DNA from: Sphingobacterium composti
GTDB taxonomy: Bacteria; Bacteroidota; Bacteroidia; Sphingobacteriales; Sphingobacteriaceae
DNA: 64,000 nucleotides
Assembly: GCF_009829075.1 (NCBI RefSeq)
Contig: NZ_WUQZ01000003.1
Span: forward strand, 1-64,000
Direction: 5' to 3'
The notes beneath the pieces are model-generated. The model saw only the letters and a list, made by a program, of their open reading frames with translations, was not told the origin of the DNA and did no database searches. The position numbers and the translations under genes were made by a program. Below are positions 1-64,000 of the stretch, in pieces. Position 1 is the first letter of the stretch, and every line of letters begins with the position of its first letter.

Positions 1-70
1 GATAGGCTACAGGTGTAAAGGTTGAGAGACCAAAGCTGAGTAGTACTAATAGCCCGAAGCTTTCCAAGCG
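1..70 (+). rRNA. 23S rRNA, 3' end (partial)
   Basis: The first bases are the conserved last segment of bacterial 23S rRNA, including the stretch around GGTTGAGAGACCAAAGCTGAG and TAGTACTAATAGCCCGA. The gene begins upstream of the window. The exact mature 3' end near 65-75 is estimated. Confidence 0.93.
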
Positions 71-155
71 GATAGTAACTGTTGTCTTCTTCTTAGTTTC
101 TATTTTTTCTTTCAATAGTATGTCAATGTAGTCTCAAAGAGACATTAAAGATCTT

Positions 156-265
156 TGGGTGCCTATATCGGCGGTGTTCACCTCTTCCCATTCCGAACAG
201 AGCAGTTAAGCCCGCCCGAGCCGATGGTATTGCCGTAACAGGTGGGAGAGTAGGTCGGTGCCTTT
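156..265 (+). rRNA. rrf: 5S rRNA
   Basis: A full-length 5S gene lies about 85 bases after the 23S end. The terminal stem pairs GGTGCC near 158 with GGTGCC near 257-262 through G-U wobbles. The conserved CCGAACAGAG loop and AAGCCCGCC segments are present at 193-216. No tRNA lies between 23S and 5S. Ends are accurate to a few bases. Confidence 0.95.
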
Positions 266-273
266 TTTTATAC

Positions 274-316
274 AAACCTCTTATCAATAAAATGATAAGG
301 GGTTTTTTGTTTTTAC
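274..316 (+). terminator. Terminator of the rRNA operon
   Basis: A 13-bp stem (AAACCTCTTATCA pairing with TGATAAGGGGTTT, one G-U) with a short ATAAA loop is followed by a T-rich tract, immediately after 5S rRNA. Confidence 0.88.
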
Positions 317-815
317 AAACTTATTTCTTTATAAATGATAGTGATTTATAAATTTAAGCGCCCTATTATTTAGCGAAGATATCCTTACAATAATTTACGT
401 TTCAGTAAGAGCCAACACTAGCCACAACGCCTCTAAAGCTTCATTTAATCTTCTGTATATAATATTTATTCTCGCTATTTTCTTTAGGCGATTTAACTAT
501 TATTTATAATAAAAAAAAGGACTAGATACATAGCTCTTTAATGGAGTAATCGATTGATTAAGACAATAAGATGCAGTACAGTTTTGTAGATTAAAATTTA
601 CAATTAGGAATACAGATTAACTTTTGTGCTATACATTGCTTCTGTTTATTTGTAGATGTATTATTACTTATTAAAATGTTTTATAACATAAATATAATGT
701 TTTATATAGAAAAGCTTTGTTTTTAAAATAAAAATACATAACCTTGTCATACTGTTTCTTACTGGAGAAACATTAAAATCAACCATAGTTAAATTATAAC
801 CAATAATAAACTTTT
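317..815. other. Intergenic region before the SusC/SusD operon
   Basis: About 500 AT-rich bases with no credible ORF, no tRNA and no regulator gene. The only feature I can support is the candidate promoter at 716-746. No sigma/anti-sigma pair or hybrid two-component regulator, which often accompany Sus-type loci, is seen here or after the operon. Confidence 0.6.
716..746 (+). promoter_or_regulatory. Candidate promoter of the SusC/SusD lipoprotein operon
   Basis: TTTG (716-719), a 19-base spacer and TAACCTTG (739-746) match the Bacteroidota promoter pattern TTTG-N19/21-TAnnTTTG with one mismatch. It predicts a leader of about 60 bases before the first ATG at 816. This is a pattern match only. 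Confidence 0.5.
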
Positions 816-3773
816 ATGATAAGGTATATTTTCGTGCCAGCTGTATTGTTGTTCCTAACGCTACTCCCGAGCCCAAAATTACATGCTTCGAATTCAACAC
901 ATAGTTTGATTGTTGTACAACAAGATACTACTGAAGAAAAGGAAGTAAGTATTGAGGCTATTAAAAAAATTAACACTTTAAACACTAAGAAATTAACTAT
1001 TGATACTGTTAATTTATCTGTTATTAAAGCCAATCCTTATGTTCATATCGCCGATTACTTAAAAGGACAAGCATCAGGTGTTCTTGTTCAATCTCCTACA
1101 GCAGAGCCAGGGAGTTATCAAAATATTGTTATACGAGGATTATCGCGTCCTCAGTTAAGTAATAATGACATAAACAGCAATATAGCAGCTGTATATGTAA
1201 ACGGTATACCTATGGCTTTAGATCATAATTTCTCTAAGGACTTACAACGTTATGATTTAACAAGATTAGGTGCTTCAACAGATTATTATTCCTCAATTGA
1301 TTTGTCAACTGTGCAATCGATTGAGATTATTAAAGACCCCGTTCGGTTGAGTGAATTAGGCCCATTAGCCGCTAATGGTGCTATATGGATTACTACATAT
1401 GGGGGTTTATCAAGTACACGTTTGATAAGTATAAATTCTTATATGGGATTTAATACTAAACCGCAAATTACTCCTGTGAATGCCGATTTTGAGAATAGAT
1501 TTAGAAGACAGTTTTACAATAGATATCCTTCTACTGATCCAAATGTCGAGTCACGTTATCCAGGTTATTTATCAGATTCTACTAATGTTAATTATTATGG
1601 TCCTGCAAATTGGATGGATAGATATTTTTCAAATTCAATGCTATCAAATTTGGATTTAAGTATCAAGGGAGGAACGAGTAGGGCAAATTTCGGTTTTATG
1701 GCGGGATTTACAAATAATGCATCTGCCTCGGATGATACCCAAATGAAGAAGTATAACGTTCTATTGAATATTAATATGCTTCCTTTTGAATGGATGAATA
1801 TATCCACTTATCTAAACGGTCGACGTAGCTCAAGAGATAGAAATAGAAATATTAGAGATAGATTATTAGAAATGGCTTATTATCCAGATTTATCAACTCC
1901 AATATCTCCTAATACGCAAGTTTATTCAGATTTTATTAGTCGTTATGATCGGACAGTATTAGATGATAACGTTATTAATAATTTTCAAGGTAATATTAAG
2001 CTTGATGCAGATATAATCGAAGGATTGAAGTTTACCACAAATTTTATGATAGATTATAGCGAAGGCAGGAGAGACTTATTCTATCCAAAAGATTTGATGG
2101 AAACGATTAATTATCAGTCTGGATTCATCAATTATTCACAACGTTACATCTTTTCAAATGCATTGGCTTATAATTTCAATACAGGAAAAAATGAATTTAA
2201 GTTTAAAGTAGGTACAGATTATCAGCAGGATCTATATCGTTTTTATTTTGCTCGCGCATTTGATGGGCCGAATGATTATATCAAATTGAATATTGTACAA
2301 AGTGATCCTAATAAAGGTGATTATTTGTTACCTAGAGGTGATTTAAAAGTTTCAAGATGGAATGGTCAGGAGAGTTATCATATGCAGTCATTTTACGGTA
2401 CAGCAAATTATATATATGACGATACTTTTGATTTCAAAGCTGTAATCCGATGGGATGGAGCATCAACTATTCAGAAGGATAGTCGTTGGATGCTTACTCC
2501 AGCATTCTCCGCTTCATGGAACCTTGCCAAAACATTGGAATCTAAAGAAGATTTCAAGGTGCGCGCATCTTATGGAAGAATTGCTTTGCCAAATTATAAT
2601 AGTAGGTACGCAATGGGTCCGCAATATAGCGGCAGTTCACTTGGTATCCTGGAGGATCCTACAATTTCTTCTTATTATGGTTTCGTAGGGCTAACTAGAA
2701 GTTATAAAAATGGCTGGATTGGCTATAACTTGAATTGGGCTTATAGTGACAAATATGAATTGGCGATAGAGAAATCACTATTAGATTCCAGAATTAATAC
2801 CATGCTAGCTTTTTACCAAACATATGATAGAAATCAAATCATTGGAGTTCCAGTACCAGGTGAGTTTGGATTCTCTTCTCAATTCAAAAATGGATTAGAA
2901 GTTAAAAATATGGGGTTTGATGCTAACTTAAATATTAAAGTGTTAGACACTAAAGAAGATCGTTTAAGTTGGACTACTTCACTTAATTTCAACTTTAATA
3001 AAAATGAATTAACAAAACTTCCAGATAATCTTAATGAACTTATTATTGGTGATAGAATTCTAAAAGTCGGCCATGCAATCGATAGCTATTGGCTATATGA
3101 AAATTTGGGAATATATAATAATGCAGGAGAGATTCCAACTTTGGGCGGTAGTCTGTTAAGTGTTGATGGCTTGGAATTTACTGTCGGAGATGCTATTTGG
3201 AAAGATCAAGATGGTAATGGAATTATTAATACGGATGATAAAGTTATTAAAGGCAGATCAACACCTAATTTCTTCGGAGGATTTAATAACTCATTTTCTT
3301 ATAAAAAATTTCAACTTGATTTGGGGATTATATATGCTTTAGGACAAAAGGTATTAAATCAAAGAGCATCCAATCGGTACAATTTTATTAGCAATGAATC
3401 AAGCAATAGCATATTTGCTGTACGTGAGATATTCAATTGGCAGAATGATATTGATTTAGATAAATATCCTATTTACAATGTCTGGAGTAATACCAACCCA
3501 TATCGTTTGGATCAAGATCTATTTTTGGAAAATGCATCATACCTCAAACTACGATCTGTTACGCTAGGATACGATCTGAGCAACTTAGGAGTTGTTTCTC
3601 GGTTGATTCCAACCGTGAGGAGAGCATATGTGTATGTTAATGGTAACAACTTATTCACATTAACTCCATTTTCAGGAAATGATCCCGAGTTGATAAATTT
3701 CAATGGATATTATGATGCATATGGGATGCAGTTTTCAAGATCATTCACCTTAGGAATTAAACTAGACTTATAA
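816..3773 (+). CDS. SusC/RagA-type TonB-dependent outer-membrane transporter, short form without N-terminal carboxypeptidase-like domain
   Basis: The protein has 985 residues, with a signal peptide at about 1-24. A plug domain covers roughly 55-200, with motifs IVIRGLS, AAVYVNGIPM and IEIIKDP. A beta-barrel follows, ending in the typical SusC tail with PFSGNDPEL and the terminal residues FTLGIKLDL. The family forms a TonB-powered channel for glycans or peptides in the outer membrane, lidded by a SusD lipoprotein, and the SusD gene follows after 7 bases. Unlike the second SusC of this operon (7063-10212), it has no CarboxypepD_reg-like domain: the plug follows soon after the signal sequence. 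The usual IYGSRGANGV plug motif is replaced by a divergent version (LGPLAANGAIWITT). It is the first gene of the operon. The family call is firm; the substrate is unknown. Confidence 0.9.
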   Translation: MIRYIFVPAVLLFLTLLPSPKLHASNSTHSLIVVQQDTTEEKEVSIEAIKKINTLNTKKLTIDTVNLSVIKANPYVHIADYLKGQASGVLVQSPTAEPGSYQNIVIRGLSRPQLSNNDINSNIAAVYVNGIPMALDHNFSKDLQRYDLTRLGASTDYYSSIDLSTVQSIEIIKDPVRLSELGPLAANGAIWITTYGGLSSTRLISINSYMGFNTKPQITPVNADFENRFRRQFYNRYPSTDPNVESRYPGYLSDSTNVNYYGPANWMDRYFSNSMLSNLDLSIKGGTSRANFGFMAGFTNNASASDDTQMKKYNVLLNINMLPFEWMNISTYLNGRRSSRDRNRNIRDRLLEMAYYPDLSTPISPNTQVYSDFISRYDRTVLDDNVINNFQGNIKLDADIIEGLKFTTNFMIDYSEGRRDLFYPKDLMETINYQSGFINYSQRYIFSNALAYNFNTGKNEFKFKVGTDYQQDLYRFYFARAFDGPNDYIKLNIVQSDPNKGDYLLPRGDLKVSRWNGQESYHMQSFYGTANYIYDDTFDFKAVIRWDGASTIQKDSRWMLTPAFSASWNLAKTLESKEDFKVRASYGRIALPNYNSRYAMGPQYSGSSLGILEDPTISSYYGFVGLTRSYKNGWIGYNLNWAYSDKYELAIEKSLLDSRINTMLAFYQTYDRNQIIGVPVPGEFGFSSQFKNGLEVKNMGFDANLNIKVLDTKEDRLSWTTSLNFNFNKNELTKLPDNLNELIIGDRILKVGHAIDSYWLYENLGIYNNAGEIPTLGGSLLSVDGLEFTVGDAIWKDQDGNGIINTDDKVIKGRSTPNFFGGFNNSFSYKKFQLDLGIIYALGQKVLNQRASNRYNFISNESSNSIFAVREIFNWQNDIDLDKYPIYNVWSNTNPYRLDQDLFLENASYLKLRSVTLGYDLSNLGVVSRLIPTVRRAYVYVNGNNLFTLTPFSGNDPELINFNGYYDAYGMQFSRSFTLGIKLDL

Positions 3774-3780
3774 GATTAAT

Positions 3781-5322
3781 ATGTTAACCATGTTTAAATA
3801 TAAAGGAATTAAGTATGTGCTTCTACTGTTTGCTATTGGTATAGCATCATGTTCAAAGCAACTAGATTCTCCGAGTCGTGAAGTAGCGGGAGAGGAGCTT
3901 CATTGGAGAAGTATATCAGAAACTAAAGCAGGACTATTGGGAATATATGGTTTGATGCGCTCAGCCATGATTACGAATAATGGTCATTGGGTATATGGGG
4001 AAATACGAGGAGGAGACTTCTCAATATATAATAGAGCCGATTTGAAGGCAATTAAAGAAGGGAAGTTAAATGCAGCGTTTAATATTACGAAAAGTTTATC
4101 AAACTGGCAGCGGTTTTATGCTGTCGTAAATGCTGCATCTGTATTTATTGAAAAAGCTCCGCAGGTGCTAGAACATGACAATAGATACACAGATGTCAAT
4201 TTAAAGATGGATATCGTGCAAGCTCGTGCATTGCGTGCATTCGCCTATTATTATATGGCAAGAACATGGGGAGATGTCCCATTGATTACTAAGTCTTATG
4301 ATAATGGAAGTTTTCCTGAGGTTGGGGTAGCTTCTCAACAGGATGTATTGAATTACGCAGAGAAAGAACTATTAGAGAGTGTAGAAACGCTACCTTATCA
4401 ATACGGTACTGATAATAGTTTATACTATAATGAAAGCAGATGGCTATGGCAAAATATCTTAATTACTAAAATAGGAGCATATTCAATATTAGCTCATATT
4501 GCTGCTCTCCAAGGAAGATACGATAAAGTAGAAGCCTACACTCGATTTTTTATGGATAATTATTCGAAATCCAATGTTAAAAAATTGACGCAGATCCATG
4601 GAACAGGAGGTGGATCTGAAGCGTTAACGGGATTCTATGGCGTATTTTCATATAATTATGGTCATGGACAATTATTGAATTTTGCAGCACCTTATTTATT
4701 AGGTGAGGCGACCAACTCCGGTCATATTGAGCAGCTTACGTTAGCTCAACCACTTGTAAACAAGGAATTTCCCGATATATATGTCGAGAAGGATTCTATA
4801 TCTGTAATCTTTGATGATTTGAATGATCGTAGATTCGGATTGGACACGGTCAATGGACTTTATCGAGAGAATTATTTTATCAACTTCCAAAATGATATTC
4901 CAATTTTCAAAAAAATAAACATTATCCGTGATGGATCAACAAATGGGAATTTAGCCCTCTTTGGATCTAATCTAGTTTTCTCACGCTATGAAGAAATGGT
5001 TCTTTTGCGTGCAGAAGCACTTGAAGTACTTAATGATCGAAATGGAGCTCGAAGTTTGTTGAATGAAATAAGATCGATGCGTGGTCTACGAACTTTTACT
5101 GTATTATCTCCAGAGCCAATATTAGAAGAAATCTTTAAAGAAAGAAGACGTGAATTAATGGGAGAAGGGTGGCTATTTTTTGATCTGGTGCGCTATCATA
5201 AGATCAAGCAAAATAATCCCAAGTTTATGGATTTAATAAATAGAGGAGGAATTTATTGGCCAATTGCATCAGAAATTTTAAGTAGGAATTCAATGTTGAA
5301 ACAAAATTCATACTGGAACTAA
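3781..5322 (+). CDS. SusD/RagB-like substrate-binding lipoprotein
   Basis: The protein has 513 residues with a lipoprotein signal (lipobox ending IASC). The SusD-typical region near residues 115-160 is seen as ARALRAFAYYYMARTWGDVP. The C-terminal half has the conserved SusD block: RYEEMVLLRAEAL, LLNEIRSMRGL and the ERRRELMGEGWLFFDLVR motif. It should sit on the cell surface as the binding lid of the preceding SusC. A second in-frame ATG at 3790 could be the true start, and the signal peptide works from either. Cognate pairing is inferred from adjacency. Confidence 0.92.
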   Translation: MLTMFKYKGIKYVLLLFAIGIASCSKQLDSPSREVAGEELHWRSISETKAGLLGIYGLMRSAMITNNGHWVYGEIRGGDFSIYNRADLKAIKEGKLNAAFNITKSLSNWQRFYAVVNAASVFIEKAPQVLEHDNRYTDVNLKMDIVQARALRAFAYYYMARTWGDVPLITKSYDNGSFPEVGVASQQDVLNYAEKELLESVETLPYQYGTDNSLYYNESRWLWQNILITKIGAYSILAHIAALQGRYDKVEAYTRFFMDNYSKSNVKKLTQIHGTGGGSEALTGFYGVFSYNYGHGQLLNFAAPYLLGEATNSGHIEQLTLAQPLVNKEFPDIYVEKDSISVIFDDLNDRRFGLDTVNGLYRENYFINFQNDIPIFKKINIIRDGSTNGNLALFGSNLVFSRYEEMVLLRAEALEVLNDRNGARSLLNEIRSMRGLRTFTVLSPEPILEEIFKERRRELMGEGWLFFDLVRYHKIKQNNPKFMDLINRGGIYWPIASEILSRNSMLKQNSYWN

Positions 5323-5336
5323 TAATCAACAAAGTT

Positions 5337-6011
5337 ATGAAAAGTATACGCTTGCTTATTTTTCTCTTCCTAGGATTAGGCTTATCATTCTCTTGTGAGA
5401 AGGGAAATACATATTATACAGATTTTTCAAAGGATAATATTTCATTTGACGGTACTATATATGAGTATTTAGTAAACAAACCCGGACAATATGATTCTTT
5501 GATTTTATTACTTGAAATTCTTCCTGAATTGAAAGACAAATTAAGTAATCCAAATGATACACTGTCATTTTTTGTCACCGATAACCGATCTTTTGCTTTA
5601 GCAATTAAAAATCTTAATACGAAGCTGATAGAGGCTAAAAAGGATCCCTTGTATTTAGAAGATCTTGACAAAAAAATCATGGATACATTGGCTTATAGAT
5701 ATTTAATTGAAGATCTAATAGGTATAAATGATCTAAAGGAGCACAAGGATGGTATTAAGATCATTAGCGCGAAGTATGATTACGAAATGCATGGACAATA
5801 TCGTGTATTGACCGCGTCAGGACTAGTTGGGAAAGGGGATCAACAGATAGTATATAGTGATGTAAATAATTCTATATACCGTAGATATTGGCAAAATGCG
5901 AACACAAGGTCTGTGAATTTGAAAGCAAAAAATGGGTACATCCACACACTTACTCCTCAGCATGAATTTGCATTTGGTAAGCTAATCGAATATTTCACTA
6001 AAGACAAATAG
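5337..6011 (+). CDS. Fasciclin (FAS1)-domain lipoprotein
   Basis: The protein has 224 residues, with a lipoprotein signal ending LSFSC near residue 20. The rest resembles one FAS1 domain. An early segment reads SLILLLEILPELKDKL, followed by LSFFVTDNRSFALAI, which matches the TlFvPTnaAF-type H1 region. Near the end, LKAKNGYIHTL matches the H2 region (NGvIHvid). FAS1 domains act in adhesion or protein-protein contact. In other Sus-type loci of this phylum FAS1 lipoproteins accompany SusC/SusD, as here. A second FAS1 lipoprotein takes the same place after the second SusC/SusD pair (11806-12525). The domain call rests on H1/H2-like motifs and is fairly sure; ligand unknown. Confidence 0.75.
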   Translation: MKSIRLLIFLFLGLGLSFSCEKGNTYYTDFSKDNISFDGTIYEYLVNKPGQYDSLILLLEILPELKDKLSNPNDTLSFFVTDNRSFALAIKNLNTKLIEAKKDPLYLEDLDKKIMDTLAYRYLIEDLIGINDLKEHKDGIKIISAKYDYEMHGQYRVLTASGLVGKGDQQIVYSDVNNSIYRRYWQNANTRSVNLKAKNGYIHTLTPQHEFAFGKLIEYFTKDK

Positions 6012-6012
6012 C

Positions 6013-7050
6013 ATGAAAAGACTTAAATCAATATATACAGTTATTTCTATTCACTTAGTAGGAATATTACTTATTATGTCGTGTGATACATTTATTCCTG
6101 ATGATATCGATGCGTTGGAAGATGGGTTAAGCTTCAGTACACGAGAGTTTACGCCTTATATGGGAAGAACCACGGTATATGATAATTCATTATCAGCAAC
6201 TAATAAAACGTCATTACCTCTTAGTTTTAAAATTCTTGATATAAAGGATGTGGATGGGGAATCTGTACCGAATATATTGGATAGAAAATTTCCTGTAAGT
6301 ATATGGATAGATTCTTATACAGGATTAGAAAAATCTATAGAGGAGATAGCTAAGAAGAGAAAAACAGAATACCGACCTGCAATCGAAATACAAGAGAAAT
6401 CAGGAAATTTTATTTTTTGGAACACCACTTCTTTTTTGGATCTACAAACCAGTCCTTATGATGGATATTCTATGGATATCAGCATAAGTAATTCAGGAGG
6501 AAGTATTATTGATCGTGGGATAAAGTTAAAACCTTTCAAGGCGAGACCTTATGAACCCTCACGATATGATCAGAATACAGGTTTGGCTGCAGGAACTTAT
6601 GTTTATCCGAAATCCGTTTATAATATTCAAGGTGAAAAATCAGGGTTTATTGAGACAGACATTAGAATAAATTTTGTTAAAGATTACGACAATAAAACAC
6701 CAGGAAATACTTTGACTATAAGTGCAGTCGATTCCTTATATCGTCCTATAGATATTAAAAAATTTAACTCAACAAAATGGAACAGTCTAGTACATGGTTT
6801 CAACCATCGTTTTGTAGGTCCAAAGGTGGTTTACGATGTAATGTTTCCAATGCCTCTTGTGCCCCTGAAAACGCCATACACAAACTCTGATGGAACGCTA
6901 GCTTCCATAACGTTGTCGTATAACCGATTGAATGGTTTTGGGAGGCAAGAAGATGCGTTTTTAGATTTTGATTTTGCGATTTATGAAGAGGGACATTGGG
7001 AAATCGTCTTTAGGTTCGCTGGTGAATCACCAAAATTTGATAATGATTAA
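6013..7050 (+). CDS. Lipoprotein of unknown function (DUF5007-like)
   Basis: The protein has 345 residues. Its lipobox (LLIMSC) is followed by an acidic stretch (DTFIPDDIDALED), a composition seen in exported surface lipoproteins. The body is rich in beta-strand-like segments and has no catalytic motif I recognise. Size, position after a FAS1 lipoprotein and general character fit the DUF5007 family, but I assign that from memory and cannot verify it. It starts one base after the preceding stop codon, so translation is probably coupled. It closes the first SusC-SusD-FAS1-X module and likely serves as an accessory surface protein. Confidence 0.6.
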   Translation: MKRLKSIYTVISIHLVGILLIMSCDTFIPDDIDALEDGLSFSTREFTPYMGRTTVYDNSLSATNKTSLPLSFKILDIKDVDGESVPNILDRKFPVSIWIDSYTGLEKSIEEIAKKRKTEYRPAIEIQEKSGNFIFWNTTSFLDLQTSPYDGYSMDISISNSGGSIIDRGIKLKPFKARPYEPSRYDQNTGLAAGTYVYPKSVYNIQGEKSGFIETDIRINFVKDYDNKTPGNTLTISAVDSLYRPIDIKKFNSTKWNSLVHGFNHRFVGPKVVYDVMFPMPLVPLKTPYTNSDGTLASITLSYNRLNGFGRQEDAFLDFDFAIYEEGHWEIVFRFAGESPKFDND

Positions 7051-7062
7051 AAGAAACTGACA

Positions 7063-10000
7063 ATGAAATATATATATAATCTAATAGTAATACTATTCCT
7101 TTGCATTGGTCAAGCCTACAGTCAGAATGATGCCACAATAACAGGTACTGTGGTAGATATGGATGGTAATGGCATTTCTTCAGTTACAATCAAAGCTATT
7201 CCTGGAAATAAGTCCTTAGGCTCTACCGACGCAAAAGGTAATTTCAGTGTCAAAGTACCAGCAGGAACTAAAAGTCTTTCTTTTAATTCAATGGGATTTT
7301 TGTCTAGATCAGTTCAAATTACGGCGAATACGAAAACCCTAAATATTGACTTGGAACCAAATAGTACAGAAATACAGGAAGTAACTATTGCCTACGCTGC
7401 GCGGAAAGCAGAGACACTTACAGGTTCTGCTGTTGTTATCAGTGGTAAGGATATTAAAGATGTACCAGCAGCAAACTTTACTGACTTATTGCAGGGGCGT
7501 GTTGTGGGATTAAATGTGCAACAAAATAATGGTACTCCAGGTATGCGTGGATCTATGTCCATTCGTGGTTTGAACTCATCAACTATTTCAAATTCAGGAG
7601 GAGATCCTTTTCTAACAGCAACTTCGCCATTATTTGTAATCGATGGTGTGCCTATTGAAGATAATCAAAGTTTCCAATATGGTTTTCAATCTCCAGGGCC
7701 TGGTATTAGTCCGATATCCATGATTCCATCAGAAGATATAGAAACAATTGTTGTGTTGAAAGATGCGCAAGCCACCGCACTTTACGGATCTCGTGGAGCA
7801 TATGGTGTAATTTTGGTAACCACCAAGAGGGGTAATTCAAATATTCCTCAGATCAATTATAGTCATAATTCTTTTCTGTCTACTGTGCCTAAGTTAAAGC
7901 CAATATTGGGGGGAGCTGATGAGAATAGATTTCGTGTAAATCAAATCCTCCAAAATGACACATCTTATTTTAAGGCTTTGCAATTAATTAATGACAACCC
8001 ATTTTTAGCAGATTCATTAAGTGCTTTTTTCAATAATTCAACAGATTGGCACTCTTATTTTTATGCCAATAGGTATAATATGGAGCATCATGTTAGTATT
8101 CAGGGAGGTACAGATAAATTCAATTACAAGGTAGCTCCGTCCTATTTCAAAAATAATGGTATCATTAGGAATACAGGATTTACGCGTTACAATGTCTCTA
8201 CTAATATGCGTTATCGCCCATCCGATGGGTTTGAGGTCAATGCATATGTAAATACAGGTTTAGCTAAAAATAGTACAGGGTCTGGAAATGCATTTCAACA
8301 AGCTGGTATTGCGAGTTCTGTAAATACGACTTCCTTACTCCCTCCTCCGTCGATATATACTGGAAGTTTCGACGCTATGGCGGCAAGCTCTGTTGTCAAT
8401 GACAATAAAACAGGAAATTTTACTGGAAATGTGGAACTTAGGTATCAAATTTTTCAGGGATTAAGAGTATCATCCACGTTCAAGTATCAATTTGATTTAG
8501 CTTCATCCAATAAGTTTATTCCAGAGATACTTAATTCAGGTCAAACGGGACTTACCATGTATGACGATAATAGAAGAACTGTCTATAATCGAAATATGAT
8601 ACAATATGATGCCAAATTATTTGGTAGTGAGAAGCATAGTATTAATGCCTCAGTCTTCAATGAAGTGAACACCTCTGTATTTAAAGCCCAAGGGATGTTA
8701 ATGACAGGTACAGGAAGTGACCAGATACAAGTAGGTCTGTCCTCTAATACAAGAAACTCGAGAGGCGGATATTTTGATAATTTGGGCGAATGGAAATCTT
8801 TAGGTTATGCTGCCCAAGCAACGTATATTTTTGATAATAAATATATTGTTGATGGGGCTTATAGGCTAGATGGTACCTCTACATCTGGAGCAAAGAGCCC
8901 ATTTACGCACAATCCAACTGCGGGTTTGCGTTGGAATTTCTTTAAAGAATCGTGGCTTGAAAATTCGTTTTTTTCGGACGGAAGTATGCGTATAAGCTGG
9001 GGTAAAAATATTTATCCTACAGGCTCTGTTTATGATGTATATGGACGCTACTATGTAGCAGGTAAAAAATACAATAATGAACCTGTCGTGGAATTGGATA
9101 TGGCTAAAATCCCAAACATAGATATGACCCCAATTATCAATACGCAATGGAGTGGGGGTATTAGTCTATCGATGTTTCAAAATAGACTTTCTGTGAACTA
9201 TGAGACGTATTATAAAGAAGGGAAAAACGAATTGGCAGAGATCCCCTTGGCAAATATGAACGCTTTTGATAAAATCATGGAAAATGAAAGGGCTATCGTT
9301 AATAGAGGGCACGAATTCTCTATGAACTTCAATCCTCAAATGAAGAATAATGACTGGAGACTCTCCATGTATGCAAACTTAGCTATAAATAGAGATTATC
9401 AGGCAAGATTGGCAAATAATGAAAGGCAAGAATTGTTTGAATCTGAAGGGGATGATGGTAAGTACATGATGATATTGCAGCGACTAGGAAGGAATGCTTT
9501 TTCTAACGTTTTGTTTCATTACAAGGGAGTGTATCAGTCTGATGAAGATGTGCCTGTAAATCCTGCGACAGGAATGAAATATAGGGTGTCTAACAATGTG
9601 GGCGATCAATATTTTTTCAGAGCCGGTGATCCTATTTTTACAGATTTGAATGGTGATTATATTCTAGATAATAGAGATTTGGTAATTGTTGGAAATGCAC
9701 GTCCTATGATGACAGGAGGATTTGGATTTAATATCGTATATAAAGCATTCCAATTTTCACCTAACTTCTCTTATACATTGAAAAGAGATATTATTAATCG
9801 TGCTACAGCAGATCTTTATAGAAATTACTATTCTCCTACTGGTTGGCATGCCTTAAGTCCTATTCAAGGTAATTATTACACGCGACAAAATCCAAATGCA
9901 GAATATCCTAATCCGCTAGATTTTAGACGAGCAAATACAATAGATCCGTATCGGTATAATTCTACGCTTTTCCAAGAAGAAGGCTCTTATTTGAAGTTTA

Positions 10001-10212
10001 ACAATGCTACGTTGGCGTATAGTTTTAATAATGATCTTCTAAAAAGATACAGCCTATCCAATATGCGTCTGAGAGTCACATTGAGTAATATTTTCACTTG
10101 GTCAACTTATACTGGTCCTGATCCAGAGTTAGTCACAGATCTAGGATATGATAACTCTGGAGGATATCCAAGAGCAAGAGATATTACTTTCGGTTTTGAG
10201 GTTCAATTTTAA
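7063..10212 (+). CDS. SusC/RagA-type TonB-dependent outer-membrane transporter, full-length form
   Basis: The protein has 1049 residues: a signal peptide (about 1-20, ending QAYSQ), a CarboxypepD_reg-like beta-sandwich (about 25-98; ITGTVVDMDGNGISSVTI and FNSMGFLSRSVQI), then a plug domain (about 115-255). The plug shows LLQGRVVGLNVQQN, SIRGLNS, PLFVIDGVP and the SusC signature VLKDAQATALYGSRGAYGV. The barrel ends with TGPDPELVTDLGYDN and a terminal beta-strand (FGFEVQF). This is canonical SusC architecture, in contrast to the shortened first SusC of the operon. It begins the second module and is followed after 12 bases by its SusD. Function: TonB-dependent import across the outer membrane; substrate not identifiable. 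Confidence 0.95.
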   Translation: MKYIYNLIVILFLCIGQAYSQNDATITGTVVDMDGNGISSVTIKAIPGNKSLGSTDAKGNFSVKVPAGTKSLSFNSMGFLSRSVQITANTKTLNIDLEPNSTEIQEVTIAYAARKAETLTGSAVVISGKDIKDVPAANFTDLLQGRVVGLNVQQNNGTPGMRGSMSIRGLNSSTISNSGGDPFLTATSPLFVIDGVPIEDNQSFQYGFQSPGPGISPISMIPSEDIETIVVLKDAQATALYGSRGAYGVILVTTKRGNSNIPQINYSHNSFLSTVPKLKPILGGADENRFRVNQILQNDTSYFKALQLINDNPFLADSLSAFFNNSTDWHSYFYANRYNMEHHVSIQGGTDKFNYKVAPSYFKNNGIIRNTGFTRYNVSTNMRYRPSDGFEVNAYVNTGLAKNSTGSGNAFQQAGIASSVNTTSLLPPPSIYTGSFDAMAASSVVNDNKTGNFTGNVELRYQIFQGLRVSSTFKYQFDLASSNKFIPEILNSGQTGLTMYDDNRRTVYNRNMIQYDAKLFGSEKHSINASVFNEVNTSVFKAQGMLMTGTGSDQIQVGLSSNTRNSRGGYFDNLGEWKSLGYAAQATYIFDNKYIVDGAYRLDGTSTSGAKSPFTHNPTAGLRWNFFKESWLENSFFSDGSMRISWGKNIYPTGSVYDVYGRYYVAGKKYNNEPVVELDMAKIPNIDMTPIINTQWSGGISLSMFQNRLSVNYETYYKEGKNELAEIPLANMNAFDKIMENERAIVNRGHEFSMNFNPQMKNNDWRLSMYANLAINRDYQARLANNERQELFESEGDDGKYMMILQRLGRNAFSNVLFHYKGVYQSDEDVPVNPATGMKYRVSNNVGDQYFFRAGDPIFTDLNGDYILDNRDLVIVGNARPMMTGGFGFNIVYKAFQFSPNFSYTLKRDIINRATADLYRNYYSPTGWHALSPIQGNYYTRQNPNAEYPNPLDFRRANTIDPYRYNSTLFQEEGSYLKFNNATLAYSFNNDLLKRYSLSNMRLRVTLSNIFTWSTYTGPDPELVTDLGYDNSGGYPRARDITFGFEVQF

Positions 10213-10224
10213 TAAAGAAACGAA

Positions 10225-11784
10225 ATGAAAAGATTACATATATACATCGGAATAATGCTAGCCCTGCTAGCAAGTTCGTGTGGTAAAGAATGGCTAAAAG
10301 TTACTCCAGTCGATAACATGTCAGGAACAAACTACTGGCAAACTGAAGAGGATGTCGAGATGTTTGTACGGGGTATTTATAATAGGTTTAGAGATGCGAC
10401 GATGGATATGTCTTATTTTCCTGCAACTGGGGATTTGAGATGTGCACCTGTAGTAATTAATCAGGGATCATTAGCTAGTGGCAATAATGAATATAATTGG
10501 ATGCGTGAGATTAGGTTCAACAATTTGAAAGCAATTTTTTCTCAATATACTAATTGGAGCAGGGACTGGGGATATAACAATGATTTTTTTGGGATGAATC
10601 AAATTAGTAATTGGAATAGAATGTATAAAGTTATTGGTACAGCAAATATTGCGCAATACGAATTAGCTCAAATAAAGGATGGCGTACTAACTGATGCTCG
10701 AAAAGCCCAATATACAGCTGAAGCCGCTTTTATGCGCAATCTTAGCTACTTTTTTCTCGTGCGCACATTTGGTGACGTGCCATATTACACAGAGGCTTAT
10801 CATTCTGCGGCATTAGGAAGAACAAATATGTTGGTGGTATTGCAAAATATCCATGCAGACATGGAGGCGCACTATAAAAACTTGCCATGGACGCAAACTG
10901 ATGCAACAGAAATAGGTAATCGCGCTATGCGAGGATCAGCTTTAGCATTAATGATGCATATTAATATGTGGTTAGCAGGGTTTTCAGAGGCTAATAAAGA
11001 GCAATATTACTCAAAAGCCGCAGAATGGGGTAAAGAATTGATGGAACAGAATGAAGGTTCTTATGCATTGTTACCGCTTGAAAGTACTAAAGAAATCTTT
11101 AAAGGGCGTACGAAAGAAGGTTTGTTTGAGATTACGCAGAACTTTAATTACGGTGAATTATTTCATCTTTCGGCTATGTACGCAGATAATTTTTTACGAT
11201 ATCCCTACAAATCACTAATAAGCCGTGTAACAGAATCTTACCTTTCTTATCAGCCGTCATTTATGCAGAAAATGTATCCAGTAGGCGCTGTAGATCAACG
11301 TACAGAAGTTTGGTTTGAAAAGGAAAACTTGTATGCTACCGATGGAAGATTTGTCGTTTTAAAGACTGCAAATATTTTCTCTGAAGAAGGTGAAAATAAT
11401 AATCCCGATGACAATCAAATAGTGTTTAGGTATGCTGATGCTATCTTATTAAGAGCGGAGGCTTTAGCAGAATTGGGAGGAGCTGCCAATGAGGCACAAG
11501 CTATAACATTAGTCAATATGATTCGTACTCGTGCTAAAGCAACATTAGCAGCGGGCTTATCGGGAAAGGAACTAAAAGATTTTATATGGTGGGAAAGAGT
11601 ACGTGAGTTGTTAGGTGAAGGACATTATTTCTATGATCTAGTACGTACTAAAAAGGTTCTAGATGCTAATTACTGTAATCCTATACCTATTGACAATTTT
11701 TATAGAGGTGCTTGGACTTGGCCAATCGACAAAGCAGCATTAAACAATAACCCAGGGATGACTTTAAATACATTCTGGAACTAA
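10225..11784 (+). CDS. SusD/RagB-like substrate-binding lipoprotein
   Basis: The protein has 519 residues with lipobox ASSC near residue 19. The N-terminal SusD part includes DNMSGTNYWQTEEDVEMFV, which is common in this family, and YTAEAAFMRNLSYFFLVRTFGDVP in the TPR-like region. The C-terminal part has FRYADAILLRAEALAELGG, MIRTRAK and WERVRELLGEGHYFYDLVR. It is the surface lid of the preceding SusC. It differs clearly from the SusD at 3781-5322, so the two pairs probably bind different ligands or different parts of one ligand (inference). Confidence 0.93.
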   Translation: MKRLHIYIGIMLALLASSCGKEWLKVTPVDNMSGTNYWQTEEDVEMFVRGIYNRFRDATMDMSYFPATGDLRCAPVVINQGSLASGNNEYNWMREIRFNNLKAIFSQYTNWSRDWGYNNDFFGMNQISNWNRMYKVIGTANIAQYELAQIKDGVLTDARKAQYTAEAAFMRNLSYFFLVRTFGDVPYYTEAYHSAALGRTNMLVVLQNIHADMEAHYKNLPWTQTDATEIGNRAMRGSALALMMHINMWLAGFSEANKEQYYSKAAEWGKELMEQNEGSYALLPLESTKEIFKGRTKEGLFEITQNFNYGELFHLSAMYADNFLRYPYKSLISRVTESYLSYQPSFMQKMYPVGAVDQRTEVWFEKENLYATDGRFVVLKTANIFSEEGENNNPDDNQIVFRYADAILLRAEALAELGGAANEAQAITLVNMIRTRAKATLAAGLSGKELKDFIWWERVRELLGEGHYFYDLVRTKKVLDANYCNPIPIDNFYRGAWTWPIDKAALNNNPGMTLNTFWN

Positions 11785-11805
11785 TTTACAGTAAAGATTA
11801 TAAAC

Positions 11806-12525
11806 ATGAAAAATTACATTTTATTGTTTCTGGTGTCACTTTTATCACTAATGACGATTATCTCCTGCGAAAAAAGTGCATATATAGATTCTGGGGTATT
11901 TACAAATAATTACCCAGGGAATCATTATGATTATCTAAAATCAAGACCTGAGTTGTTTGATTCCTTGACTAAGATTATTGATCTAGCAGGTCTAAAAGAC
12001 GTTGTGAATAAACCTAACACTACCTTTTTTGTACCATCGGATTATACTATTCGAAAATCTGTAGAACAACTCAATCAGGTATTATATATCGCGGGTCGTG
12101 ATACGGTTAAGAATTTAAGTGAGGTTAACCCTTTGGTGTGGAAGGAGTTTTTGCAAATCTACCTATTTAATGGTGTGCGTCTGTTAAATGATTATCCACA
12201 ATTGGATACAAATAAGATGGATGTTTTCCCTGGACAAGGATTTGTGTCTATTGGCAATAATAATATGAATATAGGTGTGCTGTATAATGACGTAACAAAT
12301 GAGCGGGATGGCGTCAAGCAAACTGTTCAGTATGCAGGATATAGACAATTATACCTGTCATCTGTAGACATCACAAATCTATTTGGACAAATGATTAATG
12401 CGCCGGTGGCTACTTCCAATTTAAAGACGAGCAATGGGGTGCTACATGTACTGAATTTTACAAAGCATAGTTTTGGATTTTCATCGGATTATTTTGCAGG
12501 TCGGGCATTTAGTATGATGAATTAA
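11806..12525 (+). CDS. Fasciclin (FAS1)-domain lipoprotein
   Basis: The protein has 239 residues with a lipobox (TIISC near residue 21). The FAS1-like domain spans about 40-225: LFDSLTKIIDLAGLKDVV, then NTTFFVPSDYTIRKSV (H1-like), and near the end NLKTSNGVLHVLNF (H2-like; the NGVLHV motif is a good match). It occupies the same place in the second SusC/SusD module as the FAS1 lipoprotein at 5337-6011 does in the first. It likely acts as an adhesion or scaffold part of the surface complex. The domain call is well supported by the H2 motif. Confidence 0.82.
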   Translation: MKNYILLFLVSLLSLMTIISCEKSAYIDSGVFTNNYPGNHYDYLKSRPELFDSLTKIIDLAGLKDVVNKPNTTFFVPSDYTIRKSVEQLNQVLYIAGRDTVKNLSEVNPLVWKEFLQIYLFNGVRLLNDYPQLDTNKMDVFPGQGFVSIGNNNMNIGVLYNDVTNERDGVKQTVQYAGYRQLYLSSVDITNLFGQMINAPVATSNLKTSNGVLHVLNFTKHSFGFSSDYFAGRAFSMMN

Positions 12526-12538
12526 TAATAGTAAAGAC

Positions 12539-14128
12539 ATGAAAATTACGATAAATCAAAATAATAAATTGTGGATACTGTTGGTAATTCTACTCACCAG
12601 TTCGTGTAAGGATCTTCCTATTGGTGAAAATCCATATGATGGTGGGCAACCTCCATTGGGAATCAAGTTTGAGTTTTTGAACCGTAAACTTGATGCGGTA
12701 CGTCCGAACGATAATGTGACTGTAAATATTAGAGGGATTGGGAGTCAGACACTAGCATCATTGACAGCATTTATAAATGAACAAAAAGCAGAGGTTATAG
12801 CTGTCTCTGACTCAACTATGACGTTGAAAGTTCCAGAAAAAGTGAGTTCTGGAATCGTTAAACTCTTGGTAGATAATCAAGTGTTTTATGGGCCAAGAGT
12901 GCCTATAGAGGGAAAAACCAAAGTCGATGCTTTTTTCTCTACAGGTAGAGGATTTAATGGCACGGTGTATTCTTTGATGTTACATAATAGCAATTATTAT
13001 GTAGGTGGAAGTTTCAGAAATTATAAAAATGAAGCTGAAGTAAACAAAACATTTCGAAACGGATTACATATCATTAATCAGAATGGAGATAGTCAAGGGA
13101 ATTCATTTGGGCGTGGGGTAGAGTTTGGTCTAGTCAGGGGAATAAAGCAATTAAGTGATGGAAGATTTATAGTTAATGGAGACTTCTCTGAATTTAACAA
13201 AAAAGAGGCTGCAGGCGTAACAATTTTAAACTCGAATGGAGAAGTTAATACCATGGTAGTGGATGTCGTTAACTCCGATCCATCTAAGCCTGCTGATGGT
13301 AAAGATACTGTCTCCATTTTCAATGGTCAATTTCTTGGTACGGTTGCAAATGTCTATCCCGTAAAAGATAAAGAACAGATAATAGCCGTAGGAAATTTCA
13401 ACTTCCATTCACAGATTGATTATCGGTTTTCAACTAAAAATATTAGAGCATACAACTATACTCGTGTGGGCAATGTAGCAAGAGTATCACTAAATGGAAA
13501 ATTAGACTCTGCTTTCCAATTTAATAATGTAGGATTAAATGGTGCAATGGTAGGAAGTGCACAATTGTCTAATGGTAAGATTATTATTGTTGGCGGATTC
13601 ACTTCTTATAATAATCAAGCAGCACGTAATATCGTGGTTATAAATGAAAACGGAACTATAGATCAAACTTTTGCTGGATCGGGCGCAAATAATTGGATCG
13701 AATCTATTCACTATAATCCTACCACGAAGAAGATAGGTTTAGCTGGACGATTCACAGAGTACAACGGTCAAAAAGTTAATGGTGCAGTTATATTAAATGA
13801 AGACGGAAGCATTGATAATACATTTAAACTCGGAGACACAGAAGGTAAATTTCCCAATTTCATTTATTTACTAAATAATGGGAAAGTCTTTGTTGCGGGA
13901 TCTTTTAACAAATATATGGGTATAAATAGGAATCCATTTTTGATACTTGAAAAGGATGGAGAAGCAATTCAGGACTATAATAATCTAGGAGGATTTTCTG
14001 GATTTGTATATAGTGCCATCGAAACTACATCAAGTGAACGTTTCCCAGCGCTTCTTATAGGAGGTTTATTCACCACCATAGAAGGAATAAACGCAGGATG
14101 CATCATGCGCCTTGAGATTAAAAACTAA
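12539..14128 (+). CDS. Lipoprotein with TIG-like N-terminal domain and delta-60-like repeats (DUF5008-like)
   Basis: The protein has 529 residues with lipobox LLTSSC. After a short linker, about residues 40-125 form a TIG/IPT-like beta domain (VRPNDNVTVNIRGIG, MTLKVPEKVSSGIVKLLVD). From about 150 to the end, short repeats recur: GRFIVNGDFSEFN, GKIIIVGGFTSYNN, KIGLAGRFTEYNG, GKVFVAGSFNKYMG. Each is followed by a line such as INENGTIDQTF. These are delta-60-type repeats, expected to fold as a beta-propeller. Propellers of this kind usually bind and do not catalyse. The N-terminal part resembles DUF5008 as I remember that family. It probably serves as a surface-exposed recognition module of the second SusC/SusD system. 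Confidence 0.75.
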   Translation: MKITINQNNKLWILLVILLTSSCKDLPIGENPYDGGQPPLGIKFEFLNRKLDAVRPNDNVTVNIRGIGSQTLASLTAFINEQKAEVIAVSDSTMTLKVPEKVSSGIVKLLVDNQVFYGPRVPIEGKTKVDAFFSTGRGFNGTVYSLMLHNSNYYVGGSFRNYKNEAEVNKTFRNGLHIINQNGDSQGNSFGRGVEFGLVRGIKQLSDGRFIVNGDFSEFNKKEAAGVTILNSNGEVNTMVVDVVNSDPSKPADGKDTVSIFNGQFLGTVANVYPVKDKEQIIAVGNFNFHSQIDYRFSTKNIRAYNYTRVGNVARVSLNGKLDSAFQFNNVGLNGAMVGSAQLSNGKIIIVGGFTSYNNQAARNIVVINENGTIDQTFAGSGANNWIESIHYNPTTKKIGLAGRFTEYNGQKVNGAVILNEDGSIDNTFKLGDTEGKFPNFIYLLNNGKVFVAGSFNKYMGINRNPFLILEKDGEAIQDYNNLGGFSGFVYSAIETTSSERFPALLIGGLFTTIEGINAGCIMRLEIKN

Positions 14129-14148
14129 TACTTATTAAGCAGATAGTC

Positions 14149-15894
14149 ATGATAATAGCAAATAAATATTTCATCAAATGCTTCCTTCTAGGGGTAGCAC
14201 TCTCTTTGGGGTTAATTTCATGTAATGAAGATTTTAAAAACATCCTTAAAGAAGATTACGGAACTACTAACGTAAATCAAACTAAAAGCAAGGTTCTTTT
14301 GGTTGTAGTAGATGGTGTTCGGGGGCAGGCTATTACCGATATAGATACACTCAACTTACGTTTTATAGCACGAAATTCACTCTATTCGCACAACTCTTTT
14401 GGAGATAATAAAGTCGAAGAATATACCCGTGAAGTAGGATTAGCCAATATTATGACAGGGGTCAAATTTGATAAACACGGTATTGATGGGAATAAATTGG
14501 AAGCCATTAAACTAGATAAAGCTCCAACGTTTATAAATAGACTTAAATCAAATATCGCTGATTTTACAAGTGAGGCTTATACGAGTTCGGAGGATGTCCA
14601 AAACTTCTTATTTAAACAGGATGTGAAGGAAAGTAAATTGCTAAATTCAGATACAGAAGTTGTGAATCAAGTGGTTGAAGCTTTGAAAAAAACGAATTCA
14701 AGTTTGGTAGTAGCACATTTGAAAAATCCCAATACAGTAGGAAAACAATCTTCGTTCGAGTCAAATAATCCAAGCTATGTCAAATCTATTGTTGATCTGG
14801 ATAAGCAAATAAAAGCCATGATTGACGTATTGAGTACTAGACCTGATTACAATAATGAAAAGTGGTTGGTTGTCTTAACATCATCTATAGGTGGAGGGAT
14901 TGCTAATGATTTAACCAGTGATGACAAAACAGCTTTTGGAGATTCAAAACAAAATACATTCACTTATTTCTATTCTCCTCAATTTGGACGTCGCTTTATT
15001 GTAAAACCAAATACGAATAACATTCCATTTCAAGGAACTGCAATGCGTGTGAATAATAGAGATGAACAAAGAAATGCAACCTCAGCTCGTCTTTTAGATG
15101 AAACAAAATTAAATATAACTGAAAAGGATAATGTAACTATAACCTTTTTCTATAAGCAAACGTCCTTAAACTGGTGGTTTTGGTGGACTCCAATGATTCA
15201 AAAATGGCGCGGATGGAATAATGGTAGTGTAGCTGGATATATTATTTATAACGCCTATGATGGTAAAATTGGCATAGACTGGTTTAAAGATAAAAGAATG
15301 GTGTCTGCGAACACCATAAGTGATGGCCCCCGTTGGTATGCAATAACAATAGTTTTCGATAGGACAGCCAAGAAGATTAGAATGTTTATTGATGGAAAAC
15401 TGTCAGCCGAGCAAGATCTCGAACCCGTCAATTTGAGCAATATAGAACCATTTGTAATAGGAAGAAGTATGTCCGCTCATGATAATAATGATTCGGATAT
15501 ATTATTGTGTAATCTGCAGTTTTATAATGTAGCAATGCCAAATGAAGATGTCGAGAAATATGCAAAATTAGCGGTAGTGGATGAGGAAAGTTCTCCATAT
15601 TATGAAAATTTAGTTGGTTATTGGCCATTTTATGGTGATGAAGGAAAATCTGAGGTCGAAGATGTTACGGGAAGAGCTGGAAATTTGACCCTATTTAATA
15701 AAATTGAATGGTATAATTTCTCTGATCCTGCAGGTTATGTCTTACCAACATTTAATGAGGATACATACCGTATTGTTCCGAATACCGTTGATATTTCTAT
15801 GGCTATCATGCAGTGGTATGGTTTAATTCCAAATAGTAGTTGGGGGCTTGAAAGTAAAGCATGGAGTTTCCCATACAAAGTTTTTGAGTTTTAA
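14149..15894 (+). CDS. Alkaline-phosphatase-fold lipoprotein with LamG-like domain, catalytic residues apparently lost
   Basis: The protein has 581 residues with lipobox GLISC. Residues 48-250 follow the type I phosphodiesterase/alkaline-phosphatase fold: LLVVVDGVRG with Asp55, then IMTGVKFDKHGI where active family members have the (V)TG...HGI motif. The nucleophile Thr position appears to be Arg94. The metal-binding PDxxGH motif reads PNTVGK (194-199) and the SDHG motif reads SSIG (245-248). Only Asp55 is kept, so I expect no hydrolase activity. About residues 300-475 form a LamG/concanavalin-like sandwich, followed by a C-terminal region resembling DUF4983. A similar protein lies two genes downstream (17943-19754). 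Likely role: carbohydrate or glycoconjugate binding at the cell surface. The motif alignment was made by eye. Confidence 0.72.
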   Translation: MIIANKYFIKCFLLGVALSLGLISCNEDFKNILKEDYGTTNVNQTKSKVLLVVVDGVRGQAITDIDTLNLRFIARNSLYSHNSFGDNKVEEYTREVGLANIMTGVKFDKHGIDGNKLEAIKLDKAPTFINRLKSNIADFTSEAYTSSEDVQNFLFKQDVKESKLLNSDTEVVNQVVEALKKTNSSLVVAHLKNPNTVGKQSSFESNNPSYVKSIVDLDKQIKAMIDVLSTRPDYNNEKWLVVLTSSIGGGIANDLTSDDKTAFGDSKQNTFTYFYSPQFGRRFIVKPNTNNIPFQGTAMRVNNRDEQRNATSARLLDETKLNITEKDNVTITFFYKQTSLNWWFWWTPMIQKWRGWNNGSVAGYIIYNAYDGKIGIDWFKDKRMVSANTISDGPRWYAITIVFDRTAKKIRMFIDGKLSAEQDLEPVNLSNIEPFVIGRSMSAHDNNDSDILLCNLQFYNVAMPNEDVEKYAKLAVVDEESSPYYENLVGYWPFYGDEGKSEVEDVTGRAGNLTLFNKIEWYNFSDPAGYVLPTFNEDTYRIVPNTVDISMAIMQWYGLIPNSSWGLESKAWSFPYKVFEF

Positions 15895-15917
15895 TAAGGC
15901 AATTTAATAAGACTATT

Positions 15918-17930
15918 ATGAATAGATATATAAAATTTTTAGGATTATCATTTGCGGTATTTTTGACTATTGCCTGTAAAAAGGCGAGCTATGATTTTCA
16001 AGACGGATGGCAGAAGGGAGAAGAGCAGGGAATCAATCCGCAAGATAGCAGCTTGACATACGTAGATAGATCGAAATACGATAAGGCAAGGCTATTTCCA
16101 GGACTGGTTGGAGAAACTGTAAAGCGTGTTCAAGACACAAGTGTAACGTTAAATTTGGACTATCGATATATTAGCTATTATGATTTGAAAGTTCAAGAAG
16201 TACCACAACCCATTTTTAGTGTAGGATTATACGCACCAGCAGGGGAAAATATTAAAATTGTAGTTCCAGAAGGTATCAATGGACTTACCATTCAAATTGG
16301 GCCACATGGGTATAATTTGGATAACGACAATGAGCCTATCACGAATCGTGATGATGTTGTAAGTACTTCGAAGGCTCTTTTTCCGGGGACGAATTATATA
16401 CGAAATCCATATGGAGGATTAATTTGGATTCTTTCGACAATTGCTATCAAAAATACTGTCTCACTTACCTTTAGCAATGTTGTACGTACATCGGATTATA
16501 TCATGGATGTTTCCAATCAGGAGCAATGGTTAAGGGATGTCGAAGCAAACGATGTTCCTTGGCTAGAATTGCGTTCTAAGCGTGTTATTTTTACTGTTCC
16601 TCGTTCTTTAGTTTTACAATATAAAAGTGAGCTAAATGTAAAAGAGGCTTTAACCAAGTGGAAACAAATTTATGAAGAGGATTTCTATAAATGGATGGGA
16701 TTGACTGCTAATAATACAGATCCTAAGAACAGCTTTCCAGAGCTTCCAGAGCGGGCGGTATTAGATATACAATTGTTGAAGCCCTACTACTCTCTACATG
16801 GGTCTCCTTGGGTAGCCTATATGGATAAATATTGGATGACTCAATTGGCTTCAGGAGACAAGTTATTAAAGGATTCGATAAGCACTATTATGCCTGTATA
16901 TCATGCTTCGGGTCATAATTATCAGATGTGGCGCGCCTGGAATTGGGGGGCACTCCAAGAAGTTACGAGTAATTTATTCGCATTTAAGGCAGCCAAGCGT
17001 GTAGGGATTCCAATTACTACTGTTTCTGATGAGGTAAGACGAATTATTATAAAATCATTATTATATGCAGAGAGAAACACAAAGAAAGATTTCAATAATT
17101 CTTTTAATGATGGAGAAGATGGCTACCATAGGTTAACACCTTTCCTTCAAATTTTCGAAAAAGTCAAAGGTAAGAATGGTGAGTCAGGTTGGGATTTTAT
17201 GACCAAATTATATACAGATGCACGGAATACCAATATTGCATTTTTCGTTGACGCAGCGAAGATAGATTATTTCTACCGCTCCTTATGTGCATTTACTGGT
17301 CAAGATTATGGTCAATTTATGGATGCATGGGGAATTAAAGTTAGTCTGTCAGCGAGAAATAGTATGCGTATAGCTTTTCCGCCGTTACAAAAGGCTATAT
17401 GGACTTATAATCCTCTAACAGGTACAGGTGGAGATGAAGCGATTGCTGCGGAATATGATTTAAGGGCATCGGATTTCAAGTGGTCCACAAATATGATTAC
17501 GGCGACTAATGAATCAATAGGTAAGATAGAAGCGTTGTTTGATGGCCAATCTAACACGTACTGGCATACATGTTGGGAAAATTGTTCAAAAAACACTACA
17601 GCATCGGAATCTGAGCCTACTTATTTGGACCTAGATATGCAAGAGGTTAAGACTTTTAGAGGAGTTTATTTACAAAACAGACAAGGGGCAACTTATAGGA
17701 ACAAAGCTATTGTTTATACAAAAGATGCGGAAGATGGGGCTTGGACAAAACAAGGAGAACTTATTCTTGCTGAAGATAGAGATGATCCGACTAGGGATGC
17801 TCGGAAAGAGTTGAAATTTTCACAACTTATTCAAGCGCGTTATATCAGATTTGCTTTCACAGAAAATAATTTTGATGGTAATGCTCATACAGCGATTGCA
17901 GAAGCAGGAGCATTCTATTCACCAAATTAA
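15918..17930 (+). CDS. M60-like (enhancin-type) lipoprotein with discoidin domain; HExxH motif altered to HASGH
   Basis: The protein has 670 residues with lipobox LTIAC. The middle part (about 100-450) matches the peptidase M60 family. The metal-binding region reads YHASGHNYQMW, then GALQEVTSNLF. His329, His333 and the distant Glu348 are in place, but the catalytic Glu of HExxH is Ala330 (codon gct). The usual M60 motif is HExGH. The C-terminal 160 residues resemble an F5/8 type C (discoidin) carbohydrate-binding domain: IEALFDGQSNTYWHT, PTYLDLDMQEV, ARYIRFAFTENN. Active M60 enzymes cleave O-glycosylated proteins such as mucins. This copy should bind zinc and substrate but not cleave. It lies between the two degenerate phosphatase-fold proteins. 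Confidence 0.8.
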   Translation: MNRYIKFLGLSFAVFLTIACKKASYDFQDGWQKGEEQGINPQDSSLTYVDRSKYDKARLFPGLVGETVKRVQDTSVTLNLDYRYISYYDLKVQEVPQPIFSVGLYAPAGENIKIVVPEGINGLTIQIGPHGYNLDNDNEPITNRDDVVSTSKALFPGTNYIRNPYGGLIWILSTIAIKNTVSLTFSNVVRTSDYIMDVSNQEQWLRDVEANDVPWLELRSKRVIFTVPRSLVLQYKSELNVKEALTKWKQIYEEDFYKWMGLTANNTDPKNSFPELPERAVLDIQLLKPYYSLHGSPWVAYMDKYWMTQLASGDKLLKDSISTIMPVYHASGHNYQMWRAWNWGALQEVTSNLFAFKAAKRVGIPITTVSDEVRRIIIKSLLYAERNTKKDFNNSFNDGEDGYHRLTPFLQIFEKVKGKNGESGWDFMTKLYTDARNTNIAFFVDAAKIDYFYRSLCAFTGQDYGQFMDAWGIKVSLSARNSMRIAFPPLQKAIWTYNPLTGTGGDEAIAAEYDLRASDFKWSTNMITATNESIGKIEALFDGQSNTYWHTCWENCSKNTTASESEPTYLDLDMQEVKTFRGVYLQNRQGATYRNKAIVYTKDAEDGAWTKQGELILAEDRDDPTRDARKELKFSQLIQARYIRFAFTENNFDGNAHTAIAEAGAFYSPN

Positions 17931-17942
17931 TACGAAAGAGTA

Positions 17943-19754
17943 ATGAAACAATTAATTATAAAAAATCGTGTCTGTTCAATTTTGTTTTTGATAACAGTTT
18001 TTCTATTGACTTCATGTACAAAGTTTCCCAATCCTCCTGCGCAAAACGAGGAATATACTGAAATTGTCGATACAACGGTGAAGAGAAAAGTGTTGGTAAT
18101 CGCCGTAGATGGTTTGGTGGGGAGCCAAATAAAAGCATATAAGCCTGCGAATATTGCAAAATTGATGGAGCATGCTAAATATTCCTACGAGACAAAATCG
18201 GATGATAACACGAATCCATATGCGAGCTGGGCTACTTTAGCAACAGGATATAAATCCTATAACCATAAGATTACACAAGAATCCTTTCAAGTGGATATAG
18301 GCACGGGTAAGGAGCATGCAGATTATGAATTAACTCCTTCAATAATGCATAGATTGGAAAGAGCAGATTCTAAACTGCGAACTGCAAGTGTAATTCGAAA
18401 TACAACAATGAATGCAAAGCTATTTGCCGATGCAGATACTAATCGTTTAGCAAACAGTGATGCGCAGGCAGAGCAATTATTATTGAATATTGTAAAACAG
18501 GAAAAAATTGACTTTATTTTTGGACAATTTAGTGGTTTAGTCGCGGCGGGACAGAATGGCGGATTCGTGGTGTCGAATAACAATTATAAATCTTCATTGG
18601 ATCAAATTGACAAGTATATTGGCAATGTTGTCTCAGCGGTTGAGAGTAGAGAAACTTATGCAAAGGAAAAATGGCTAATAATTATTTGTTCGCCGCATGG
18701 AGGGACTTCGTCAGGTAAATTTGGAGGAACTACTTTAGACGAAATAAACACTTTTAGCCTTTACTATAATAGAAGTTTCCTTCCTTTGGAATTACAGTCC
18801 GAATCAATGTCTTACATGCATGCTAATGGATACTTCCCTGGGGTCTACCACCCAATTGATGATGTTAATAATGAAAGGACAAGATTATTCTCAAGAATAG
18901 GCGTGCATGCACAATCTCCATCAGGCGTAGCAAGTAATATTTTCAATGCTTCCATGAATTCATCAAAATCTGTAAGCTATGAATTTAAAATTTCCTTACA
19001 GAATGAGGGTGTATGGAATAATGGGTCTTCTTATAAAAAGGCATCGTTATTAGGAAAAGATTTGGATGACCGCGTGGAGACAAAAGGTTGGTTTTTATAT
19101 GGAGGTCAAAATGGTGACGATTTTAAGTTAGTATTTCAAAATGGAACTAAACAAGATTCGGTTGAGTTTAATAAAGCCAATAAGGGCAATGATTGGCGTC
19201 ATTTTGTGTTCACATTTAAGCAATTGTCCTCTAATAGTACTTCTGTAGAGGTTATTGAAAATGGTCTGTCATTAGCGATTCAGACTATAAATATGGGATT
19301 AGCAGAGTTTGAAAATCAAGATCCTTTAACAATAGGATTTACGCCTATATCTCAACTATACGCAATTCCAAACTTTTATATAAGCAATTTTAGAGTATGG
19401 AATAAAGCATTAAGTTTGGAAGAAATGAAAAACATCGGGTGTAAAAACACGATTGAGAATAATGATCCATTATTTGGGAATTTAGTTGCATACTACCGTT
19501 ATTTTACTGAAGATAAAAAATGGCTGAATAGTATTAACAATAATGCTCCTGATTTGATAGTTTCAGGAGATGCGACAAGCAGAATTACACAATTCTACAC
19601 ATTTTGTGATCTTCCTGTAGGATCTACTTATTTACAGACAGTAGATGTGATTCCACAAATATATTATTGGTTTGATATGGAGCTCCCAGGAGATAATAAA
19701 CTGGAAGGTAAGGAGTTTTTGAATAGATTTTTAGAAGAATTTTATAAGGACTAA
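17943..19754 (+). CDS. Second alkaline-phosphatase-fold lipoprotein with LamG-like domain, most metal ligands lost
   Basis: The protein has 603 residues with lipobox LLTSC. The order is the same as in 14149-15894. The phosphatase-like fold (about 48-290) has LVIAVDGLVG (Asp56), WATLATGYKSYNHKI and ICSPHGG. Relative to active members, the nucleophile position appears to be Pro92, PDxxGH reads LVAAGQ (199-204) and SDHG reads SPHG (250-253). The His of the last motif is therefore kept while the Asp residues are lost. A LamG-like sandwich follows (about 320-480), then a C-terminal DUF4983-like part. It differs from its paralogue in which residues decayed, suggesting separate loss or an old shared loss. 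A binding role is inferred. Confidence 0.7.
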   Translation: MKQLIIKNRVCSILFLITVFLLTSCTKFPNPPAQNEEYTEIVDTTVKRKVLVIAVDGLVGSQIKAYKPANIAKLMEHAKYSYETKSDDNTNPYASWATLATGYKSYNHKITQESFQVDIGTGKEHADYELTPSIMHRLERADSKLRTASVIRNTTMNAKLFADADTNRLANSDAQAEQLLLNIVKQEKIDFIFGQFSGLVAAGQNGGFVVSNNNYKSSLDQIDKYIGNVVSAVESRETYAKEKWLIIICSPHGGTSSGKFGGTTLDEINTFSLYYNRSFLPLELQSESMSYMHANGYFPGVYHPIDDVNNERTRLFSRIGVHAQSPSGVASNIFNASMNSSKSVSYEFKISLQNEGVWNNGSSYKKASLLGKDLDDRVETKGWFLYGGQNGDDFKLVFQNGTKQDSVEFNKANKGNDWRHFVFTFKQLSSNSTSVEVIENGLSLAIQTINMGLAEFENQDPLTIGFTPISQLYAIPNFYISNFRVWNKALSLEEMKNIGCKNTIENNDPLFGNLVAYYRYFTEDKKWLNSINNNAPDLIVSGDATSRITQFYTFCDLPVGSTYLQTVDVIPQIYYWFDMELPGDNKLEGKEFLNRFLEEFYKD

Positions 19755-19758
19755 TATT

Positions 19759-21069
19759 ATGAAAACGTTTAGTATAAGTTTAATATGTGTAATTGGTCTC
19801 TTTGTGATGACAAGTTGTACAGAAAAAGAATTGACTTTACCTGCATCGATTGTTGAGCAAGAAGATGGTGTTATAGATCTTATAGCCAAGCCTATAGATG
19901 TTGAATTTGTTGCGGAGTACGATTATGGATACACTATAAAGTGGCCTACATTAAGCGAAAAAATCAAAAAAATGGTTGTTACTTATACAGATAAGGATAA
20001 CTCAACCAAAAAATTTGAATTCACTAATTTTATGAAGGATACATCATTCTTTGTGCAATCTTATGATGAATATGCATTTAATGTTCAAGCATTTGGTGAT
20101 GACGGTAAAGAGTCGCGTGTTGCGGTTATTAAAGCTTGGAACAAAGATTTGTATGCTAGACAATTACTTAATGAAGCACAGATCAGTCAATTTGGAAAAT
20201 TCATTAGGTTGCGTTGGTCAAATGCTCTGTTGAAAGAATTAAGAATGACTATTAAAAACTCAATTGTAAACCAAACAGCCGAACTTAAAGGGTTGAGTGG
20301 CGAACAATTAATTCCAATTAAAGATGATGGAACTGCTGATTTATCTATTTCCTTGTTAGATAAATCTACTAATCTTGAGGGAACTAAAACCTTTGCCTTT
20401 AGACCTCAAGGAATTAATTTGTCGAGGGCAGATAAGTCTAAATGGACAATTTATTATGATTCGCCATTCAATGAACAAGCATGGTGGCATATTGGTGAAG
20501 CATTTGACGGCGAATATACATTAAACGCGGATCTTGATGGTACAGGAAAGTTAAATGCTGTCGCTATACCAGAGGTGAGTAAATTAAATTCGGATAGACG
20601 TATTAGAACATTGTATTTTACTTTTACGCAAAAAACATTGAATGCGGATTGGTCGTGGACTACTTTTAATCCATCTAATAGGAGACCAGCTGGCCCTTAT
20701 GATAATATCTTAGTACAAAAGTTGACTTATGTATTTAAAGGACAAACTGGAAATAGTGACAGATCTCATGATGCAGTTTTTCCAGATGCACTTCGTATAT
20801 ATGGTATTAAAGCTGATGGTACAGAAATACTGGTAGCGAGAGTATATGATGTAGCAAATAAATTCATTAAGTATCAAGATTCTGATCCGAATTATATTAA
20901 ATCTATAGCTGTAGATATACCTCAAGTCACTTTTGATGGTGCGACTTTTAGAGGGATTAAAACAGAGTTTCTCACAAATTCTCTTCCTAATAACACGGAT
21001 AGTTGGGATCCTCAAAATAATATAGGCGTAGGGGAAATATTTGTAAGGGGAATAAAAGTTTCAATATAG
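19759..21069 (+). CDS. Lipoprotein with FN3-like and discoidin-like domains, unknown function
   Basis: The protein has 436 residues with lipobox FVMTSC. About residues 45-130 look like a fibronectin III-type fold (DYGYTIKWPTLSEKIKKMVV, YAFNVQAFGDDGKESRV), similar to DUF4959-type N-terminal domains as I remember them. The C-terminal half has strands reminiscent of discoidin-like domains (WWHIGEAFDGEY; a closing IGVGEIFVRGIKVSI). No catalytic motif is seen. It is the last gene of the operon: it starts 4 bases after the previous stop and a strong terminator follows. A surface binding role is likely by context. Confidence 0.55.
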   Translation: MKTFSISLICVIGLFVMTSCTEKELTLPASIVEQEDGVIDLIAKPIDVEFVAEYDYGYTIKWPTLSEKIKKMVVTYTDKDNSTKKFEFTNFMKDTSFFVQSYDEYAFNVQAFGDDGKESRVAVIKAWNKDLYARQLLNEAQISQFGKFIRLRWSNALLKELRMTIKNSIVNQTAELKGLSGEQLIPIKDDGTADLSISLLDKSTNLEGTKTFAFRPQGINLSRADKSKWTIYYDSPFNEQAWWHIGEAFDGEYTLNADLDGTGKLNAVAIPEVSKLNSDRRIRTLYFTFTQKTLNADWSWTTFNPSNRRPAGPYDNILVQKLTYVFKGQTGNSDRSHDAVFPDALRIYGIKADGTEILVARVYDVANKFIKYQDSDPNYIKSIAVDIPQVTFDGATFRGIKTEFLTNSLPNNTDSWDPQNNIGVGEIFVRGIKVSI

Positions 21070-21101
21070 AACTTTTAAAATCAAAAAATAGTTTTTCCGC
21101 A

Positions 21102-21137
21102 TTAACCCCCAAAGTTCAAAACTATTGGGGGTTTTTT
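21102..21137 (+). terminator. Terminator of the SusC/SusD lipoprotein operon
   Basis: AACCCCCAA and TTGGGGGTT form a 9-bp stem with a 13-base loop, followed by a T tract, 33 bases after the stop of the last operon gene. Confidence 0.87.
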
Positions 21138-21225
21138 ATACGCTTTTGTTAAAACTGTAAATGTTTGCTAATAAATTAGCTTTGAATCAAAATATAAATA
21201 ATAATATCTTTAGAGAGGTACATTA

Positions 21226-21253
21226 AAATCTATATTTTGTATAATATAGATTT
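21226..21253. repeat. Perfect 11-bp inverted repeat upstream of the enoyl-CoA hydratase gene
   Basis: AAATCTATATT (21226-21236) and AATATAGATTT (21243-21253) are perfect inverted copies with a 6-base gap, 79 bases before the ATG at 21332. No T tract follows, so it does not look like a terminator. It could be an operator (for example for a fatty-acid-responsive regulator) or a leader hairpin. The rest of the interval 21138-21331 holds nothing else I can support. Confidence 0.45.
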
Positions 21254-21331
21254 GCTGTTTTCCTTAATACACACAATAACAAAAATAATTTACTAAATAT
21301 TCCTTATTTTGATTAAATCAAATATAAGCTT

Positions 21332-22099
21332 ATGAATTTCGTCAAAACGCATATTAATGAACATATCTACCATATCCTGTTGGATAGAGGAAAATCAAAT
21401 GCTATGCATTTGGAAATGATTGAAGAGATTAAGACATCTTTGCAAGACGCTCAACATGATCCAGCAATAGAGGGAGTTGTTTTGAGTGGTAAAGAAAATT
21501 TTTTCACTTCAGGATTAGACCTCATAACATTATATCAGTACGATGAACTGCAGATCCGAAGATTTTGGGAGGCGTTTATGGGTTTGTTACATCAATTAGT
21601 GTCTTTCCCCAAACCGATCGTTTCTGCTATTACAGGTCATAGTCCTGCAGGAGGATGTGTAATGGCTATTTGTTGTGATTACCGAGTAATGGCTGATGGA
21701 GATTTTATTATCGGACTGAATGAAGTGCCCGTTGGTATTGTCGTTCCTGATGTTATATTTAATCTGTATAGTTTTTGGTTAGGACAGGGGCTTGCATATC
21801 GCAGCCTGTTAGAAGGTAAATTATTCAAACCTGCTGAAGCAATGAAAATTGGTCTGGTGGATGAGGTTGTCACATTCAATAGAATTCAAAATGCAGCTAT
21901 CACTAAGATAAAATCTGTAACACAGTTTGAAAAAAATGCTTGGAGTACTTCAAAACTTAATTTTCGCAGAGATTTAATAACTTCTTTTGAAAAGGATCAA
22001 ACAGATACGATAAATCAAGTGTTAGAACAATGGTGGCGTCCAAGTACGCGTGCTATTTTAAAAACGATAATAGAAAATCTTACGCAAAAGAAAATGTAA
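21332..22099 (+). CDS. Enoyl-CoA hydratase/isomerase family protein
   Basis: The protein has 255 residues of the crotonase fold. The oxyanion-hole regions are visible as GKENFFTSGLDL (about 53-64) and ITGHSPAGGCVMAI (about 99-112). The strict catalytic Glu pair of hydratases is not obvious. This and the segment LNEVPVGIVVPDVI make delta3,delta2-enoyl-CoA isomerase activity as likely as hydratase activity. The next gene, 5 bases on, is a 2,4-dienoyl-CoA reductase, and isomerase plus dienoyl reductase is the usual auxiliary set for oxidising unsaturated fatty acids. Soluble, no signal peptide. Confidence 0.85.
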   Translation: MNFVKTHINEHIYHILLDRGKSNAMHLEMIEEIKTSLQDAQHDPAIEGVVLSGKENFFTSGLDLITLYQYDELQIRRFWEAFMGLLHQLVSFPKPIVSAITGHSPAGGCVMAICCDYRVMADGDFIIGLNEVPVGIVVPDVIFNLYSFWLGQGLAYRSLLEGKLFKPAEAMKIGLVDEVVTFNRIQNAAITKIKSVTQFEKNAWSTSKLNFRRDLITSFEKDQTDTINQVLEQWWRPSTRAILKTIIENLTQKKM

Positions 22100-22103
22100 T
22101 ATC

Positions 22104-22973
22104 ATGGTACAAGGAGCATTACGCGAGGGTGCGTTAGTAGGCAAAACCATTGTCGTTACCGGCGGTGGTACAGGTTTGGGAAAAGCAATGGCTACTTATT
22201 TTTCGGAATTAGGGGCTAATGTGGTTATTACAAGTCGTAAACTTGATGTGTTGACTCAAACCGCTAAAGAGATTGAAGAAAAAACCAGTAATTCAGTTCT
22301 AGCAGTTAGTTGTGATGTCAGAAATATTGAAGATGTCGAGCGACTTTACAAAGAGGCTGCTGATACATTTGGAGGAGTGGATATACTAGTTAATAATGCA
22401 GCTGGAAATTTCATATCGCCTACTGAACGCCTATCTGCTAATGCTTTTTCAACGATAATTGATATCGTACTAAAGGGAACTGCCAATTGTACATTAACTT
22501 TTGGTAAAAAGTGGATTGAAAGCAAGCATACGGCGAATATTCTAAATATTATTACGACTTATGCTTTTACAGGTTCTGGTTATGTCGTACCTTCGGCTGT
22601 AGCAAAAGGTGGCGTGTTAACGATGACCAGATCATTGGCAGCGGAATGGGGTAAGTATGGAATTCGTAGCAATGCTATAGCACCTGGGCCATTTCCAACC
22701 AAAGGAGCTTGGGATCGGTTATTGCCAGGGGATTTGGCAGCAAAGTTTGATTTTAAAAATCGTGTGCCTTTGAAACGTGTTGGAGAACACCAAGAGTTAG
22801 CGAATTTAGCTGCTTTTTTGGTATCTGATTTTGCCGGTTATATTAATGGAGAAGTAATTACCATAGATGGCGGAGAATGGTTGCAAGGTGCTGGTCAGAT
22901 GAATGGAATGGAAGCCATTGCTCCTGAAATGTGGGATTATATTGAAAAAGCTATCCGTGAAAACAATAAATAA
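22104..22973 (+). CDS. 2,4-dienoyl-CoA reductase-like SDR oxidoreductase
   Basis: The protein has 289 residues. The Rossmann NADP-binding motif is VTGGGTGLGKAMA (TGxxxGxG), with NNAAGN further on. The active-site part GSGYVVPSAVAKGGVLTM matches the SxxxK arrangement of mammalian and peroxisomal 2,4-dienoyl-CoA reductases (FVVPSASAK in DECR1) and not the classical YxxxK. LAAEWGKYGIRSNAIAPGP also fits DECR. It reduces 2,4-dienoyl-CoA with NADPH during breakdown of unsaturated fatty acids. It is translationally coupled to the enoyl-CoA hydratase/isomerase gene upstream and to a lipoprotein gene one base downstream. Confidence 0.88.
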   Translation: MVQGALREGALVGKTIVVTGGGTGLGKAMATYFSELGANVVITSRKLDVLTQTAKEIEEKTSNSVLAVSCDVRNIEDVERLYKEAADTFGGVDILVNNAAGNFISPTERLSANAFSTIIDIVLKGTANCTLTFGKKWIESKHTANILNIITTYAFTGSGYVVPSAVAKGGVLTMTRSLAAEWGKYGIRSNAIAPGPFPTKGAWDRLLPGDLAAKFDFKNRVPLKRVGEHQELANLAAFLVSDFAGYINGEVITIDGGEWLQGAGQMNGMEAIAPEMWDYIEKAIRENNK

Positions 22974-22974
22974 T

Positions 22975-23613
22975 ATGTATAAACACTGTATAAACTTAAT
23001 GCTTTTATTTGCTTTGATTATCAGTTGTAATCCAAGTAATAAGTCGGAAAAAGAGACAACGCAAGATTCCGTGGTTACAGTAGTTCCAACTACTTCGGAA
23101 GAGCAGAATCAATTATCTGAAGTAATTACACGTTTTGCACGAGCATATGCCAGTAAGGATAATGAAAAAGCGAATGCGTTGATTCATCCAGATTTAGGGA
23201 TATATATAATCTACCGTCCTGGTGCCGCAGACACTTTTGTCAAAATGGATTCTTTGAACTTCAGTCAGCCTACACCCGAAGTATTTGCCTATCCAGATTT
23301 GAACTTCGATTATGCATTAACATATGAAAAACTTCCTGTTTTTGATTGTGGGACAGAAAAATGGGAGAAATTTGGATTTTTCTGTGATACGACTTCTCAT
23401 CCTAATCAATTGTCAAATATAGCGGCATTTGAAGAAGAATTTAATGATAAAGCGTTCTCTGAGGATGATCTAATTAATTTAGAGATGGCAGAGAAGGAAA
23501 GTTACCGTGTAATAGTGACGGCAAAGGATCCTTTAATTTTTCATGTTCGAAAATATAACGGGGGGTGGTATGTAACTACTCTCGATAGGGCCTATGGGAG
23601 TTGTGATGCTTAA
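22975..23613 (+). CDS. Hypothetical lipoprotein
   Basis: The start is set at ATG 22975, one base after the preceding stop. This gives 212 residues with a lipoprotein signal (LMLLFALIISC); a longer in-frame extension to 22903 would overlap the reductase and mask the signal. The body (about 45-210) has an NTF2-like feel at its N-terminus (VITRFARAYASKDNEKANALIHPDL) and two Cys residues (FDCGTEKW, GFFCDTT). I do not recognise the family. Its place in the fatty-acid operon may reflect co-transcription only. Confidence 0.7.
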   Translation: MYKHCINLMLLFALIISCNPSNKSEKETTQDSVVTVVPTTSEEQNQLSEVITRFARAYASKDNEKANALIHPDLGIYIIYRPGAADTFVKMDSLNFSQPTPEVFAYPDLNFDYALTYEKLPVFDCGTEKWEKFGFFCDTTSHPNQLSNIAAFEEEFNDKAFSEDDLINLEMAEKESYRVIVTAKDPLIFHVRKYNGGWYVTTLDRAYGSCDA

Positions 23614-23686
23614 ATCCAAAAATCACTATTAGCATTTTTCGAAGAATTGTTTAGAATTAATTTTTGATTAGAGAAAAAATAAATAT

Positions 23687-25426
23687 ATGAGTACACTAGA
23701 CCAAGAAACCAAAGGAAGAATTGATCAATGGTTATCTGCAGAATATGATGCTGAAACAGTTGCTAAAGTTCAGCAAATGATTGATAAAAAAGAAGAAACA
23801 GAGCTTTTAGACTCGTTCTACAAAGAACTGGAATTTGGAACCGGTGGTTTGCGCGGTATTATGGGTGTTGGTTCTAATCGTATAAATAAATATACCATCG
23901 GAAAAGCTACACAGGGATTAGCAAATTACCTGAAAAAGCAATTTCCTAATCAACAAATTAAGGTAGCTGTATCTTACGATAGTAGAAATAATTCTCAGAT
24001 ACTGGGTCATTTGGTTGCGGATGTTTTTTCAGCAAATGACATTCACGTATTCTTATTTGAGCAATTACGACCTACGCCAATGTTGTCCTTTGCTGTAAGG
24101 CATTTTAAATGCCAAAGTGGTGTAATGTTGACAGCATCGCACAATCCTAAAGAATACAATGGTTACAAAGCATATTGGAATGATGGTGGTCAATTGGTCG
24201 CTCCTCATGATGAGAATGTAATCACTGAGGTAAATGCTATTGCATCAGTTAAAGACATAAAGTTTGAACGCAATAGCGATAATATCACAATAGTTGGAGC
24301 GGACTTTGATGATATTTATGTGCAAGCAAATAAGCGCTTAAGTATTCATCCTGAAGCTGTAGAGGCTCAGAAAGATTTGAAAATTGTCTTTTCTCCGATA
24401 CATGGAACAGGTATTACAGTTGTTCCAAAGATGTTAGAAGCTTGGGGATTCACAAATGTTTCTGTCGTAGATGAGCAAGCAAAACCTGACGGTAATTTTC
24501 CTACCGTGATATATCCGAATCCAGAAGAAGAAGACGCAATGTCCATGGCGAAGAAGCGTGGCGAAGAACTAGAAGCTGATGTGGTCATGGCAACAGATCC
24601 AGATGCTGATCGTGTAGGTGTAGCTGTTCGCAATAATAAAGGTGAGTATCAATTATTGAATGGTAATCAAATAGGAAGTTTATTGACCTATTATGTCCTT
24701 TCATCGAAGAAAGACAAAAGCGAGCTTAAGGATAATGATTACATCGTTAAAACAATAGTTACTACAAATCTAATCTCAGACATTGGTACAGATTTCGGTG
24801 TCAAATATTACGACACACTTACAGGGTTCAAATACATTGGTGAGGTGATGACGCGTGAATTAGGCAAAGAAAATTACCTTGTAGGCGGAGAGGAAAGTTA
24901 TGGTTTCTTGGTTGGCGACTTAGTCCGTGACAAAGATGCTGTAAACTCATGTGCATTCATCGCAGAAATGACGGCTTATTTCAAAACTCAAGGTAAATCC
25001 CTTTATGAGGTTCTCGTAGAACTTTATGTAAACTATGGATTTTACAAGGAAAAGCTAATTTCTTTGACTAAAAAAGGAAAAGCTGGAGCCGATGAAATAA
25101 AGCAAATGATGGTGGATTTGCGTGTAGACGCACCTAAAACATTAGGTGGTGTAGCGGTGAAAGAAATTCGCGATTATGAAAATCAAGTCGCTACTAATTT
25201 AATTTCTGGAAATACTTCGGCAATTGATTTACCAAAATCAGATGTATTGCAATTTATTACTGTAGATGGAGATGTTATTTCTGCGAGACCTTCAGGTACT
25301 GAACCAAAAATTAAGTTTTACTGTTCGGTTAAAGAGACTTTAATTGATGCTTCTAATTTTGAGGCTACTTCAGCGAAATTAGAGCAAAAAGTAGAAAATA
25401 TTATGGCTGATATTGTAAAAGGCTAA
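23687..25426 (+). CDS. Phosphoglucomutase/phosphomannomutase (alpha-D-phosphohexomutase family)
   Basis: The protein has 579 residues, the usual size of the PgcA-type mutase. ELEFGTGGLRGIMGVG lies near the N-terminus. The phosphoserine loop is LTASHNPKEYNGYK with Ser151. The metal loop is ATDPDADRVGVAV, the sugar-binding loop GGEESYGFL, and the phosphate-binding loop RPSGTEPKIKFY near the C-terminus. It interconverts glucose 1- and 6-phosphate (or the mannose forms) via the 1,6-bisphosphate. All key motifs are intact. A NUDIX hydrolase gene starts one base after its stop, suggesting co-transcription. Confidence 0.95.
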   Translation: MSTLDQETKGRIDQWLSAEYDAETVAKVQQMIDKKEETELLDSFYKELEFGTGGLRGIMGVGSNRINKYTIGKATQGLANYLKKQFPNQQIKVAVSYDSRNNSQILGHLVADVFSANDIHVFLFEQLRPTPMLSFAVRHFKCQSGVMLTASHNPKEYNGYKAYWNDGGQLVAPHDENVITEVNAIASVKDIKFERNSDNITIVGADFDDIYVQANKRLSIHPEAVEAQKDLKIVFSPIHGTGITVVPKMLEAWGFTNVSVVDEQAKPDGNFPTVIYPNPEEEDAMSMAKKRGEELEADVVMATDPDADRVGVAVRNNKGEYQLLNGNQIGSLLTYYVLSSKKDKSELKDNDYIVKTIVTTNLISDIGTDFGVKYYDTLTGFKYIGEVMTRELGKENYLVGGEESYGFLVGDLVRDKDAVNSCAFIAEMTAYFKTQGKSLYEVLVELYVNYGFYKEKLISLTKKGKAGADEIKQMMVDLRVDAPKTLGGVAVKEIRDYENQVATNLISGNTSAIDLPKSDVLQFITVDGDVISARPSGTEPKIKFYCSVKETLIDASNFEATSAKLEQKVENIMADIVKG

Positions 25427-25427
25427 T

Positions 25428-25970
25428 ATGCAAAAGTGGAAATTATTAGAATCTAAATATATCATCCAAAGACCTTGGGCAACGCTACGTGTAGATAAAC
25501 TAGAGTTGCCAAACGGCAATATAAAAGATGAATATTACGTATTAGAATACCCAACTTGGGTGAATATGGTGGCTATCACGGAAGACGGAAATGTTCTTTT
25601 TGTGAAACAATATCGTCATGGAGCAGATCAGATTATGATAGAATTACCTGCCGGAGTGGTCGAGGATGACGAAGAACCCAAAGTTGCGGCACGTAGAGAG
25701 TTGTTAGAAGAAACGGGTTATGCTTTTGATTCGATTGAATATATCTGTGAATTATTTGCTAATCCCGCGACAAGTGGAAATCTTACCTACACATATTTAC
25801 TTACAGGAGGCAAGAAAGTACAAGAACAAGAACTCGACAGTTCGGAAGATATCGAAGTAGTAGAAATGTCGATTGAAGAATCGAAACAATTTTTATTCGA
25901 AAACAAGGTTGGGCAAGCCTTACATAGTTCGGCGTTGTTCTACGCCTTCAAAAAAATGGGTTTACTGTAA
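25428..25970 (+). CDS. NUDIX hydrolase (ADP-ribose pyrophosphatase-like)
   Basis: The protein has 180 residues. The Nudix box is intact: GVVEDDEEPKVAARRELLEETG, matching Gx5Ex7REuxEExGu at about residues 73-95. Preceding strands (VAITEDGNVLFVKQYRHGADQIMIELPAG) match the ADP-sugar pyrophosphatase branch, in which an RxG/ELPAG context is common. Linked to the phosphohexomutase, it may clear nucleoside diphosphate sugars or ADP-ribose (inference). The stop codon lies inside the loop of the terminator hairpin. Confidence 0.9.
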   Translation: MQKWKLLESKYIIQRPWATLRVDKLELPNGNIKDEYYVLEYPTWVNMVAITEDGNVLFVKQYRHGADQIMIELPAGVVEDDEEPKVAARRELLEETGYAFDSIEYICELFANPATSGNLTYTYLLTGGKKVQEQELDSSEDIEVVEMSIEESKQFLFENKVGQALHSSALFYAFKKMGLL

Positions 25971-25987
25971 AAGTAAGCCCATTTTTT
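25951..25987 (+). terminator. Terminator overlapping the NUDIX stop codon
   Basis: AAAAAATGGGTTTACT pairs with AGTAAGCCCATTTTTT (one G-U), with the stop codon in the loop and a T tract at the end. Confidence 0.85.
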
Positions 25988-26026
25988 GTAAAGTCATTGT
26001 TTATCTAACTAATTAAACCATTTTTT

Positions 26027-26034
26027 TATCTTTG
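26027..26034 (+). promoter_or_regulatory. TAnnTTTG promoter box directly before a start codon
   Basis: TATCTTTG ends 4 bases before the ATG at 26039, so the transcript is probably leaderless or nearly so. No good -33 TTTG at the standard spacing is visible. Confidence 0.55.
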
Positions 26035-26038
26035 CATC

Positions 26039-27352
26039 ATGGCAAGAGAGATATTTGAAACAAAGCGCAAGGCTTTGAAAATAAACCTCGATCCAGCTAT
26101 CTATGGGACGTTTGCGGAGATTGGGGCTGGACAGGAGGTTGCACGTAATTTCTTTGAAGCTGGTGCTGCTTCGGGAACTATCGCGAAAACTATGTCGGCC
26201 TACGATATGGCTTTTTCGGATGCAATCTATGGTGCTGAAGAATCTGGACGTTACGTAAGCAGAACAAGATTGCGTAAAATGTTAGCGCATGAGTTTACAC
26301 TTTTGACTGAAAGACTTCATACTGAAAAATACGATAATAAAAAATTCTTTGCTTTTGCTGATACGGTAACTACACTAAACTTTACAAAAACGAATGAACC
26401 GCATGGTTGGTTGGGAATTCGCTTTCAATCGGAAGTCGATGGACCTACAAACGATATCATTATGCACGTGCGTTTATTGGATTCGGATAACCGTCTTCAA
26501 TCTAAAGTTTTGGGGATTTTAGGTGTTAACTTAGTTTTTGCAGCTTATTATTATGCACATGATCCGCAAGTGATGATCGAATCTTTGGTTGACAATCTGT
26601 CGGTAGGTGCTGTAGAAATTGACTTAATTAAAGTTACAGGTCCTGTTTTCGAAAATGTAAACGAACGTTTGGTTAACCTATATTTGATTGCAAAAGGATT
26701 TTCGAATGCTGCAATTTTTAAACCAGATGGTAAAGCAGCACAAATTAAAGACTTTTTGTACAGAAAAGATATTATCGTGCTTCGTACAAAATACCGTCAA
26801 AAATCTCTGCCAAACTTTGATTTATTCAACCAAGCTGTCGAGCAATTCAGGAAAAACACGAATGCTAAGCCCGAAAATACAGTTGTATTAATTGAGGTAT
26901 TGATGGGTAATGTATTAGATGAAGATTCGGATTTGACGATTGAAGACTTGCAATATTTTGCAGATCGTGCCGAAGAACTGTGTGCTACTGGAAACAATAT
27001 TTTGGTGTCTAACTTCAGACGTAATAATCACCTAGCGGAATTTTTCAAAAACTTCAAACCGGCCAATGTAGGAATTGCGACAAACGTTTCCAATTTGCGC
27101 AATATCTTCAATTCCGATAATTATAATAAGGAGAACTACACGAATGAATTGTTGTCGTATATCTCTGGGATGTTTAGCAAGAATGTGAAATTGTACGCTT
27201 ATCCTTATTTGAATAAGAAAGAAAATCAAATTATTACCACGCAAAATCTTAAAGTTTCCGAAGAAGCAAAGCCTTTATACGACTTCTTAATTCAAAATCG
27301 ATATATCATCGATATTGAAAATTACGACGAGAAATACGTGAAAACAGTATAA
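26039..27352 (+). CDS. Conserved Bacteroidota protein of unknown function
   Basis: The protein has 437 residues, cytosolic, with no signal peptide or TM segment. It begins MAREIFETKRKALKINLD and contains IYGTFAEIGAGQEVARNFF and SGTIAKTMSAYDMAFSD. I recognise it as a widespread Bacteroidota protein that databases variously label TonB-dependent receptor or nicotinate-nucleotide adenylyltransferase. Neither fits: no beta-barrel, plug or signal peptide is present, and there is no HxGH nucleotidyltransferase motif. The GAGQEVAR segment could be a nucleotide- or phosphate-binding turn, but that is speculation. It stands alone between two terminators, with its own promoter box. Confidence 0.85.
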   Translation: MAREIFETKRKALKINLDPAIYGTFAEIGAGQEVARNFFEAGAASGTIAKTMSAYDMAFSDAIYGAEESGRYVSRTRLRKMLAHEFTLLTERLHTEKYDNKKFFAFADTVTTLNFTKTNEPHGWLGIRFQSEVDGPTNDIIMHVRLLDSDNRLQSKVLGILGVNLVFAAYYYAHDPQVMIESLVDNLSVGAVEIDLIKVTGPVFENVNERLVNLYLIAKGFSNAAIFKPDGKAAQIKDFLYRKDIIVLRTKYRQKSLPNFDLFNQAVEQFRKNTNAKPENTVVLIEVLMGNVLDEDSDLTIEDLQYFADRAEELCATGNNILVSNFRRNNHLAEFFKNFKPANVGIATNVSNLRNIFNSDNYNKENYTNELLSYISGMFSKNVKLYAYPYLNKKENQIITTQNLKVSEEAKPLYDFLIQNRYIIDIENYDEKYVKTV

Positions 27353-27357
27353 ATCCT

Positions 27358-27391
27358 AATCCTGAAAGCATTTCTTTCGGGATTCGTTTTG
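27358..27391 (+). terminator. Terminator after the 437-residue conserved protein
   Basis: AATCCTGAAAG pairs with CTTTCGGGATT across a short loop, followed by CGTTTTG. Confidence 0.7.
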
Positions 27392-27465
27392 TCAAATCTT
27401 CGCTATAATTGACTGTTGTCCTTTTCCTTTTTGCAATTTTCTGTAAATTGTATACCTAATAACTA

Positions 27466-27473
27466 TACATTTG
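27466..27473 (+). promoter_or_regulatory. Promoter -7 box upstream of bshC
   Basis: TACATTTG fully matches TAnnTTTG, 20 bases before the bshC ATG. A TTG at 27448-27450 is closer than the ideal -33 spacing. Confidence 0.5.
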
Positions 27474-27493
27474 TCGTGAAATAATTCTTTTGA

Positions 27494-29083
27494 ATGAAAG
27501 CAACCTATATTGATTATAAAGATACGAACAGCTTTTCAAAAACCTTGTTGGCATATTTGGCTGGAGATGAGGAGTTAACTTCATTTTATGGCAATCAACC
27601 TACTTATGAAGGATTCGAAAAGCAAATTCAACTAAAATCATCCTTCACGCATCGGGAAATTCTAGTAAAATCTTTAAAAAACCAATACGGCGATTTACTC
27701 AATGATGCGCCCGAAGTTTCTCGTCAAATTGACTTACTAGCGCAATCTAATACGTATACCATTACGACTGGTCACCAATTAAACATCTTTACAGGGCCGC
27801 TTTATTTTCTTTTCAAGATTGCTTGCGCTATTCGCTTAGCAAAGGATTTGAAAACAAAGTTTCCAGATCAAAACTTTGTTCCTGTGTATTGGATGGCTTC
27901 GGAAGATCATGATTTTGCTGAAATCAACAATACACGTGTTTACGGCAAAAAAATCGTTTGGGATGTTCCGGGAATTTCGGGTACAGGAAAAATGGATACA
28001 TCTTCTATGGAGGCTGTTGTACGTCAATATATTGGGATGTTGGGGCTTTCTGAAAATTCTTCGAAATTGGCTGAAATTGTCGAGGAAGCATATTTGCAAG
28101 GTCGTAATCTCGCGGATGCAACGCGTGTATTGGTCAACGAATTATTCAAAGAATACGGTTTAGTCATTGTAGATGCGGATCGCAAAGAGTTGAAAGAAGT
28201 GTTTGCGCCAATTATTCAAGAAGATATACTGGAAGAGAAAAGTTTCCAAGCAATTTCAAATACTACAAAAGAATTAGAAGAAAAGGGTTTTTCAACGCAA
28301 GTGCATGCACGTGAGTGTAATTTCTTTTACTTGACGGATGAATATCGAGAGCGCATAGTGAAAAATGAGGATGGAAGATTTGAAGTTTTGCATCAGGATG
28401 TATTTTTTTCGGCAGAAGAATTAAAGCAAGAAATTGTAACAAACCCGGAGCGCTTAAGCCCCAATGTAGTGATGCGTCCGTTATACCAAGAAGTAATATT
28501 ACCTAATTTGGCATATATTGGTGGAGGGGCCGAAATAGTATATTGGTTGCAGTTCAAAGCCAATTTTGATCAATTCGGGATCCCTTATCCGATTCTAATT
28601 CCACGGAATTCGGCTATGATAACGGATGATGCTGTAGCAAGTAAGATTTACCGATTAGACTTGACCTTTAAATCTATTTTTAAATCTACTACTGCATTGC
28701 AGAATGAGTATGTAAGAAGACATACAACTCATAGGCTCAATCTACGTGATGAATGGATGGAATTCAATGCGATTTTTGGAAAAATAAAATTGCGTGCACA
28801 CAAGATTGATGCTAGTCTAGCACCGAGTACGGAAGCTGTACAAGCACGATTGAAAAAGGCAATCGATAATTTAGAAAAGAAATTATTGAAGGCTGATAAG
28901 CACAATCACGAAGAGGCTTTAGTTCAAATCGAGCGGGTAAAAGAAAAATTATTCCCCAATGGAGGACTGCAGGAGCGTTCGGAAAACTTTGCAACTTTAT
29001 ATGTTAAATATGGGGATGATTTAATCAAAGAACTGATAAAGCATTTCAATCCCTTGGATTTTAAGTTTACGATATTGTACTAA
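27494..29083 (+). CDS. bshC: Bacillithiol biosynthesis cysteine-adding enzyme BshC
   Basis: The protein has 529 residues, the normal BshC length. Family-defining segments are present: ITTGHQLNIFTGPLYFLFKIA (Rossmann-like start), FVPVYWMASEDHDFAEIN, LSPNVVMRPLYQEVILPNLAYIGGGAEIVYW and the C-terminal coiled-coil part (about 440-500). BshC joins cysteine to GlcN-malate, the last step of bacillithiol synthesis. Its presence implies a bacillithiol-type redox buffer; bshA and a dedicated bshB are not in the window. It is monocistronic, between its own promoter box and a terminator. Confidence 0.93.
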   Translation: MKATYIDYKDTNSFSKTLLAYLAGDEELTSFYGNQPTYEGFEKQIQLKSSFTHREILVKSLKNQYGDLLNDAPEVSRQIDLLAQSNTYTITTGHQLNIFTGPLYFLFKIACAIRLAKDLKTKFPDQNFVPVYWMASEDHDFAEINNTRVYGKKIVWDVPGISGTGKMDTSSMEAVVRQYIGMLGLSENSSKLAEIVEEAYLQGRNLADATRVLVNELFKEYGLVIVDADRKELKEVFAPIIQEDILEEKSFQAISNTTKELEEKGFSTQVHARECNFFYLTDEYRERIVKNEDGRFEVLHQDVFFSAEELKQEIVTNPERLSPNVVMRPLYQEVILPNLAYIGGGAEIVYWLQFKANFDQFGIPYPILIPRNSAMITDDAVASKIYRLDLTFKSIFKSTTALQNEYVRRHTTHRLNLRDEWMEFNAIFGKIKLRAHKIDASLAPSTEAVQARLKKAIDNLEKKLLKADKHNHEEALVQIERVKEKLFPNGGLQERSENFATLYVKYGDDLIKELIKHFNPLDFKFTILY

Positions 29084-29112
29084 TAGAAGGTAAATCATTA
29101 CCTTCTATTTTG
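29082..29112. terminator. Terminator after bshC, palindromic
   Basis: AATAGAAGGTAA and TTACCTTCTATT form a near-perfect stem with a 4-base loop, beginning at the bshC stop codon. T tracts allow action mainly on the plus strand. It also overlaps the end of a minus-strand open frame (29098-29250). Confidence 0.8.
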
Positions 29113-29250
29113 TCTATGTTTATGATAATACCTGTCATAATCTGGAGCATATTGCTCCTTTGGTCCCCATTCTTCAAAACTACTATACATGAAGAATATC
29201 CAAGTTAATAATTTGTCTGTTGCGTTACCTACAATAAAATTATTTATTAA
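29098..29250 (-). other. Possible small membrane-protein ORF or gene remnant downstream of ctlX
   Basis: In the frame ending with TAA at 29098-29100, the minus strand reads a protein-like stretch: GNATDKLLTWIFFMYSSFEEW, then GPKEQYAPDYDRYYHKHRQNRR. The composition looks coding: one hydrophobic segment, then a charged aromatic-rich tail. The only ATG, at 29190, would give a 30-residue product lacking the hydrophobic part. The open frame continues into ctlX until about 29375 without another ATG. It may be a short protein with an unusual start codon, or the remains of a larger gene. Family not recognised. Confidence 0.35.
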
Positions 29251-30164
29251 TGAAAAACCTCTGCAATCATACAGCGCATAGAGCCACCCCCATACTTTTC
29301 GATTGTATATAATGGTGTGTTGATGATCGTTCCAAATTGTTGTAACTGATTTTTTTGCTCGTCCGTAAAAGCGTTATAAGCTTGTTCGCTCATGGCAATT
29401 AATATATCTCCATCTTTACATTTCAATTCCAGAATATTGCCACAAAAATGATTCATTTGGTCTTCAGTAATCATGATGATTTGCTTTTCTGTTTGCTCTA
29501 AGCTTGAGATAATCCTACTTTTTTCATCTTTATTTATTATGCTATCTAAGCAAATCACACAAAACTCTGTGCCGAGAGCCATAGCTACATTAGTGTGATA
29601 GATGGGCAATCTCTGTGTGTCTAGAGTTTGAGTTGCGTGAAAAATAACAGGTTTGTACCCATTGTCTTCACAGAATAGCGCGACCAATTTCTCATCAGCA
29701 CGAACCGATATCGAACAATAAACAATTTTGTTTTCTCTATCAAGGATTAGGACACCGGTGCCTTCTAAGAATAAATTTTGTTCGGTGTATAAACTGTAAT
29801 CTTTTAGGTTTTTGAAATGAATTCCCTGTTTTTCTAATTCTCCCAAATGATTGAGAAAAATCTCTCGTCGCCTATTGGGAGCAAACATCGGATAAAGAAT
29901 AGCCTTGTCATCATGAAAGGAAATCACATTGTTTGGAAAAATGCTATCTGGTGTGTCGAATCTTCCTGAATCCTTTAATACAATGACTTTTACACCGGCT
30001 GCTTCCAAGTTTTTTACGGCGTTATCAAACTCTGCTTGAGCTAATAAAGTTGTATTATTATTTTCTGTTTGAGTGTCTTGAAAATAGTTGTTGACCGCCG
30101 TTTCTTCATTCGCACGAAATGTTGCTGGACGAACCATTAATATAGTGTTTGTAGATTGAGCCAT
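29247..30164 (-). CDS. ctlX: CtlX-type citrulline/guanidino-modifying hydrolase (arginine deiminase superfamily)
   Basis: Start set at ATG 30164, which shares one base with the upstream stop (TAATG). This gives 305 residues; a longer frame to 30194 would only add overlap. The pentein (amidinotransferase-fold) motifs are visible: MVRPATFRANEE at the N-terminus, DTPDSIFPNNVISFH, NLFLEGTGVLIL, IYHTNVAMALG (catalytic His region) and GGGSMRCMIAEV with Cys298 as nucleophile. The family cleaves C-N bonds of guanidino or ureido groups, and CtlX is linked to citrulline use in Francisella. It is translationally coupled to a second pentein enzyme. Family call is strong; the physiological substrate is inferred. 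Confidence 0.88.
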   Translation of the reverse strand: MAQSTNTILMVRPATFRANEETAVNNYFQDTQTENNNTTLLAQAEFDNAVKNLEAAGVKVIVLKDSGRFDTPDSIFPNNVISFHDDKAILYPMFAPNRRREIFLNHLGELEKQGIHFKNLKDYSLYTEQNLFLEGTGVLILDRENKIVYCSISVRADEKLVALFCEDNGYKPVIFHATQTLDTQRLPIYHTNVAMALGTEFCVICLDSIINKDEKSRIISSLEQTEKQIIMITEDQMNHFCGNILELKCKDGDILIAMSEQAYNAFTDEQKNQLQQFGTIINTPLYTIEKYGGGSMRCMIAEVFH

Positions 30165-31078
30165 TATTCGCGTATTAAAGGTAATGTGGAACAACGTAGT
30201 AAACCTTCTTGTTTTCCTATTTCATGGTAAGGTATCTTCTCTACTGTAAATCCGTGTTCTTCTAGCCAATTATTCAATTTGTCAAATCGCTGTTCAGAAA
30301 CGATTATATCTGGCGAAATAGAAAATACATTTGAGTTCATGTCATACATGCCGTTTGCATCAATATGAAAGAGATTTTCCTCACCAAATATTTCCACGAT
30401 TTGATGATAATTGTGAGGATTGCGAAATCCACCTTTGAAAATGATTCCCTTATCTACCCCAATTGGCTGAAAGCAACAATCTAAGTGCAATGCATTGGCT
30501 CTCGGATTTGTCATGGATTTTATAAGGTCGCAATCAATGATAGTTTTGTGTGGAAACAACTCTTTAATAAAATTTACACCATATTGATTTGTTCTAGCCG
30601 TATTGATGTCTGAATAATCAGCCCCATAATATGTGCCAATGAAAACATAATCATTCCATACGATGACATCACCGCCTTCAATATGTACTTCCTCAGGAGG
30701 TGTTACAAATTTGTCTTTTGCAATTTGTTCTATAATAAAATCAATAGCTTCCCATTCGTCCGCTCTATCTGGCAGAATATTCGACTTGACAAAAGTGTCT
30801 TCAATGACAAAGCCAATATCTCGGGTGAAAATCTGATTTAAATGAGGAATGAGTCTGGGACGATAAACAACAACATTATGTTTCTTTAAGACTTGTTCGA
30901 AAGCAGTCATTTCAGCAATCATATCTTCTTCCATCGGATAAGTTCCTGCCAAAATATGTTCTAATGATTTCGGGTCATACGCGTCCTGTGGCGTGGGGGT
31001 AGGACCATTGCTATCGGCTCTTCCTAATACTACAGCTTTAAGTTGTGCAGTCTCATTTTTAATATCAAGTTTCAGCAT
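30164..31078 (-). CDS. Arginine deiminase/dimethylarginine dimethylaminohydrolase-like amidinotransferase
   Basis: The protein has 304 residues with the pentein fold: AVVLGRADSNGPTPT near the start, PHLNQIFTRDIGFVIED, VHIEGGDVIVWNDYVFIG (acid residues), NALHLDCCFQPIG (His) and GLLRCSTLPLIR with nucleophile Cys296. It is distinct from its downstream partner CtlX (only the fold is shared), so this is not a simple recent duplication. Coupled translation through TAATG suggests that the two act in one route, for example arginine or methylarginine to citrulline and then further breakdown. That order is my inference. Confidence 0.87.
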   Translation of the reverse strand: MLKLDIKNETAQLKAVVLGRADSNGPTPTPQDAYDPKSLEHILAGTYPMEEDMIAEMTAFEQVLKKHNVVVYRPRLIPHLNQIFTRDIGFVIEDTFVKSNILPDRADEWEAIDFIIEQIAKDKFVTPPEEVHIEGGDVIVWNDYVFIGTYYGADYSDINTARTNQYGVNFIKELFPHKTIIDCDLIKSMTNPRANALHLDCCFQPIGVDKGIIFKGGFRNPHNYHQIVEIFGEENLFHIDANGMYDMNSNVFSISPDIIVSEQRFDKLNNWLEEHGFTVEKIPYHEIGKQEGLLRCSTLPLIRE

Positions 31079-31301
31079 ATAAATTGGTAAATCTGGTTAT
31101 ATCTAAATTAATAAATAGAAAGATAATAAGTTGATAGCTAGAAACTTTTGTGATTTTTCTTGATTTGAAACATTTAAGATAATAAATTTTGAAATTTATT
31201 GAGTTTTAAAGCGCTTTTTAATAATAAAATCGAGCAATCGTTTGCATGACAATAAAATTTCTTGGATGGATTATATCGTTCAAAAAGTATTCAAAATTCC
31301 G

Positions 31302-31309
31302 TATCTTTG
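31302..31309 (+). promoter_or_regulatory. Promoter -7 box of gcvP
   Basis: TATCTTTG is a full match to TAnnTTTG. It predicts transcription starting near 31313-31316 and a leader of about 80 bases. No strong -33 element is seen. Confidence 0.6.
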
Positions 31310-31359
31310 CACATCCAAATAATTAACTTTCGTTATGGGAAAGAAATTGTTTGGATGTG
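31310..31359 (+). promoter_or_regulatory. Long hairpin at the 5' end of the gcvP leader
   Basis: CACATCCAAATAATT (31310-31324) pairs with AATTGTTTGGATGTG (31345-31359), 15 bp with one G-U. An inner CTTTC/GAAAG stem (31327-31331/31339-31343) leaves a 7-base loop containing an ATG at 31335-31337. No T tract follows, so it does not resemble a terminator. It begins almost at the predicted transcription start and looks like a cis-acting RNA element for mRNA stability or translation control. Confidence 0.6.
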
Positions 31360-31391
31360 TGTTTAATACATTAATGTTCTTGCAATTATAA
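31335..31391 (+). CDS. Possible 18-codon upstream ORF (leader peptide) of gcvP
   Basis: ATG at 31335 opens a frame of 18 codons ending with TAA at 31389-31391, five bases before the gcvP ATG at 31397. Its start codon lies in the apical loop of the leader hairpin and its codons run through the descending strand of the stem, so ribosomes reading it would open the hairpin. The encoded peptide begins [10 protein letters not shown]. Such an arrangement could couple translation of the uORF to gcvP. No clear Shine-Dalgarno is present, but Bacteroidota rarely need one. It may also be chance. Confidence 0.35.
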
Positions 31392-31396
31392 AGCAA

Positions 31397-34261
31397 ATGA
31401 GTAACGTACATTACCAAGAAAAATTTCAGGACCGTCATAACGGACCAAGTGCTGCACAAACCGAAGAAATGTTAAATTTTTTAGGTGTAGCTTCTTTAGA
31501 AGAGTTGATGGAACAAACTGTTCCAGCTCAGATTAGAAGAAAAGCTATGAATCTTCCAAATGCATTAAGCGAAGTAGCTTATTTGGAGAAAGTAGCACAG
31601 ATTGCCGAGAAAAATAAGGTTTTTAAATCGTATATCGGTCAAGGATATTATGATGTTGTGCTTCCGGGAGTTATTCAACGTAATGTATTCGAAAATCCAG
31701 GATGGTATACACAATATACACCATACCAAGCAGAGATTGCACAGGGACGTTTGCAAGCGTTATTGAATTTCCAAACTGTAGTTTCTGACTTTACAGGTTT
31801 AGAGATTGCAAATGCTTCGCTTTTAGATGAAGCTACAGCAGCGGCGGAAGGTATGTTCATGTTGTATTTGGCGCGTAAAAACAAAAATGCTAATGTGTTT
31901 TTGGTATCTCCTAATGTATTTCCACAGACTTTAGATGTATTAACTACTCGTGCTATGCCATTTGGTGTAGAATTGCGCATAGCTGATATCACAGAAGATA
32001 ATTTGGCAGAAGATGTATTTGCTGTATTTATGCAATACCCATCTGCTGATGGTACAATAGCTGATTATAAAAACTTTGCGGAAGCGGCTTACGCTAAAAA
32101 TATCACAATTTGTGTGACTGCGGATTTGATGTCATTGGCATTACTGACGCCTCCAGGAGAATGGGGGGCGGATGTTGTGGTAGGTAACTCACAACGTTTT
32201 GGTGTACCAATGGGATTTGGTGGTCCTCACGCAGCATTCTTTGCAACGAAAGATGCGTACAAGCGTAATATTCCTGGTCGTATCATCGGTGTGACTTCGG
32301 ATTCAAATGGTGAGTATGCGTTACGTATGGCGTTGCAAACTCGAGAGCAACACATTCGTCGTGACAAAGCTTCTTCCAATATCTGTACCGCACAAGCGTT
32401 ATTAGCTATTATGGCGTCATTCTACGCCGTATATCACGGTCCAAAAGGCATCAAAAATATTGCTACGCGTATCAATGACTTGGCAAAATTAGCAGATAAA
32501 GCTATCCAAGCATTGGGTTATGAGCAAGTAAACAAAACGTATTTTGATACCTTACGTTTCAACGTAGGTAAAGAAGTAGACGGCTTGAAATCAGAAGCTT
32601 TAAACAATGAATTGAATTTCTATTATAACGAAGGTACAGTTGGAATTTCAATCGATGAGACTACAACTTTCCAAGATATTCAAACTATCGTACGTGTATT
32701 TGCTAAAGTAAAGGGCAAATTGCAGGATGATTTGGATTTAGAAGAATTGGCAAATGAGTTGGGTACTTCTATTCCAGCAGAATTGGAACGTACTTCTGAT
32801 TATTTGACGCACCCAATCTTCAATACATACCACTCAGAACATGAGATGTTGCGTTATATCAAATCTTTAGAAGCTAAAGATTTGTCATTGTGCCACTCGA
32901 TGATTCCATTGGGTTCATGTACAATGAAATTGAATGCTACAACAGAGATGGTTCCTGTGACTTGGGCTCGTTTTGGTGGATTGCATCCATTCGCGCCAGC
33001 AGACCAAACTTCGGGCTATATGCATTTAATCAATGAATTGAATGATTGGTTGTCTGAAATCACTGGTTTTGCAAAAATGTCGTTCCAACCAAATTCAGGT
33101 GCGCAAGGTGAGTACGCTGGTTTGATGGTAATCGATGCTTACCACAAAAGTCGTGGTGAAGGTCACCGTAATATTTGTTTGATTCCTGCTTCGGCACATG
33201 GCACTAATCCTGCATCAGCTTCTATGGCTGGTTTGAAAGTTGTAGTTGTGAAAACTGACGAAAAAGGTAATATCGATGTGGAAGATTTAAGAGCTAAAGC
33301 TATTGAGCATTCGGCAAACTTAAACTCTTTGATGGTTACTTATCCGTCGACACACGGTGTATTCGAAGAAACTATTATCGAAATCTGTAATATTATCCAC
33401 GAAAATGGTGGTCAAGTATATATGGACGGTGCGAATATGAATGCGCAGGTTGGTTTGACTAGCCCAGGTTTCATTGGTGCTGACGTTTGTCACTTGAACT
33501 TACATAAGACATTTTGTATTCCTCACGGTGGTGGTGGTCCAGGTATGGGGCCAATCGGTGTGGCGGCTCATTTAGTACCTTTCTTACCTAATCACAAAGT
33601 GGTAGAAGTGTCTGGTGAAGATGGAATCACGGCAGTATCTGCAGCGCCATTTGGTTCGGCTTCTATCTTGTTAATATCACATGCTTACATTGCCATGATG
33701 GGGGCAGAAGGATTGACTGAAGCTACTAAAACAGCTATTTTGAATGCTAATTACATCAAAGCTCGTTTGGAAGATCATTATCCAGTGTTGTATGCAGGAG
33801 CTAATGGTCGTTGTGCACACGAAATGATTTTAGATTGTCGCGGATTCAAAAATGTAGGAATCGAAGTAGCGGATATCGCAAAACGTTTGATGGACTATGG
33901 TTTCCATGCACCAACAGTATCATTCCCAGTGGCGGGTACTTTGATGGTGGAGCCTACAGAATCTGAATCAAAACCTGAGTTAGACCGTTTCTGTGATGCG
34001 TTAATCGCTATTCGTCAAGAAATCGCTGCAGTAGAAGCTGGCGAAGTTGATAAAGAAAATAACGTATTGAAAAATGCACCTCATACTGCTGCGGTAGTTT
34101 CAGGTGACGAATGGGATAGACCATATTCACGTCAAACTGCGGCTTACCCACTTCCTTATTTGAAAGTAGCTAAATTCTGGCCTTCTGTAGGTCGTGTGAA
34201 TGATTCGCAAGGAGATAGAATGTTGATTTGTTCTTGTCCTTCTATCGAAGAATACGCGTAA
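31397..34261 (+). CDS. gcvP: Glycine dehydrogenase (decarboxylating), P-protein of the glycine cleavage system
   Basis: The protein has 954 residues, the full length of the fused (non-split) GcvP. It starts with [17 protein letters not shown]. The middle has [20 protein letters not shown] and the PLP region contains [20 protein letters not shown] with Lys704 as the Schiff-base lysine. [13 protein letters not shown] and the C-terminal [10 protein letters not shown] are also typical. It decarboxylates glycine and passes the aminomethyl group to lipoyl-GcvH (encoded at 48161-48541). The T-protein is not in the window. The leader carries an unusual hairpin and uORF. Confidence 0.97.
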
Positions 34262-34278
34262 TTTACAATGATGATATT

Positions 34279-34314
34279 GAAAGGCTTACAAAAATTGTAA
34301 GCCTTTCTTATTTA
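34279..34314 (+). terminator. Terminator of gcvP
   Basis: GAAAGGCTTACAA and TTGTAAGCCTTTC form a perfect 13-bp stem with a 3-base loop, followed by TTATTT. Confidence 0.85.
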
Positions 34315-34362
34315 TAAAATGTTATCTTTAAAGGTAATATCAGTTAAAAACCTAAATTAACA

Positions 34363-35376
34363 ATGAAATTCTGGTGTCATCTAACCATTTACTGTTTTTT
34401 GTTATTTGGAAAAATTAATACCTCCAAAGCACAACAATATATTCCTTTTGCACAGCATGCTTTCAATGGATCTCAAATCAACCCAGCTTATGTGGGCTAC
34501 AAAGAAATGTGGTTTGCACAAGTGGGGATACGCTCACAATGGACTAAGATAGATGGGGCGCCAAAGTCCGGATATGCAAATATCGATGGTATTTTGGATC
34601 CTATTGCGAAACGTCATGGCGCTGGATTGCAAATAGCATACGACAAAATCGGTGTGCAGTCGGCTACATCTATGTTTGCAAGTTATGCTTTGCGTTTACA
34701 GATGGATGATGACGATACGCAGCGATTAAGTTTGGGTATATCGGGTGGCGCCACGCAGTACAGTCTAAATGGCAATGATTTGATTTATATTGATGAGAAT
34801 GATCCATATATTCCCAGAGGAATGATAAGTACTTGGAGACCTGATATTCGGTTAGGAATATTTTACTATCACCACAATTGGTATTTAGGTATTTCAGTAC
34901 ATGATCTACTGTCAAATTCTGATAGTCGTGAGGACTTTGTGTATAATCAAAATTCATTAGAGGGCTTGTATCGTAATACACATGGCTACTTAATGATAGG
35001 AGGCGCATTTCCTGTGTCTGAAGGAATGGTTTTCAGACCTAGTATTTTGATAAAAGATGATTTTATAGGTCCAACAGCATTTGATGTAAATACCATGGTA
35101 GTCTTTGATGAGAAATTTTGGGTGGGCGCAGCCTACCGCTCACGTTCGAAGATATTTGATCGCGAATACGATAACTTACCGCCGTCAAAATTCAGTTCTT
35201 ATAAATCTATTGGATTTCTCGCTCAAATACATACAGGGAATAACCTTCGAATAGGCTATTCTTTCGAACATAGTTTAAATAAAATTGTCGGAATGAATAA
35301 TGGTACACATGAGATATCTCTAGGTATTCCATTAAGTAAATCCATGAACCGCTTTCCAACACCCAAATATTTTTAA
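34363..35376 (+). CDS. PorP/SprF-family type IX secretion-associated outer-membrane protein
   Basis: The protein has 337 residues with a signal peptide (about 1-24, ending SKAQQ). The family start is visible: QYIPFAQHAFNGSQINPAYVGYKE, as in PorP/SprF (the FN...NPAYAG motif). Alternating beta-strands fit a small barrel, and the C-terminus reads NGTHEISLGIPLSK. PorP/SprF proteins act with type IX secretion, often attaching partner adhesins to the surface. No gliding-adhesin or CTD-containing partner is adjacent, which is unusual for paired SprF-like genes. Family call firm, partner unknown. Confidence 0.9.
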   Translation: MKFWCHLTIYCFLLFGKINTSKAQQYIPFAQHAFNGSQINPAYVGYKEMWFAQVGIRSQWTKIDGAPKSGYANIDGILDPIAKRHGAGLQIAYDKIGVQSATSMFASYALRLQMDDDDTQRLSLGISGGATQYSLNGNDLIYIDENDPYIPRGMISTWRPDIRLGIFYYHHNWYLGISVHDLLSNSDSREDFVYNQNSLEGLYRNTHGYLMIGGAFPVSEGMVFRPSILIKDDFIGPTAFDVNTMVVFDEKFWVGAAYRSRSKIFDREYDNLPPSKFSSYKSIGFLAQIHTGNNLRIGYSFEHSLNKIVGMNNGTHEISLGIPLSKSMNRFPTPKYF

Positions 35377-35414
35377 CTTATCACAACACCCTTTATCGAC
35401 TTTTCTTATTAGGT

Positions 35415-36131
35415 TTGTATATGCAAAATGGCAAACTCTATCTAATTCCTGTCCCCCTTTCGGAGGGTGCTGAAAAATTATCTTATACAATAGTGCACCA
35501 CGATATCATCAACTCTATTGGTGAATATGTGGTGGAAAATGAAAAAACGGCGCGTAAATTTTTAAAAGCTGCAGGATTGACCATTCCGCAAAGCGAATTG
35601 ATTATTCATGATTATGGAAAGCATACGCGAGACAAGATGGATTATAATAAGGTATTTGCAAATGTTTCAAAGGGAAAGGATATAGGGTTGATGTCCGAAG
35701 CGGGCTGTCCAGCTGTAGCTGATCCAGGGTCGGATGTGGTAATGGAAGCGCATAAGAGAGGGGTTCAAGTAGTGCCTTTGGTTGGACCAAGCTCAATTTT
35801 GTTGGCATTGATGGGGTCTGGTTTTAATGGTCAGAAGTTTACTTTTCATGGTTATCTGCCGATTGATAAGAGTGAGCGCACTAAGAAGATCAAGGAGCTT
35901 GAGGCTCAAAGTATGCGTGAGAAAATGACTCAAATTTTTATTGAAACTCCTTTCCGTAATAATCAACTGTTGACAGAAGTGCTTCGTGTAGGCAAGCCTT
36001 CATCCAAACTATGTGTTGCTGCAAACCTTACTGCTGAAAACGAGTTTATAATGACAAAAACAATTGCAGAATGGAAAAGCAGCATTATTGATTTGCATAA
36101 GATACCGGCTATCTTTTTATTGTTTGTCTAA
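35415..36131 (+). CDS. RsmI-like SAM-dependent methyltransferase (tetrapyrrole methylase fold)
   Basis: The protein has 238 residues. GKLYLIPVPL replaces the usual GxLYVVxTPIG start, followed by VVENEKTARKFLK, then DIGLMSEAGCPAVADPGSDVV (a strong match to the RsmI SDAGTPxxxDPG motif), VVPLVGPSSILLALMGSGFNGQ and FIETPFRNNQLL. RsmI methylates C1402 of 16S rRNA at the 2'-O position. The protein is shorter than E. coli RsmI (about 285) and lacks its C-terminal extension. The start may be the ATG at 35415 or 35421. The exact RNA target is inferred. Confidence 0.87.
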   Translation: MYMQNGKLYLIPVPLSEGAEKLSYTIVHHDIINSIGEYVVENEKTARKFLKAAGLTIPQSELIIHDYGKHTRDKMDYNKVFANVSKGKDIGLMSEAGCPAVADPGSDVVMEAHKRGVQVVPLVGPSSILLALMGSGFNGQKFTFHGYLPIDKSERTKKIKELEAQSMREKMTQIFIETPFRNNQLLTEVLRVGKPSSKLCVAANLTAENEFIMTKTIAEWKSSIIDLHKIPAIFLLFV

Positions 36132-36149
36132 CTATTAGTAAATTTAAAT

Positions 36150-36902
36150 ATGCAAAAGCATTCAATTATCACAATCTTAATGGTCATGTTTTTTGTTGCC
36201 TTTAGCAAGGCACAATCGACCTACGTAATTGTTCATGGCGCTTGGGGAGGAGCTTGGCAATTCAAAAATACAGCTAAACATTTGCAAGAGGCTGGACATA
36301 CCGTGTATAGACCGACCATGACGGGGCTCGGTGAACGACATCATTTATACAATAGTGAAGTCAACTTGACAACACATATTACAGATGTAGTCAATACCAT
36401 ATTATTTGAAGACCTAAATGATGTTATTCTTGTCGGACATAGCTATGGAGGCATGGTTGTTACGGGTGTTGCGGACAGCATTCCCAATCGAATCAAAAAG
36501 ATAGTTTACTTAGATGCCATTATACCAGAGGAAAATCAATCTGCTGTACAAGCACTAGGAATGGATGAAACTAATGCGGAACAAGCATTTAAAGTTGAAA
36601 ATGGTGTAATTGTACCGCCGTGGGTAAAAGATACCACCAAAACACCACGTGATGTACCTCATCCAATAGCAACTTTTATTCAACCGTTGAGGTATTCGGC
36701 AAATAAGTTGAACGATTGCCCAATTACTTACATATTCACCTACCAAAATGAGTTTGGTGGAAAAGAAAAGGACGATTTCTATCGTTTTTATGTTAAAGCT
36801 AAAGAAAAAAACTGGAAAATTGTAGAGATGGAAGCTTCTCATAATCCGCAAATAGATAAATTGAACGAGTTGGTTGCTATCTTGTTAGATGAAGTAAAAT
36901 AA
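36150..36902 (+). CDS. Exported alpha/beta-fold hydrolase (esterase-like)
   Basis: The protein has 250 residues with a signal peptide (about 1-21, ending SKAQS). The oxyanion region is YVIVHGAWGGAWQF, the nucleophile elbow GHSYGG with Ser98, and the His lies in ASHNPQIDKLNELVAILLD near the C-terminus. MTGLGERHHLY is typical of plant-type salicylate/methyl-ester esterases and bacterial EstC-like enzymes. It should act in the periplasm. The substrate is not predictable. The ATG of the next gene overlaps its stop codon (TAATG). Confidence 0.88.
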   Translation: MQKHSIITILMVMFFVAFSKAQSTYVIVHGAWGGAWQFKNTAKHLQEAGHTVYRPTMTGLGERHHLYNSEVNLTTHITDVVNTILFEDLNDVILVGHSYGGMVVTGVADSIPNRIKKIVYLDAIIPEENQSAVQALGMDETNAEQAFKVENGVIVPPWVKDTTKTPRDVPHPIATFIQPLRYSANKLNDCPITYIFTYQNEFGGKEKDDFYRFYVKAKEKNWKIVEMEASHNPQIDKLNELVAILLDEVK

Positions 36903-37372
36903 TGGAAGAATTAATTAATAGCCCAGAATATCAGAGATTATTGCCCTATGTTCCATACCTCCTTACGGCGGTGTTATTGCGTCTTATTTTAGTTATCTAT
37001 TTGTGTGTTGTCGGAAGAAACACCATCCTATTAATTAAAGAAGGAAATCGATGCATTACTTCAGAACAAGTATGGTTATTGCTTATTCCATTTTTTAACA
37101 TTTATTGGAACTTCGTCTACATGCGAAGACTTGTCGACTCATTAAATAATGAGTTCTACGACAGACAAATAGCAGTAGAAGAAAATCCTACACAGAAGAG
37201 CGGCTATTTTTTTGCGGGTTCATTTTTAGTATATAATTTTCCTTTGCCTTTATTCGTGGGTTTTGTGGCTTATATACTTAGTATCATTGCATTAGTGCTT
37301 TATATTGCAAAGGTAAAGGAATACAAAAAATTGTTAGAAAATGACGATCTTGATTTCGATAAAAGCATTTAA
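36902..37372 (+). CDS. Small membrane protein of unknown function (DUF4328-like)
   Basis: The protein has 156 residues with three or four hydrophobic segments: about 15-42 (YLLTAVLLRLILVIYLCVV), 58-75 (WLLLIPFFNIYWNFVY) and 105-140 (SFLVYNFPLPLFVG, YILSIIALVLYIAKV). The segment WLLLIPFFNIYWNFVYMRRLVDSLN resembles the IPxxNlxxPyxvm motif of DUF4328-like membrane proteins, but I am not certain of the family. It overlaps the esterase stop codon, so the two are co-translated. Confidence 0.75.
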   Translation: MEELINSPEYQRLLPYVPYLLTAVLLRLILVIYLCVVGRNTILLIKEGNRCITSEQVWLLLIPFFNIYWNFVYMRRLVDSLNNEFYDRQIAVEENPTQKSGYFFAGSFLVYNFPLPLFVGFVAYILSIIALVLYIAKVKEYKKLLENDDLDFDKSI

Positions 37373-37390
37373 TCTGTTAAGGCGACGTAC

Positions 37391-38488
37391 ATGAAAATAA
37401 AAGAAATAACATCCTATTTAGAATCAATTGCACCATTAGCTTATCAGGAGTCTTATGACAATTCAGGTCTTATTGTTGGTAGTCCAAATGATGAGGTTTC
37501 CAAAGCGTTAATTTCATTGGACTGTACAGAAGATGTTGTTGATGAGGCTATTGCAAAAGGCTGCGATATAATTATATCGCACCATCCTATTGTTTTCAAA
37601 GGATTAAAAAAATTCAATAATAAGAATTATGTAGAGCGTACTGTAATTAAGGCAATTAAAAATAATATTGCTTTGTATGCCATCCATACCAACTTGGATA
37701 ATGTTTTGGGCGGAGTAAGTTCCAAAATTGCGGAAAAACTTGAATTAGTAAATCACGCGATTTTGAGTCCTAAATCTGGTTTATTAAAGAAGTTGGGGGT
37801 GTATGTTCCACGTGCTAATGTGGAAGAGGTTCGTCAGGCACTGTTTAATGCAGGAGCCGGAAGCATTGGTGATTATGATCAATGTAGCTATAATACATCA
37901 GGGTATGGAACATTTAGACCATTAGAAGGGGCAAATCCGGCTATCGGTGAGGTAGGTGCTCACGAACGTGTTGAAGAGACAAAAATAGAAGTTATATTTC
38001 CGCAGCAGCTCGAACGACAAATCGTAGTAAGTATGCTTGCGGCTCATCCATATGAGGAGGTAGCTTATCACTGTATCACATTGGATAACAAGTTTCAATA
38101 TGTTGGATCAGGAGCTATTGGTAATTTAGCGGAAGCAATGGAAGCGGAACAATTTTTAGCTTATCTGAAAGATAAATTAAAGCTGAATGTCATTCGTCAT
38201 ACGAAACTTTCTAGCAAGAAAATAAACAGAGTGGCGGTATGTGGGGGAGCAGGAGGTTTCTTGTTAAATGAAGCCAAACGCTCAGGAGCGGATATTTTCA
38301 TTACGGCAGATTACAAATACCATGAGTTTTTTGACGCTGAAGATGACATTATCATCGCGGATATAGGACACTATGAATCAGAACAATTTACCCAAGAATT
38401 ATTATTGGAAATAATTCAGAAAAAATTTGTTAACTTTGCTGTCCTATTGACAGGAATAGATACAAATCCCATAAAATATTTCATTTAA
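37391..38488 (+). CDS. Nif3-like dinuclear metal centre protein (YqfO/GTP cyclohydrolase 1 type 2 family)
   Basis: The protein has 365 residues. Metal-binding segments are present at both ends: IISHHPIVFKGLKKF and IHTNLDNVLGGV in the first half, DIGHYESEQFTQELL in the second. A central inserted CutA/PII-like domain (about 125-230, YVPRANVEEVRQALFNAGAG through AAHPYEEVAYHCI) is the YqfO-type version. The family forms hexamers with a two-metal site; its biochemical role is unsettled. The next gene, a coiled-coil zinc-ribbon protein, overlaps its stop (TAATG); this Nif3-zinc ribbon pairing is common in bacteria. Confidence 0.93.
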   Translation: MKIKEITSYLESIAPLAYQESYDNSGLIVGSPNDEVSKALISLDCTEDVVDEAIAKGCDIIISHHPIVFKGLKKFNNKNYVERTVIKAIKNNIALYAIHTNLDNVLGGVSSKIAEKLELVNHAILSPKSGLLKKLGVYVPRANVEEVRQALFNAGAGSIGDYDQCSYNTSGYGTFRPLEGANPAIGEVGAHERVEETKIEVIFPQQLERQIVVSMLAAHPYEEVAYHCITLDNKFQYVGSGAIGNLAEAMEAEQFLAYLKDKLKLNVIRHTKLSSKKINRVAVCGGAGGFLLNEAKRSGADIFITADYKYHEFFDAEDDIIIADIGHYESEQFTQELLLEIIQKKFVNFAVLLTGIDTNPIKYFI

Positions 38489-39222
38489 TGGAACAAACGG
38501 TAGAACAAAAATTACAAGCATTGTGGTCGTTGCAAGCGATTCACAGTAAGATAGATAAAATTCGTCAAGTACGTGGCGAGTTGCCTATTGAAGTAGCTGA
38601 CTTAGAAGATGAAATTGCTGGGTTAGAAACTCGTCTTGAGAAAATCAGAGTTGAATTAGATGATTTAGAAGATTCAATTGTAAAGCGTAAAAATATGATC
38701 AAAGATGCGCAAGCAGCGATCAAAAAATACGAAGGTCAATTGAACGAAGTGAAAAACAATCGTGAATACGACGCTATCTCTAAAGAAATCGAAATCCAAG
38801 GATTAGAAATCCAAGTTTGTGAAAAACGTATCAAAGAAGCAGAATTTGAGATTAAAAACAAATCTGAAGCATATGAGAAATCACAAGGAAATTTGGATTA
38901 TGCGAAAGGTGAGTTAGAAGTTAAAAAACAAGAACTTGAAACTATTTCTTCTGAAACACAGATCGAAGAAGAAACTTTGTTGAAAAAAGCTGAAGAAGCA
39001 TCTAAAAACAACGAAGAGCGTTTATTGAAAGTTTACAACAAGCTTCGCGGTTCTTACCGCAATGGTTTGGCTGTAGTTTCTATTGAGCGTGATAGTTGTT
39101 CGGGTTGTCACAATAAAATACCACCTCAATTGCAATCAGAAATTCGTCAACGTAAGAAATTGATTATCTGTGAGCACTGTGGTCGTATTTTGGTAGACGA
39201 AGAGATTGCTGCAGAAGATTAA
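38488..39222 (+). CDS. Coiled-coil protein with C4 zinc ribbon (CT398/DUF164-like)
   Basis: The protein has 244 residues. About 15-185 form a long, highly charged coiled coil (for example EDEIAGLETRLEKIRVELDDLE). The C-terminus has a four-cysteine zinc ribbon: CSGCHNKIPPQ and ICEHCGRILV. It includes the KNNREYDAISKEIE segment typical of the family. Homologues are thought to bind nucleic acids or chaperone-like partners and occur next to Nif3 genes, as here (4-base overlap). Precise function unknown. Confidence 0.92.
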   Translation: MEQTVEQKLQALWSLQAIHSKIDKIRQVRGELPIEVADLEDEIAGLETRLEKIRVELDDLEDSIVKRKNMIKDAQAAIKKYEGQLNEVKNNREYDAISKEIEIQGLEIQVCEKRIKEAEFEIKNKSEAYEKSQGNLDYAKGELEVKKQELETISSETQIEEETLLKKAEEASKNNEERLLKVYNKLRGSYRNGLAVVSIERDSCSGCHNKIPPQLQSEIRQRKKLIICEHCGRILVDEEIAAED

Positions 39223-39241
39223 ATTCTTCCAAAAAATATTC

Positions 39242-39277
39242 AAAGGGTAAAATCGAAAGATTTTGCCCTTTCTTGTT
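39242..39277 (+). terminator. Terminator after the zinc-ribbon gene
   Basis: AAAGGGTAAAATC and GATTTTGCCCTTT form a perfect 13-bp stem closed by a GAAA tetraloop and followed by CTTGTTT. Confidence 0.88.
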
Positions 39278-39320
39278 TGCAACATCTTGGATATAGGTAA
39301 TCAGTAAATATTTTAATAAG

Positions 39321-39328
39321 TATATTTG
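39321..39328 (+). promoter_or_regulatory. Promoter -7 box of the tricorn-type protease gene
   Basis: TATATTTG fully matches TAnnTTTG, 30 bases before the ATG at 39359. No clear -33 element is seen. Confidence 0.45.
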
Positions 39329-39358
39329 ATTCGTTTTACAACCATATATTGACATAAT

Positions 39359-42300
39359 ATGTTAAATAAATTATCTATGGTGCTAGGTTTTACATTAAGT
39401 TTATCTAGCATTTCTTTCTCTAATGCTCAAGAGGAAACTTTATTATTGCGTAGCCCTAGTATTAGTGATACACATCTAACCTTTGTATATGGAGGTGATG
39501 TATGGGTTTCCGAGAAAAATGGCGCAAACCCTCGTCGATTAACAACAAATCCTGGCGTTGAAATAAACCCAATTTTTTCTCCTGATGGTAAACAAATTGC
39601 TTTTACAGGTAATTATGATGGGAACAACGATGTATATACCATTCCTGTATATGGTGGAGAGCCAAAAAGAGTAACTTTTCACCCGGCTGCTGATGTATTA
39701 CGTGGATGGTTAAATAATAACGAATTGTATTATACCACAACACGCGAATATCAATACGCTCTAGGTTCTCGCTTATATAAAACGTCTACTTCAACGCCGG
39801 TAGATATTCCCCTTATGATGCCTGAAGCTTATCAAGGATCACCTTCACCAGATGGTCGTTATTGGGCATATATCAAAAATTCGGATCCTACAGAGCGCGA
39901 CCGTGTAGCTTTTAAGCGTTACCGTGGTGGTGGTATGGCTTCAATTTGGATTTTTGATACACAAACCAAAAATGTTGAGGTAATTCCCGGAGAAAGATGT
40001 AATGATGTTAAGCCTGTTTGGTTGGGTTCTAAAGTATACTTTCTGTCGGATAGAGACAAGATGGTAAACGTATTTAGCTACGATACTAACACCAAAAAAA
40101 TAGAGAAGCTTACAAACTACAAGGATTATGATGTCCGTACATTAGCGGGTAGAGGTAATGAATTGGTATTCGAACAAGCTGGACGAATTCATATATTAGA
40201 AACAAATAATAAAAAGGTAAATACATTAAAGATTGCGATTGCTGCCGATCCAATGTACAAACGTTCGAGATACACGCAGATTCGTTCAGATATTCGTGAA
40301 TTTAATATATCTCCAACTGGTCAGCGCGTCTTATTTCAATCTAGAGGAGAAATTGTGTCTGTCCCTAAAGAAAAAGGAGAAGCGCGCAACATTTCAAATG
40401 CTGTCGCAAGTCACGAAAAGTATCCTGCATGGTCGCCTAACGGAAAGTGGATTTCGTATTTGTCCGATGCAAAAGGAAAATATCAGTTAGTATTGCGTGA
40501 TCAGAAAGCAATGGAAGAACCAACGTATATAGATCTTGGGAAGGATATCTTCTATTTTGAGCCGACTTGGTCTCCTGATAGTAAAAAGCTGTTCTATGCG
40601 GATGCACACTTAAATCTATTTTATGTTGATATCGCGACAAAAAAAGTTGTTTTAGTAGATTCTGATAAATTAGCTTCTACAACTGGTCGTACACGTAATA
40701 GTTTCACACCTTCATGGTCATTTGATTCAAATTGGATTTCTTATGTGAAGACATTAAATAATGGTGTGACGGCGGTATTTATGTACAATTTAGAGACCAA
40801 AGTATCACAACAAATTACGGATGGTATGTCCTACGTTAGTCAGCCAACATTCAGCAGAGATGGTAAATATTTATTCTTTACCGCTAGTACGAATGTTGGC
40901 TTGAGCAACTCAGGTTTGCATATGTCTGCATATGATCGTAGTCCTGCATTCAATGTGTATGCATTTATCTTGTCAAAGAAAACTCCAACAATCTTCAAAA
41001 ATGAAAGCGATGAAGAAACAATAAAAGAAGATAAGAAAGAGGATTCTAAGAAAGAAAAGAACGACGATAAAAAATCAGAAACGGCTAAGAAGTCAGATTC
41101 TCCAAAAGCTGATGATAAAAAGCTTGAAGTTGACTTTGATAATATTAATCGTAGGATCATAGCTTTACCATTGCAACCAGGTTATTATACACTAGATGGC
41201 AATGTAGAGAAAATGTTAATTTACCGTCGTGGTGGAGTTATAGGTGCTTTTGATCTTGACAAGGCAGAAGATAAAACATTAATTGAAAATGCTGGGCCAT
41301 TTGTAATCAGTGCGGATGGAAAGAAAATGCTTTATCAATCTAATCGTGAATATTATATTGTTAACGCAGGACAAAAACCAGCACCGAATTCAGGTAAAGT
41401 TAATCTTGAAAATATTCAAATCGAAGTTGATCCTTCGGCAGAATGGAAACAAATTTTTAATGAAGTTTGGGCTATGCAGAAAGAATTTTTCTATGTGGAA
41501 AATATGCATGGTGCTAACTGGAATGCCGTAAAAGCTAAATATGAGAAATTCGTTCCTTATGTAAATCACCGCTCGGATTTGGGCTACTTGTTGAACGAAA
41601 TGATGGGCGAACTTGTTGTTGGCCATGCTTACATCTATCCAGGGGATCAACCATCTAGTCCATCTGTGAGTACAGGAACTTTGGGTGCCGATTTGGAATA
41701 TGTGAATGGCATGTACAAAATCAACAAGATTCTCACCACATTAGATTGGAATCCATCGCTAAAAGCGCCTTTAGCAGTACCGGGATTAAATATTGAAGAA
41801 GGACAATACATCGTTGCGGTAAATGGAGTTAATCTTTCTGAAGAAGTTAATCTGTACAAATTATTAGAAAATAAAGTTGATAAGCAAGTGGCTCTAAAAA
41901 TCAATGATAAGCCATCGCTTGATGGCGCGCGTGAAGTGATTGTTAAGCCAATTTCTTTTGGGGAAGAAATGTCACTTCGTCAAACGGACAGAATTGAATC
42001 TAACCGTAAGAAAGTTGATGAGTTGAGTAATGGTCAAATTGCTTACGTTTATATGCCAAATACAGGTAGAGAAGGTTATGTCAACTTCAACCGTTATTAT
42101 TTCTCTCAAATGGATAAAAAAGCTTTGCTTTTAGATGAGCGTAATAATGGTGGTGGTTCAGTAGCGGATTATGTGATTGACTTATTATCGCGTGAATTAA
42201 TTGCGGGTTGGGGTATTCGCGATGGAAAATCATTTACAACACCTGGTAATGGTATTTATGGCCCTAAAGCTATGATTATTAATGAAAATGCTGGGTCTGG

Positions 42301-42637
42301 TGGTGATATGATGCCATACATGTTTCGTCATAAAGGATTAGGAAAATTAGTTGGTCGTACAACAATGGGTATCCTAGTAGGTATTTCTGGATATCCACCA
42401 TTATTGGATGGTGGTAGTATTACATCACCAAATTTTGGGGTGTTCGACTTGAATGGTAATTATATTATAGAAAATGAGGGTGTTGCTCCAGATATTTTTG
42501 TAGAGCAAATGCCTAAAGATTTATTAGAAGGAAGAGATCCACAATTGGAAAGAACAGTTCAACTGTTGTTAGAGGAAATGAAAACATATCCTTATAAGCA
42601 GCTCAAAAAGCCTGCGGATCCAATTCGTGTTAACTAG
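39359..42637 (+). CDS. Tricorn-type S41 peptidase, exported
   Basis: The protein has 1092 residues with a signal peptide (about 1-23, ending SNAQ). The N-terminal half is a WD40/TolB-like propeller pair (LTTNPGVEINPIFSPDGKQIAFTG; PAWSPNGKWISYLSD; PTFSRDGKYLFFTAS). About 555-600 is a very Lys/Asp/Glu-rich linker. A C1 helical part (WAMQKEFFYVENMHG), a PDZ-like domain (about 790-860) and the S41 core follow (LLDERNNGGG; NENAGSGGDMMPY with nucleophile Ser980; GRTTMG). It trims oligopeptides in the periplasm; archaeal tricorn is the best-known relative. All catalytic segments look intact. Confidence 0.93.
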   Translation: MLNKLSMVLGFTLSLSSISFSNAQEETLLLRSPSISDTHLTFVYGGDVWVSEKNGANPRRLTTNPGVEINPIFSPDGKQIAFTGNYDGNNDVYTIPVYGGEPKRVTFHPAADVLRGWLNNNELYYTTTREYQYALGSRLYKTSTSTPVDIPLMMPEAYQGSPSPDGRYWAYIKNSDPTERDRVAFKRYRGGGMASIWIFDTQTKNVEVIPGERCNDVKPVWLGSKVYFLSDRDKMVNVFSYDTNTKKIEKLTNYKDYDVRTLAGRGNELVFEQAGRIHILETNNKKVNTLKIAIAADPMYKRSRYTQIRSDIREFNISPTGQRVLFQSRGEIVSVPKEKGEARNISNAVASHEKYPAWSPNGKWISYLSDAKGKYQLVLRDQKAMEEPTYIDLGKDIFYFEPTWSPDSKKLFYADAHLNLFYVDIATKKVVLVDSDKLASTTGRTRNSFTPSWSFDSNWISYVKTLNNGVTAVFMYNLETKVSQQITDGMSYVSQPTFSRDGKYLFFTASTNVGLSNSGLHMSAYDRSPAFNVYAFILSKKTPTIFKNESDEETIKEDKKEDSKKEKNDDKKSETAKKSDSPKADDKKLEVDFDNINRRIIALPLQPGYYTLDGNVEKMLIYRRGGVIGAFDLDKAEDKTLIENAGPFVISADGKKMLYQSNREYYIVNAGQKPAPNSGKVNLENIQIEVDPSAEWKQIFNEVWAMQKEFFYVENMHGANWNAVKAKYEKFVPYVNHRSDLGYLLNEMMGELVVGHAYIYPGDQPSSPSVSTGTLGADLEYVNGMYKINKILTTLDWNPSLKAPLAVPGLNIEEGQYIVAVNGVNLSEEVNLYKLLENKVDKQVALKINDKPSLDGAREVIVKPISFGEEMSLRQTDRIESNRKKVDELSNGQIAYVYMPNTGREGYVNFNRYYFSQMDKKALLLDERNNGGGSVADYVIDLLSRELIAGWGIRDGKSFTTPGNGIYGPKAMIINENAGSGGDMMPYMFRHKGLGKLVGRTTMGILVGISGYPPLLDGGSITSPNFGVFDLNGNYIIENEGVAPDIFVEQMPKDLLEGRDPQLERTVQLLLEEMKTYPYKQLKKPADPIRVN

Positions 42638-42645
42638 CATTTATT

Positions 42646-42670
42646 AAAGGGGACTGCAAAGTCCCTTTTG
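42646..42670 (+). terminator. Terminator after the tricorn-type protease gene
   Basis: AAAGGGGAC and GTCCCTTTT form a 9-bp stem with a TGCAAA loop. Its T-rich end (TTTG, 42667-42670) is 17 bases before a TAACTTTA box (42688-42695), so the terminator may double as the -33 region for the next gene. Confidence 0.75.
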
Positions 42671-42699
42671 TATACATAAATAATATATAACTTTAATCG

Positions 42700-43629
42700 A
42701 TGAACGATTATTTGGAAAAACAACCTTCACCGTGGTATTCATTGATGATGCTCTTGGTATATACCTTTGCATTTAGTATAGGTATACAGTTGCTGGCTCT
42801 AACGTTGGGAGAATTGACAAATTCTTCAGCAAGTACTTTTTTGCAAGGTGATGACACAACATCTTTAGGTAGTAACTCACGGTTCTTTATGTATGCACTT
42901 TTAGCCTCCGGAACTTTTGGGACATTTTATCTTCCTTCTGTTGTTTTGCAAAAAAGAGAACCATTTCAAGCGTATTTTCCCGTTCAGCAAATTTCTCCTG
43001 TTTTTTACGTCTTAGCAGTAGGGATTTTAGTAGGTTTCAGCCCAATGATGGAACTCATAGCTGAGTGGAATGCAAAGATGACATTGCCGGAAAGTCTTAA
43101 AGGAGTTGAAAACTGGATGCGTACGCAAGAAGATGCATCTAATGACTTGATTAAAAAAGTTGTCATGGTGGATCATATAGGATTATTATTTGTAAACCTT
43201 ATTGTATTAGCCATATTTCCAGCAGTAGCTGAAGAGTATTATTTTAGAGGATCGCTGATGCATATTTTTAATAGAATTTTCAAAAATATTCACATTACTA
43301 TTTGGGTAACAGCGATAATCTTTAGTGCCATTCACGTTCAGTTTTTCGGATTTTTTCCGCGCATGATATTAGGTGCTTTCTTTGGGTATATGCTTATTTG
43401 GACAAATAATATTTGGGTTCCCATTTTAGCACATTTTGTCAATAATGCGATTGTGGCTGTACTTGCTTTTTATTATACAACTCTAGGAAAGACCTTTGAA
43501 GAGCTACAAACTTACGATAGCTATTCCATTTTTGTGTATCTTGGTAGCTTTATGTTAACCGTCGTAATTGCTGTTTTATTTTATAAAAAATCAAAATTAA
43601 ATATTAATAATGGAGAAGGGCTGGGTTAA
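42700..43629 (+). CDS. CPBP-family intramembrane glutamic endopeptidase
   Basis: The protein has 309 residues with about eight hydrophobic segments. The ABI/CPBP motif 1 is EEYYFRG (Glu178, Glu179, Arg183). Motif 2 is SAIHVQFFGFFPRMILGAFFGY, with a His in the usual FxxxH position. Motif 3 is ILAHFVNNAIVAV. The family includes Rce1-type and bacteriocin-maturation proteases. The gene overlaps the downstream DUF2007 gene by 20 bases, so the products are probably made together. Substrate unknown. Confidence 0.92.
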   Translation: MNDYLEKQPSPWYSLMMLLVYTFAFSIGIQLLALTLGELTNSSASTFLQGDDTTSLGSNSRFFMYALLASGTFGTFYLPSVVLQKREPFQAYFPVQQISPVFYVLAVGILVGFSPMMELIAEWNAKMTLPESLKGVENWMRTQEDASNDLIKKVVMVDHIGLLFVNLIVLAIFPAVAEEYYFRGSLMHIFNRIFKNIHITIWVTAIIFSAIHVQFFGFFPRMILGAFFGYMLIWTNNIWVPILAHFVNNAIVAVLAFYYTTLGKTFEELQTYDSYSIFVYLGSFMLTVVIAVLFYKKSKLNINNGEGLG

Positions 43630-43834
43630 AATCAGAACATATTCAAAGGCTATCGAAGCCGAAATAGTAAAGCAAATGTTAGAAGAACATGAGATTCCTG
43701 CTGTTCTTCTTAATAAACAAGATTCTTCATATTTATTCGGAAAATTAGAATTGTACGTTAATGAAACTAATGAAGCAGTAGCGACAGTTTTAATCAATAG
43801 CAATACATTTACAGAGGAGGAAGATGCTAACTAG
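43610..43834 (+). CDS. DUF2007 small protein (putative signal transducing)
   Basis: The protein has 74 residues: WVKIRTYSKAIEAEIVKQMLEEHEIPAVLLNKQDSS, then a second strand pair ending in VLINS. This matches the DUF2007 pattern, a GlnB-like ferredoxin fold of 65-75 residues. It overlaps both neighbours: 20 bases of the CPBP protease gene and 11 bases of cdsA. Tight coupling suggests a link to membrane or lipid physiology, but no function is known. Confidence 0.85.
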   Translation: MEKGWVKIRTYSKAIEAEIVKQMLEEHEIPAVLLNKQDSSYLFGKLELYVNETNEAVATVLINSNTFTEEEDAN

Positions 43835-44624
43835 AGCTATTACCGGATTATTTTTTATTATAATACTGATTGGAGCTTTGCTATTAGGTGAAATAGCTTT
43901 TACAATATTTTTCAGTTTAGTAGGTCTAGGGGCGTTATATGAATTTTATGGAATCACTAAGTCGGAGCACCAGAAACCTAATGTATTATTGGGGATGTTA
44001 TCAGCAACCGTACTTACAGTTTTAGTTGGTATACATTGTCTAGGTTATATTCCCTTTAAATATGTGTGGATGATTATTCCTTTTTTTGTTGTAATATTCA
44101 TCATAAGTTTATATCAAAAGAGTAAATTGCCCTTCAACGATATTGGCTACACGTTATTGGGAATTATGTACGCGTGTATTCCTTTTGTGTTTTTTGTGGC
44201 TTTGGGCTTTATTCAAGGGGCATTTAATCACTATATCCCCTTAGGTTTTTTGATAATTCTATGGGCGAATGATACAGGAGCATATTTGGCAGGGCGTAGT
44301 TTTGGAAAACATAAATTGTTTGAGCGAATTTCTCCAAACAAAACTTGGGAAGGATTTATCGGAGGAGTTTTATTTGCCATGCTGATAGCTTTAAATTTAG
44401 CTCAATATTTTGGTTCATTGCAAAAGTGGGAATGGGTTGCTATGGCAGCTATTATCGGTGTTTTCGGTACGTTAGGCGACTTAGTAGAATCAATGTTGAA
44501 ACGTAGTCTTGGCGTCAAGGATTCGGGAAATATTTTGCCTGGACATGGTGGTTTGTTGGATAGATTTGATGGCTTGCTAATTTCAGCGCCATTGGTGTTT
44601 TTGTTTTTATTAATGATACAGTAA
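43824..44624 (+). CDS. cdsA: Phosphatidate cytidylyltransferase
   Basis: The protein has 266 residues with seven to eight TM segments. The family signature near the C-terminus is complete: GDLVESMLKRSLGVKDSGNI and LPGHGGLLDRFDGL. The cytoplasmic loop NDTGAYLAGRSFGKHKLFERISPNKTWEGFIGG carries the DTGAY and SPKKTxEG motifs. It makes CDP-diacylglycerol from phosphatidate and CTP, the branch point of phospholipid synthesis. It starts inside the DUF2007 gene, and the next gene begins directly after its stop codon. Confidence 0.96.
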   Translation: MLTRAITGLFFIIILIGALLLGEIAFTIFFSLVGLGALYEFYGITKSEHQKPNVLLGMLSATVLTVLVGIHCLGYIPFKYVWMIIPFFVVIFIISLYQKSKLPFNDIGYTLLGIMYACIPFVFFVALGFIQGAFNHYIPLGFLIILWANDTGAYLAGRSFGKHKLFERISPNKTWEGFIGGVLFAMLIALNLAQYFGSLQKWEWVAMAAIIGVFGTLGDLVESMLKRSLGVKDSGNILPGHGGLLDRFDGLLISAPLVFLFLLMIQ

Positions 44625-45287
44625 ATGAATATAGCGGCTTCGACTTTTGAGTTTCTAAAAGCTCTCCATGAGAATAATAATAGAGAGTGGTTCAACGCAC
44701 ACAAGGGAGAATACGAGAAAGCAAAGGATAATGTGGAAGCTTTCATTCAGGCATTGATAAACAAATTGGCAATGTTTGATCCGCACATAGATGAATCAAT
44801 CCTAGCTAAAAAATGCCTATTTAGAATATATAGGGATGTGCGTTTTGCAAAGGACAAGTCTCCGTATAAAACTTGGTTTGCAGCAGGAATATCTTTAGAT
44901 GGCCGAAAGCTAGAAGGTCCTGAATACTATATACATTTAGGTCCTGATGACTCCTTCATTGCGGTAGGATATTGGAGACCAAAGAAAGAACATTTGGAAA
45001 GCATACGTCAAGAAATCGATTATAATCTGGAAGCTTTTGAAGAGGCGTTAAGTGCGGGAGACTTCACAGCAGATGACCTGTCTAAGGAAGATAAGCTAGT
45101 AAGACCACCTGCGGGATACACAGAAGGCAACGATGCTATTGAATATTTAAAATTAAAGAGCTTTATAATATTTAAGCATTTAGAAGATAGAGAAGTACTG
45201 AAAGCTTTTGCTTTAGAAGATATTGTACAGGTATTTCAGCGTGCAATACATTTTAAAAATTTTATACATGAAGCAATAAATAACTAA
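44625..45287 (+). CDS. DUF2461 (TIGR02453 family) protein
   Basis: The protein has 220 residues. Family segments: FLKALHENNNREWFNAHKGEYE at the N-terminus, FRIYRDVRFAKDKSPYKTWFAAG in the middle and LAPGEEYYIHL-like GPEYYIHLGPDDSFIAVGYW. The family is widespread and of unknown activity. It follows cdsA without spacing, so it is likely the last gene of the CPBP-DUF2007-cdsA operon. Confidence 0.92.
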   Translation: MNIAASTFEFLKALHENNNREWFNAHKGEYEKAKDNVEAFIQALINKLAMFDPHIDESILAKKCLFRIYRDVRFAKDKSPYKTWFAAGISLDGRKLEGPEYYIHLGPDDSFIAVGYWRPKKEHLESIRQEIDYNLEAFEEALSAGDFTADDLSKEDKLVRPPAGYTEGNDAIEYLKLKSFIIFKHLEDREVLKAFALEDIVQVFQRAIHFKNFIHEAINN

Positions 45288-45313
45288 TTAACAATAATCT
45301 ACTACAAAACCTT

Positions 45314-46894
45314 ATGAGAAACAATTTTTTTAAAACCGCCTTGTTGAGCGGGTTCTTTCTTTTTGCTTTTGAAGCATCTGCACAGCAGTTTGCTAAAGGC
45401 ATTGTGTATGAGGATATCAACAAAAATGGAAAAAGGGACAAAAAGGAAAAAGTATTACCGAACGTAGCAGTTTCCAATGGACGTCAGGTTGTGCAAACGA
45501 ATTCCAAAGGAGAGTACACATTGCCTGTTGGTGATGACAATATCTTATTCGTCATAAAGCCTTCCGGTTATGACACGCCAGTGGACAGCAACAACTTACC
45601 AAAATTTTATTACATCCATAATCCAAATGGAGCTCCAAATCTGAAATTCAAGGGTGTTTCTGCAACAGGGCCACTTCCTAAATCTGTTGATTTTGCACTT
45701 TACCCAGTCGAAGAAAAGGAGGAATATAAAATTCTTGTTTTTGGTGATCCCCAAGTGTATAACCTTAATCAAGTAGATTATTTGAAGAGAGGTGTTGTAG
45801 AAGAGCTTAAAGGTGTGCAGGGGTATGAGTTTGGAATTAGTCTGGGAGATTTGGTCGGTAATAATCCAGATTTGTTTAATCCTTACATCAACGTAATGAA
45901 AGATATTGGAGTACCTTGGTACCAAGTGATGGGTAATCATGACATCAATTTTGATGTGCCGAATGATGAAATGTCAGATTACAGTTTTAAAGCGCACTTT
46001 GGTCCGAATAATTATTCTTTCAATAAAGGGAAAGTACACTTCATTATATTAGATGATATAATATACAATGGCGAAGGTGCTTCAAGACAATATATAGGTG
46101 GATTACGTGAAGATCAATTGGAATTTATAGAAAACAATTTGAAATTCGTTCCTAAGGATAATTTGATTGTAATATGTGCACATATCCCGTTGGTAAATGC
46201 AGGTAAGCATGCTATTCGAGAAGAGGATAATCATCGATTATTTACTGCTTTGAAAGATTTTCCGCATACATTCTCAATGTCTGCCCATACTCACCTACAA
46301 GCGCAAAATTTTATAGATAAATCTTTTGGTTGGAAACAGGAGACGCCTCACCATCATTACAATGTAGGTACCACAAGTGGTAATTGGTATTCAGGGCAGA
46401 TGGATGAGCGAGGCGTGCCATATGCGACTATGGCTGATGGTACAAAAAAGGGCTACGCTGTAGTATCATTCAAAGGAAATAAATATGAATTAGATTATCA
46501 TGTGAGTAATGCGCCTAAGGACTATAAGATGAATGTGTTTTTGCCAAAAGTGACTGAGAAGCGTAAAAACTCAAAGGCAAGTATGTATGTCAACTATTAC
46601 CTGGGTGGTGAAAAAGATACCATTGATTATCGTGTGAATAATGGCAAATGGGCGAAAATGAATCGTACAGAAACATTTGATCCACATTTTCTTTTAGAGG
46701 TGTTCAAATGGGATACTTCAACAGAGTTACTAAAAGGAGAACGCCCTAATGATCCAAGAATGAGTTCACATATTTGGAAGGCGGCTGTACCTTCAGATCT
46801 ACCAATAGGGAAACACACTATAGAATTTCGTGTACGTGATATGTTTGGAAGAACATTTACTACCACACGCGAATATGAAGTGGCAAAAAATTAA
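45314..46894 (+). CDS. Exported calcineurin-like phosphoesterase with N-terminal CNA-B-like domain
   Basis: The protein has 526 residues with a signal peptide (about 1-23, ending SAQQ). Residues about 25-115 form a SdrD/CNA-B-like sandwich (GIVYEDINKNGKRDKKEKVLPNVAVSNG). The metallophosphoesterase core has FGDPQVY, GDLVGNN, MGNHDINF, CAHIPLV and SAHTHLQ, so all metal-binding segments are present. A C-terminal beta domain (about 405-526) is the calcineurin-like phosphoesterase C-terminal type. It should hydrolyse phosphoesters in the periplasm or at the surface. Its stop codon overlaps that of convergent anmK. Confidence 0.92.
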   Translation: MRNNFFKTALLSGFFLFAFEASAQQFAKGIVYEDINKNGKRDKKEKVLPNVAVSNGRQVVQTNSKGEYTLPVGDDNILFVIKPSGYDTPVDSNNLPKFYYIHNPNGAPNLKFKGVSATGPLPKSVDFALYPVEEKEEYKILVFGDPQVYNLNQVDYLKRGVVEELKGVQGYEFGISLGDLVGNNPDLFNPYINVMKDIGVPWYQVMGNHDINFDVPNDEMSDYSFKAHFGPNNYSFNKGKVHFIILDDIIYNGEGASRQYIGGLREDQLEFIENNLKFVPKDNLIVICAHIPLVNAGKHAIREEDNHRLFTALKDFPHTFSMSAHTHLQAQNFIDKSFGWKQETPHHHYNVGTTSGNWYSGQMDERGVPYATMADGTKKGYAVVSFKGNKYELDYHVSNAPKDYKMNVFLPKVTEKRKNSKASMYVNYYLGGEKDTIDYRVNNGKWAKMNRTETFDPHFLLEVFKWDTSTELLKGERPNDPRMSSHIWKAAVPSDLPIGKHTIEFRVRDMFGRTFTTTREYEVAKN

Positions 46895-48087
46895 TAAGGT
46901 AAGCTTATTTTACCCATACAAATAGCAGGAGAATCTTTGATGTTTCTTACATTTTCAGGTGATCCTGCTATTGTTTCATTTGCTAGAATAGCAAATAGAC
47001 AGGCTTCCTTAGCATCAGGATCCATCGATATAGCATCAATTGATGTTACCTTATAATTAGGCAAACCATTTTTGATATTCTGCATTAGTAAAGGATTGTG
47101 CAATCCACCACCACTTACATATATCGCTATACTCTCTAATTTTGAACATACTTTCAAGATTCCTTCGATTATAGCTTTGGCAGAGAAAGCATTAAGTGTA
47201 GCCATGACATCCTCTTTGGGCAGATTTTCTGTGTTCGTGTATTTTTGTTTCTGTTGTAAATATTCTAAATTAAATAACTCTGGTCCAGTTGTTTTTGGAA
47301 AATCCAAAGTCAGAAACTCTTCTTCTAATAGTGCTTCTAATAAAGAGGTATGCACAGTTCCTTTCGAAGCAATTAGCGCATCTTTATCCATTTCTAAATC
47401 AAAATACTTTTTTACAAATTGATTCATTATGGTGTTACCAGGGCCAAGGTCTGTTGCAAAGGCTTGTAAATTAGATTGCGCATTTGGAAGAAATGTAAAG
47501 TTGGATATTCCTCCGATATTCAATAAAATGCGATGTTCCGTTGCATCTGTAAATAATAGATAGTCTCCATAGGCAGCTAAAGGTGCGCCTTCACCTCCAG
47601 CAGCAATATGTTTCTGTCTGAAGTCCGAAATTGTAATAATTCCCGTTTTAACGGCAATATGATCGGCATCGCCGATTTGCAAAGTACTGTTTGGTAAGGA
47701 AAGATCTTTGGTTAAAATTTGTGGGGCATGATAGACTGTTTGCCCATGGCTTGCTATTAAATCAACTTCCTCAGCTGCTAGATTCCACTTTTTCAAAGCC
47801 TGATTAATGAGTTCTGCATGCACATCACCGACATAGGCATTTATTCCACAAAATTCTTGCTGATCTATTTGTCTTTTGGCAAATATTTTTCGAATATTTT
47901 GACGGAATTTATCATCATAATCAAATGTTTCAAATTTCAGTAGCTCTAACGTTGTAGAAAATCCAGCCCCATTGATCTGACATAAGGCTATATCTAAGCC
48001 ATCCAAAGAAGTACCAGACATAAGTCCTATGATCAATCGATTGTTTTTCGCACCTATGTTATAAAGCTTTTTGATTTGATTATTCAT
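46891..48087 (-). CDS. anmK: Anhydro-N-acetylmuramic acid kinase
   Basis: The protein has 398 residues. The family N-terminal motif RLIIGLMSGTSLDGLDIALC is followed by DLIASHGQTVYHAP, GDADHIAVKTGIITISDFR and RILLNIGGISNFTFLP, then DLGPGNTIMNQFV and YVSGGGLHNPLL (ATP-binding). It phosphorylates and opens 1,6-anhydro-MurNAc, a step of peptidoglycan recycling. It diverges from gcvH; the two starts are about 75 bases apart with the gcvH promoter between them. Confidence 0.96.
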   Translation of the reverse strand: MNNQIKKLYNIGAKNNRLIIGLMSGTSLDGLDIALCQINGAGFSTTLELLKFETFDYDDKFRQNIRKIFAKRQIDQQEFCGINAYVGDVHAELINQALKKWNLAAEEVDLIASHGQTVYHAPQILTKDLSLPNSTLQIGDADHIAVKTGIITISDFRQKHIAAGGEGAPLAAYGDYLLFTDATEHRILLNIGGISNFTFLPNAQSNLQAFATDLGPGNTIMNQFVKKYFDLEMDKDALIASKGTVHTSLLEALLEEEFLTLDFPKTTGPELFNLEYLQQKQKYTNTENLPKEDVMATLNAFSAKAIIEGILKVCSKLESIAIYVSGGGLHNPLLMQNIKNGLPNYKVTSIDAISMDPDAKEACLFAILANETIAGSPENVRNIKDSPAICMGKISLPY

Positions 48088-48110
48088 GCCCTAAAATTAC
48101 ATACAATCTC

Positions 48111-48142
48111 TTTGGTAATGTGGAATGTTAATCATATTTTTG
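48111..48142 (+). promoter_or_regulatory. Promoter of gcvH
   Basis: TTTG (48111-48114), a 20-base spacer and TATTTTTG (48135-48142) form the best consensus Bacteroidota promoter in the window. It predicts a start of transcription near 48148 and a short leader, supporting translation from the ATG at 48161. Confidence 0.72.
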
Positions 48143-48160
48143 AAAAAAAACGAATATAGA

Positions 48161-48541
48161 ATGAATTTTCCAGCAGAATTAAAGTACACTAAGGATCATG
48201 AATGGATTCGTGTGGAAGGCGATGAAGCCGTTATTGGTATTACTGACTTCGCACAACGTGAGTTAGGTGACATCGTATTTGTTGATATCAATTCAGTTGA
48301 TGAAGAAGTTCCAGCTGATGAGGTTTTTGGTACTATCGAAGCGGTAAAAACAGTTTCTGATTTATTTATGCCAGCTACTTCTACAGTAATTGCAGTGAAT
48401 GAGGCTATTGATGCTTCACCTGAATTAGTGAACTCTGATCCATATGGAGAAGGTTGGATTATCCGTGTCAAATTAGCAAATCCTGCGGATGTGGATGGTC
48501 TATTATCTGCTGATGAATACAAATCAGAAATTAACGCTTAA
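48161..48541 (+). CDS. gcvH: Glycine cleavage system H protein
   Basis: Start set at ATG 48161 (126 residues); the in-frame extension to 48125 would run through the promoter. Features: [26 protein letters not shown], then [16 protein letters not shown] with lipoyl Lys63, and [13 protein letters not shown]. It carries the aminomethyl group on lipoyllysine between the P, T and L proteins. gcvP is 14 kb away in this window, so the system is dispersed. Intact in all conserved positions I can see. Confidence 0.97.
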
Positions 48542-48555
48542 TTAGCGAATCATAT

Positions 48556-48600
48556 AACACAGAAAGGGAGCAAAATCAAATTTTGCTCCCTTTCTGTGTT
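48556..48600. terminator. Bidirectional terminator between gcvH and a convergent gene
   Basis: A perfect 21-bp inverted repeat starts AACACAGAAAGGG and returns with CCCTTTCTGTGTT, with a 3-base loop and A/T tracts on both sides. It serves the convergent genes on either side. Confidence 0.9.
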
Positions 48601-48608
48601 TATTATAA

Positions 48609-49361
48609 TTAATAAACAAGTTTAACGTCTGTGGTTGTTTTTATAGATGTGCCCTGAAGACTAATCGTGGTAACTGTTGTAGAAGTTGTCGCCACACCTG
48701 TTTTTGGATCTATAATGAAATGACCATCTGACTTACCTACCGAATTGCCTCCTTCATCAGTAATGTTTACAGCTAGTTCAATTTTGTAACCCTCTGCTGT
48801 TTTTTCTTTCAATGTGAACGTGGATTTTGAATCAAGATTCATCTGCTCTAATTTTGTAGTAGCTGTCCAGCTATCTCCAATGGCTACTGGGTGACTAGGA
48901 AATGTTGCACCAAAACTGCTAAGACTCGATTTATCAAAAATTTGTTCGGAAACATTAGGAAAGTCAACTTCTTTGATTTGACCCAAATCGTTCATAGTAT
49001 ATGTTAATGTATTATCTAGAAGAGGACTAAATTGTGTAGCGAATGCTTTTTCCATCTCTGTAGTAGGTTCTTTTGATGAATCATAGGAAGCTACCATCAT
49101 ACCAGCATCTAGGTCGATTTTAGCATACGTGTATTTGCCTGTTGCATTGAATAAGGAGTCTTGAACTTTAGTGTATGTCATATTCATATGCATAATCATA
49201 TCCATGATGACAGTTTGTGGGCCTTCAATGTCCATTTTGTTGATCACTTCATATTTAATAGGTTTGTTTAGCTCAGGAGCAAGCTTCAAAGTAATTTTTT
49301 GTTGAGCAAATGTTGCTAAAGCCAATGAAGTAAAAAGTAATGTACTAAGTATTTTTTTCAT
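48609..49361 (-). CDS. Exported protein of unknown function (DUF6263-like)
   Basis: Start set at ATG 49361 (250 residues), which puts a clean signal peptide at the N-terminus (MKKILSTLLFTSLALATFAQ). The in-frame upstream ATG at 49421 would add 20 non-signal residues. The mature part is beta-rich: KYEVINKMDIEGPQTV, HPVAIGDSWTA, GHFIIDPKTGVATTS. The IGDSW and SxGxxxxDxxTGl-type segments resemble DUF6263 proteins as I remember them. Likely periplasmic; function unknown. Confidence 0.75.
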   Translation of the reverse strand: MKKILSTLLFTSLALATFAQQKITLKLAPELNKPIKYEVINKMDIEGPQTVIMDMIMHMNMTYTKVQDSLFNATGKYTYAKIDLDAGMMVASYDSSKEPTTEMEKAFATQFSPLLDNTLTYTMNDLGQIKEVDFPNVSEQIFDKSSLSSFGATFPSHPVAIGDSWTATTKLEQMNLDSKSTFTLKEKTAEGYKIELAVNITDEGGNSVGKSDGHFIIDPKTGVATTSTTVTTISLQGTSIKTTTDVKLVY

Positions 49362-49420
49362 AATGTTTGAATTGTTATTGCAATATAGCAATTTTAGATT
49401 TATTGTATTAGTTAAGTTCA

Positions 49421-49456
49421 TTAAAAAAGGGATAACATTTTTTATGTTATCCCTTT
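49421..49456 (-). terminator. Terminator of pdhB
   Basis: AAAGGGATAACAT and ATGTTATCCCTTT form a perfect 13-bp stem with a 5-base loop, with TTTTTT following on the minus strand. It lies just after the pdhB stop. Confidence 0.85.
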
Positions 49457-49477
49457 AATGTATATATTTTTTTTATC

Positions 49478-50464
49478 TTACTTTTTCAAATAAGATACCT
49501 CTTTTACAGCTTTAACAACTTTTTCAATGCTAGGCAATGAAGCTTCTACTAAAGTAGGGGCGTAAGCTAAAGGCACGTCCGCAGAAGTTACGCGTGTAAC
49601 AGGGGCATCTAAATAATCGAATGCATTTTTCTGAACGTGGAATGCAATTTCTGAAGAAATTGAAGCCAAAGGCCAAGCTTCTTCAACCACTACTAAACGG
49701 TTCGTTTTCTTAACAGAAGCAACAATAGCCGCATAATCAATAGGGCGTACCGAACGTAAGTCTATTAATTCTACACTAATACCTTCTTTTTCTAATTCTG
49801 CAACAGCAGGGATTACAACACGAGGTAACATTTTACCAAATGAGACTACTGTAACGTCGGTACCTTCTTGGATTGTATTTGCTTTACCGATTGGCAAGTA
49901 ATATTCTTCTTCTGGTACAGGACCTTTGTCTCCGTACATTACCTCAGATTCCATGAAAATAACTGGATCTGGATCGATAATAGCAGATTTTAATAAACCT
50001 TTAGCGTCGTATGGATTAGATGGGACAACCACTTTTAAGCCCGGTGTGTTTGCATACCAATTCTCAAAGTTTTGAGAGTGTTGAGCAGCTAATTGTCCAG
50101 CATTACCAGTTGGACCACGGAATACAATTGGACAAGATAATTGACCACCTGACATTTGACGAATTTTTGCAGCGGAGTTGATCACCTGATCAATTGCTAC
50201 TAATGAGAAATTGAACGTCATGAACTCTACAATAGGCTTTAAGCCATGAGTAGCAGCACCTACCGCGATACCTGCGAAACCAAGCTCAGCAATAGGAGTA
50301 TCAATAACACGTTTAGGTCCGAATTCGTCAAGCATACCTTGGCTCACTTTGTAAGCTCCGTTATACTCAGCCACCTCTTCACCCATCAAAAATATAGTTT
50401 CATCCTTGCGCATTTCTTCGTTCAATGCTTCACGAAGTGCTTCTCTGAATTGTATTTCTCTCAT
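49478..50464 (-). CDS. pdhB: Pyruvate dehydrogenase E1 component, beta subunit
   Basis: The protein has 328 residues. REIQFREALREALNEEMRKDETIFLMGEEVAEYNGAYKVS and PIAELGFAGIAVGAA are typical of E1-beta. The TPP-interacting Glu lies in the MGEEV/ELGF regions, and the C-terminal transketolase domain has LIDLRSVRPID and VVEEAWPLASISSEIA. It pairs with an E1-alpha subunit to decarboxylate pyruvate. The alpha gene is not adjacent, which is common in Bacteroidota. Branched-chain oxoacid dehydrogenase beta is the main alternative; length and PDH-like motifs favour PDH. Confidence 0.93.
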   Translation of the reverse strand: MREIQFREALREALNEEMRKDETIFLMGEEVAEYNGAYKVSQGMLDEFGPKRVIDTPIAELGFAGIAVGAATHGLKPIVEFMTFNFSLVAIDQVINSAAKIRQMSGGQLSCPIVFRGPTGNAGQLAAQHSQNFENWYANTPGLKVVVPSNPYDAKGLLKSAIIDPDPVIFMESEVMYGDKGPVPEEEYYLPIGKANTIQEGTDVTVVSFGKMLPRVVIPAVAELEKEGISVELIDLRSVRPIDYAAIVASVKKTNRLVVVEEAWPLASISSEIAFHVQKNAFDYLDAPVTRVTSADVPLAYAPTLVEASLPSIEKVVKAVKEVSYLKK

Positions 50465-50499
50465 TAGTCTGTAAAATAGTCTTATTTTTATAGAATACG

Positions 50500-50507
50500 C
50501 AAAGCTA
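50500..50507 (-). promoter_or_regulatory. Promoter -7 box of pdhB
   Basis: On the minus strand TAGCTTTG fully matches TAnnTTTG, preceded by TTG 22 bases upstream and followed by a leader of about 35 bases. Confidence 0.55.
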
Positions 50508-50589
50508 ATATTTTAAAATGATATTTCTGCAATTCGCTGTGACGAAATGCGATGATAATTGTCATTTTTTGATAAGCTTTTGCTATTAC

Positions 50590-51201
50590 TTAATAATTTT
50601 CTTCAATGAATTTTTGAAGCCATTTATTGAGATTTGATATGGCTAAGTCAATCTTCCAAGCTGATTTATTTCTTCGTTCTACGTAATTGGAAATACTTCT
50701 TATTTGGACACATGGAATATTTTCTAAAGCACATACATAAAATACAGCAGCCCCTTCCATACTCTCTATTTTTATGGTCGGAATTTGGTCTAATACTTTT
50801 TGAATAGAATGAAAATTTCCATGAACCTTATTGACAGTAATCGCTTCAAATGTGGGGAGATTGAAGTCCCAAATAACCTGATTTGCTTCGTATGTATATT
50901 TACCAAAACCAAGATCAGCAATACTCAAAAAATTATCCCCATCTTCAGCGCCCAATTCATAAAAAGTATCACTTCGAATAGATACTACTTCACCAAGAGA
51001 AATGTTTTTGTCAAAACTGCCTGCAATACCTACATTAAGAACAGCTGAAGTTGCAGGGGTTGTTGCCAAAGTTTTTCCTAATGCATAGGCTGTTGCAGTC
51101 ATTCCAATGCCCGTAATTAAATAGGGGATTTGTTTTTCTTCTAATAAAGGAATGCTGTCTTCTATTTCAAATCGTGTTGCAGCAACAATCAAAGGCTTCA
51201 T
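50590..51201 (-). CDS. mqnB: Futalosine hydrolase
   Basis: The protein has 203 residues, of the nucleoside phosphorylase/MTAN fold: LIVAATRFEIEDSIPLL, LITGIGMTATAYALG, NVGIAGSFDKNISLGEVV, IESMEGAAVFYVCALENIPCVQIRSISN. The ESMEGAA and RSISN motifs match MqnB. It splits hypoxanthine from futalosine in the menaquinone pathway that starts from chorismate via futalosine. Its presence implies that this organism makes menaquinone by that route. No other mqn gene is in the window. Confidence 0.9.
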   Translation of the reverse strand: MKPLIVAATRFEIEDSIPLLEEKQIPYLITGIGMTATAYALGKTLATTPATSAVLNVGIAGSFDKNISLGEVVSIRSDTFYELGAEDGDNFLSIADLGFGKYTYEANQVIWDFNLPTFEAITVNKVHGNFHSIQKVLDQIPTIKIESMEGAAVFYVCALENIPCVQIRSISNYVERRNKSAWKIDLAISNLNKWLQKFIEENY

Positions 51202-51241
51202 TTTCTTGTGTTTTGAAATGCTAAGTTAGATTTTTTTAAGG

Positions 51242-51249
51242 TATCTTTG
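51242..51249 (+). promoter_or_regulatory. TAnnTTTG promoter box directly before queD
   Basis: TATCTTTG ends 5 bases before the ATG at 51255; a leaderless or near-leaderless transcript is expected. Confidence 0.55.
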
Positions 51250-51254
51250 TAGTT

Positions 51255-51668
51255 ATGATACATATCACACGAAGAGAGCGCTTTTGCGCAGCACACAAAT
51301 TACATCGGGAAGAATGGTCTGCCGAGAAAAATGAGGCTATCTTCGGGTATTGTGCTAATCCAAATTGGCATGGGCACAATTATGAGTTGTTTGTTACGGT
51401 CAAAGGAAACGTGGATCCAGTTACAGGTTTTGTAATTGATTTGAAAATCATGAAAAATATTATCAATACCTATGTAATTGATAAATTAGATCACAAAAAC
51501 ATCAATTTGGATGTGGATTTTATGCAGGGCAAGATGGCGTCTACTGAAGTGATTGCTATGGAGATATTTCATCAGCTAAAGCCGCATTTTGACGAACAAA
51601 ATGTCATCTTGCATAGTGTTAAATTACACGAAACCGAAAATAACTCGGTCGAATATTTCGGCAACTAA
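51255..51668 (+). CDS. queD: 6-carboxytetrahydropterin synthase
   Basis: The protein has 137 residues. Zinc ligands: FCAAHKLH and NWHGHNYEL. The catalytic Cys is in FGYCANPNW and the acid/His pair is near [11 protein letters not shown]. It converts dihydroneopterin triphosphate to 6-carboxytetrahydropterin for queuosine and 7-deazaguanine synthesis. GTP cyclohydrolase folE, which makes its substrate, follows 31 bases downstream, so the two form a pathway pair. Eukaryote-type 6-pyruvoyl-tetrahydropterin synthase activity is a less likely alternative. Confidence 0.92.
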
Positions 51669-51699
51669 GTATAAAGGAATTAAACAAAAAAACAATAAA

Positions 51700-52329
51700 A
51701 TGAGTAATCCTACGGATTTCAATGAGGAATTGGATGGTTATAAAAAAATAGACCAGTATAATACAGAACAGGTTGATCGTATTGCCAATCATTATTCGGA
51801 TATTTTGGATGCTTTGGGCGAAAACCCAAATCGCGAAGGTCTACTAAAAACGCCAGAGCGTGTGGCAAAAGCTTTACAATTCTTAACACATGGCTATGAT
51901 ATCAATGCTGCAGAGGTATTGCGTAGTGCGATGTTTGAAGAAGATTACAGCCAGATGGTTGTGGTCAAAGATATAGAAGTATATTCGATGTGTGAACACC
52001 ATATGTTGCCATTTTTCGGTAAAGCCCATATTGCGTATATTCCAAATGGTCATATTGTAGGATTGAGTAAGATTCCACGTGTGGTAGATGCTTTTGCACG
52101 TCGTCTTCAGGTTCAAGAACGTTTGACAAACGAAATCAGAGACTGTATCCAAGAGACATTGAATCCAGCAGGTGTTGCTGTTGTCATTGAGTGTAAGCAT
52201 ATGTGTATGGCAATGCGAGGCGTTCAAAAACAAAATTCTGTTACCACCACTTCTGCATTCACGGGAGCATTCCAAAATGATGTTACACGATCAGAATTTT
52301 TACGTCTAATTACAGCGTCTTTAGACTAA
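51700..52329 (+). CDS. folE: GTP cyclohydrolase I
   Basis: Start set at ATG 51700 (209 residues). The in-frame frame extends to 51589, but that part lies inside queD in another frame. Motifs: [20 protein letters not shown], then the zinc site in [45 protein letters not shown], and [19 protein letters not shown] with the second zinc Cys. It converts GTP to dihydroneopterin triphosphate, feeding QueD and folate synthesis. Confidence 0.97.
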
Positions 52330-52355
52330 GAATTTTATATAAAAGCATACTTTAT

Positions 52356-52391
52356 AAACCTGCATAAATTAAAAATATGCAGGTTTTTTTG
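52356..52391 (+). terminator. Terminator of queD-folE
   Basis: AAACCTGCATA and TATGCAGGTTT form a perfect 11-bp stem followed by TTTTTTG. Confidence 0.87.
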
Positions 52392-52468
52392 TTTCTCAAT
52401 TAAACCTATACAAATTACAACGGTCTGTGATATAGCACAAATTTTAAATGATTTTTAAATAAGTTGAT

Positions 52469-52476
52469 TAACTTTG
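52469..52476 (+). promoter_or_regulatory. TAnnTTTG promoter box directly before the O-methyltransferase gene
   Basis: TAACTTTG ends 5 bases before the ATG at 52482. It lies inside the in-frame extension that would begin at TTG 52464, ruling out that longer start. Confidence 0.55.
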
Positions 52477-52481
52477 CGCTT

Positions 52482-53117
52482 ATGTTTCAAAACGAGGAGC
52501 GAGTAAATAGTTATTTAGAAGGCATTTGCGATGAGGAGAATGCATTACTCAGAAAGATAAACAGAGAGACATATTTGAGGGAGACAATGCCTCATATGAT
52601 GTCTGGGCATTATCAAGGACGTGCATTGGCGATGATAAGTAAAATGATTTCTCCGAATCGTATATTAGAGATTGGAACATTTACGGGGTATGCTACGTTA
52701 TGTCTTGCAGAAGGCTTGAGACAAGGAGGAGAGCTTCATACCATTGATGTGAACGAAGAACAGCAGGAGCGTGTTCAAGGATATTTTGATGAGTCTGCTT
52801 ATGCAACACAAATAAAATATCATATTGCTGATGCTTTTGAGCTTATTCCGACGTTAGAGGGAGATTTTAACTTAGTATTTATCGACGCAGACAAGAAAAG
52901 AAATCTTGTTTATTATAATATGTTGGTTGATCGTGTGCCATCGGGAGGTGTATTGTTAATCGATAATGTGTTGTGGAAGGGAAAGGTGTTTGATGAGAAA
53001 CCGGATAATCAAACAAAGCAAGTTTTAGAACTTAATAAAACATTGGCAGAGGATACACGTGTAGAGAAGTTGATTTTGCCAATTAGAGACGGGCTTTTTG
53101 TGCTTCGCAAAAAGTAA
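52482..53117 (+). CDS. Class I SAM-dependent O-methyltransferase (catechol OMT-like)
   Basis: The protein has 211 residues. PHMMSGHYQGRALAMISKMI precedes the SAM motif RILEIGTFTGYATLCLAEGL, and FNLVFIDADKKRNLVYYNMLVDRVPSGGVLLIDNVLWKG has the DADK metal-binding Asp and the DN pair. This matches the caffeoyl-CoA/catechol O-methyltransferase family, which uses a divalent metal. The substrate is unknown; tRNA hydroxyuridine methyltransferase (TrmR-like) is an alternative for short bacterial members. Start chosen because the promoter box sits just upstream. Confidence 0.88.
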   Translation: MFQNEERVNSYLEGICDEENALLRKINRETYLRETMPHMMSGHYQGRALAMISKMISPNRILEIGTFTGYATLCLAEGLRQGGELHTIDVNEEQQERVQGYFDESAYATQIKYHIADAFELIPTLEGDFNLVFIDADKKRNLVYYNMLVDRVPSGGVLLIDNVLWKGKVFDEKPDNQTKQVLELNKTLAEDTRVEKLILPIRDGLFVLRKK

Positions 53118-53139
53118 TGGTTGAACTAAAAAAGAGATT

Positions 53140-53643
53140 ATGCAAGAATCTTTAATTAGCAAAATGTTGCTAATGCTGGTTTTATGTTTGGTTGGTATAG
53201 CATCAACATTTGGACAACAAAAATTTAGTCCTTCAAGCTATATTAACGAACATAAGGACGTAGCCCAGCAACTTATGCGAGAGACAGGTGTCCCAGCATC
53301 TGTGATATTGGCAGTCGCTATTCACGAAAGCGCATATGGCAATAGCCGAATTGCCAAATACTTAAATAATCATTTTGGTATCAAAGGAAAAAACAATAGC
53401 AAAAAAATCAAATCAGCTTATAAAGGCTATCCGTCAGTCAAGGAATCATATGAAGATTTTGTGGGCTTATTGAAAAGACGAAAAGCTACTGTACATTTAT
53501 TTGATAAATACTCTTATAAAGACTGCAATGCATGGGTAAATGGAATAGCTCGTTCCGGATATTCGCAGACAAAGTCTTGGAAAACACATGTTATCGGGAT
53601 GATAAATAGATATAATTTAGATCAATACGATAAGCTTCAATAA
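53140..53643 (+). CDS. Exported glucosaminidase-domain protein (small)
   Basis: The protein has 167 residues with a signal peptide (about 1-26, ending TFGQQ). It is a single glucosaminidase (GH73-type) domain: YINEHKDVAQQLMRETGVPASVILAVAIHESAYGNSRIAKYLNNHFGIKG, with the catalytic Glu in HESAYG. It should cleave peptidoglycan glycan strands. The next gene encodes a longer paralogue with a LysM domain, and an amidase lies three genes further on, forming a wall-hydrolase cluster. Confidence 0.9.
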   Translation: MQESLISKMLLMLVLCLVGIASTFGQQKFSPSSYINEHKDVAQQLMRETGVPASVILAVAIHESAYGNSRIAKYLNNHFGIKGKNNSKKIKSAYKGYPSVKESYEDFVGLLKRRKATVHLFDKYSYKDCNAWVNGIARSGYSQTKSWKTHVIGMINRYNLDQYDKLQ

Positions 53644-53667
53644 TCAATTTTAATCCTAAATAATTCG

Positions 53668-54510
53668 ATGAAATTACTTGTTTATTTGCTTTTTGGCGTT
53701 ATATTTTTGAATTCTTGTGCATCCCGTCGATCTTCGACAGGCGTGTTGAAGAGTCCATCATCTTCCTCACAGCAGACTTCTTCTCCTAAAGCAAATAATC
53801 CCTCACGTACACCGACTTCCACAAGCGGTATAAATTATATTAATCAATATAAGGATATAGCTATCGCGGAGATGGAGAAATACGGGATTCCTGCAAGTAT
53901 TAAGTTGGCACAGGCAATCTTGGAGTCTGGTAATGGAAATTCTACTTTAGCAAGAGAAGCAAATAATCACTTTGGTATTAAATGTGGTGGAACATGGACG
54001 GGTAGAAGTGTGACCAAAGCGGATGATAATCCAAATGATTGTTTTCGTGTATACGATAACCCAGAACAATCTTTTCGCGATCACTCTCAATTTCTGTTGC
54101 GTAAGCGCTATGAGAAATTATTCTCATTGAATAAAAATGATTACAAAGGTTGGGCACGTGGGCTTAAAGAAGCAGGTTACGCTACAAATCCAAGATATCC
54201 GGAGTTGTTGATAGACCTAATTGAGCGCTATGAATTATATAAGTACGATTCGCCGGAGAGTAAATCGGAAAAAATAGTTCGCGAGGTAAAAGTTGAAACA
54301 ACTATTGAACAGAGGGAAGAAAAAGGAGAAGTAGTACAGGCTGAGCAAATCAAATCACCTGTAAAGATGATTATTCATGAAGTGAAATCAGGAAATACAT
54401 TGTATAGTATTTCGAAGCAATATAAAGTAACTGTTGATCAGATCAAACAATTGAATAATTTAATGACAGAAAATCTATCGCTGGGTCAGCTCCTTGTGAT
54501 TAGTAAATAG
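53668..54510 (+). CDS. Glucosaminidase lipoprotein with C-terminal LysM
   Basis: The protein has 280 residues with lipobox LNSC near residue 17, then a Ser/Thr/Pro-rich linker (about 20-55). The glucosaminidase domain (about 57-195) has AIAEMEKYGIPASIKLAQAILESGNGNSTLAREANNHFGIKC with the catalytic Glu in LESGNG. A charged linker follows, then one LysM (about 237-280: HEVKSGNTLYSISKQYKVTVDQIKQLN). It is a membrane-anchored peptidoglycan hydrolase and tandem paralogue of the gene before it. Confidence 0.93.
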   Translation: MKLLVYLLFGVIFLNSCASRRSSTGVLKSPSSSSQQTSSPKANNPSRTPTSTSGINYINQYKDIAIAEMEKYGIPASIKLAQAILESGNGNSTLAREANNHFGIKCGGTWTGRSVTKADDNPNDCFRVYDNPEQSFRDHSQFLLRKRYEKLFSLNKNDYKGWARGLKEAGYATNPRYPELLIDLIERYELYKYDSPESKSEKIVREVKVETTIEQREEKGEVVQAEQIKSPVKMIIHEVKSGNTLYSISKQYKVTVDQIKQLNNLMTENLSLGQLLVISK

Positions 54511-54565
54511 TGAAAAGATGTTAATAAAGTGGTAATTTATTGGATAATAGTGTAGTTTTATCCTT

Positions 54566-55324
54566 GTGAAAATCAATATCTACCATATTCTATTTATATT
54601 GCTTTGCGGCTTCCCCTTTTCTTCTAATTGCCAAGAAAGTATTGGAGGAATGGTGCTAGACGCAGAGACAAGACAGCGTATTGGTAGAGTATTGATTGTG
54701 AACAAAACAACTGGAGAAAACATATATAATAACAGCAAAGGAGAATTTAACATACAACTTAAACCTGGCGATGTCATTATAGCGAATAAGGAAAACTATC
54801 ATTCTGATACTCTTTCTTATGCAGGAGCAAAAGCTTTGGTAATAAGTTTGAAGAGAAAGACAATTGCGATAGCTCCAGTGACTGTGATGGGACGTGTATC
54901 TCCGGAAGAAATATTAGCACGAAGAAGAGAAGAATATAATAAGGCTTATAGGCTAGCAGACCCAGGTGATTTTGTTTCTGTAGGACAGAATGGAGCGGGG
55001 CTTAGCATTGATGCCGTTTATAATTATTTTAGTAGAGAGGGAAAAAATGCGCGTAGGCTCACAAAATATTTTCAAAAGGAATATGAAGATAATTATATTG
55101 ATGTAGTCTTTAACAGAGAGTTAGTGCGTGGTGTAACGGGTTTGGAGGGTGAGCCCTTAGACAATTTTATGATTAGATATCGTCCTGAGTACAGTTTTGT
55201 GCTTACAGCAGATCGATATCAGTTAGTCAAATACATAAAAACTAAATACGAATATTTTAAACATATACCATATATTAAGCCATTACCAGATTTAAAAGAA
55301 ATTGATTTAAATTTGGGAAATTAG
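54566..55324 (+). CDS. Exported protein with carboxypeptidase-like regulatory domain, GTG start
   Basis: The protein has 252 residues, starting with GTG at 54566, the only start giving a signal peptide (IYHILFILLCGFPFSSNCQ). Residues about 22-95 form a CarboxypepD_reg-like sandwich (GGMVLDAETRQRIGRVLIVNKTTGENIYNNSKGEF). The remainder (EEILARRREEYNKAYRLAD through to the end) is a conserved Bacteroidota tail of unknown role, without catalytic motif. A TATCCTTG box ends on the G of the GTG, so either that box is chance or the mRNA start is unusual. Confidence 0.8.
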   Translation: MKINIYHILFILLCGFPFSSNCQESIGGMVLDAETRQRIGRVLIVNKTTGENIYNNSKGEFNIQLKPGDVIIANKENYHSDTLSYAGAKALVISLKRKTIAIAPVTVMGRVSPEEILARRREEYNKAYRLADPGDFVSVGQNGAGLSIDAVYNYFSREGKNARRLTKYFQKEYEDNYIDVVFNRELVRGVTGLEGEPLDNFMIRYRPEYSFVLTADRYQLVKYIKTKYEYFKHIPYIKPLPDLKEIDLNLGN

Positions 55325-55335
55325 ACGATTATACT

Positions 55336-56373
55336 ATGTTAAGAAATCTATCTATTGTCTTTATTCTGATGATGTCCTTGATCGGAGGTCAAATCTTTGC
55401 ACAGGTAAATTTGAAGGATTTGCGTGAAAAACCAGATTCTAAAATTGTCAATGCTGACACCATAAAGGAAAATTCCATAACGCAAATTAATGTGCCAATT
55501 CCTAAATTGGGTTTAGAAGTGAATTATTGGAAACATTGGACAAAGTTTGGTCTAAATGCTAATCAAGCTTCTTTCAGTGATAACTGGAACTCTGGAGGAG
55601 TTAATTCTATGTCTTTAATGGGGCTATTTTGGCATAAAGCTGATTATACGAGAGATCGTCTAAATTTCGTTTCTGAACTTGATCTGAAATATGGTAAAAT
55701 TAAAAACAAGGATCAGTTAGCAAAAAAGAATAATGATCGTATTTTTTGGGATAATAAATTGTCTTATCGATTTACCGATAAATGGGCTTTGTATTTTGCC
55801 ATTACATTCGAATCTCAATTCGATGTAGGTTATTCATATAGAAGAAATTCTGAAGGGGAAGAGTATATTTATGAAACGACAAGTAGTTTTATGGCTCCTG
55901 CATATTTTACAGAATCATTTGGTTTGGAGTATAAGCCGGACAAAAGTTTTTCATTGCGTTTGGGTACCGGAACTGCACGTCAAACATTAGCATTGGGTGA
56001 TAAAGCAAAACCTTTAACCGTCGAAGAATACATCGAAAGATATCCAGAGAATGATCCAATTAAATCTAATCAAGTAAAGTGGGGATTAAATGCGGGTGAA
56101 AATTTCCGTAATGACCTAGCTTTTCAGGTTACAGCAAATTTGGATCGTGATTTGTCTAAAAACTTAAATCTGAAGGCTAGGTATAATTTATTCGCTGATT
56201 ATAAGAATTTGACCGATCCAGCAAATAGATTAGATTTGACACTTACTGCTAGGATTACTAGAGTTGTGAATGTTACTGGTTCAGGTATTTTAGTTTATGA
56301 TAGCAATCAAAGTGGTAAAGTGCAATACAATCAAGGGCTTGCTCTAGGAATATTATTCTCATTACCTAGATAA
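55336..56373 (+). CDS. DUF3078 outer-membrane protein
   Basis: The protein has 345 residues with a signal peptide (about 1-22, ending IFAQ). The DUF3078 start is clear: YWKHWTKFGLNANQASFSDNWNSGGVNSMSLMG, followed by alternating beta-strands (DRIFWDNKLSYRFTDKWALYFAITFESQFDVGY). The C-terminus ends with a beta-strand finishing in LGILFSLPR, suggesting an outer-membrane barrel. It lies in the same direction as the wall-hydrolase genes, 11 bases after its neighbour. Function unknown. Confidence 0.92.
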   Translation: MLRNLSIVFILMMSLIGGQIFAQVNLKDLREKPDSKIVNADTIKENSITQINVPIPKLGLEVNYWKHWTKFGLNANQASFSDNWNSGGVNSMSLMGLFWHKADYTRDRLNFVSELDLKYGKIKNKDQLAKKNNDRIFWDNKLSYRFTDKWALYFAITFESQFDVGYSYRRNSEGEEYIYETTSSFMAPAYFTESFGLEYKPDKSFSLRLGTGTARQTLALGDKAKPLTVEEYIERYPENDPIKSNQVKWGLNAGENFRNDLAFQVTANLDRDLSKNLNLKARYNLFADYKNLTDPANRLDLTLTARITRVVNVTGSGILVYDSNQSGKVQYNQGLALGILFSLPR

Positions 56374-56386
56374 TTAATTTACAATA

Positions 56387-57313
56387 ATGGAAAAGTGGGT
56401 AGGAGTATTGGTGTTAGGACTATTATGCGCATGTGCTAGTAATAAAGTTCGTACACAGCAACCTCTTGTATCCGCATCACAGCAGAAATCAGACTCTTTG
56501 ACAGCTCTTATCAAGGAGGAATCGAAACTTCTACAAAAGGATACTGTATTGTTGGAGGTTGAGTCCGATACTATTTCTGAAGACAACGGGAATACAGTTT
56601 TTAGAGAACTTACTCCTGAAGAAAAATTAGCTGAGCAAAAACGTACAGGAATAAATAAATCAGCGAATTGGGCTAGTGCGATACATTACGATAATCGCAA
56701 GCCTAATTTTGTTATTATTCACCACACTTCGCAAAATAGCACAGCGCAGACTGTACGTACTTTTCAATTAGCACATACTAAGGTGAGCTCGCATTATGTC
56801 ATAGGTCGTGATGGTCAGGTCATACAAATGCTAAATGATTATGATCGTGCCTGGCATGCCGGCAAAGGCAAATGGGGCTCTGTAACTGATATGAATTCTG
56901 CGTCTATTGGAATCGAGTTAGACAATAATGGGCGAGACCCATTCCCTGATACTCAAATTGACGCGTTGTTAGTTTTGCTTGATACTTTAAAGAATAAGTA
57001 TCTTATTCCGCAACTAAATTTTATTGGACACGCTGATATTGCGCCTACACGTAAGGATGACCCGAATGTTAATTTTCCATGGAAAAGATTGGCTGAGCGA
57101 GGTTTTGGAATTTGGTATAATGAAGATTTTTTGGTTGAGCCACCTTATAATTTTAATCCAATCGATGCCCTTAAAATAATGGGCTATGATATGAGCAATC
57201 CCGAAGCAGCGATTCGAGCTTTCAAGCGTAAGTATATACGTACTGAAGTGAATGGTGTACTAACGGCTCGAGACAAGGCCGTTTTATATGATTTGTACAG
57301 GAAGTACTATTAG
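56387..57313 (+). CDS. N-acetylmuramoyl-L-alanine amidase lipoprotein (Amidase_2)
   Basis: The protein has 308 residues with lipobox GLLCAC near residue 16. The Amidase_2 domain (about 100-240) has FVIIHHTSQNSTAQTVRTF (zinc His), SHYVIGRDGQVIQMLNDYDRAWHAG, NSASIGIELDNNGR and GHADIAPTRKDDPNVNFPW (second zinc His and Asp). A C-terminal segment (about 250-305) is a peptidoglycan-binding-like helical tail. It cuts the amide bond between MurNAc and the stem peptide, likely on recycled or released fragments, matching AnmK in the same window. Its stop overlaps that of the convergent symporter. Confidence 0.94.
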   Translation: MEKWVGVLVLGLLCACASNKVRTQQPLVSASQQKSDSLTALIKEESKLLQKDTVLLEVESDTISEDNGNTVFRELTPEEKLAEQKRTGINKSANWASAIHYDNRKPNFVIIHHTSQNSTAQTVRTFQLAHTKVSSHYVIGRDGQVIQMLNDYDRAWHAGKGKWGSVTDMNSASIGIELDNNGRDPFPDTQIDALLVLLDTLKNKYLIPQLNFIGHADIAPTRKDDPNVNFPWKRLAERGFGIWYNEDFLVEPPYNFNPIDALKIMGYDMSNPEAAIRAFKRKYIRTEVNGVLTARDKAVLYDLYRKYY

Positions 57314-59019
57314 GATTCAGAAATTACGTGCTTTTCTTTCTTTGGCAACATAATTTCCAAAATATAGCCAATCAGAATCACCAATACGCACCCAATTAGA
57401 TTGAGCCACAAGAAGGCAATAATATCTAAATACCAAATGTAAACTACGATAATTTCCGTGACTACCGCTGCCCAAAAAACGGCATTTCCGCGTATTTTCT
57501 TAAAATAAAAAGCCACTAAGAATATTCCAAGAATAGTTCCGTAAAATAGTGAGCCTAAGATATTAACTGCTTCCAATAAGTTGCCTAGCTTATTGGCGAA
57601 TAGTGCAACAATAATAGCAAATATTCCCCAACCTAATGTCGAAATACGTGATGCATTTAAGTATGTTTTTTCGGAAGCATCTTGATTAATAAGCCGTTTG
57701 TAGATGTCTATAACTGTCGTAGATGCTAACGAATTAATGGCACTCGAGGTGGCTCCCATTGATGCTAGCATGATGATGGCAATGAGCAATCCGATTAATC
57801 CCTTCGGAAACACCGAGGTTACAAATGACAAAAAGATATAATTGTTATCATTGGTTTCAGCTTTGCTGTCATTGGTTTTGATCAAATCTACAGCGGATTT
57901 ACGTAGCGCGATCGATTTTGCGTTTATTTCTTCTAGATTTTGTTTTGCTTGATTAAGATTTGCGTCATTTTCATTTACTCTCGCCTCATGCATGGCGTTG
58001 AGCATTTGTACACGTTGCTTTGTTAATTCATCTTGTTGTGATTGCAAATCTTTGTACGCATTTGCATGAATGCTATTTTCTAGTTTATGTGTTTCAGTAG
58101 GATTAAAAAACAATGGAGCTGTATTGTACTGGTAATACACAAAAACTAATACTCCAATAAGCAGAATACAAAATTGCATTGGGATTTTTAATAATCCATT
58201 CATCAACAGCCCCATTCTGCTTTCACGAACAGAAGAACCTGTGAGATAGCGTCCAACTTGACTTTGGTCCGTGCCAAAATATGAAAGCTGTAAGAAGAAG
58301 CCACCAATCAATCCCGTCCAAACCGTATATTGATTATTCCAGTCTAAGGTAAAATCGATAGCATTGGTTTTGTTGGATTCACCTGCGATATGTAATGCTT
58401 CTACAAATCCAATTTCTTGTGGTAGAAAATGAATAACCATCATTCCAGCGGCAAGTAGTCCTCCGAAAATTATTCCCATTTGTAATAACTGTGTGTACGA
58501 AACCGCTTTTGTACCACCATAGGTTGTATAAAGTACAACGACACCTCCAATCAAAAGGGTAGTATAAAATACGTCAACGTGTAAAACAGCAGATAAAATT
58601 ATAGAAGGCGCAAAAATGGTGATTCCAGTAGAAATACCGCGTTGTATGAGGAACAAGAAAGCGGTAAGAGAGCGTGTTTTGATGTCAAATCGTTTTTCGA
58701 GGAATTCATAAGCGGTGAATACTTTAAGTTTATGAAATATAGGAACGAAAGTAATGCAGAGCACAATCATAGCTAGAGGCAGTCCAAAATAAAACTGGAC
58801 AAAGCTCATTCCCGAAGTATATGCTAGCCCTGGAGCAGATAAGAAAGTAATCGCACTGGCTTGAGTCGCCATCACCGAAAGTCCTACATTATACCAAGGC
58901 AATTCGCGATTGCTGAGTAAAAAACCTTCGATATTATTAATATTCCTGCTTTTGTAGATTCCATACAGAACTATCAAAAGCAGGGTAGTAAAAAGTACTA
59001 TCCAATCGATAATACTCAT
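57310..59019 (-). CDS. Sodium:solute symporter (SSS family)
   Basis: Start set at ATG 59019 (569 residues); it overlaps the stop of the 34-residue protein upstream (ATGA). The in-frame extension to 59100 would run through that small gene. About 13-14 TM segments are visible. SSS features: NIEGFLLSNRELPWYNVGLSVMATQASAITFLSAPG, TYGGTKAVSYTQLLQMGII, FGTDQSQVGRYL. An unusual inserted coiled coil rich in Gln/Asn/Glu lies at about 315-385 in a loop. The substrate is unknown. It sits at the end of an operon with a PIG-L deacetylase, suggesting uptake of a sugar or N-acetylated compound. Confidence 0.9.
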   Translation of the reverse strand: MSIIDWIVLFTTLLLIVLYGIYKSRNINNIEGFLLSNRELPWYNVGLSVMATQASAITFLSAPGLAYTSGMSFVQFYFGLPLAMIVLCITFVPIFHKLKVFTAYEFLEKRFDIKTRSLTAFLFLIQRGISTGITIFAPSIILSAVLHVDVFYTTLLIGGVVVLYTTYGGTKAVSYTQLLQMGIIFGGLLAAGMMVIHFLPQEIGFVEALHIAGESNKTNAIDFTLDWNNQYTVWTGLIGGFFLQLSYFGTDQSQVGRYLTGSSVRESRMGLLMNGLLKIPMQFCILLIGVLVFVYYQYNTAPLFFNPTETHKLENSIHANAYKDLQSQQDELTKQRVQMLNAMHEARVNENDANLNQAKQNLEEINAKSIALRKSAVDLIKTNDSKAETNDNNYIFLSFVTSVFPKGLIGLLIAIIMLASMGATSSAINSLASTTVIDIYKRLINQDASEKTYLNASRISTLGWGIFAIIVALFANKLGNLLEAVNILGSLFYGTILGIFLVAFYFKKIRGNAVFWAAVVTEIIVVYIWYLDIIAFLWLNLIGCVLVILIGYILEIMLPKKEKHVISES

Positions 59020-59120
59020 GAGAAATATTGTGTAAATAAATACATTCCTAATATGCACAGCACGAGCCAGACAACTACTATCCAGTAAAATTGTCTCCAA
59101 CTACGCGCGAAAGGTGGCAT
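59016..59120 (-). CDS. 34-residue single-TM protein coupled to the symporter
   Basis: This ORF of 34 codons was too short for common cut-offs. It starts ATG at 59120, four bases after the stop of the 64-residue gene, and its TGA overlaps the symporter ATG. The peptide begins MPPFARSWRQFYW, followed by one TM segment (VVVWLVLCILGMYLF) and a short tail. The basic, Trp-rich N-terminus followed by a TM helix resembles small subunits of SSS symporters (YhdT and DUF4212 types), which share this W+xx...+ pattern. Precise ATGA coupling argues that it is real; homology is inferred by eye. Confidence 0.7.
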   Translation of the reverse strand: MPPFARSWRQFYWIVVVWLVLCILGMYLFTQYFS

Positions 59121-59124
59121 ATTG

Positions 59125-59319
59125 TTATCTGTCACTTTCTTTATGTGGTAAAATGATATTAATAAAGATTATAGCAACAATTAGTCCGCCTACTAAACCT
59201 CCAACAATGCTTAAAAATGAACCACATTTTGCAAAAGCGATTAATGCACCAAAGATAGTTCCGATTAATAAGATAAGACCTTTTACGTTCAAAGGCTGCT
59301 CATTTACTTGATTTTCCAT
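59125..59319 (-). CDS. Small membrane protein of the symporter operon, 64 residues
   Basis: The protein has 64 residues with two hydrophobic, Gly-rich segments: LILLIGTIFGALIAFAKC and LSIVGGLVGGLIVAIIFINIIL. The ends are polar (MENQVNEQPLNVKG, HKESDR). GxxxG patterns suggest helix packing. It lies between the PIG-L deacetylase and the 34-residue ORF, 13 bases and 4 bases away respectively. It may be a symporter accessory or a chaperone-like subunit. Family not recognised. Confidence 0.75.
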   Translation of the reverse strand: MENQVNEQPLNVKGLILLIGTIFGALIAFAKCGSFLSIVGGLVGGLIVAIIFINIILPHKESDR

Positions 59320-59332
59320 GTTATTGTGATAT

Positions 59333-61801
59333 TTACTTTTCGTTTGTTAACAAATTTACAAATAATCTATAAGCTCCGGGTACTCCTGCAGGCAATTGTC
59401 TGAAAAACGCTAAAGAAGTATAGACAAATTTTCCTTTGCCATATTTTGCAATTAGTAGCGAACCATTGTGTGGTTGTTCTTCCTTGTCATTTAGACGAAG
59501 TGGAGTTCTGTATTTGCTATCTATATTTTCTGCAAAATACAAACCACGCTCTTGTACCCAGCCTTCAAAATCTTTATTGCTGATTTTGTTAGGGAAGGTT
59601 AACGCGAGGTCTTTTTCATCAAAAGAGAATTGGGAATCTTCTTCTGTCACGCGGCTTCTGCCTAAGCTAAAATCATAAGGACCTAATTTGTCGGTCGTCA
59701 ACCTACTGTTGACATTGTATTGTACTAACACAACACCACCATTTTGAGCGTAATCTAGCAGTTTCTGATGAATTGCTCCTCCATTCGGAACTACATTAAA
59801 ATAACGAACACCAACTACTACGGCATCATACTGCTGAAGTGCTGCTGCAGTCAAGTCTTTATCGGATAGCTTAGTTACTTTAATGCCAATTTTTTCTAGC
59901 GATTCAGCAACTAAATCTCCTGCTCCCGCTAAATAGCCAACGGTCCTGACTTCATTTGTCAATTTCATATTCTGACAAGATATCTCTGTTGTCGGAAACC
60001 AAGTGATGGAAGGTACATGGTCGTATGAAAGTGTTTTCACATGTCGGAGTTTTTCACCGTTGTGGGTAAAGCTTAATATTGCTTTTTGGGTATTAGCTGA
60101 AGTCGGCTTTAATTTCAATGTTTTGGTAATTAAATTGCCTTCCGTAAAATTTAACACGAATTTGTTCTCTGAGATTTCCCATTCATCTAGCTTAGGGATA
60201 ATAACTTCGAACTGATTTTTACTCTTATCGTGTCTTGTAAAAATCACTTCTATCGATTTCTCTTCTTGATTTTTGCTCAGAAGAATTGTAGAAGTAGTTT
60301 CTGCAGTCAATTCTGGTAAGATAACTAATGGATTATGTACTTCACCTTTTACAGGGTCAACAAAACGGTGTTTTATTTCTTGTGTTAGCGATATAGGTTC
60401 ACCATTGATGTTGAACTTAAATGTCGCTTGAGGAAATTCGGGATTTGTTGGATAGCCTACTGTTTCGATTGGAATATTGAATTTTCCCAATGTGTTAGGT
60501 TCAGTAAGCCAATAGGGTTGGGTGGTTTTGTCCGATTTTGTATTGCCCGAACCTTTCCACAGGTTATTGGTTTGTAAGTTTTGTCCAACACTTTGATTAT
60601 TTACACTAATCAATTCTACCTGAACTTCAGGATTGCGCACTATTGCTTCCGTTTGAAATAAAAATTCTTGATTTACGACTTGTTGACTTTGGTTTGTATA
60701 GGCATCAACCCAAAGTCCAACACAAGCTATGATTAAATCTTGAATCTCTTTTCTCTTTTGAGCTATCCAATATTCATGATTGGACGATTGAGGATTTTTG
60801 CTGTCTACTTTGTAAGTATCCAACACTTTTTTTAGTTGTATTAAATCGTTTACTGATTTTTGTGGCTGAGTAGCTTGAAATTCTGCATTAAGTTTTGTAA
60901 TTAGTTTTTGAATGCTTTGCGTGTTGGGTAGTCTATTCCAAGAAGTATCAATCTCATCAAATAGTGTTTTTTCTGCTTTGGAACCCGCTACATGTTCAAA
61001 ATATTCAGTACTCATACCGCGTGATGCTGCTGCACCAAAACCTTGAGTTTTATGTTGCGAACGACTTCTGGCGGCTATTTCACCATATGATTCGCCTAAT
61101 AATGCATTATAATGTCCGATTTCAATCTTTAATTGGCTATCTGAAGTATTGTTTTGTCCACCAAAATTAGCGGTATTCCACATAAGCCTTTTCGCTTGCC
61201 AAGTGCTTACATATTTTAATTGTTCGGGAAATTTGGTTTTATCCGCTGCCGCAATAAAGGCTTCATGCGCTAAGATTGCTGAAGCTTGGTGATGGCCGTG
61301 CCCACCTCTTCTATCAGGAGGAAAGCGATTAATAATTACATCGGGTTGGAATTTGCGAATAATCCAAACCGCTTCGCGTAATGCTGTCTCGTGGTCCCAA
61401 AATTGAAAAGTTTCTTCATGTGTTTTGGAAAAACCAAAGTCGTAGGCTGAAGAAAAAAATTGTTCGCCTTTATCTAAAGCACGTGCAGCCAATAATTCTT
61501 GCGTACGTATTAATCCTAAATCAATTCCTAAATCAGTGCCTAATAAATTCTGACCGCCATCACCACGCGTCAGTGAAAGATAGGCCGTTCTATACTTTTT
61601 TTCTTGCGCAAGCCAAGCAATAAGACGTGTGTTTTCGTCATCGGGGTGTGCGGCAAAATATAAAACTGAACCTAGCGTGTTGAGTTTCTGTAAGCCAATT
61701 TGTATATCGCTTGCAGTTTTTGTTGCTATTTGGCTACGTCCAGACTGAGCAGATAGGAGCAGTAAAAATAATAAGGTAACGTATTTGAAATAATTTCGCA
61801 T
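59333..61801 (-). CDS. Exported PIG-L (LmbE-type) deacetylase, large form
   Basis: The protein has 822 residues with a signal peptide (about 1-23, ending GRSQ). The PIG-L domain (about 38-280) has LYFAAHPDDENTRLIAWLAQ (zinc AHPDDE), SLTRGDGGQN, DVIINRFPPDRRGGHGHHQAS (His ligand). The C-terminal half has beta-rich domains and a flavodoxin/ThuA-like part (about 620-820: YDAVVVGVRYFNVVPNG). PIG-L enzymes remove acetyl groups from N-acetylglucosamine units. Size, export and link with the symporter argue against a role as the bacillithiol BshB. Confidence 0.92.
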   Translation of the reverse strand: MRNYFKYVTLLFLLLLSAQSGRSQIATKTASDIQIGLQKLNTLGSVLYFAAHPDDENTRLIAWLAQEKKYRTAYLSLTRGDGGQNLLGTDLGIDLGLIRTQELLAARALDKGEQFFSSAYDFGFSKTHEETFQFWDHETALREAVWIIRKFQPDVIINRFPPDRRGGHGHHQASAILAHEAFIAAADKTKFPEQLKYVSTWQAKRLMWNTANFGGQNNTSDSQLKIEIGHYNALLGESYGEIAARSRSQHKTQGFGAAASRGMSTEYFEHVAGSKAEKTLFDEIDTSWNRLPNTQSIQKLITKLNAEFQATQPQKSVNDLIQLKKVLDTYKVDSKNPQSSNHEYWIAQKRKEIQDLIIACVGLWVDAYTNQSQQVVNQEFLFQTEAIVRNPEVQVELISVNNQSVGQNLQTNNLWKGSGNTKSDKTTQPYWLTEPNTLGKFNIPIETVGYPTNPEFPQATFKFNINGEPISLTQEIKHRFVDPVKGEVHNPLVILPELTAETTSTILLSKNQEEKSIEVIFTRHDKSKNQFEVIIPKLDEWEISENKFVLNFTEGNLITKTLKLKPTSANTQKAILSFTHNGEKLRHVKTLSYDHVPSITWFPTTEISCQNMKLTNEVRTVGYLAGAGDLVAESLEKIGIKVTKLSDKDLTAAALQQYDAVVVGVRYFNVVPNGGAIHQKLLDYAQNGGVVLVQYNVNSRLTTDKLGPYDFSLGRSRVTEEDSQFSFDEKDLALTFPNKISNKDFEGWVQERGLYFAENIDSKYRTPLRLNDKEEQPHNGSLLIAKYGKGKFVYTSLAFFRQLPAGVPGAYRLFVNLLTNEK

Positions 61802-61861
61802 AGCTAAATATAATTGGTTTCGCTCATAAATAAGCTATTGAAACAGAATTGTTAAAATAAA

Positions 61862-61895
61862 AAAAAGAGTTGAAATATTATTTCAACTCTTTTTC
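61862..61895. terminator. Symmetric hairpin with A/T tracts
   Basis: AAAAAGAGTTGAAATA pairs with ATTTCAACTCTTTTT with almost no loop. It can act in both directions. It lies upstream of the PIG-L gene and downstream of the thioredoxin operon, probably as a second barrier to read-through. Confidence 0.65.
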
Positions 61896-62051
61896 AACAA
61901 CAATTAAAAATCTTTTAGTCTTAAATAGTTTGCTGCAATAAATCTTTTGATGATTAAAAATGTCAGTAATTAAGGCTGATGTTACTAATCCGAGTTATTA
62001 TAGCTCTAGTATAAAAGTAGTATAAAAGATTGAAATACTATGTATTTGGGT

Positions 62052-62106
62052 AAAAAAAAATTTCCACATTGATAAAGTTTTGCACATGACCAATCTGGAA
62101 ATTTGT
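62052..62106 (-). terminator. Terminator of the peroxiredoxin-thioredoxin operon
   Basis: On the minus strand AAATTTCCAGATTG pairs with CAATGTGGAAATTT (13 of 14 positions, one C-C mismatch) around a 20-base loop and is followed by a run of nine T residues. Confidence 0.75.
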
Positions 62107-62140
62107 TTTAAGCTTGTTCTGACAGAAGTAAAAACTCTTT

Positions 62141-62398
62141 TTATTTATCAATAGAGCCTAAAACACGTTTCATAAACACGTTTAGCGCTTCTTTTTTCGG
62201 TGTTCCTTCTTTGATTAATTTATCAACTTCAATCGCACCGTACATATTTGAAATCAATTCACCTATTACATCAAGCTCTTCATCTTTCAGCGAAGGCACT
62301 TCCGTAAGGGCTTCTAAAGTTTCGATTGTTTCCAAGACGTAATCTGCATCGTTTTGTTCGATGAAATCCGTCAAGTGTTTAATTACTGGTAACTTCAT
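62141..62398 (-). CDS. Small conserved protein of the thioredoxin operon (DUF6952-like)
   Basis: The protein has 85 residues, acidic and helical: LPVIKHLTDFIEQNDADYVLETIETLEALTEV, then ELDVIGELISNMYGAIEV and NVFMKRVLGSID. I remember this short protein as a Bacteroidota family (DUF6952) that commonly follows a thioredoxin gene, as here with a 20-base overlap. It has no Cys, so it is not itself a redox carrier. Role unknown; probably a partner of the thioredoxin. Confidence 0.82.
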   Translation of the reverse strand: MKLPVIKHLTDFIEQNDADYVLETIETLEALTEVPSLKDEELDVIGELISNMYGAIEVDKLIKEGTPKKEALNVFMKRVLGSIDK

Positions 62399-62693
62399 TT
62401 AGTAAGTCGATTAATCCGTCGATTTTGTTTGTTTGTACTTGATTTACCAATTGGCCGTTTTTGAACGCAGCGAAAGTCGGTAAATTATTTACATTAGCTA
62501 ACTTTCTAGATTCAGGGAATTTCTCCGCATCTACGATTACGAAATTAATGTTTTCGTTTTCTGAAGCCAACTTCTTAAATTTTGGTTTCATAATGCGGCA
62601 GTTTCCACACCATGAAGCTGAATATTGTACCATTACAATCTCATTGCTCGATACAACGTCTTGTAATGTGTCATTTTCTAATTCTTGTAACAT
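62379..62693 (-). CDS. Thioredoxin-family protein
   Basis: The protein has 104 residues, one thioredoxin domain. The active site is SASWCGNCRIMKPKF, with Cys29 and Cys32 (CGNC, not the classic CGPC). The cis-Pro segment is NNLPTFAAFKNGQLV. A CGNC site usually changes redox potential relative to CGPC. It lies downstream of a 2-Cys peroxiredoxin and may be its electron donor (inference from order). It overlaps the 85-residue gene. Confidence 0.92.
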   Translation of the reverse strand: MLQELENDTLQDVVSSNEIVMVQYSASWCGNCRIMKPKFKKLASENENINFVIVDAEKFPESRKLANVNNLPTFAAFKNGQLVNQVQTNKIDGLIDLLNEVTSN

Positions 62694-62711
62694 AATAACT
62701 TTTTTTAAATA

Positions 62712-62731
62712 GAGGCGGAGAAATCCGCCTC
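62712..62731 (-). other. GC-rich hairpin between peroxiredoxin and thioredoxin genes
   Basis: GAGGCGGA and TCCGCCTC form a perfect 8-bp stem with a 4-base loop in otherwise AT-rich DNA. No T run follows on either strand, so it is not a classic terminator; it could be an mRNA stability or processing element that sets the ratio of the two products. Confidence 0.5.
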
Positions 62732-62749
62732 ATAATTATTACTAATTTC

Positions 62750-63382
62750 TTAGTTCATAGATAAATAAGAAGCTACGCCATCACGTGTTGCGTTCATTGC
62801 TTCTTTACCTTCTTCCCAGTTTGCTGGACAAACTTCACCATGTTTTTGAACATGTGTGTAAGCGTCTACCAAACGGATATATTCTTTAACGTTACGACCT
62901 AGAGGCATGTCATTTACTGATTCGTGGAATACTTTACCTGTCTCATCGATTAAGTAAGTAGCGCGGTAAGTAACAGCAGAACCTTCAGCGATGAAGCCGA
63001 ACTCAGGGTGTTCAACTTCTTTCACATCTAAAATACCTAAGATGCTAGATAAGTTGCGGTTTGTATCAGCGATGATAGGGTATTCTACACCTTCGATACC
63101 ACCGTTATCTTTTGGCGTGTTCAACCAAGCAAAGTGAACTTCATTTGAGTCACATGAAGCACCAATTACAATAGTATTACGTTTTTCGAATTCAGCTACT
63201 GCTTCTTGGAAAGCATGTAATTCTGTAGGGCAAACGAAAGTAAAGTCTTTCGGGTACCAGAATAATAAGATTTTTTTATTTTCTTTTTGTGCTTTTTCAA
63301 AAATGTTAAGTGAAATATAATCACCTAAATAATCAATAGCATCAACTGTAATGTTGGGGAAATTTTTACCTGTAAAACTCAT
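62750..63382 (-). CDS. 2-Cys peroxiredoxin (AhpC/TSA family)
   Basis: The protein has 210 residues. The peroxidatic site is FWYPKDFTFVCPTELHAF (Cys51), with the SCDSNEVHFAWLNTP segment, and the resolving Cys is in GEVCPANW (Cys185). It reduces hydrogen peroxide and organic peroxides and is recycled by thioredoxin or AhpF-like partners. The thioredoxin gene downstream is a plausible donor. It is the first gene of the operon, with its own promoter box. Confidence 0.95.
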   Translation of the reverse strand: MSFTGKNFPNITVDAIDYLGDYISLNIFEKAQKENKKILLFWYPKDFTFVCPTELHAFQEAVAEFEKRNTIVIGASCDSNEVHFAWLNTPKDNGGIEGVEYPIIADTNRNLSSILGILDVKEVEHPEFGFIAEGSAVTYRATYLIDETGKVFHESVNDMPLGRNVKEYIRLVDAYTHVQKHGEVCPANWEEGKEAMNATRDGVASYLSMN

Positions 63383-63407
63383 AATAGTATCTTCTTTTAA
63401 TGTGATG

Positions 63408-63415
63408 CAAAGGTA
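63408..63415 (-). promoter_or_regulatory. Promoter -7 box of the peroxiredoxin operon
   Basis: On the minus strand TACCTTTG fully matches TAnnTTTG, 25 bases before the ATG. I see no clear OxyR-type operator. Confidence 0.5.
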
Positions 63416-63570
63416 ATGAATATCAATATATGAATGTATAATTATTGCTTATGTGACATTGATATACTCTATATTTATTGTGGTTAAATATTGTTATGTT
63501 TTATAGGTTAATTTTGCATATAAATTGCATTAAATAAAGTGATTTTTATATTTTTGGTAAGCATTTGTAA

Positions 63571-63634
63571 TCGGTAATTCAGAATACACAATTTTTGGTA
63601 ATTATGAGTGCAGCATAATTGGCAATAATAAATA
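63571..63634 (+). repeat. Three imperfect direct repeats with 24-base spacing
   Basis: TCGGTAATTCAGAATA (63571), TTGGTAATTATGAGTG (63595) and TTGGCAATAATAAATA (63619) share 11-12 of 16 positions and begin exactly 24 bases apart. This fits repeated transposase-binding sites at an IS21-type end. The spacing equals a little over two helical turns. Confidence 0.55.
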
Positions 63635-63644
63635 CATAGTTCAT

Positions 63645-63669
63645 CTTTTGGAACATAGAGTTCCAAAAG
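63645..63669. repeat. Perfect 10-bp inverted repeat before the transposase gene
   Basis: CTTTTGGAAC (63645-63654) and GTTCCAAAAG (63660-63669) are separated by ATAGA. It lies 40 bases before the transposase ATG. No T run follows on the plus strand. It may limit outside transcription or translation into the transposase gene. Confidence 0.6.
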
Positions 63670-63708
63670 AAAAAACAAGCTTTGTCATAGCAATAAGACA
63701 ATGTAATT

Positions 63709-64000
63709 ATGAACTATTATTTAAATAAACTTATGACCTATCATGAGGTTCACAAAATGTATCGAGAAGGTAATTCGATACGCAAAATTTCAGAACATTT
63801 AGGACTGAATTGGCGCACGGTAAAAAAGCTCTTATCCAAAGACGACCGAAGTTACCAAAAAGAACTAGAACAGCCTATTTCTAAGAAAAAACTTCTTGAT
63901 CCCTTTCGAGATTTTGTACGGGAAAAATTGGAGCTCTACCATGATACTTCTGCCGCACAAATGTTTGATTGGCTTAAAGAACAACACCCTGACTTTCCCT
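63709..64000 (+). CDS. istA: IS21-family transposase IstA, N-terminal part (cut by window edge)
   Basis: The open frame begins at ATG 63709 (a second ATG at 63733 is possible) and runs off the window; 97 codons are visible. The helix-turn-helix is EVHKMYREGNSIRKISEHLG, then LNWRTVKKLLS, the typical IstA N-terminus. It continues DPFRDFVREKLELYHDTSAAQMFDWLKEQHPDFP, also IstA-like. The DDE domain and the helper ATPase IstB must lie beyond the window. Family call by eye is good. Confidence 0.82.
   Translation, partial: MNYYLNKLMTYHEVHKMYREGNSIRKISEHLGLNWRTVKKLLSKDDRSYQKELEQPISKKKLLDPFRDFVREKLELYHDTSAAQMFDWLKEQHPDFP

Follow-up and report, generated by a model that had tools for sequence, protein, structure and literature searches.

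A conserved operon of two SusC/SusD pairs and eight lipoproteins in Sphingobacterium composti, with three enzyme folds that appear to lack catalytic residues

Results

Architecture of the operon

The window analyzed here is a 64,000-nucleotide stretch of Sphingobacterium composti DNA (contig NZ_WUQZ01000003.1, positions 1 to 64,000). Between positions 816 and 21069, it contains 12 open reading frames, all on the + strand and separated by intergenic gaps of 7, 14, 1, 12, 12, 21, 13, 20, 23, 12, and 4 bp. The encoded proteins comprise two SusC proteins, two SusD proteins, and eight further lipoproteins. A lipobox-type cysteine is found at residue 19–25 in all 10 lipoproteins (the eight accessory proteins and both SusD proteins), as expected of lipoproteins, and their surface exposure is predicted. 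The original prediction had described 12 same-strand genes with gaps of 1–23 bp, this same protein inventory, one candidate promoter, and one terminator, and each of these elements was recovered.

The first gene, SusC1 (816–3773), encodes a TonB-dependent transporter without an N-terminal CarboxypepD_reg-like domain (TIGR04056, 408 bits against a cut-off of 368; PF07715), and is followed by SusD1 (3781–5322), a lipoprotein homologous to PDB entry 3hdx (PF07980/PF14322; 493 bits to 3hdx). Next are a fasciclin-like lipoprotein, FAS1a (5337–6011), and a DUF5007 lipoprotein (6013–7050; PF16398, 234 bits). FAS1a as a single sequence gave no Pfam match, and its assignment comes from the cross-match between its family profile and that of its paralogue, the seventh gene product FAS1b (11806–12525; PF02469 above cut-off). 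The second transporter, SusC2 (7063–10212; TIGR04056, 596 bits), carries a CarboxypepD_reg-like domain (PF13715), and its partner SusD2 (10225–11784; PF07980) is a homologue of PDB entry 3iv0 (357 bits). FAS1b is followed by a lipoprotein composed of a DUF5008 domain and a DUF5122 β-propeller (12539–14128; PF16400, PF17164). The SusC and SusD genes form two pairs of adjacent genes, the arrangement of SusCD nutrient-uptake systems. Because genes for two lipoproteins follow each pair, first a FAS1-like one and then either the DUF5007 or the DUF5008/propeller protein, the layout suggests that a four-gene module has been duplicated in the operon. In the same genome, a single module, SusC-SusD-FAS1-DUF5007-like, stands alone on another contig, C78.

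The tail of the operon consists of four genes. AP1 (14149–15894) encodes a putative pseudo-phosphodiesterase of the alkaline phosphatase superfamily with a LamG-like/DUF4983 part (sub-threshold PF01663, PF01676, and PF16356), and AP2 (17943–19754), its paralogue by profile cross-match, a putative pseudo-NPP fold fused to LamG (PF01663, PF13385, a structure model, and residue alignment to an NPP structure). Between them lies a putative pseudo-M60 metallopeptidase with a discoidin/CBM32-like C-terminal domain (15918–17930; PF13402, PF17291, PF00754, a structure model, and motif alignments). Gene 12 (19759–21069) encodes a fast-evolving lipoprotein; the window copy gave no match in a Pfam search, and its relatives have a discoidin-like (F5/8 type C) C-terminal domain that, by family profile match, they have in common with the M60 proteins.

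Classical PULs encode a carbohydrate-active enzyme and have an adjacent dedicated regulator. No CAZyme family was found among the 12 genes and no adjacent dedicated regulator in the window, and none of the other window open reading frames scanned encodes ExbB, a regulator, or a CAZyme of the PUL type. The only CAZyme-family member among the latter is a glucosaminidase of the peptidoglycan type, at 53668.

Promoter, flanks, and a shared upstream operator

A candidate promoter of the Bacteroidetes −33/−7 type is located at 716–746 (+ strand), TTTG(716–719)-N19-TAACCTTG(739–746), and its −7 element (TAnnNTTG) aligns 5′ of SusC1 in most of the 10 loci compared. An intrinsic terminator, a stem-loop followed by a T run (−15.7 kcal/mol), lies on the + strand at about 21104–21137, although it is not listed by the consensus scanner. 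Directly upstream of the operon is a 5S rRNA gene (155–266, + strand; Rfam RF00001, 73 bits) that ends an rRNA operon, and housekeeping genes follow downstream. The 5S adjacency is also seen in G187, G122 (both copies), and G214; G designations stand for genomes that belong to the same genus or family as the window.

The region 5′ of SusC1 was compared in 22 family loci besides the window, G224 being left out. Two CAANCGNTT boxes, 21–22 bp apart, are present in 15 of the 22 loci and a single box in another four, compared with a chance expectation of 0.02 boxes per 450 bp. None is found in this region in the window, in one of the two G122 copies (G122:C15), or in G298 and G209. The only tandem pair in the window genome is the one that precedes the four-gene module of contig C78. 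An operator specific to the 12-gene operon was considered and rejected, as the pair also precedes other SusC-SusD genes in other genomes and therefore marks a small regulon. In form it resembles LacI-family operators.

Conservation of gene order

The order SusC1-SusD1-FAS1a-DUF5007-SusC2-SusD2-FAS1b-propeller-AP1-M60-AP2 is kept in 23 further loci of the family. The same 11 genes were located in Bacteroidales by using the SusD structure 3iv0 as query (Bacteroides faecis, B. finegoldii, B. acidifaciens, a Dysgonamonadaceae bacterium, and Sunxiuqinia indica); a phylum-wide DUF5007 search returned few genomes and no clear Bacteroides match, and genome contigs scanned with the M60 protein of the window as query gave no match. 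Overall, the gene order is found again in no fewer than 29 additional loci, more than chance would produce, and the operon is not peculiar to its source organism. In the first 20 relatives examined, the core is in order in all, with exceptions at AP1: in G277, AP1 and the propeller form a single fused gene, and in G102 no open frame for AP1 was detected. Three additional loci with the core are those of G301, G310, and G224. Gene 12 is variable, being divergent or undetected in several relatives. Across the window's family and the Bacteroidales, identity within the 11-gene core is about 25–68%.

Comparison with an arabinogalactan PUL

The published annotation order of the Bacteroides thetaiotaomicron PUL BT0262-90 (PUL5), from BT0268 onward, fits that of the window operon. 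Arabinogalactan is listed as the primary substrate of this PUL (PMC3243724), and its induction by arabinogalactan is reported for B. thetaiotaomicron alone (PMC3243724, PMC5061871). BT0268 is its SusC (PMC5061871, PMC6874557), and the annotations within BT0269–BT0279 include SusD, hypothetical, DUF5007, SusD, DUF5124, carbohydrate-binding protein, alkaline phosphatase family protein, and hypothetical (PMC10434189). The comparison with this locus is one of annotations; the 11 genes stand in the same order in B. faecis and two related genomes, in which SusD2 shares 99% identity with 3iv0, so that the window has the BT0262-90-type core in order as judged against these Bacteroides relatives.

The neighborhoods differ. 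The Bacteroides operon follows a hybrid two-component regulator (HTCS) and divergently oriented GH43 genes, a layout also seen in G224, and ExbB genes lie downstream of the operon in four Bacteroidales loci, whereas the window has no such neighbors. The earlier statement that the locus has no regulator thus stands for the operon and the window open reading frames scanned, but not for relatives that have an adjacent HTCS or the shared upstream operator. The separately encoded GH43 genes beside the operon in Bacteroides and G224 fit the proposal that ligands may be processed elsewhere. Within the family, a proposed co-occurrence of the operon with a GH43 arabinogalactan enzyme was not borne out: the enzyme is present in a scattered pattern, and none passes the threshold in the nearest relative, G122. 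Given the missing GH43 and HTCS genes and the lack of clear tracking, arabinogalactan as a ligand may not carry over to the window's organism.

The domain content invites another reading, in which the lipoproteins with FAS1, discoidin, LamG, and propeller domains would serve first to attach the cell to a glycoprotein surface, with import as a secondary function. Such domains have adhesive roles in other organisms, and 10 lipoproteins accompany two transporters. The operon is nevertheless headed by two complete SusCD pairs, and the homologous B. thetaiotaomicron locus is part of a nutrient PUL that responds to arabinogalactan (PMC3243724, PMC5061871). We regard a primarily adhesive apparatus as improbable, if the least so of the alternatives considered here.

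Loss of the catalytic glutamate in the M60 protein

The window M60 protein retains the fold of its family, as indicated by PF13402 (84 bits) and by a model (pLDDT 85) for which Foldseek returned ZmpB, IMPa, AM0627, and BT4244; the C-terminal part of the model matches CBM32 domains and resembles galactose-binding CBM32. Its active-site motif reads H329-A330-S-G-H333 ... E348. By alignment, the zinc ligands H329, H333, and E348 are in place, and the catalytic glutamate of HExGH is replaced by alanine (codon GCT). The protein shares the fold, zinc-ligand positions, and discoidin/CBM32 domain of the M60 O-glycopeptidases (AM0627, BT4244, the BcM60 enzymes, and ZmpB) and differs from them in having HASGH in place of HExGH. 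The substitution is the natural equivalent of the engineered mutations E326A in AM0627 and E664A in BcM60K, mutants for which structures with bound glycopeptide have been reported (PMC13355702).

Among 37 family relatives, for which the motif was read and operon context was checked for a subset, HExGH is present in 36; the exception, HLIGH, is in the sister operon G122:C15. G122 has two copies of the operon, one with an intact M60 motif and one with a dead M60. The G224 motif is HELGR. In the Bacteroidales copies the motif is gone and the zinc site is lost entirely, unlike in the window protein, in which the zinc ligands are kept. In a phylogeny built from five other proteins of the operon, motif loss requires at least two changes, and the branches that force this result have SH-aLRT support of at least 95. 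Judged from these motifs, M60 catalysis has been lost at least twice and by different routes, the genes staying intact and constrained. An operon that was enzyme-free from the outset is rejected because most relatives retain HExGH: with nearly all family relatives keeping one intact M60 motif, the complete absence of enzyme is a derived state.

A derived loss could be an early degenerative step of an operon on its way out in the window lineage. The window and its sister operon have lost the M60 glutamate and, in addition, the tandem operator that most relatives share, and G122 has a second copy with the intact motif. However, the window operon has 12 intact open reading frames, the promoter −7 element, and the terminator, and the M60 proteins of window and sister are 62% identical, in line with the neighboring genes (52–68%), which speaks against decay; the dead-M60 copies of Bacteroidales are equally intact. 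We consider decay the least probable of the alternatives, and very unlikely.

AP1 and AP2 as putative pseudo-phosphodiesterases

The AP2 model (pLDDT 85) matches ENPP/NPP structures, and its LamG part matches a pentraxin. The likeness to Xanthomonas NPP and ENPP is in the N-terminal fold (Foldseek E value of 8e-10), and the differences are the LamG fusion and the replacement of the nucleophile and most metal ligands. An NPP/alkaline phosphatase active site comprises a Thr or Ser nucleophile and six metal ligands. In AP2, D56 and the His of SxHG are kept, and the equivalents of the nucleophile, D210, H214, and D257 are replaced; in the profile alignment to the NPP structure, the equivalents of D54 and H258 alone remain, and the last His was not located. 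The numbers D54, D210, H214, D257, and H258, and likewise the list of ligands, are those of Xanthomonas NPP. In AP1, the SDHG motif is replaced (by TSSxGG and the like) in 25 of 25 sequences compared, and SDHG together with most other ligands is missing in all 25 AP1 and all 27 AP2 sequences. By these alignments, AP1 and AP2 are ancient pseudoenzymes, NPP-like folds fused to LamG from which most catalytic residues are gone in every member.

Residue-level comparison did not reveal catalytic sites in three or more of the encoded proteins and points instead to three enzyme folds that lack their catalytic residues, supporting the prediction that the operon encodes no active enzyme. The remaining way in which it could be an ordinary enzyme-bearing PUL is for the M60 and NPP-like proteins to be active through non-canonical sites. 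Their folds are intact and well modeled in the M60 protein and AP2, the window M60 protein retains H329, H333, and E348, and AP2 retains D56 and one His. Against this, the M60 glutamate activates the water, and its removal is the standard means of inactivation; AP2 has other residues in place of the nucleophile and at least three metal ligands; and the Bacteroidales M60 copies have lost the zinc site entirely. Cryptic activity is therefore unlikely.

Discussion

We favor, as the probable function, a TonB-powered surface capture-and-import system in which the enzyme folds would act as ligand-binding arms and cleavage would be supplied elsewhere. Two SusC barrels with SusD lids would import the ligand, presumably a large O-glycosylated or galactose-rich glycoconjugate. 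The eight accessory lipoproteins (two FAS1 proteins, the β-propeller protein, DUF5007, the discoidin-type protein, two LamG-bearing pseudo-NPPs, and the pseudo-M60) would recruit and hold it at the cell surface, possibly as a complex. The pseudo-M60, with its fold and three zinc ligands and without the catalytic glutamate, may bind the glycopeptide substrate of an active M60, with cleavage delegated to enzymes encoded elsewhere. By analogy with B. thetaiotaomicron, the most likely ligand would be an O-glycosylated or galactose-rich conjugate, for example an arabinogalactan-protein.

Similar to the window operon, the levan and dextran utilisomes of B. thetaiotaomicron combine SusCD with extra surface lipoproteins from one locus (PMC7618045). 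In those utilisomes each SusCD is accompanied by a single glycoside hydrolase and a single binding protein, whereas the window operon has two SusCD pairs, eight accessory lipoproteins, and no complete catalytic site. In the window lineage, loss of M60 catalysis has, at the level of residues, left all three enzyme folds without catalytic residues. The earlier suggestion that enzyme folds were recruited as binding modules fits this state, with binding as the role that these folds would have taken on. Because the protease-like part is dead in the Bacteroides plant-gum (arabinogalactan) locus as well, binding, not cutting, seems to be what is conserved. A broader proposal, which we put forward tentatively and with less confidence than the import function itself, is that enzyme-free utilisomes of this kind are widespread, with one pseudo-protease and two pseudo-phosphodiesterases as proteoglycan-binding arms, and that M60 O-glycopeptidases have repeatedly and independently been converted from cutter to binder.

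In the limited literature covered, no prior account of the pseudoenzyme content was found, the DUF families and locus tags appearing only in table entries and in promoter use; novelty is not thereby proven. Numerous PULs hold surface lipoproteins without an assigned role, and the comparison points to candidate binding proteins in the B. thetaiotaomicron arabinogalactan locus. The pairing of an intact-motif and a dead M60 copy in G122 offers a natural test of cutter versus binder. From gut Bacteroides to the family of the window's organism, this lipoprotein set is kept in order despite its dead enzyme folds, which suggests that selection keeps binding rather than cleavage.

Within the genus, a 5S rRNA gene sits immediately 5′ of the operon at no fewer than five loci: the window (5S at 155-266), G187:C72, G214:C23, and both copies in the related genome G122, which has one operon on contig C14 and a second, the sister operon, on C15. 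The M60 metallopeptidase-fold genes of the two G122 copies differ in their motifs, HLIGH (dead) on C15 and HELGH (intact) on C14. The window genome also encodes another M60 protein at G000:C25:8065-9651 (L105), with an intact HEVGH motif and no SusCD genes beside it. For the pseudo-phosphodiesterase gene AP1, no open frame was found in G102 (L045); in G277 (L043/L044), AP1 and the propeller gene form one in-frame fusion.

Nineteen related loci, L108, L039 and L041 among them, have CAANCGNTT boxes upstream of SusC1. Most family operon copies are preceded by a tandem pair of these boxes, spaced 21-22 bp apart; no tandem boxes were found upstream of the window operon or the sister copy. A direct-repeat array with a 21-bp unit containing GCAATCGGTT is observed in another relative, at G292:C1:1316317-1316893. 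The window genome has a single tandem CAANCGNTT pair, at G000:C78:115973-116003, which lies upstream of a four-gene SusC-SusD-FAS1-DUF5007-like module.
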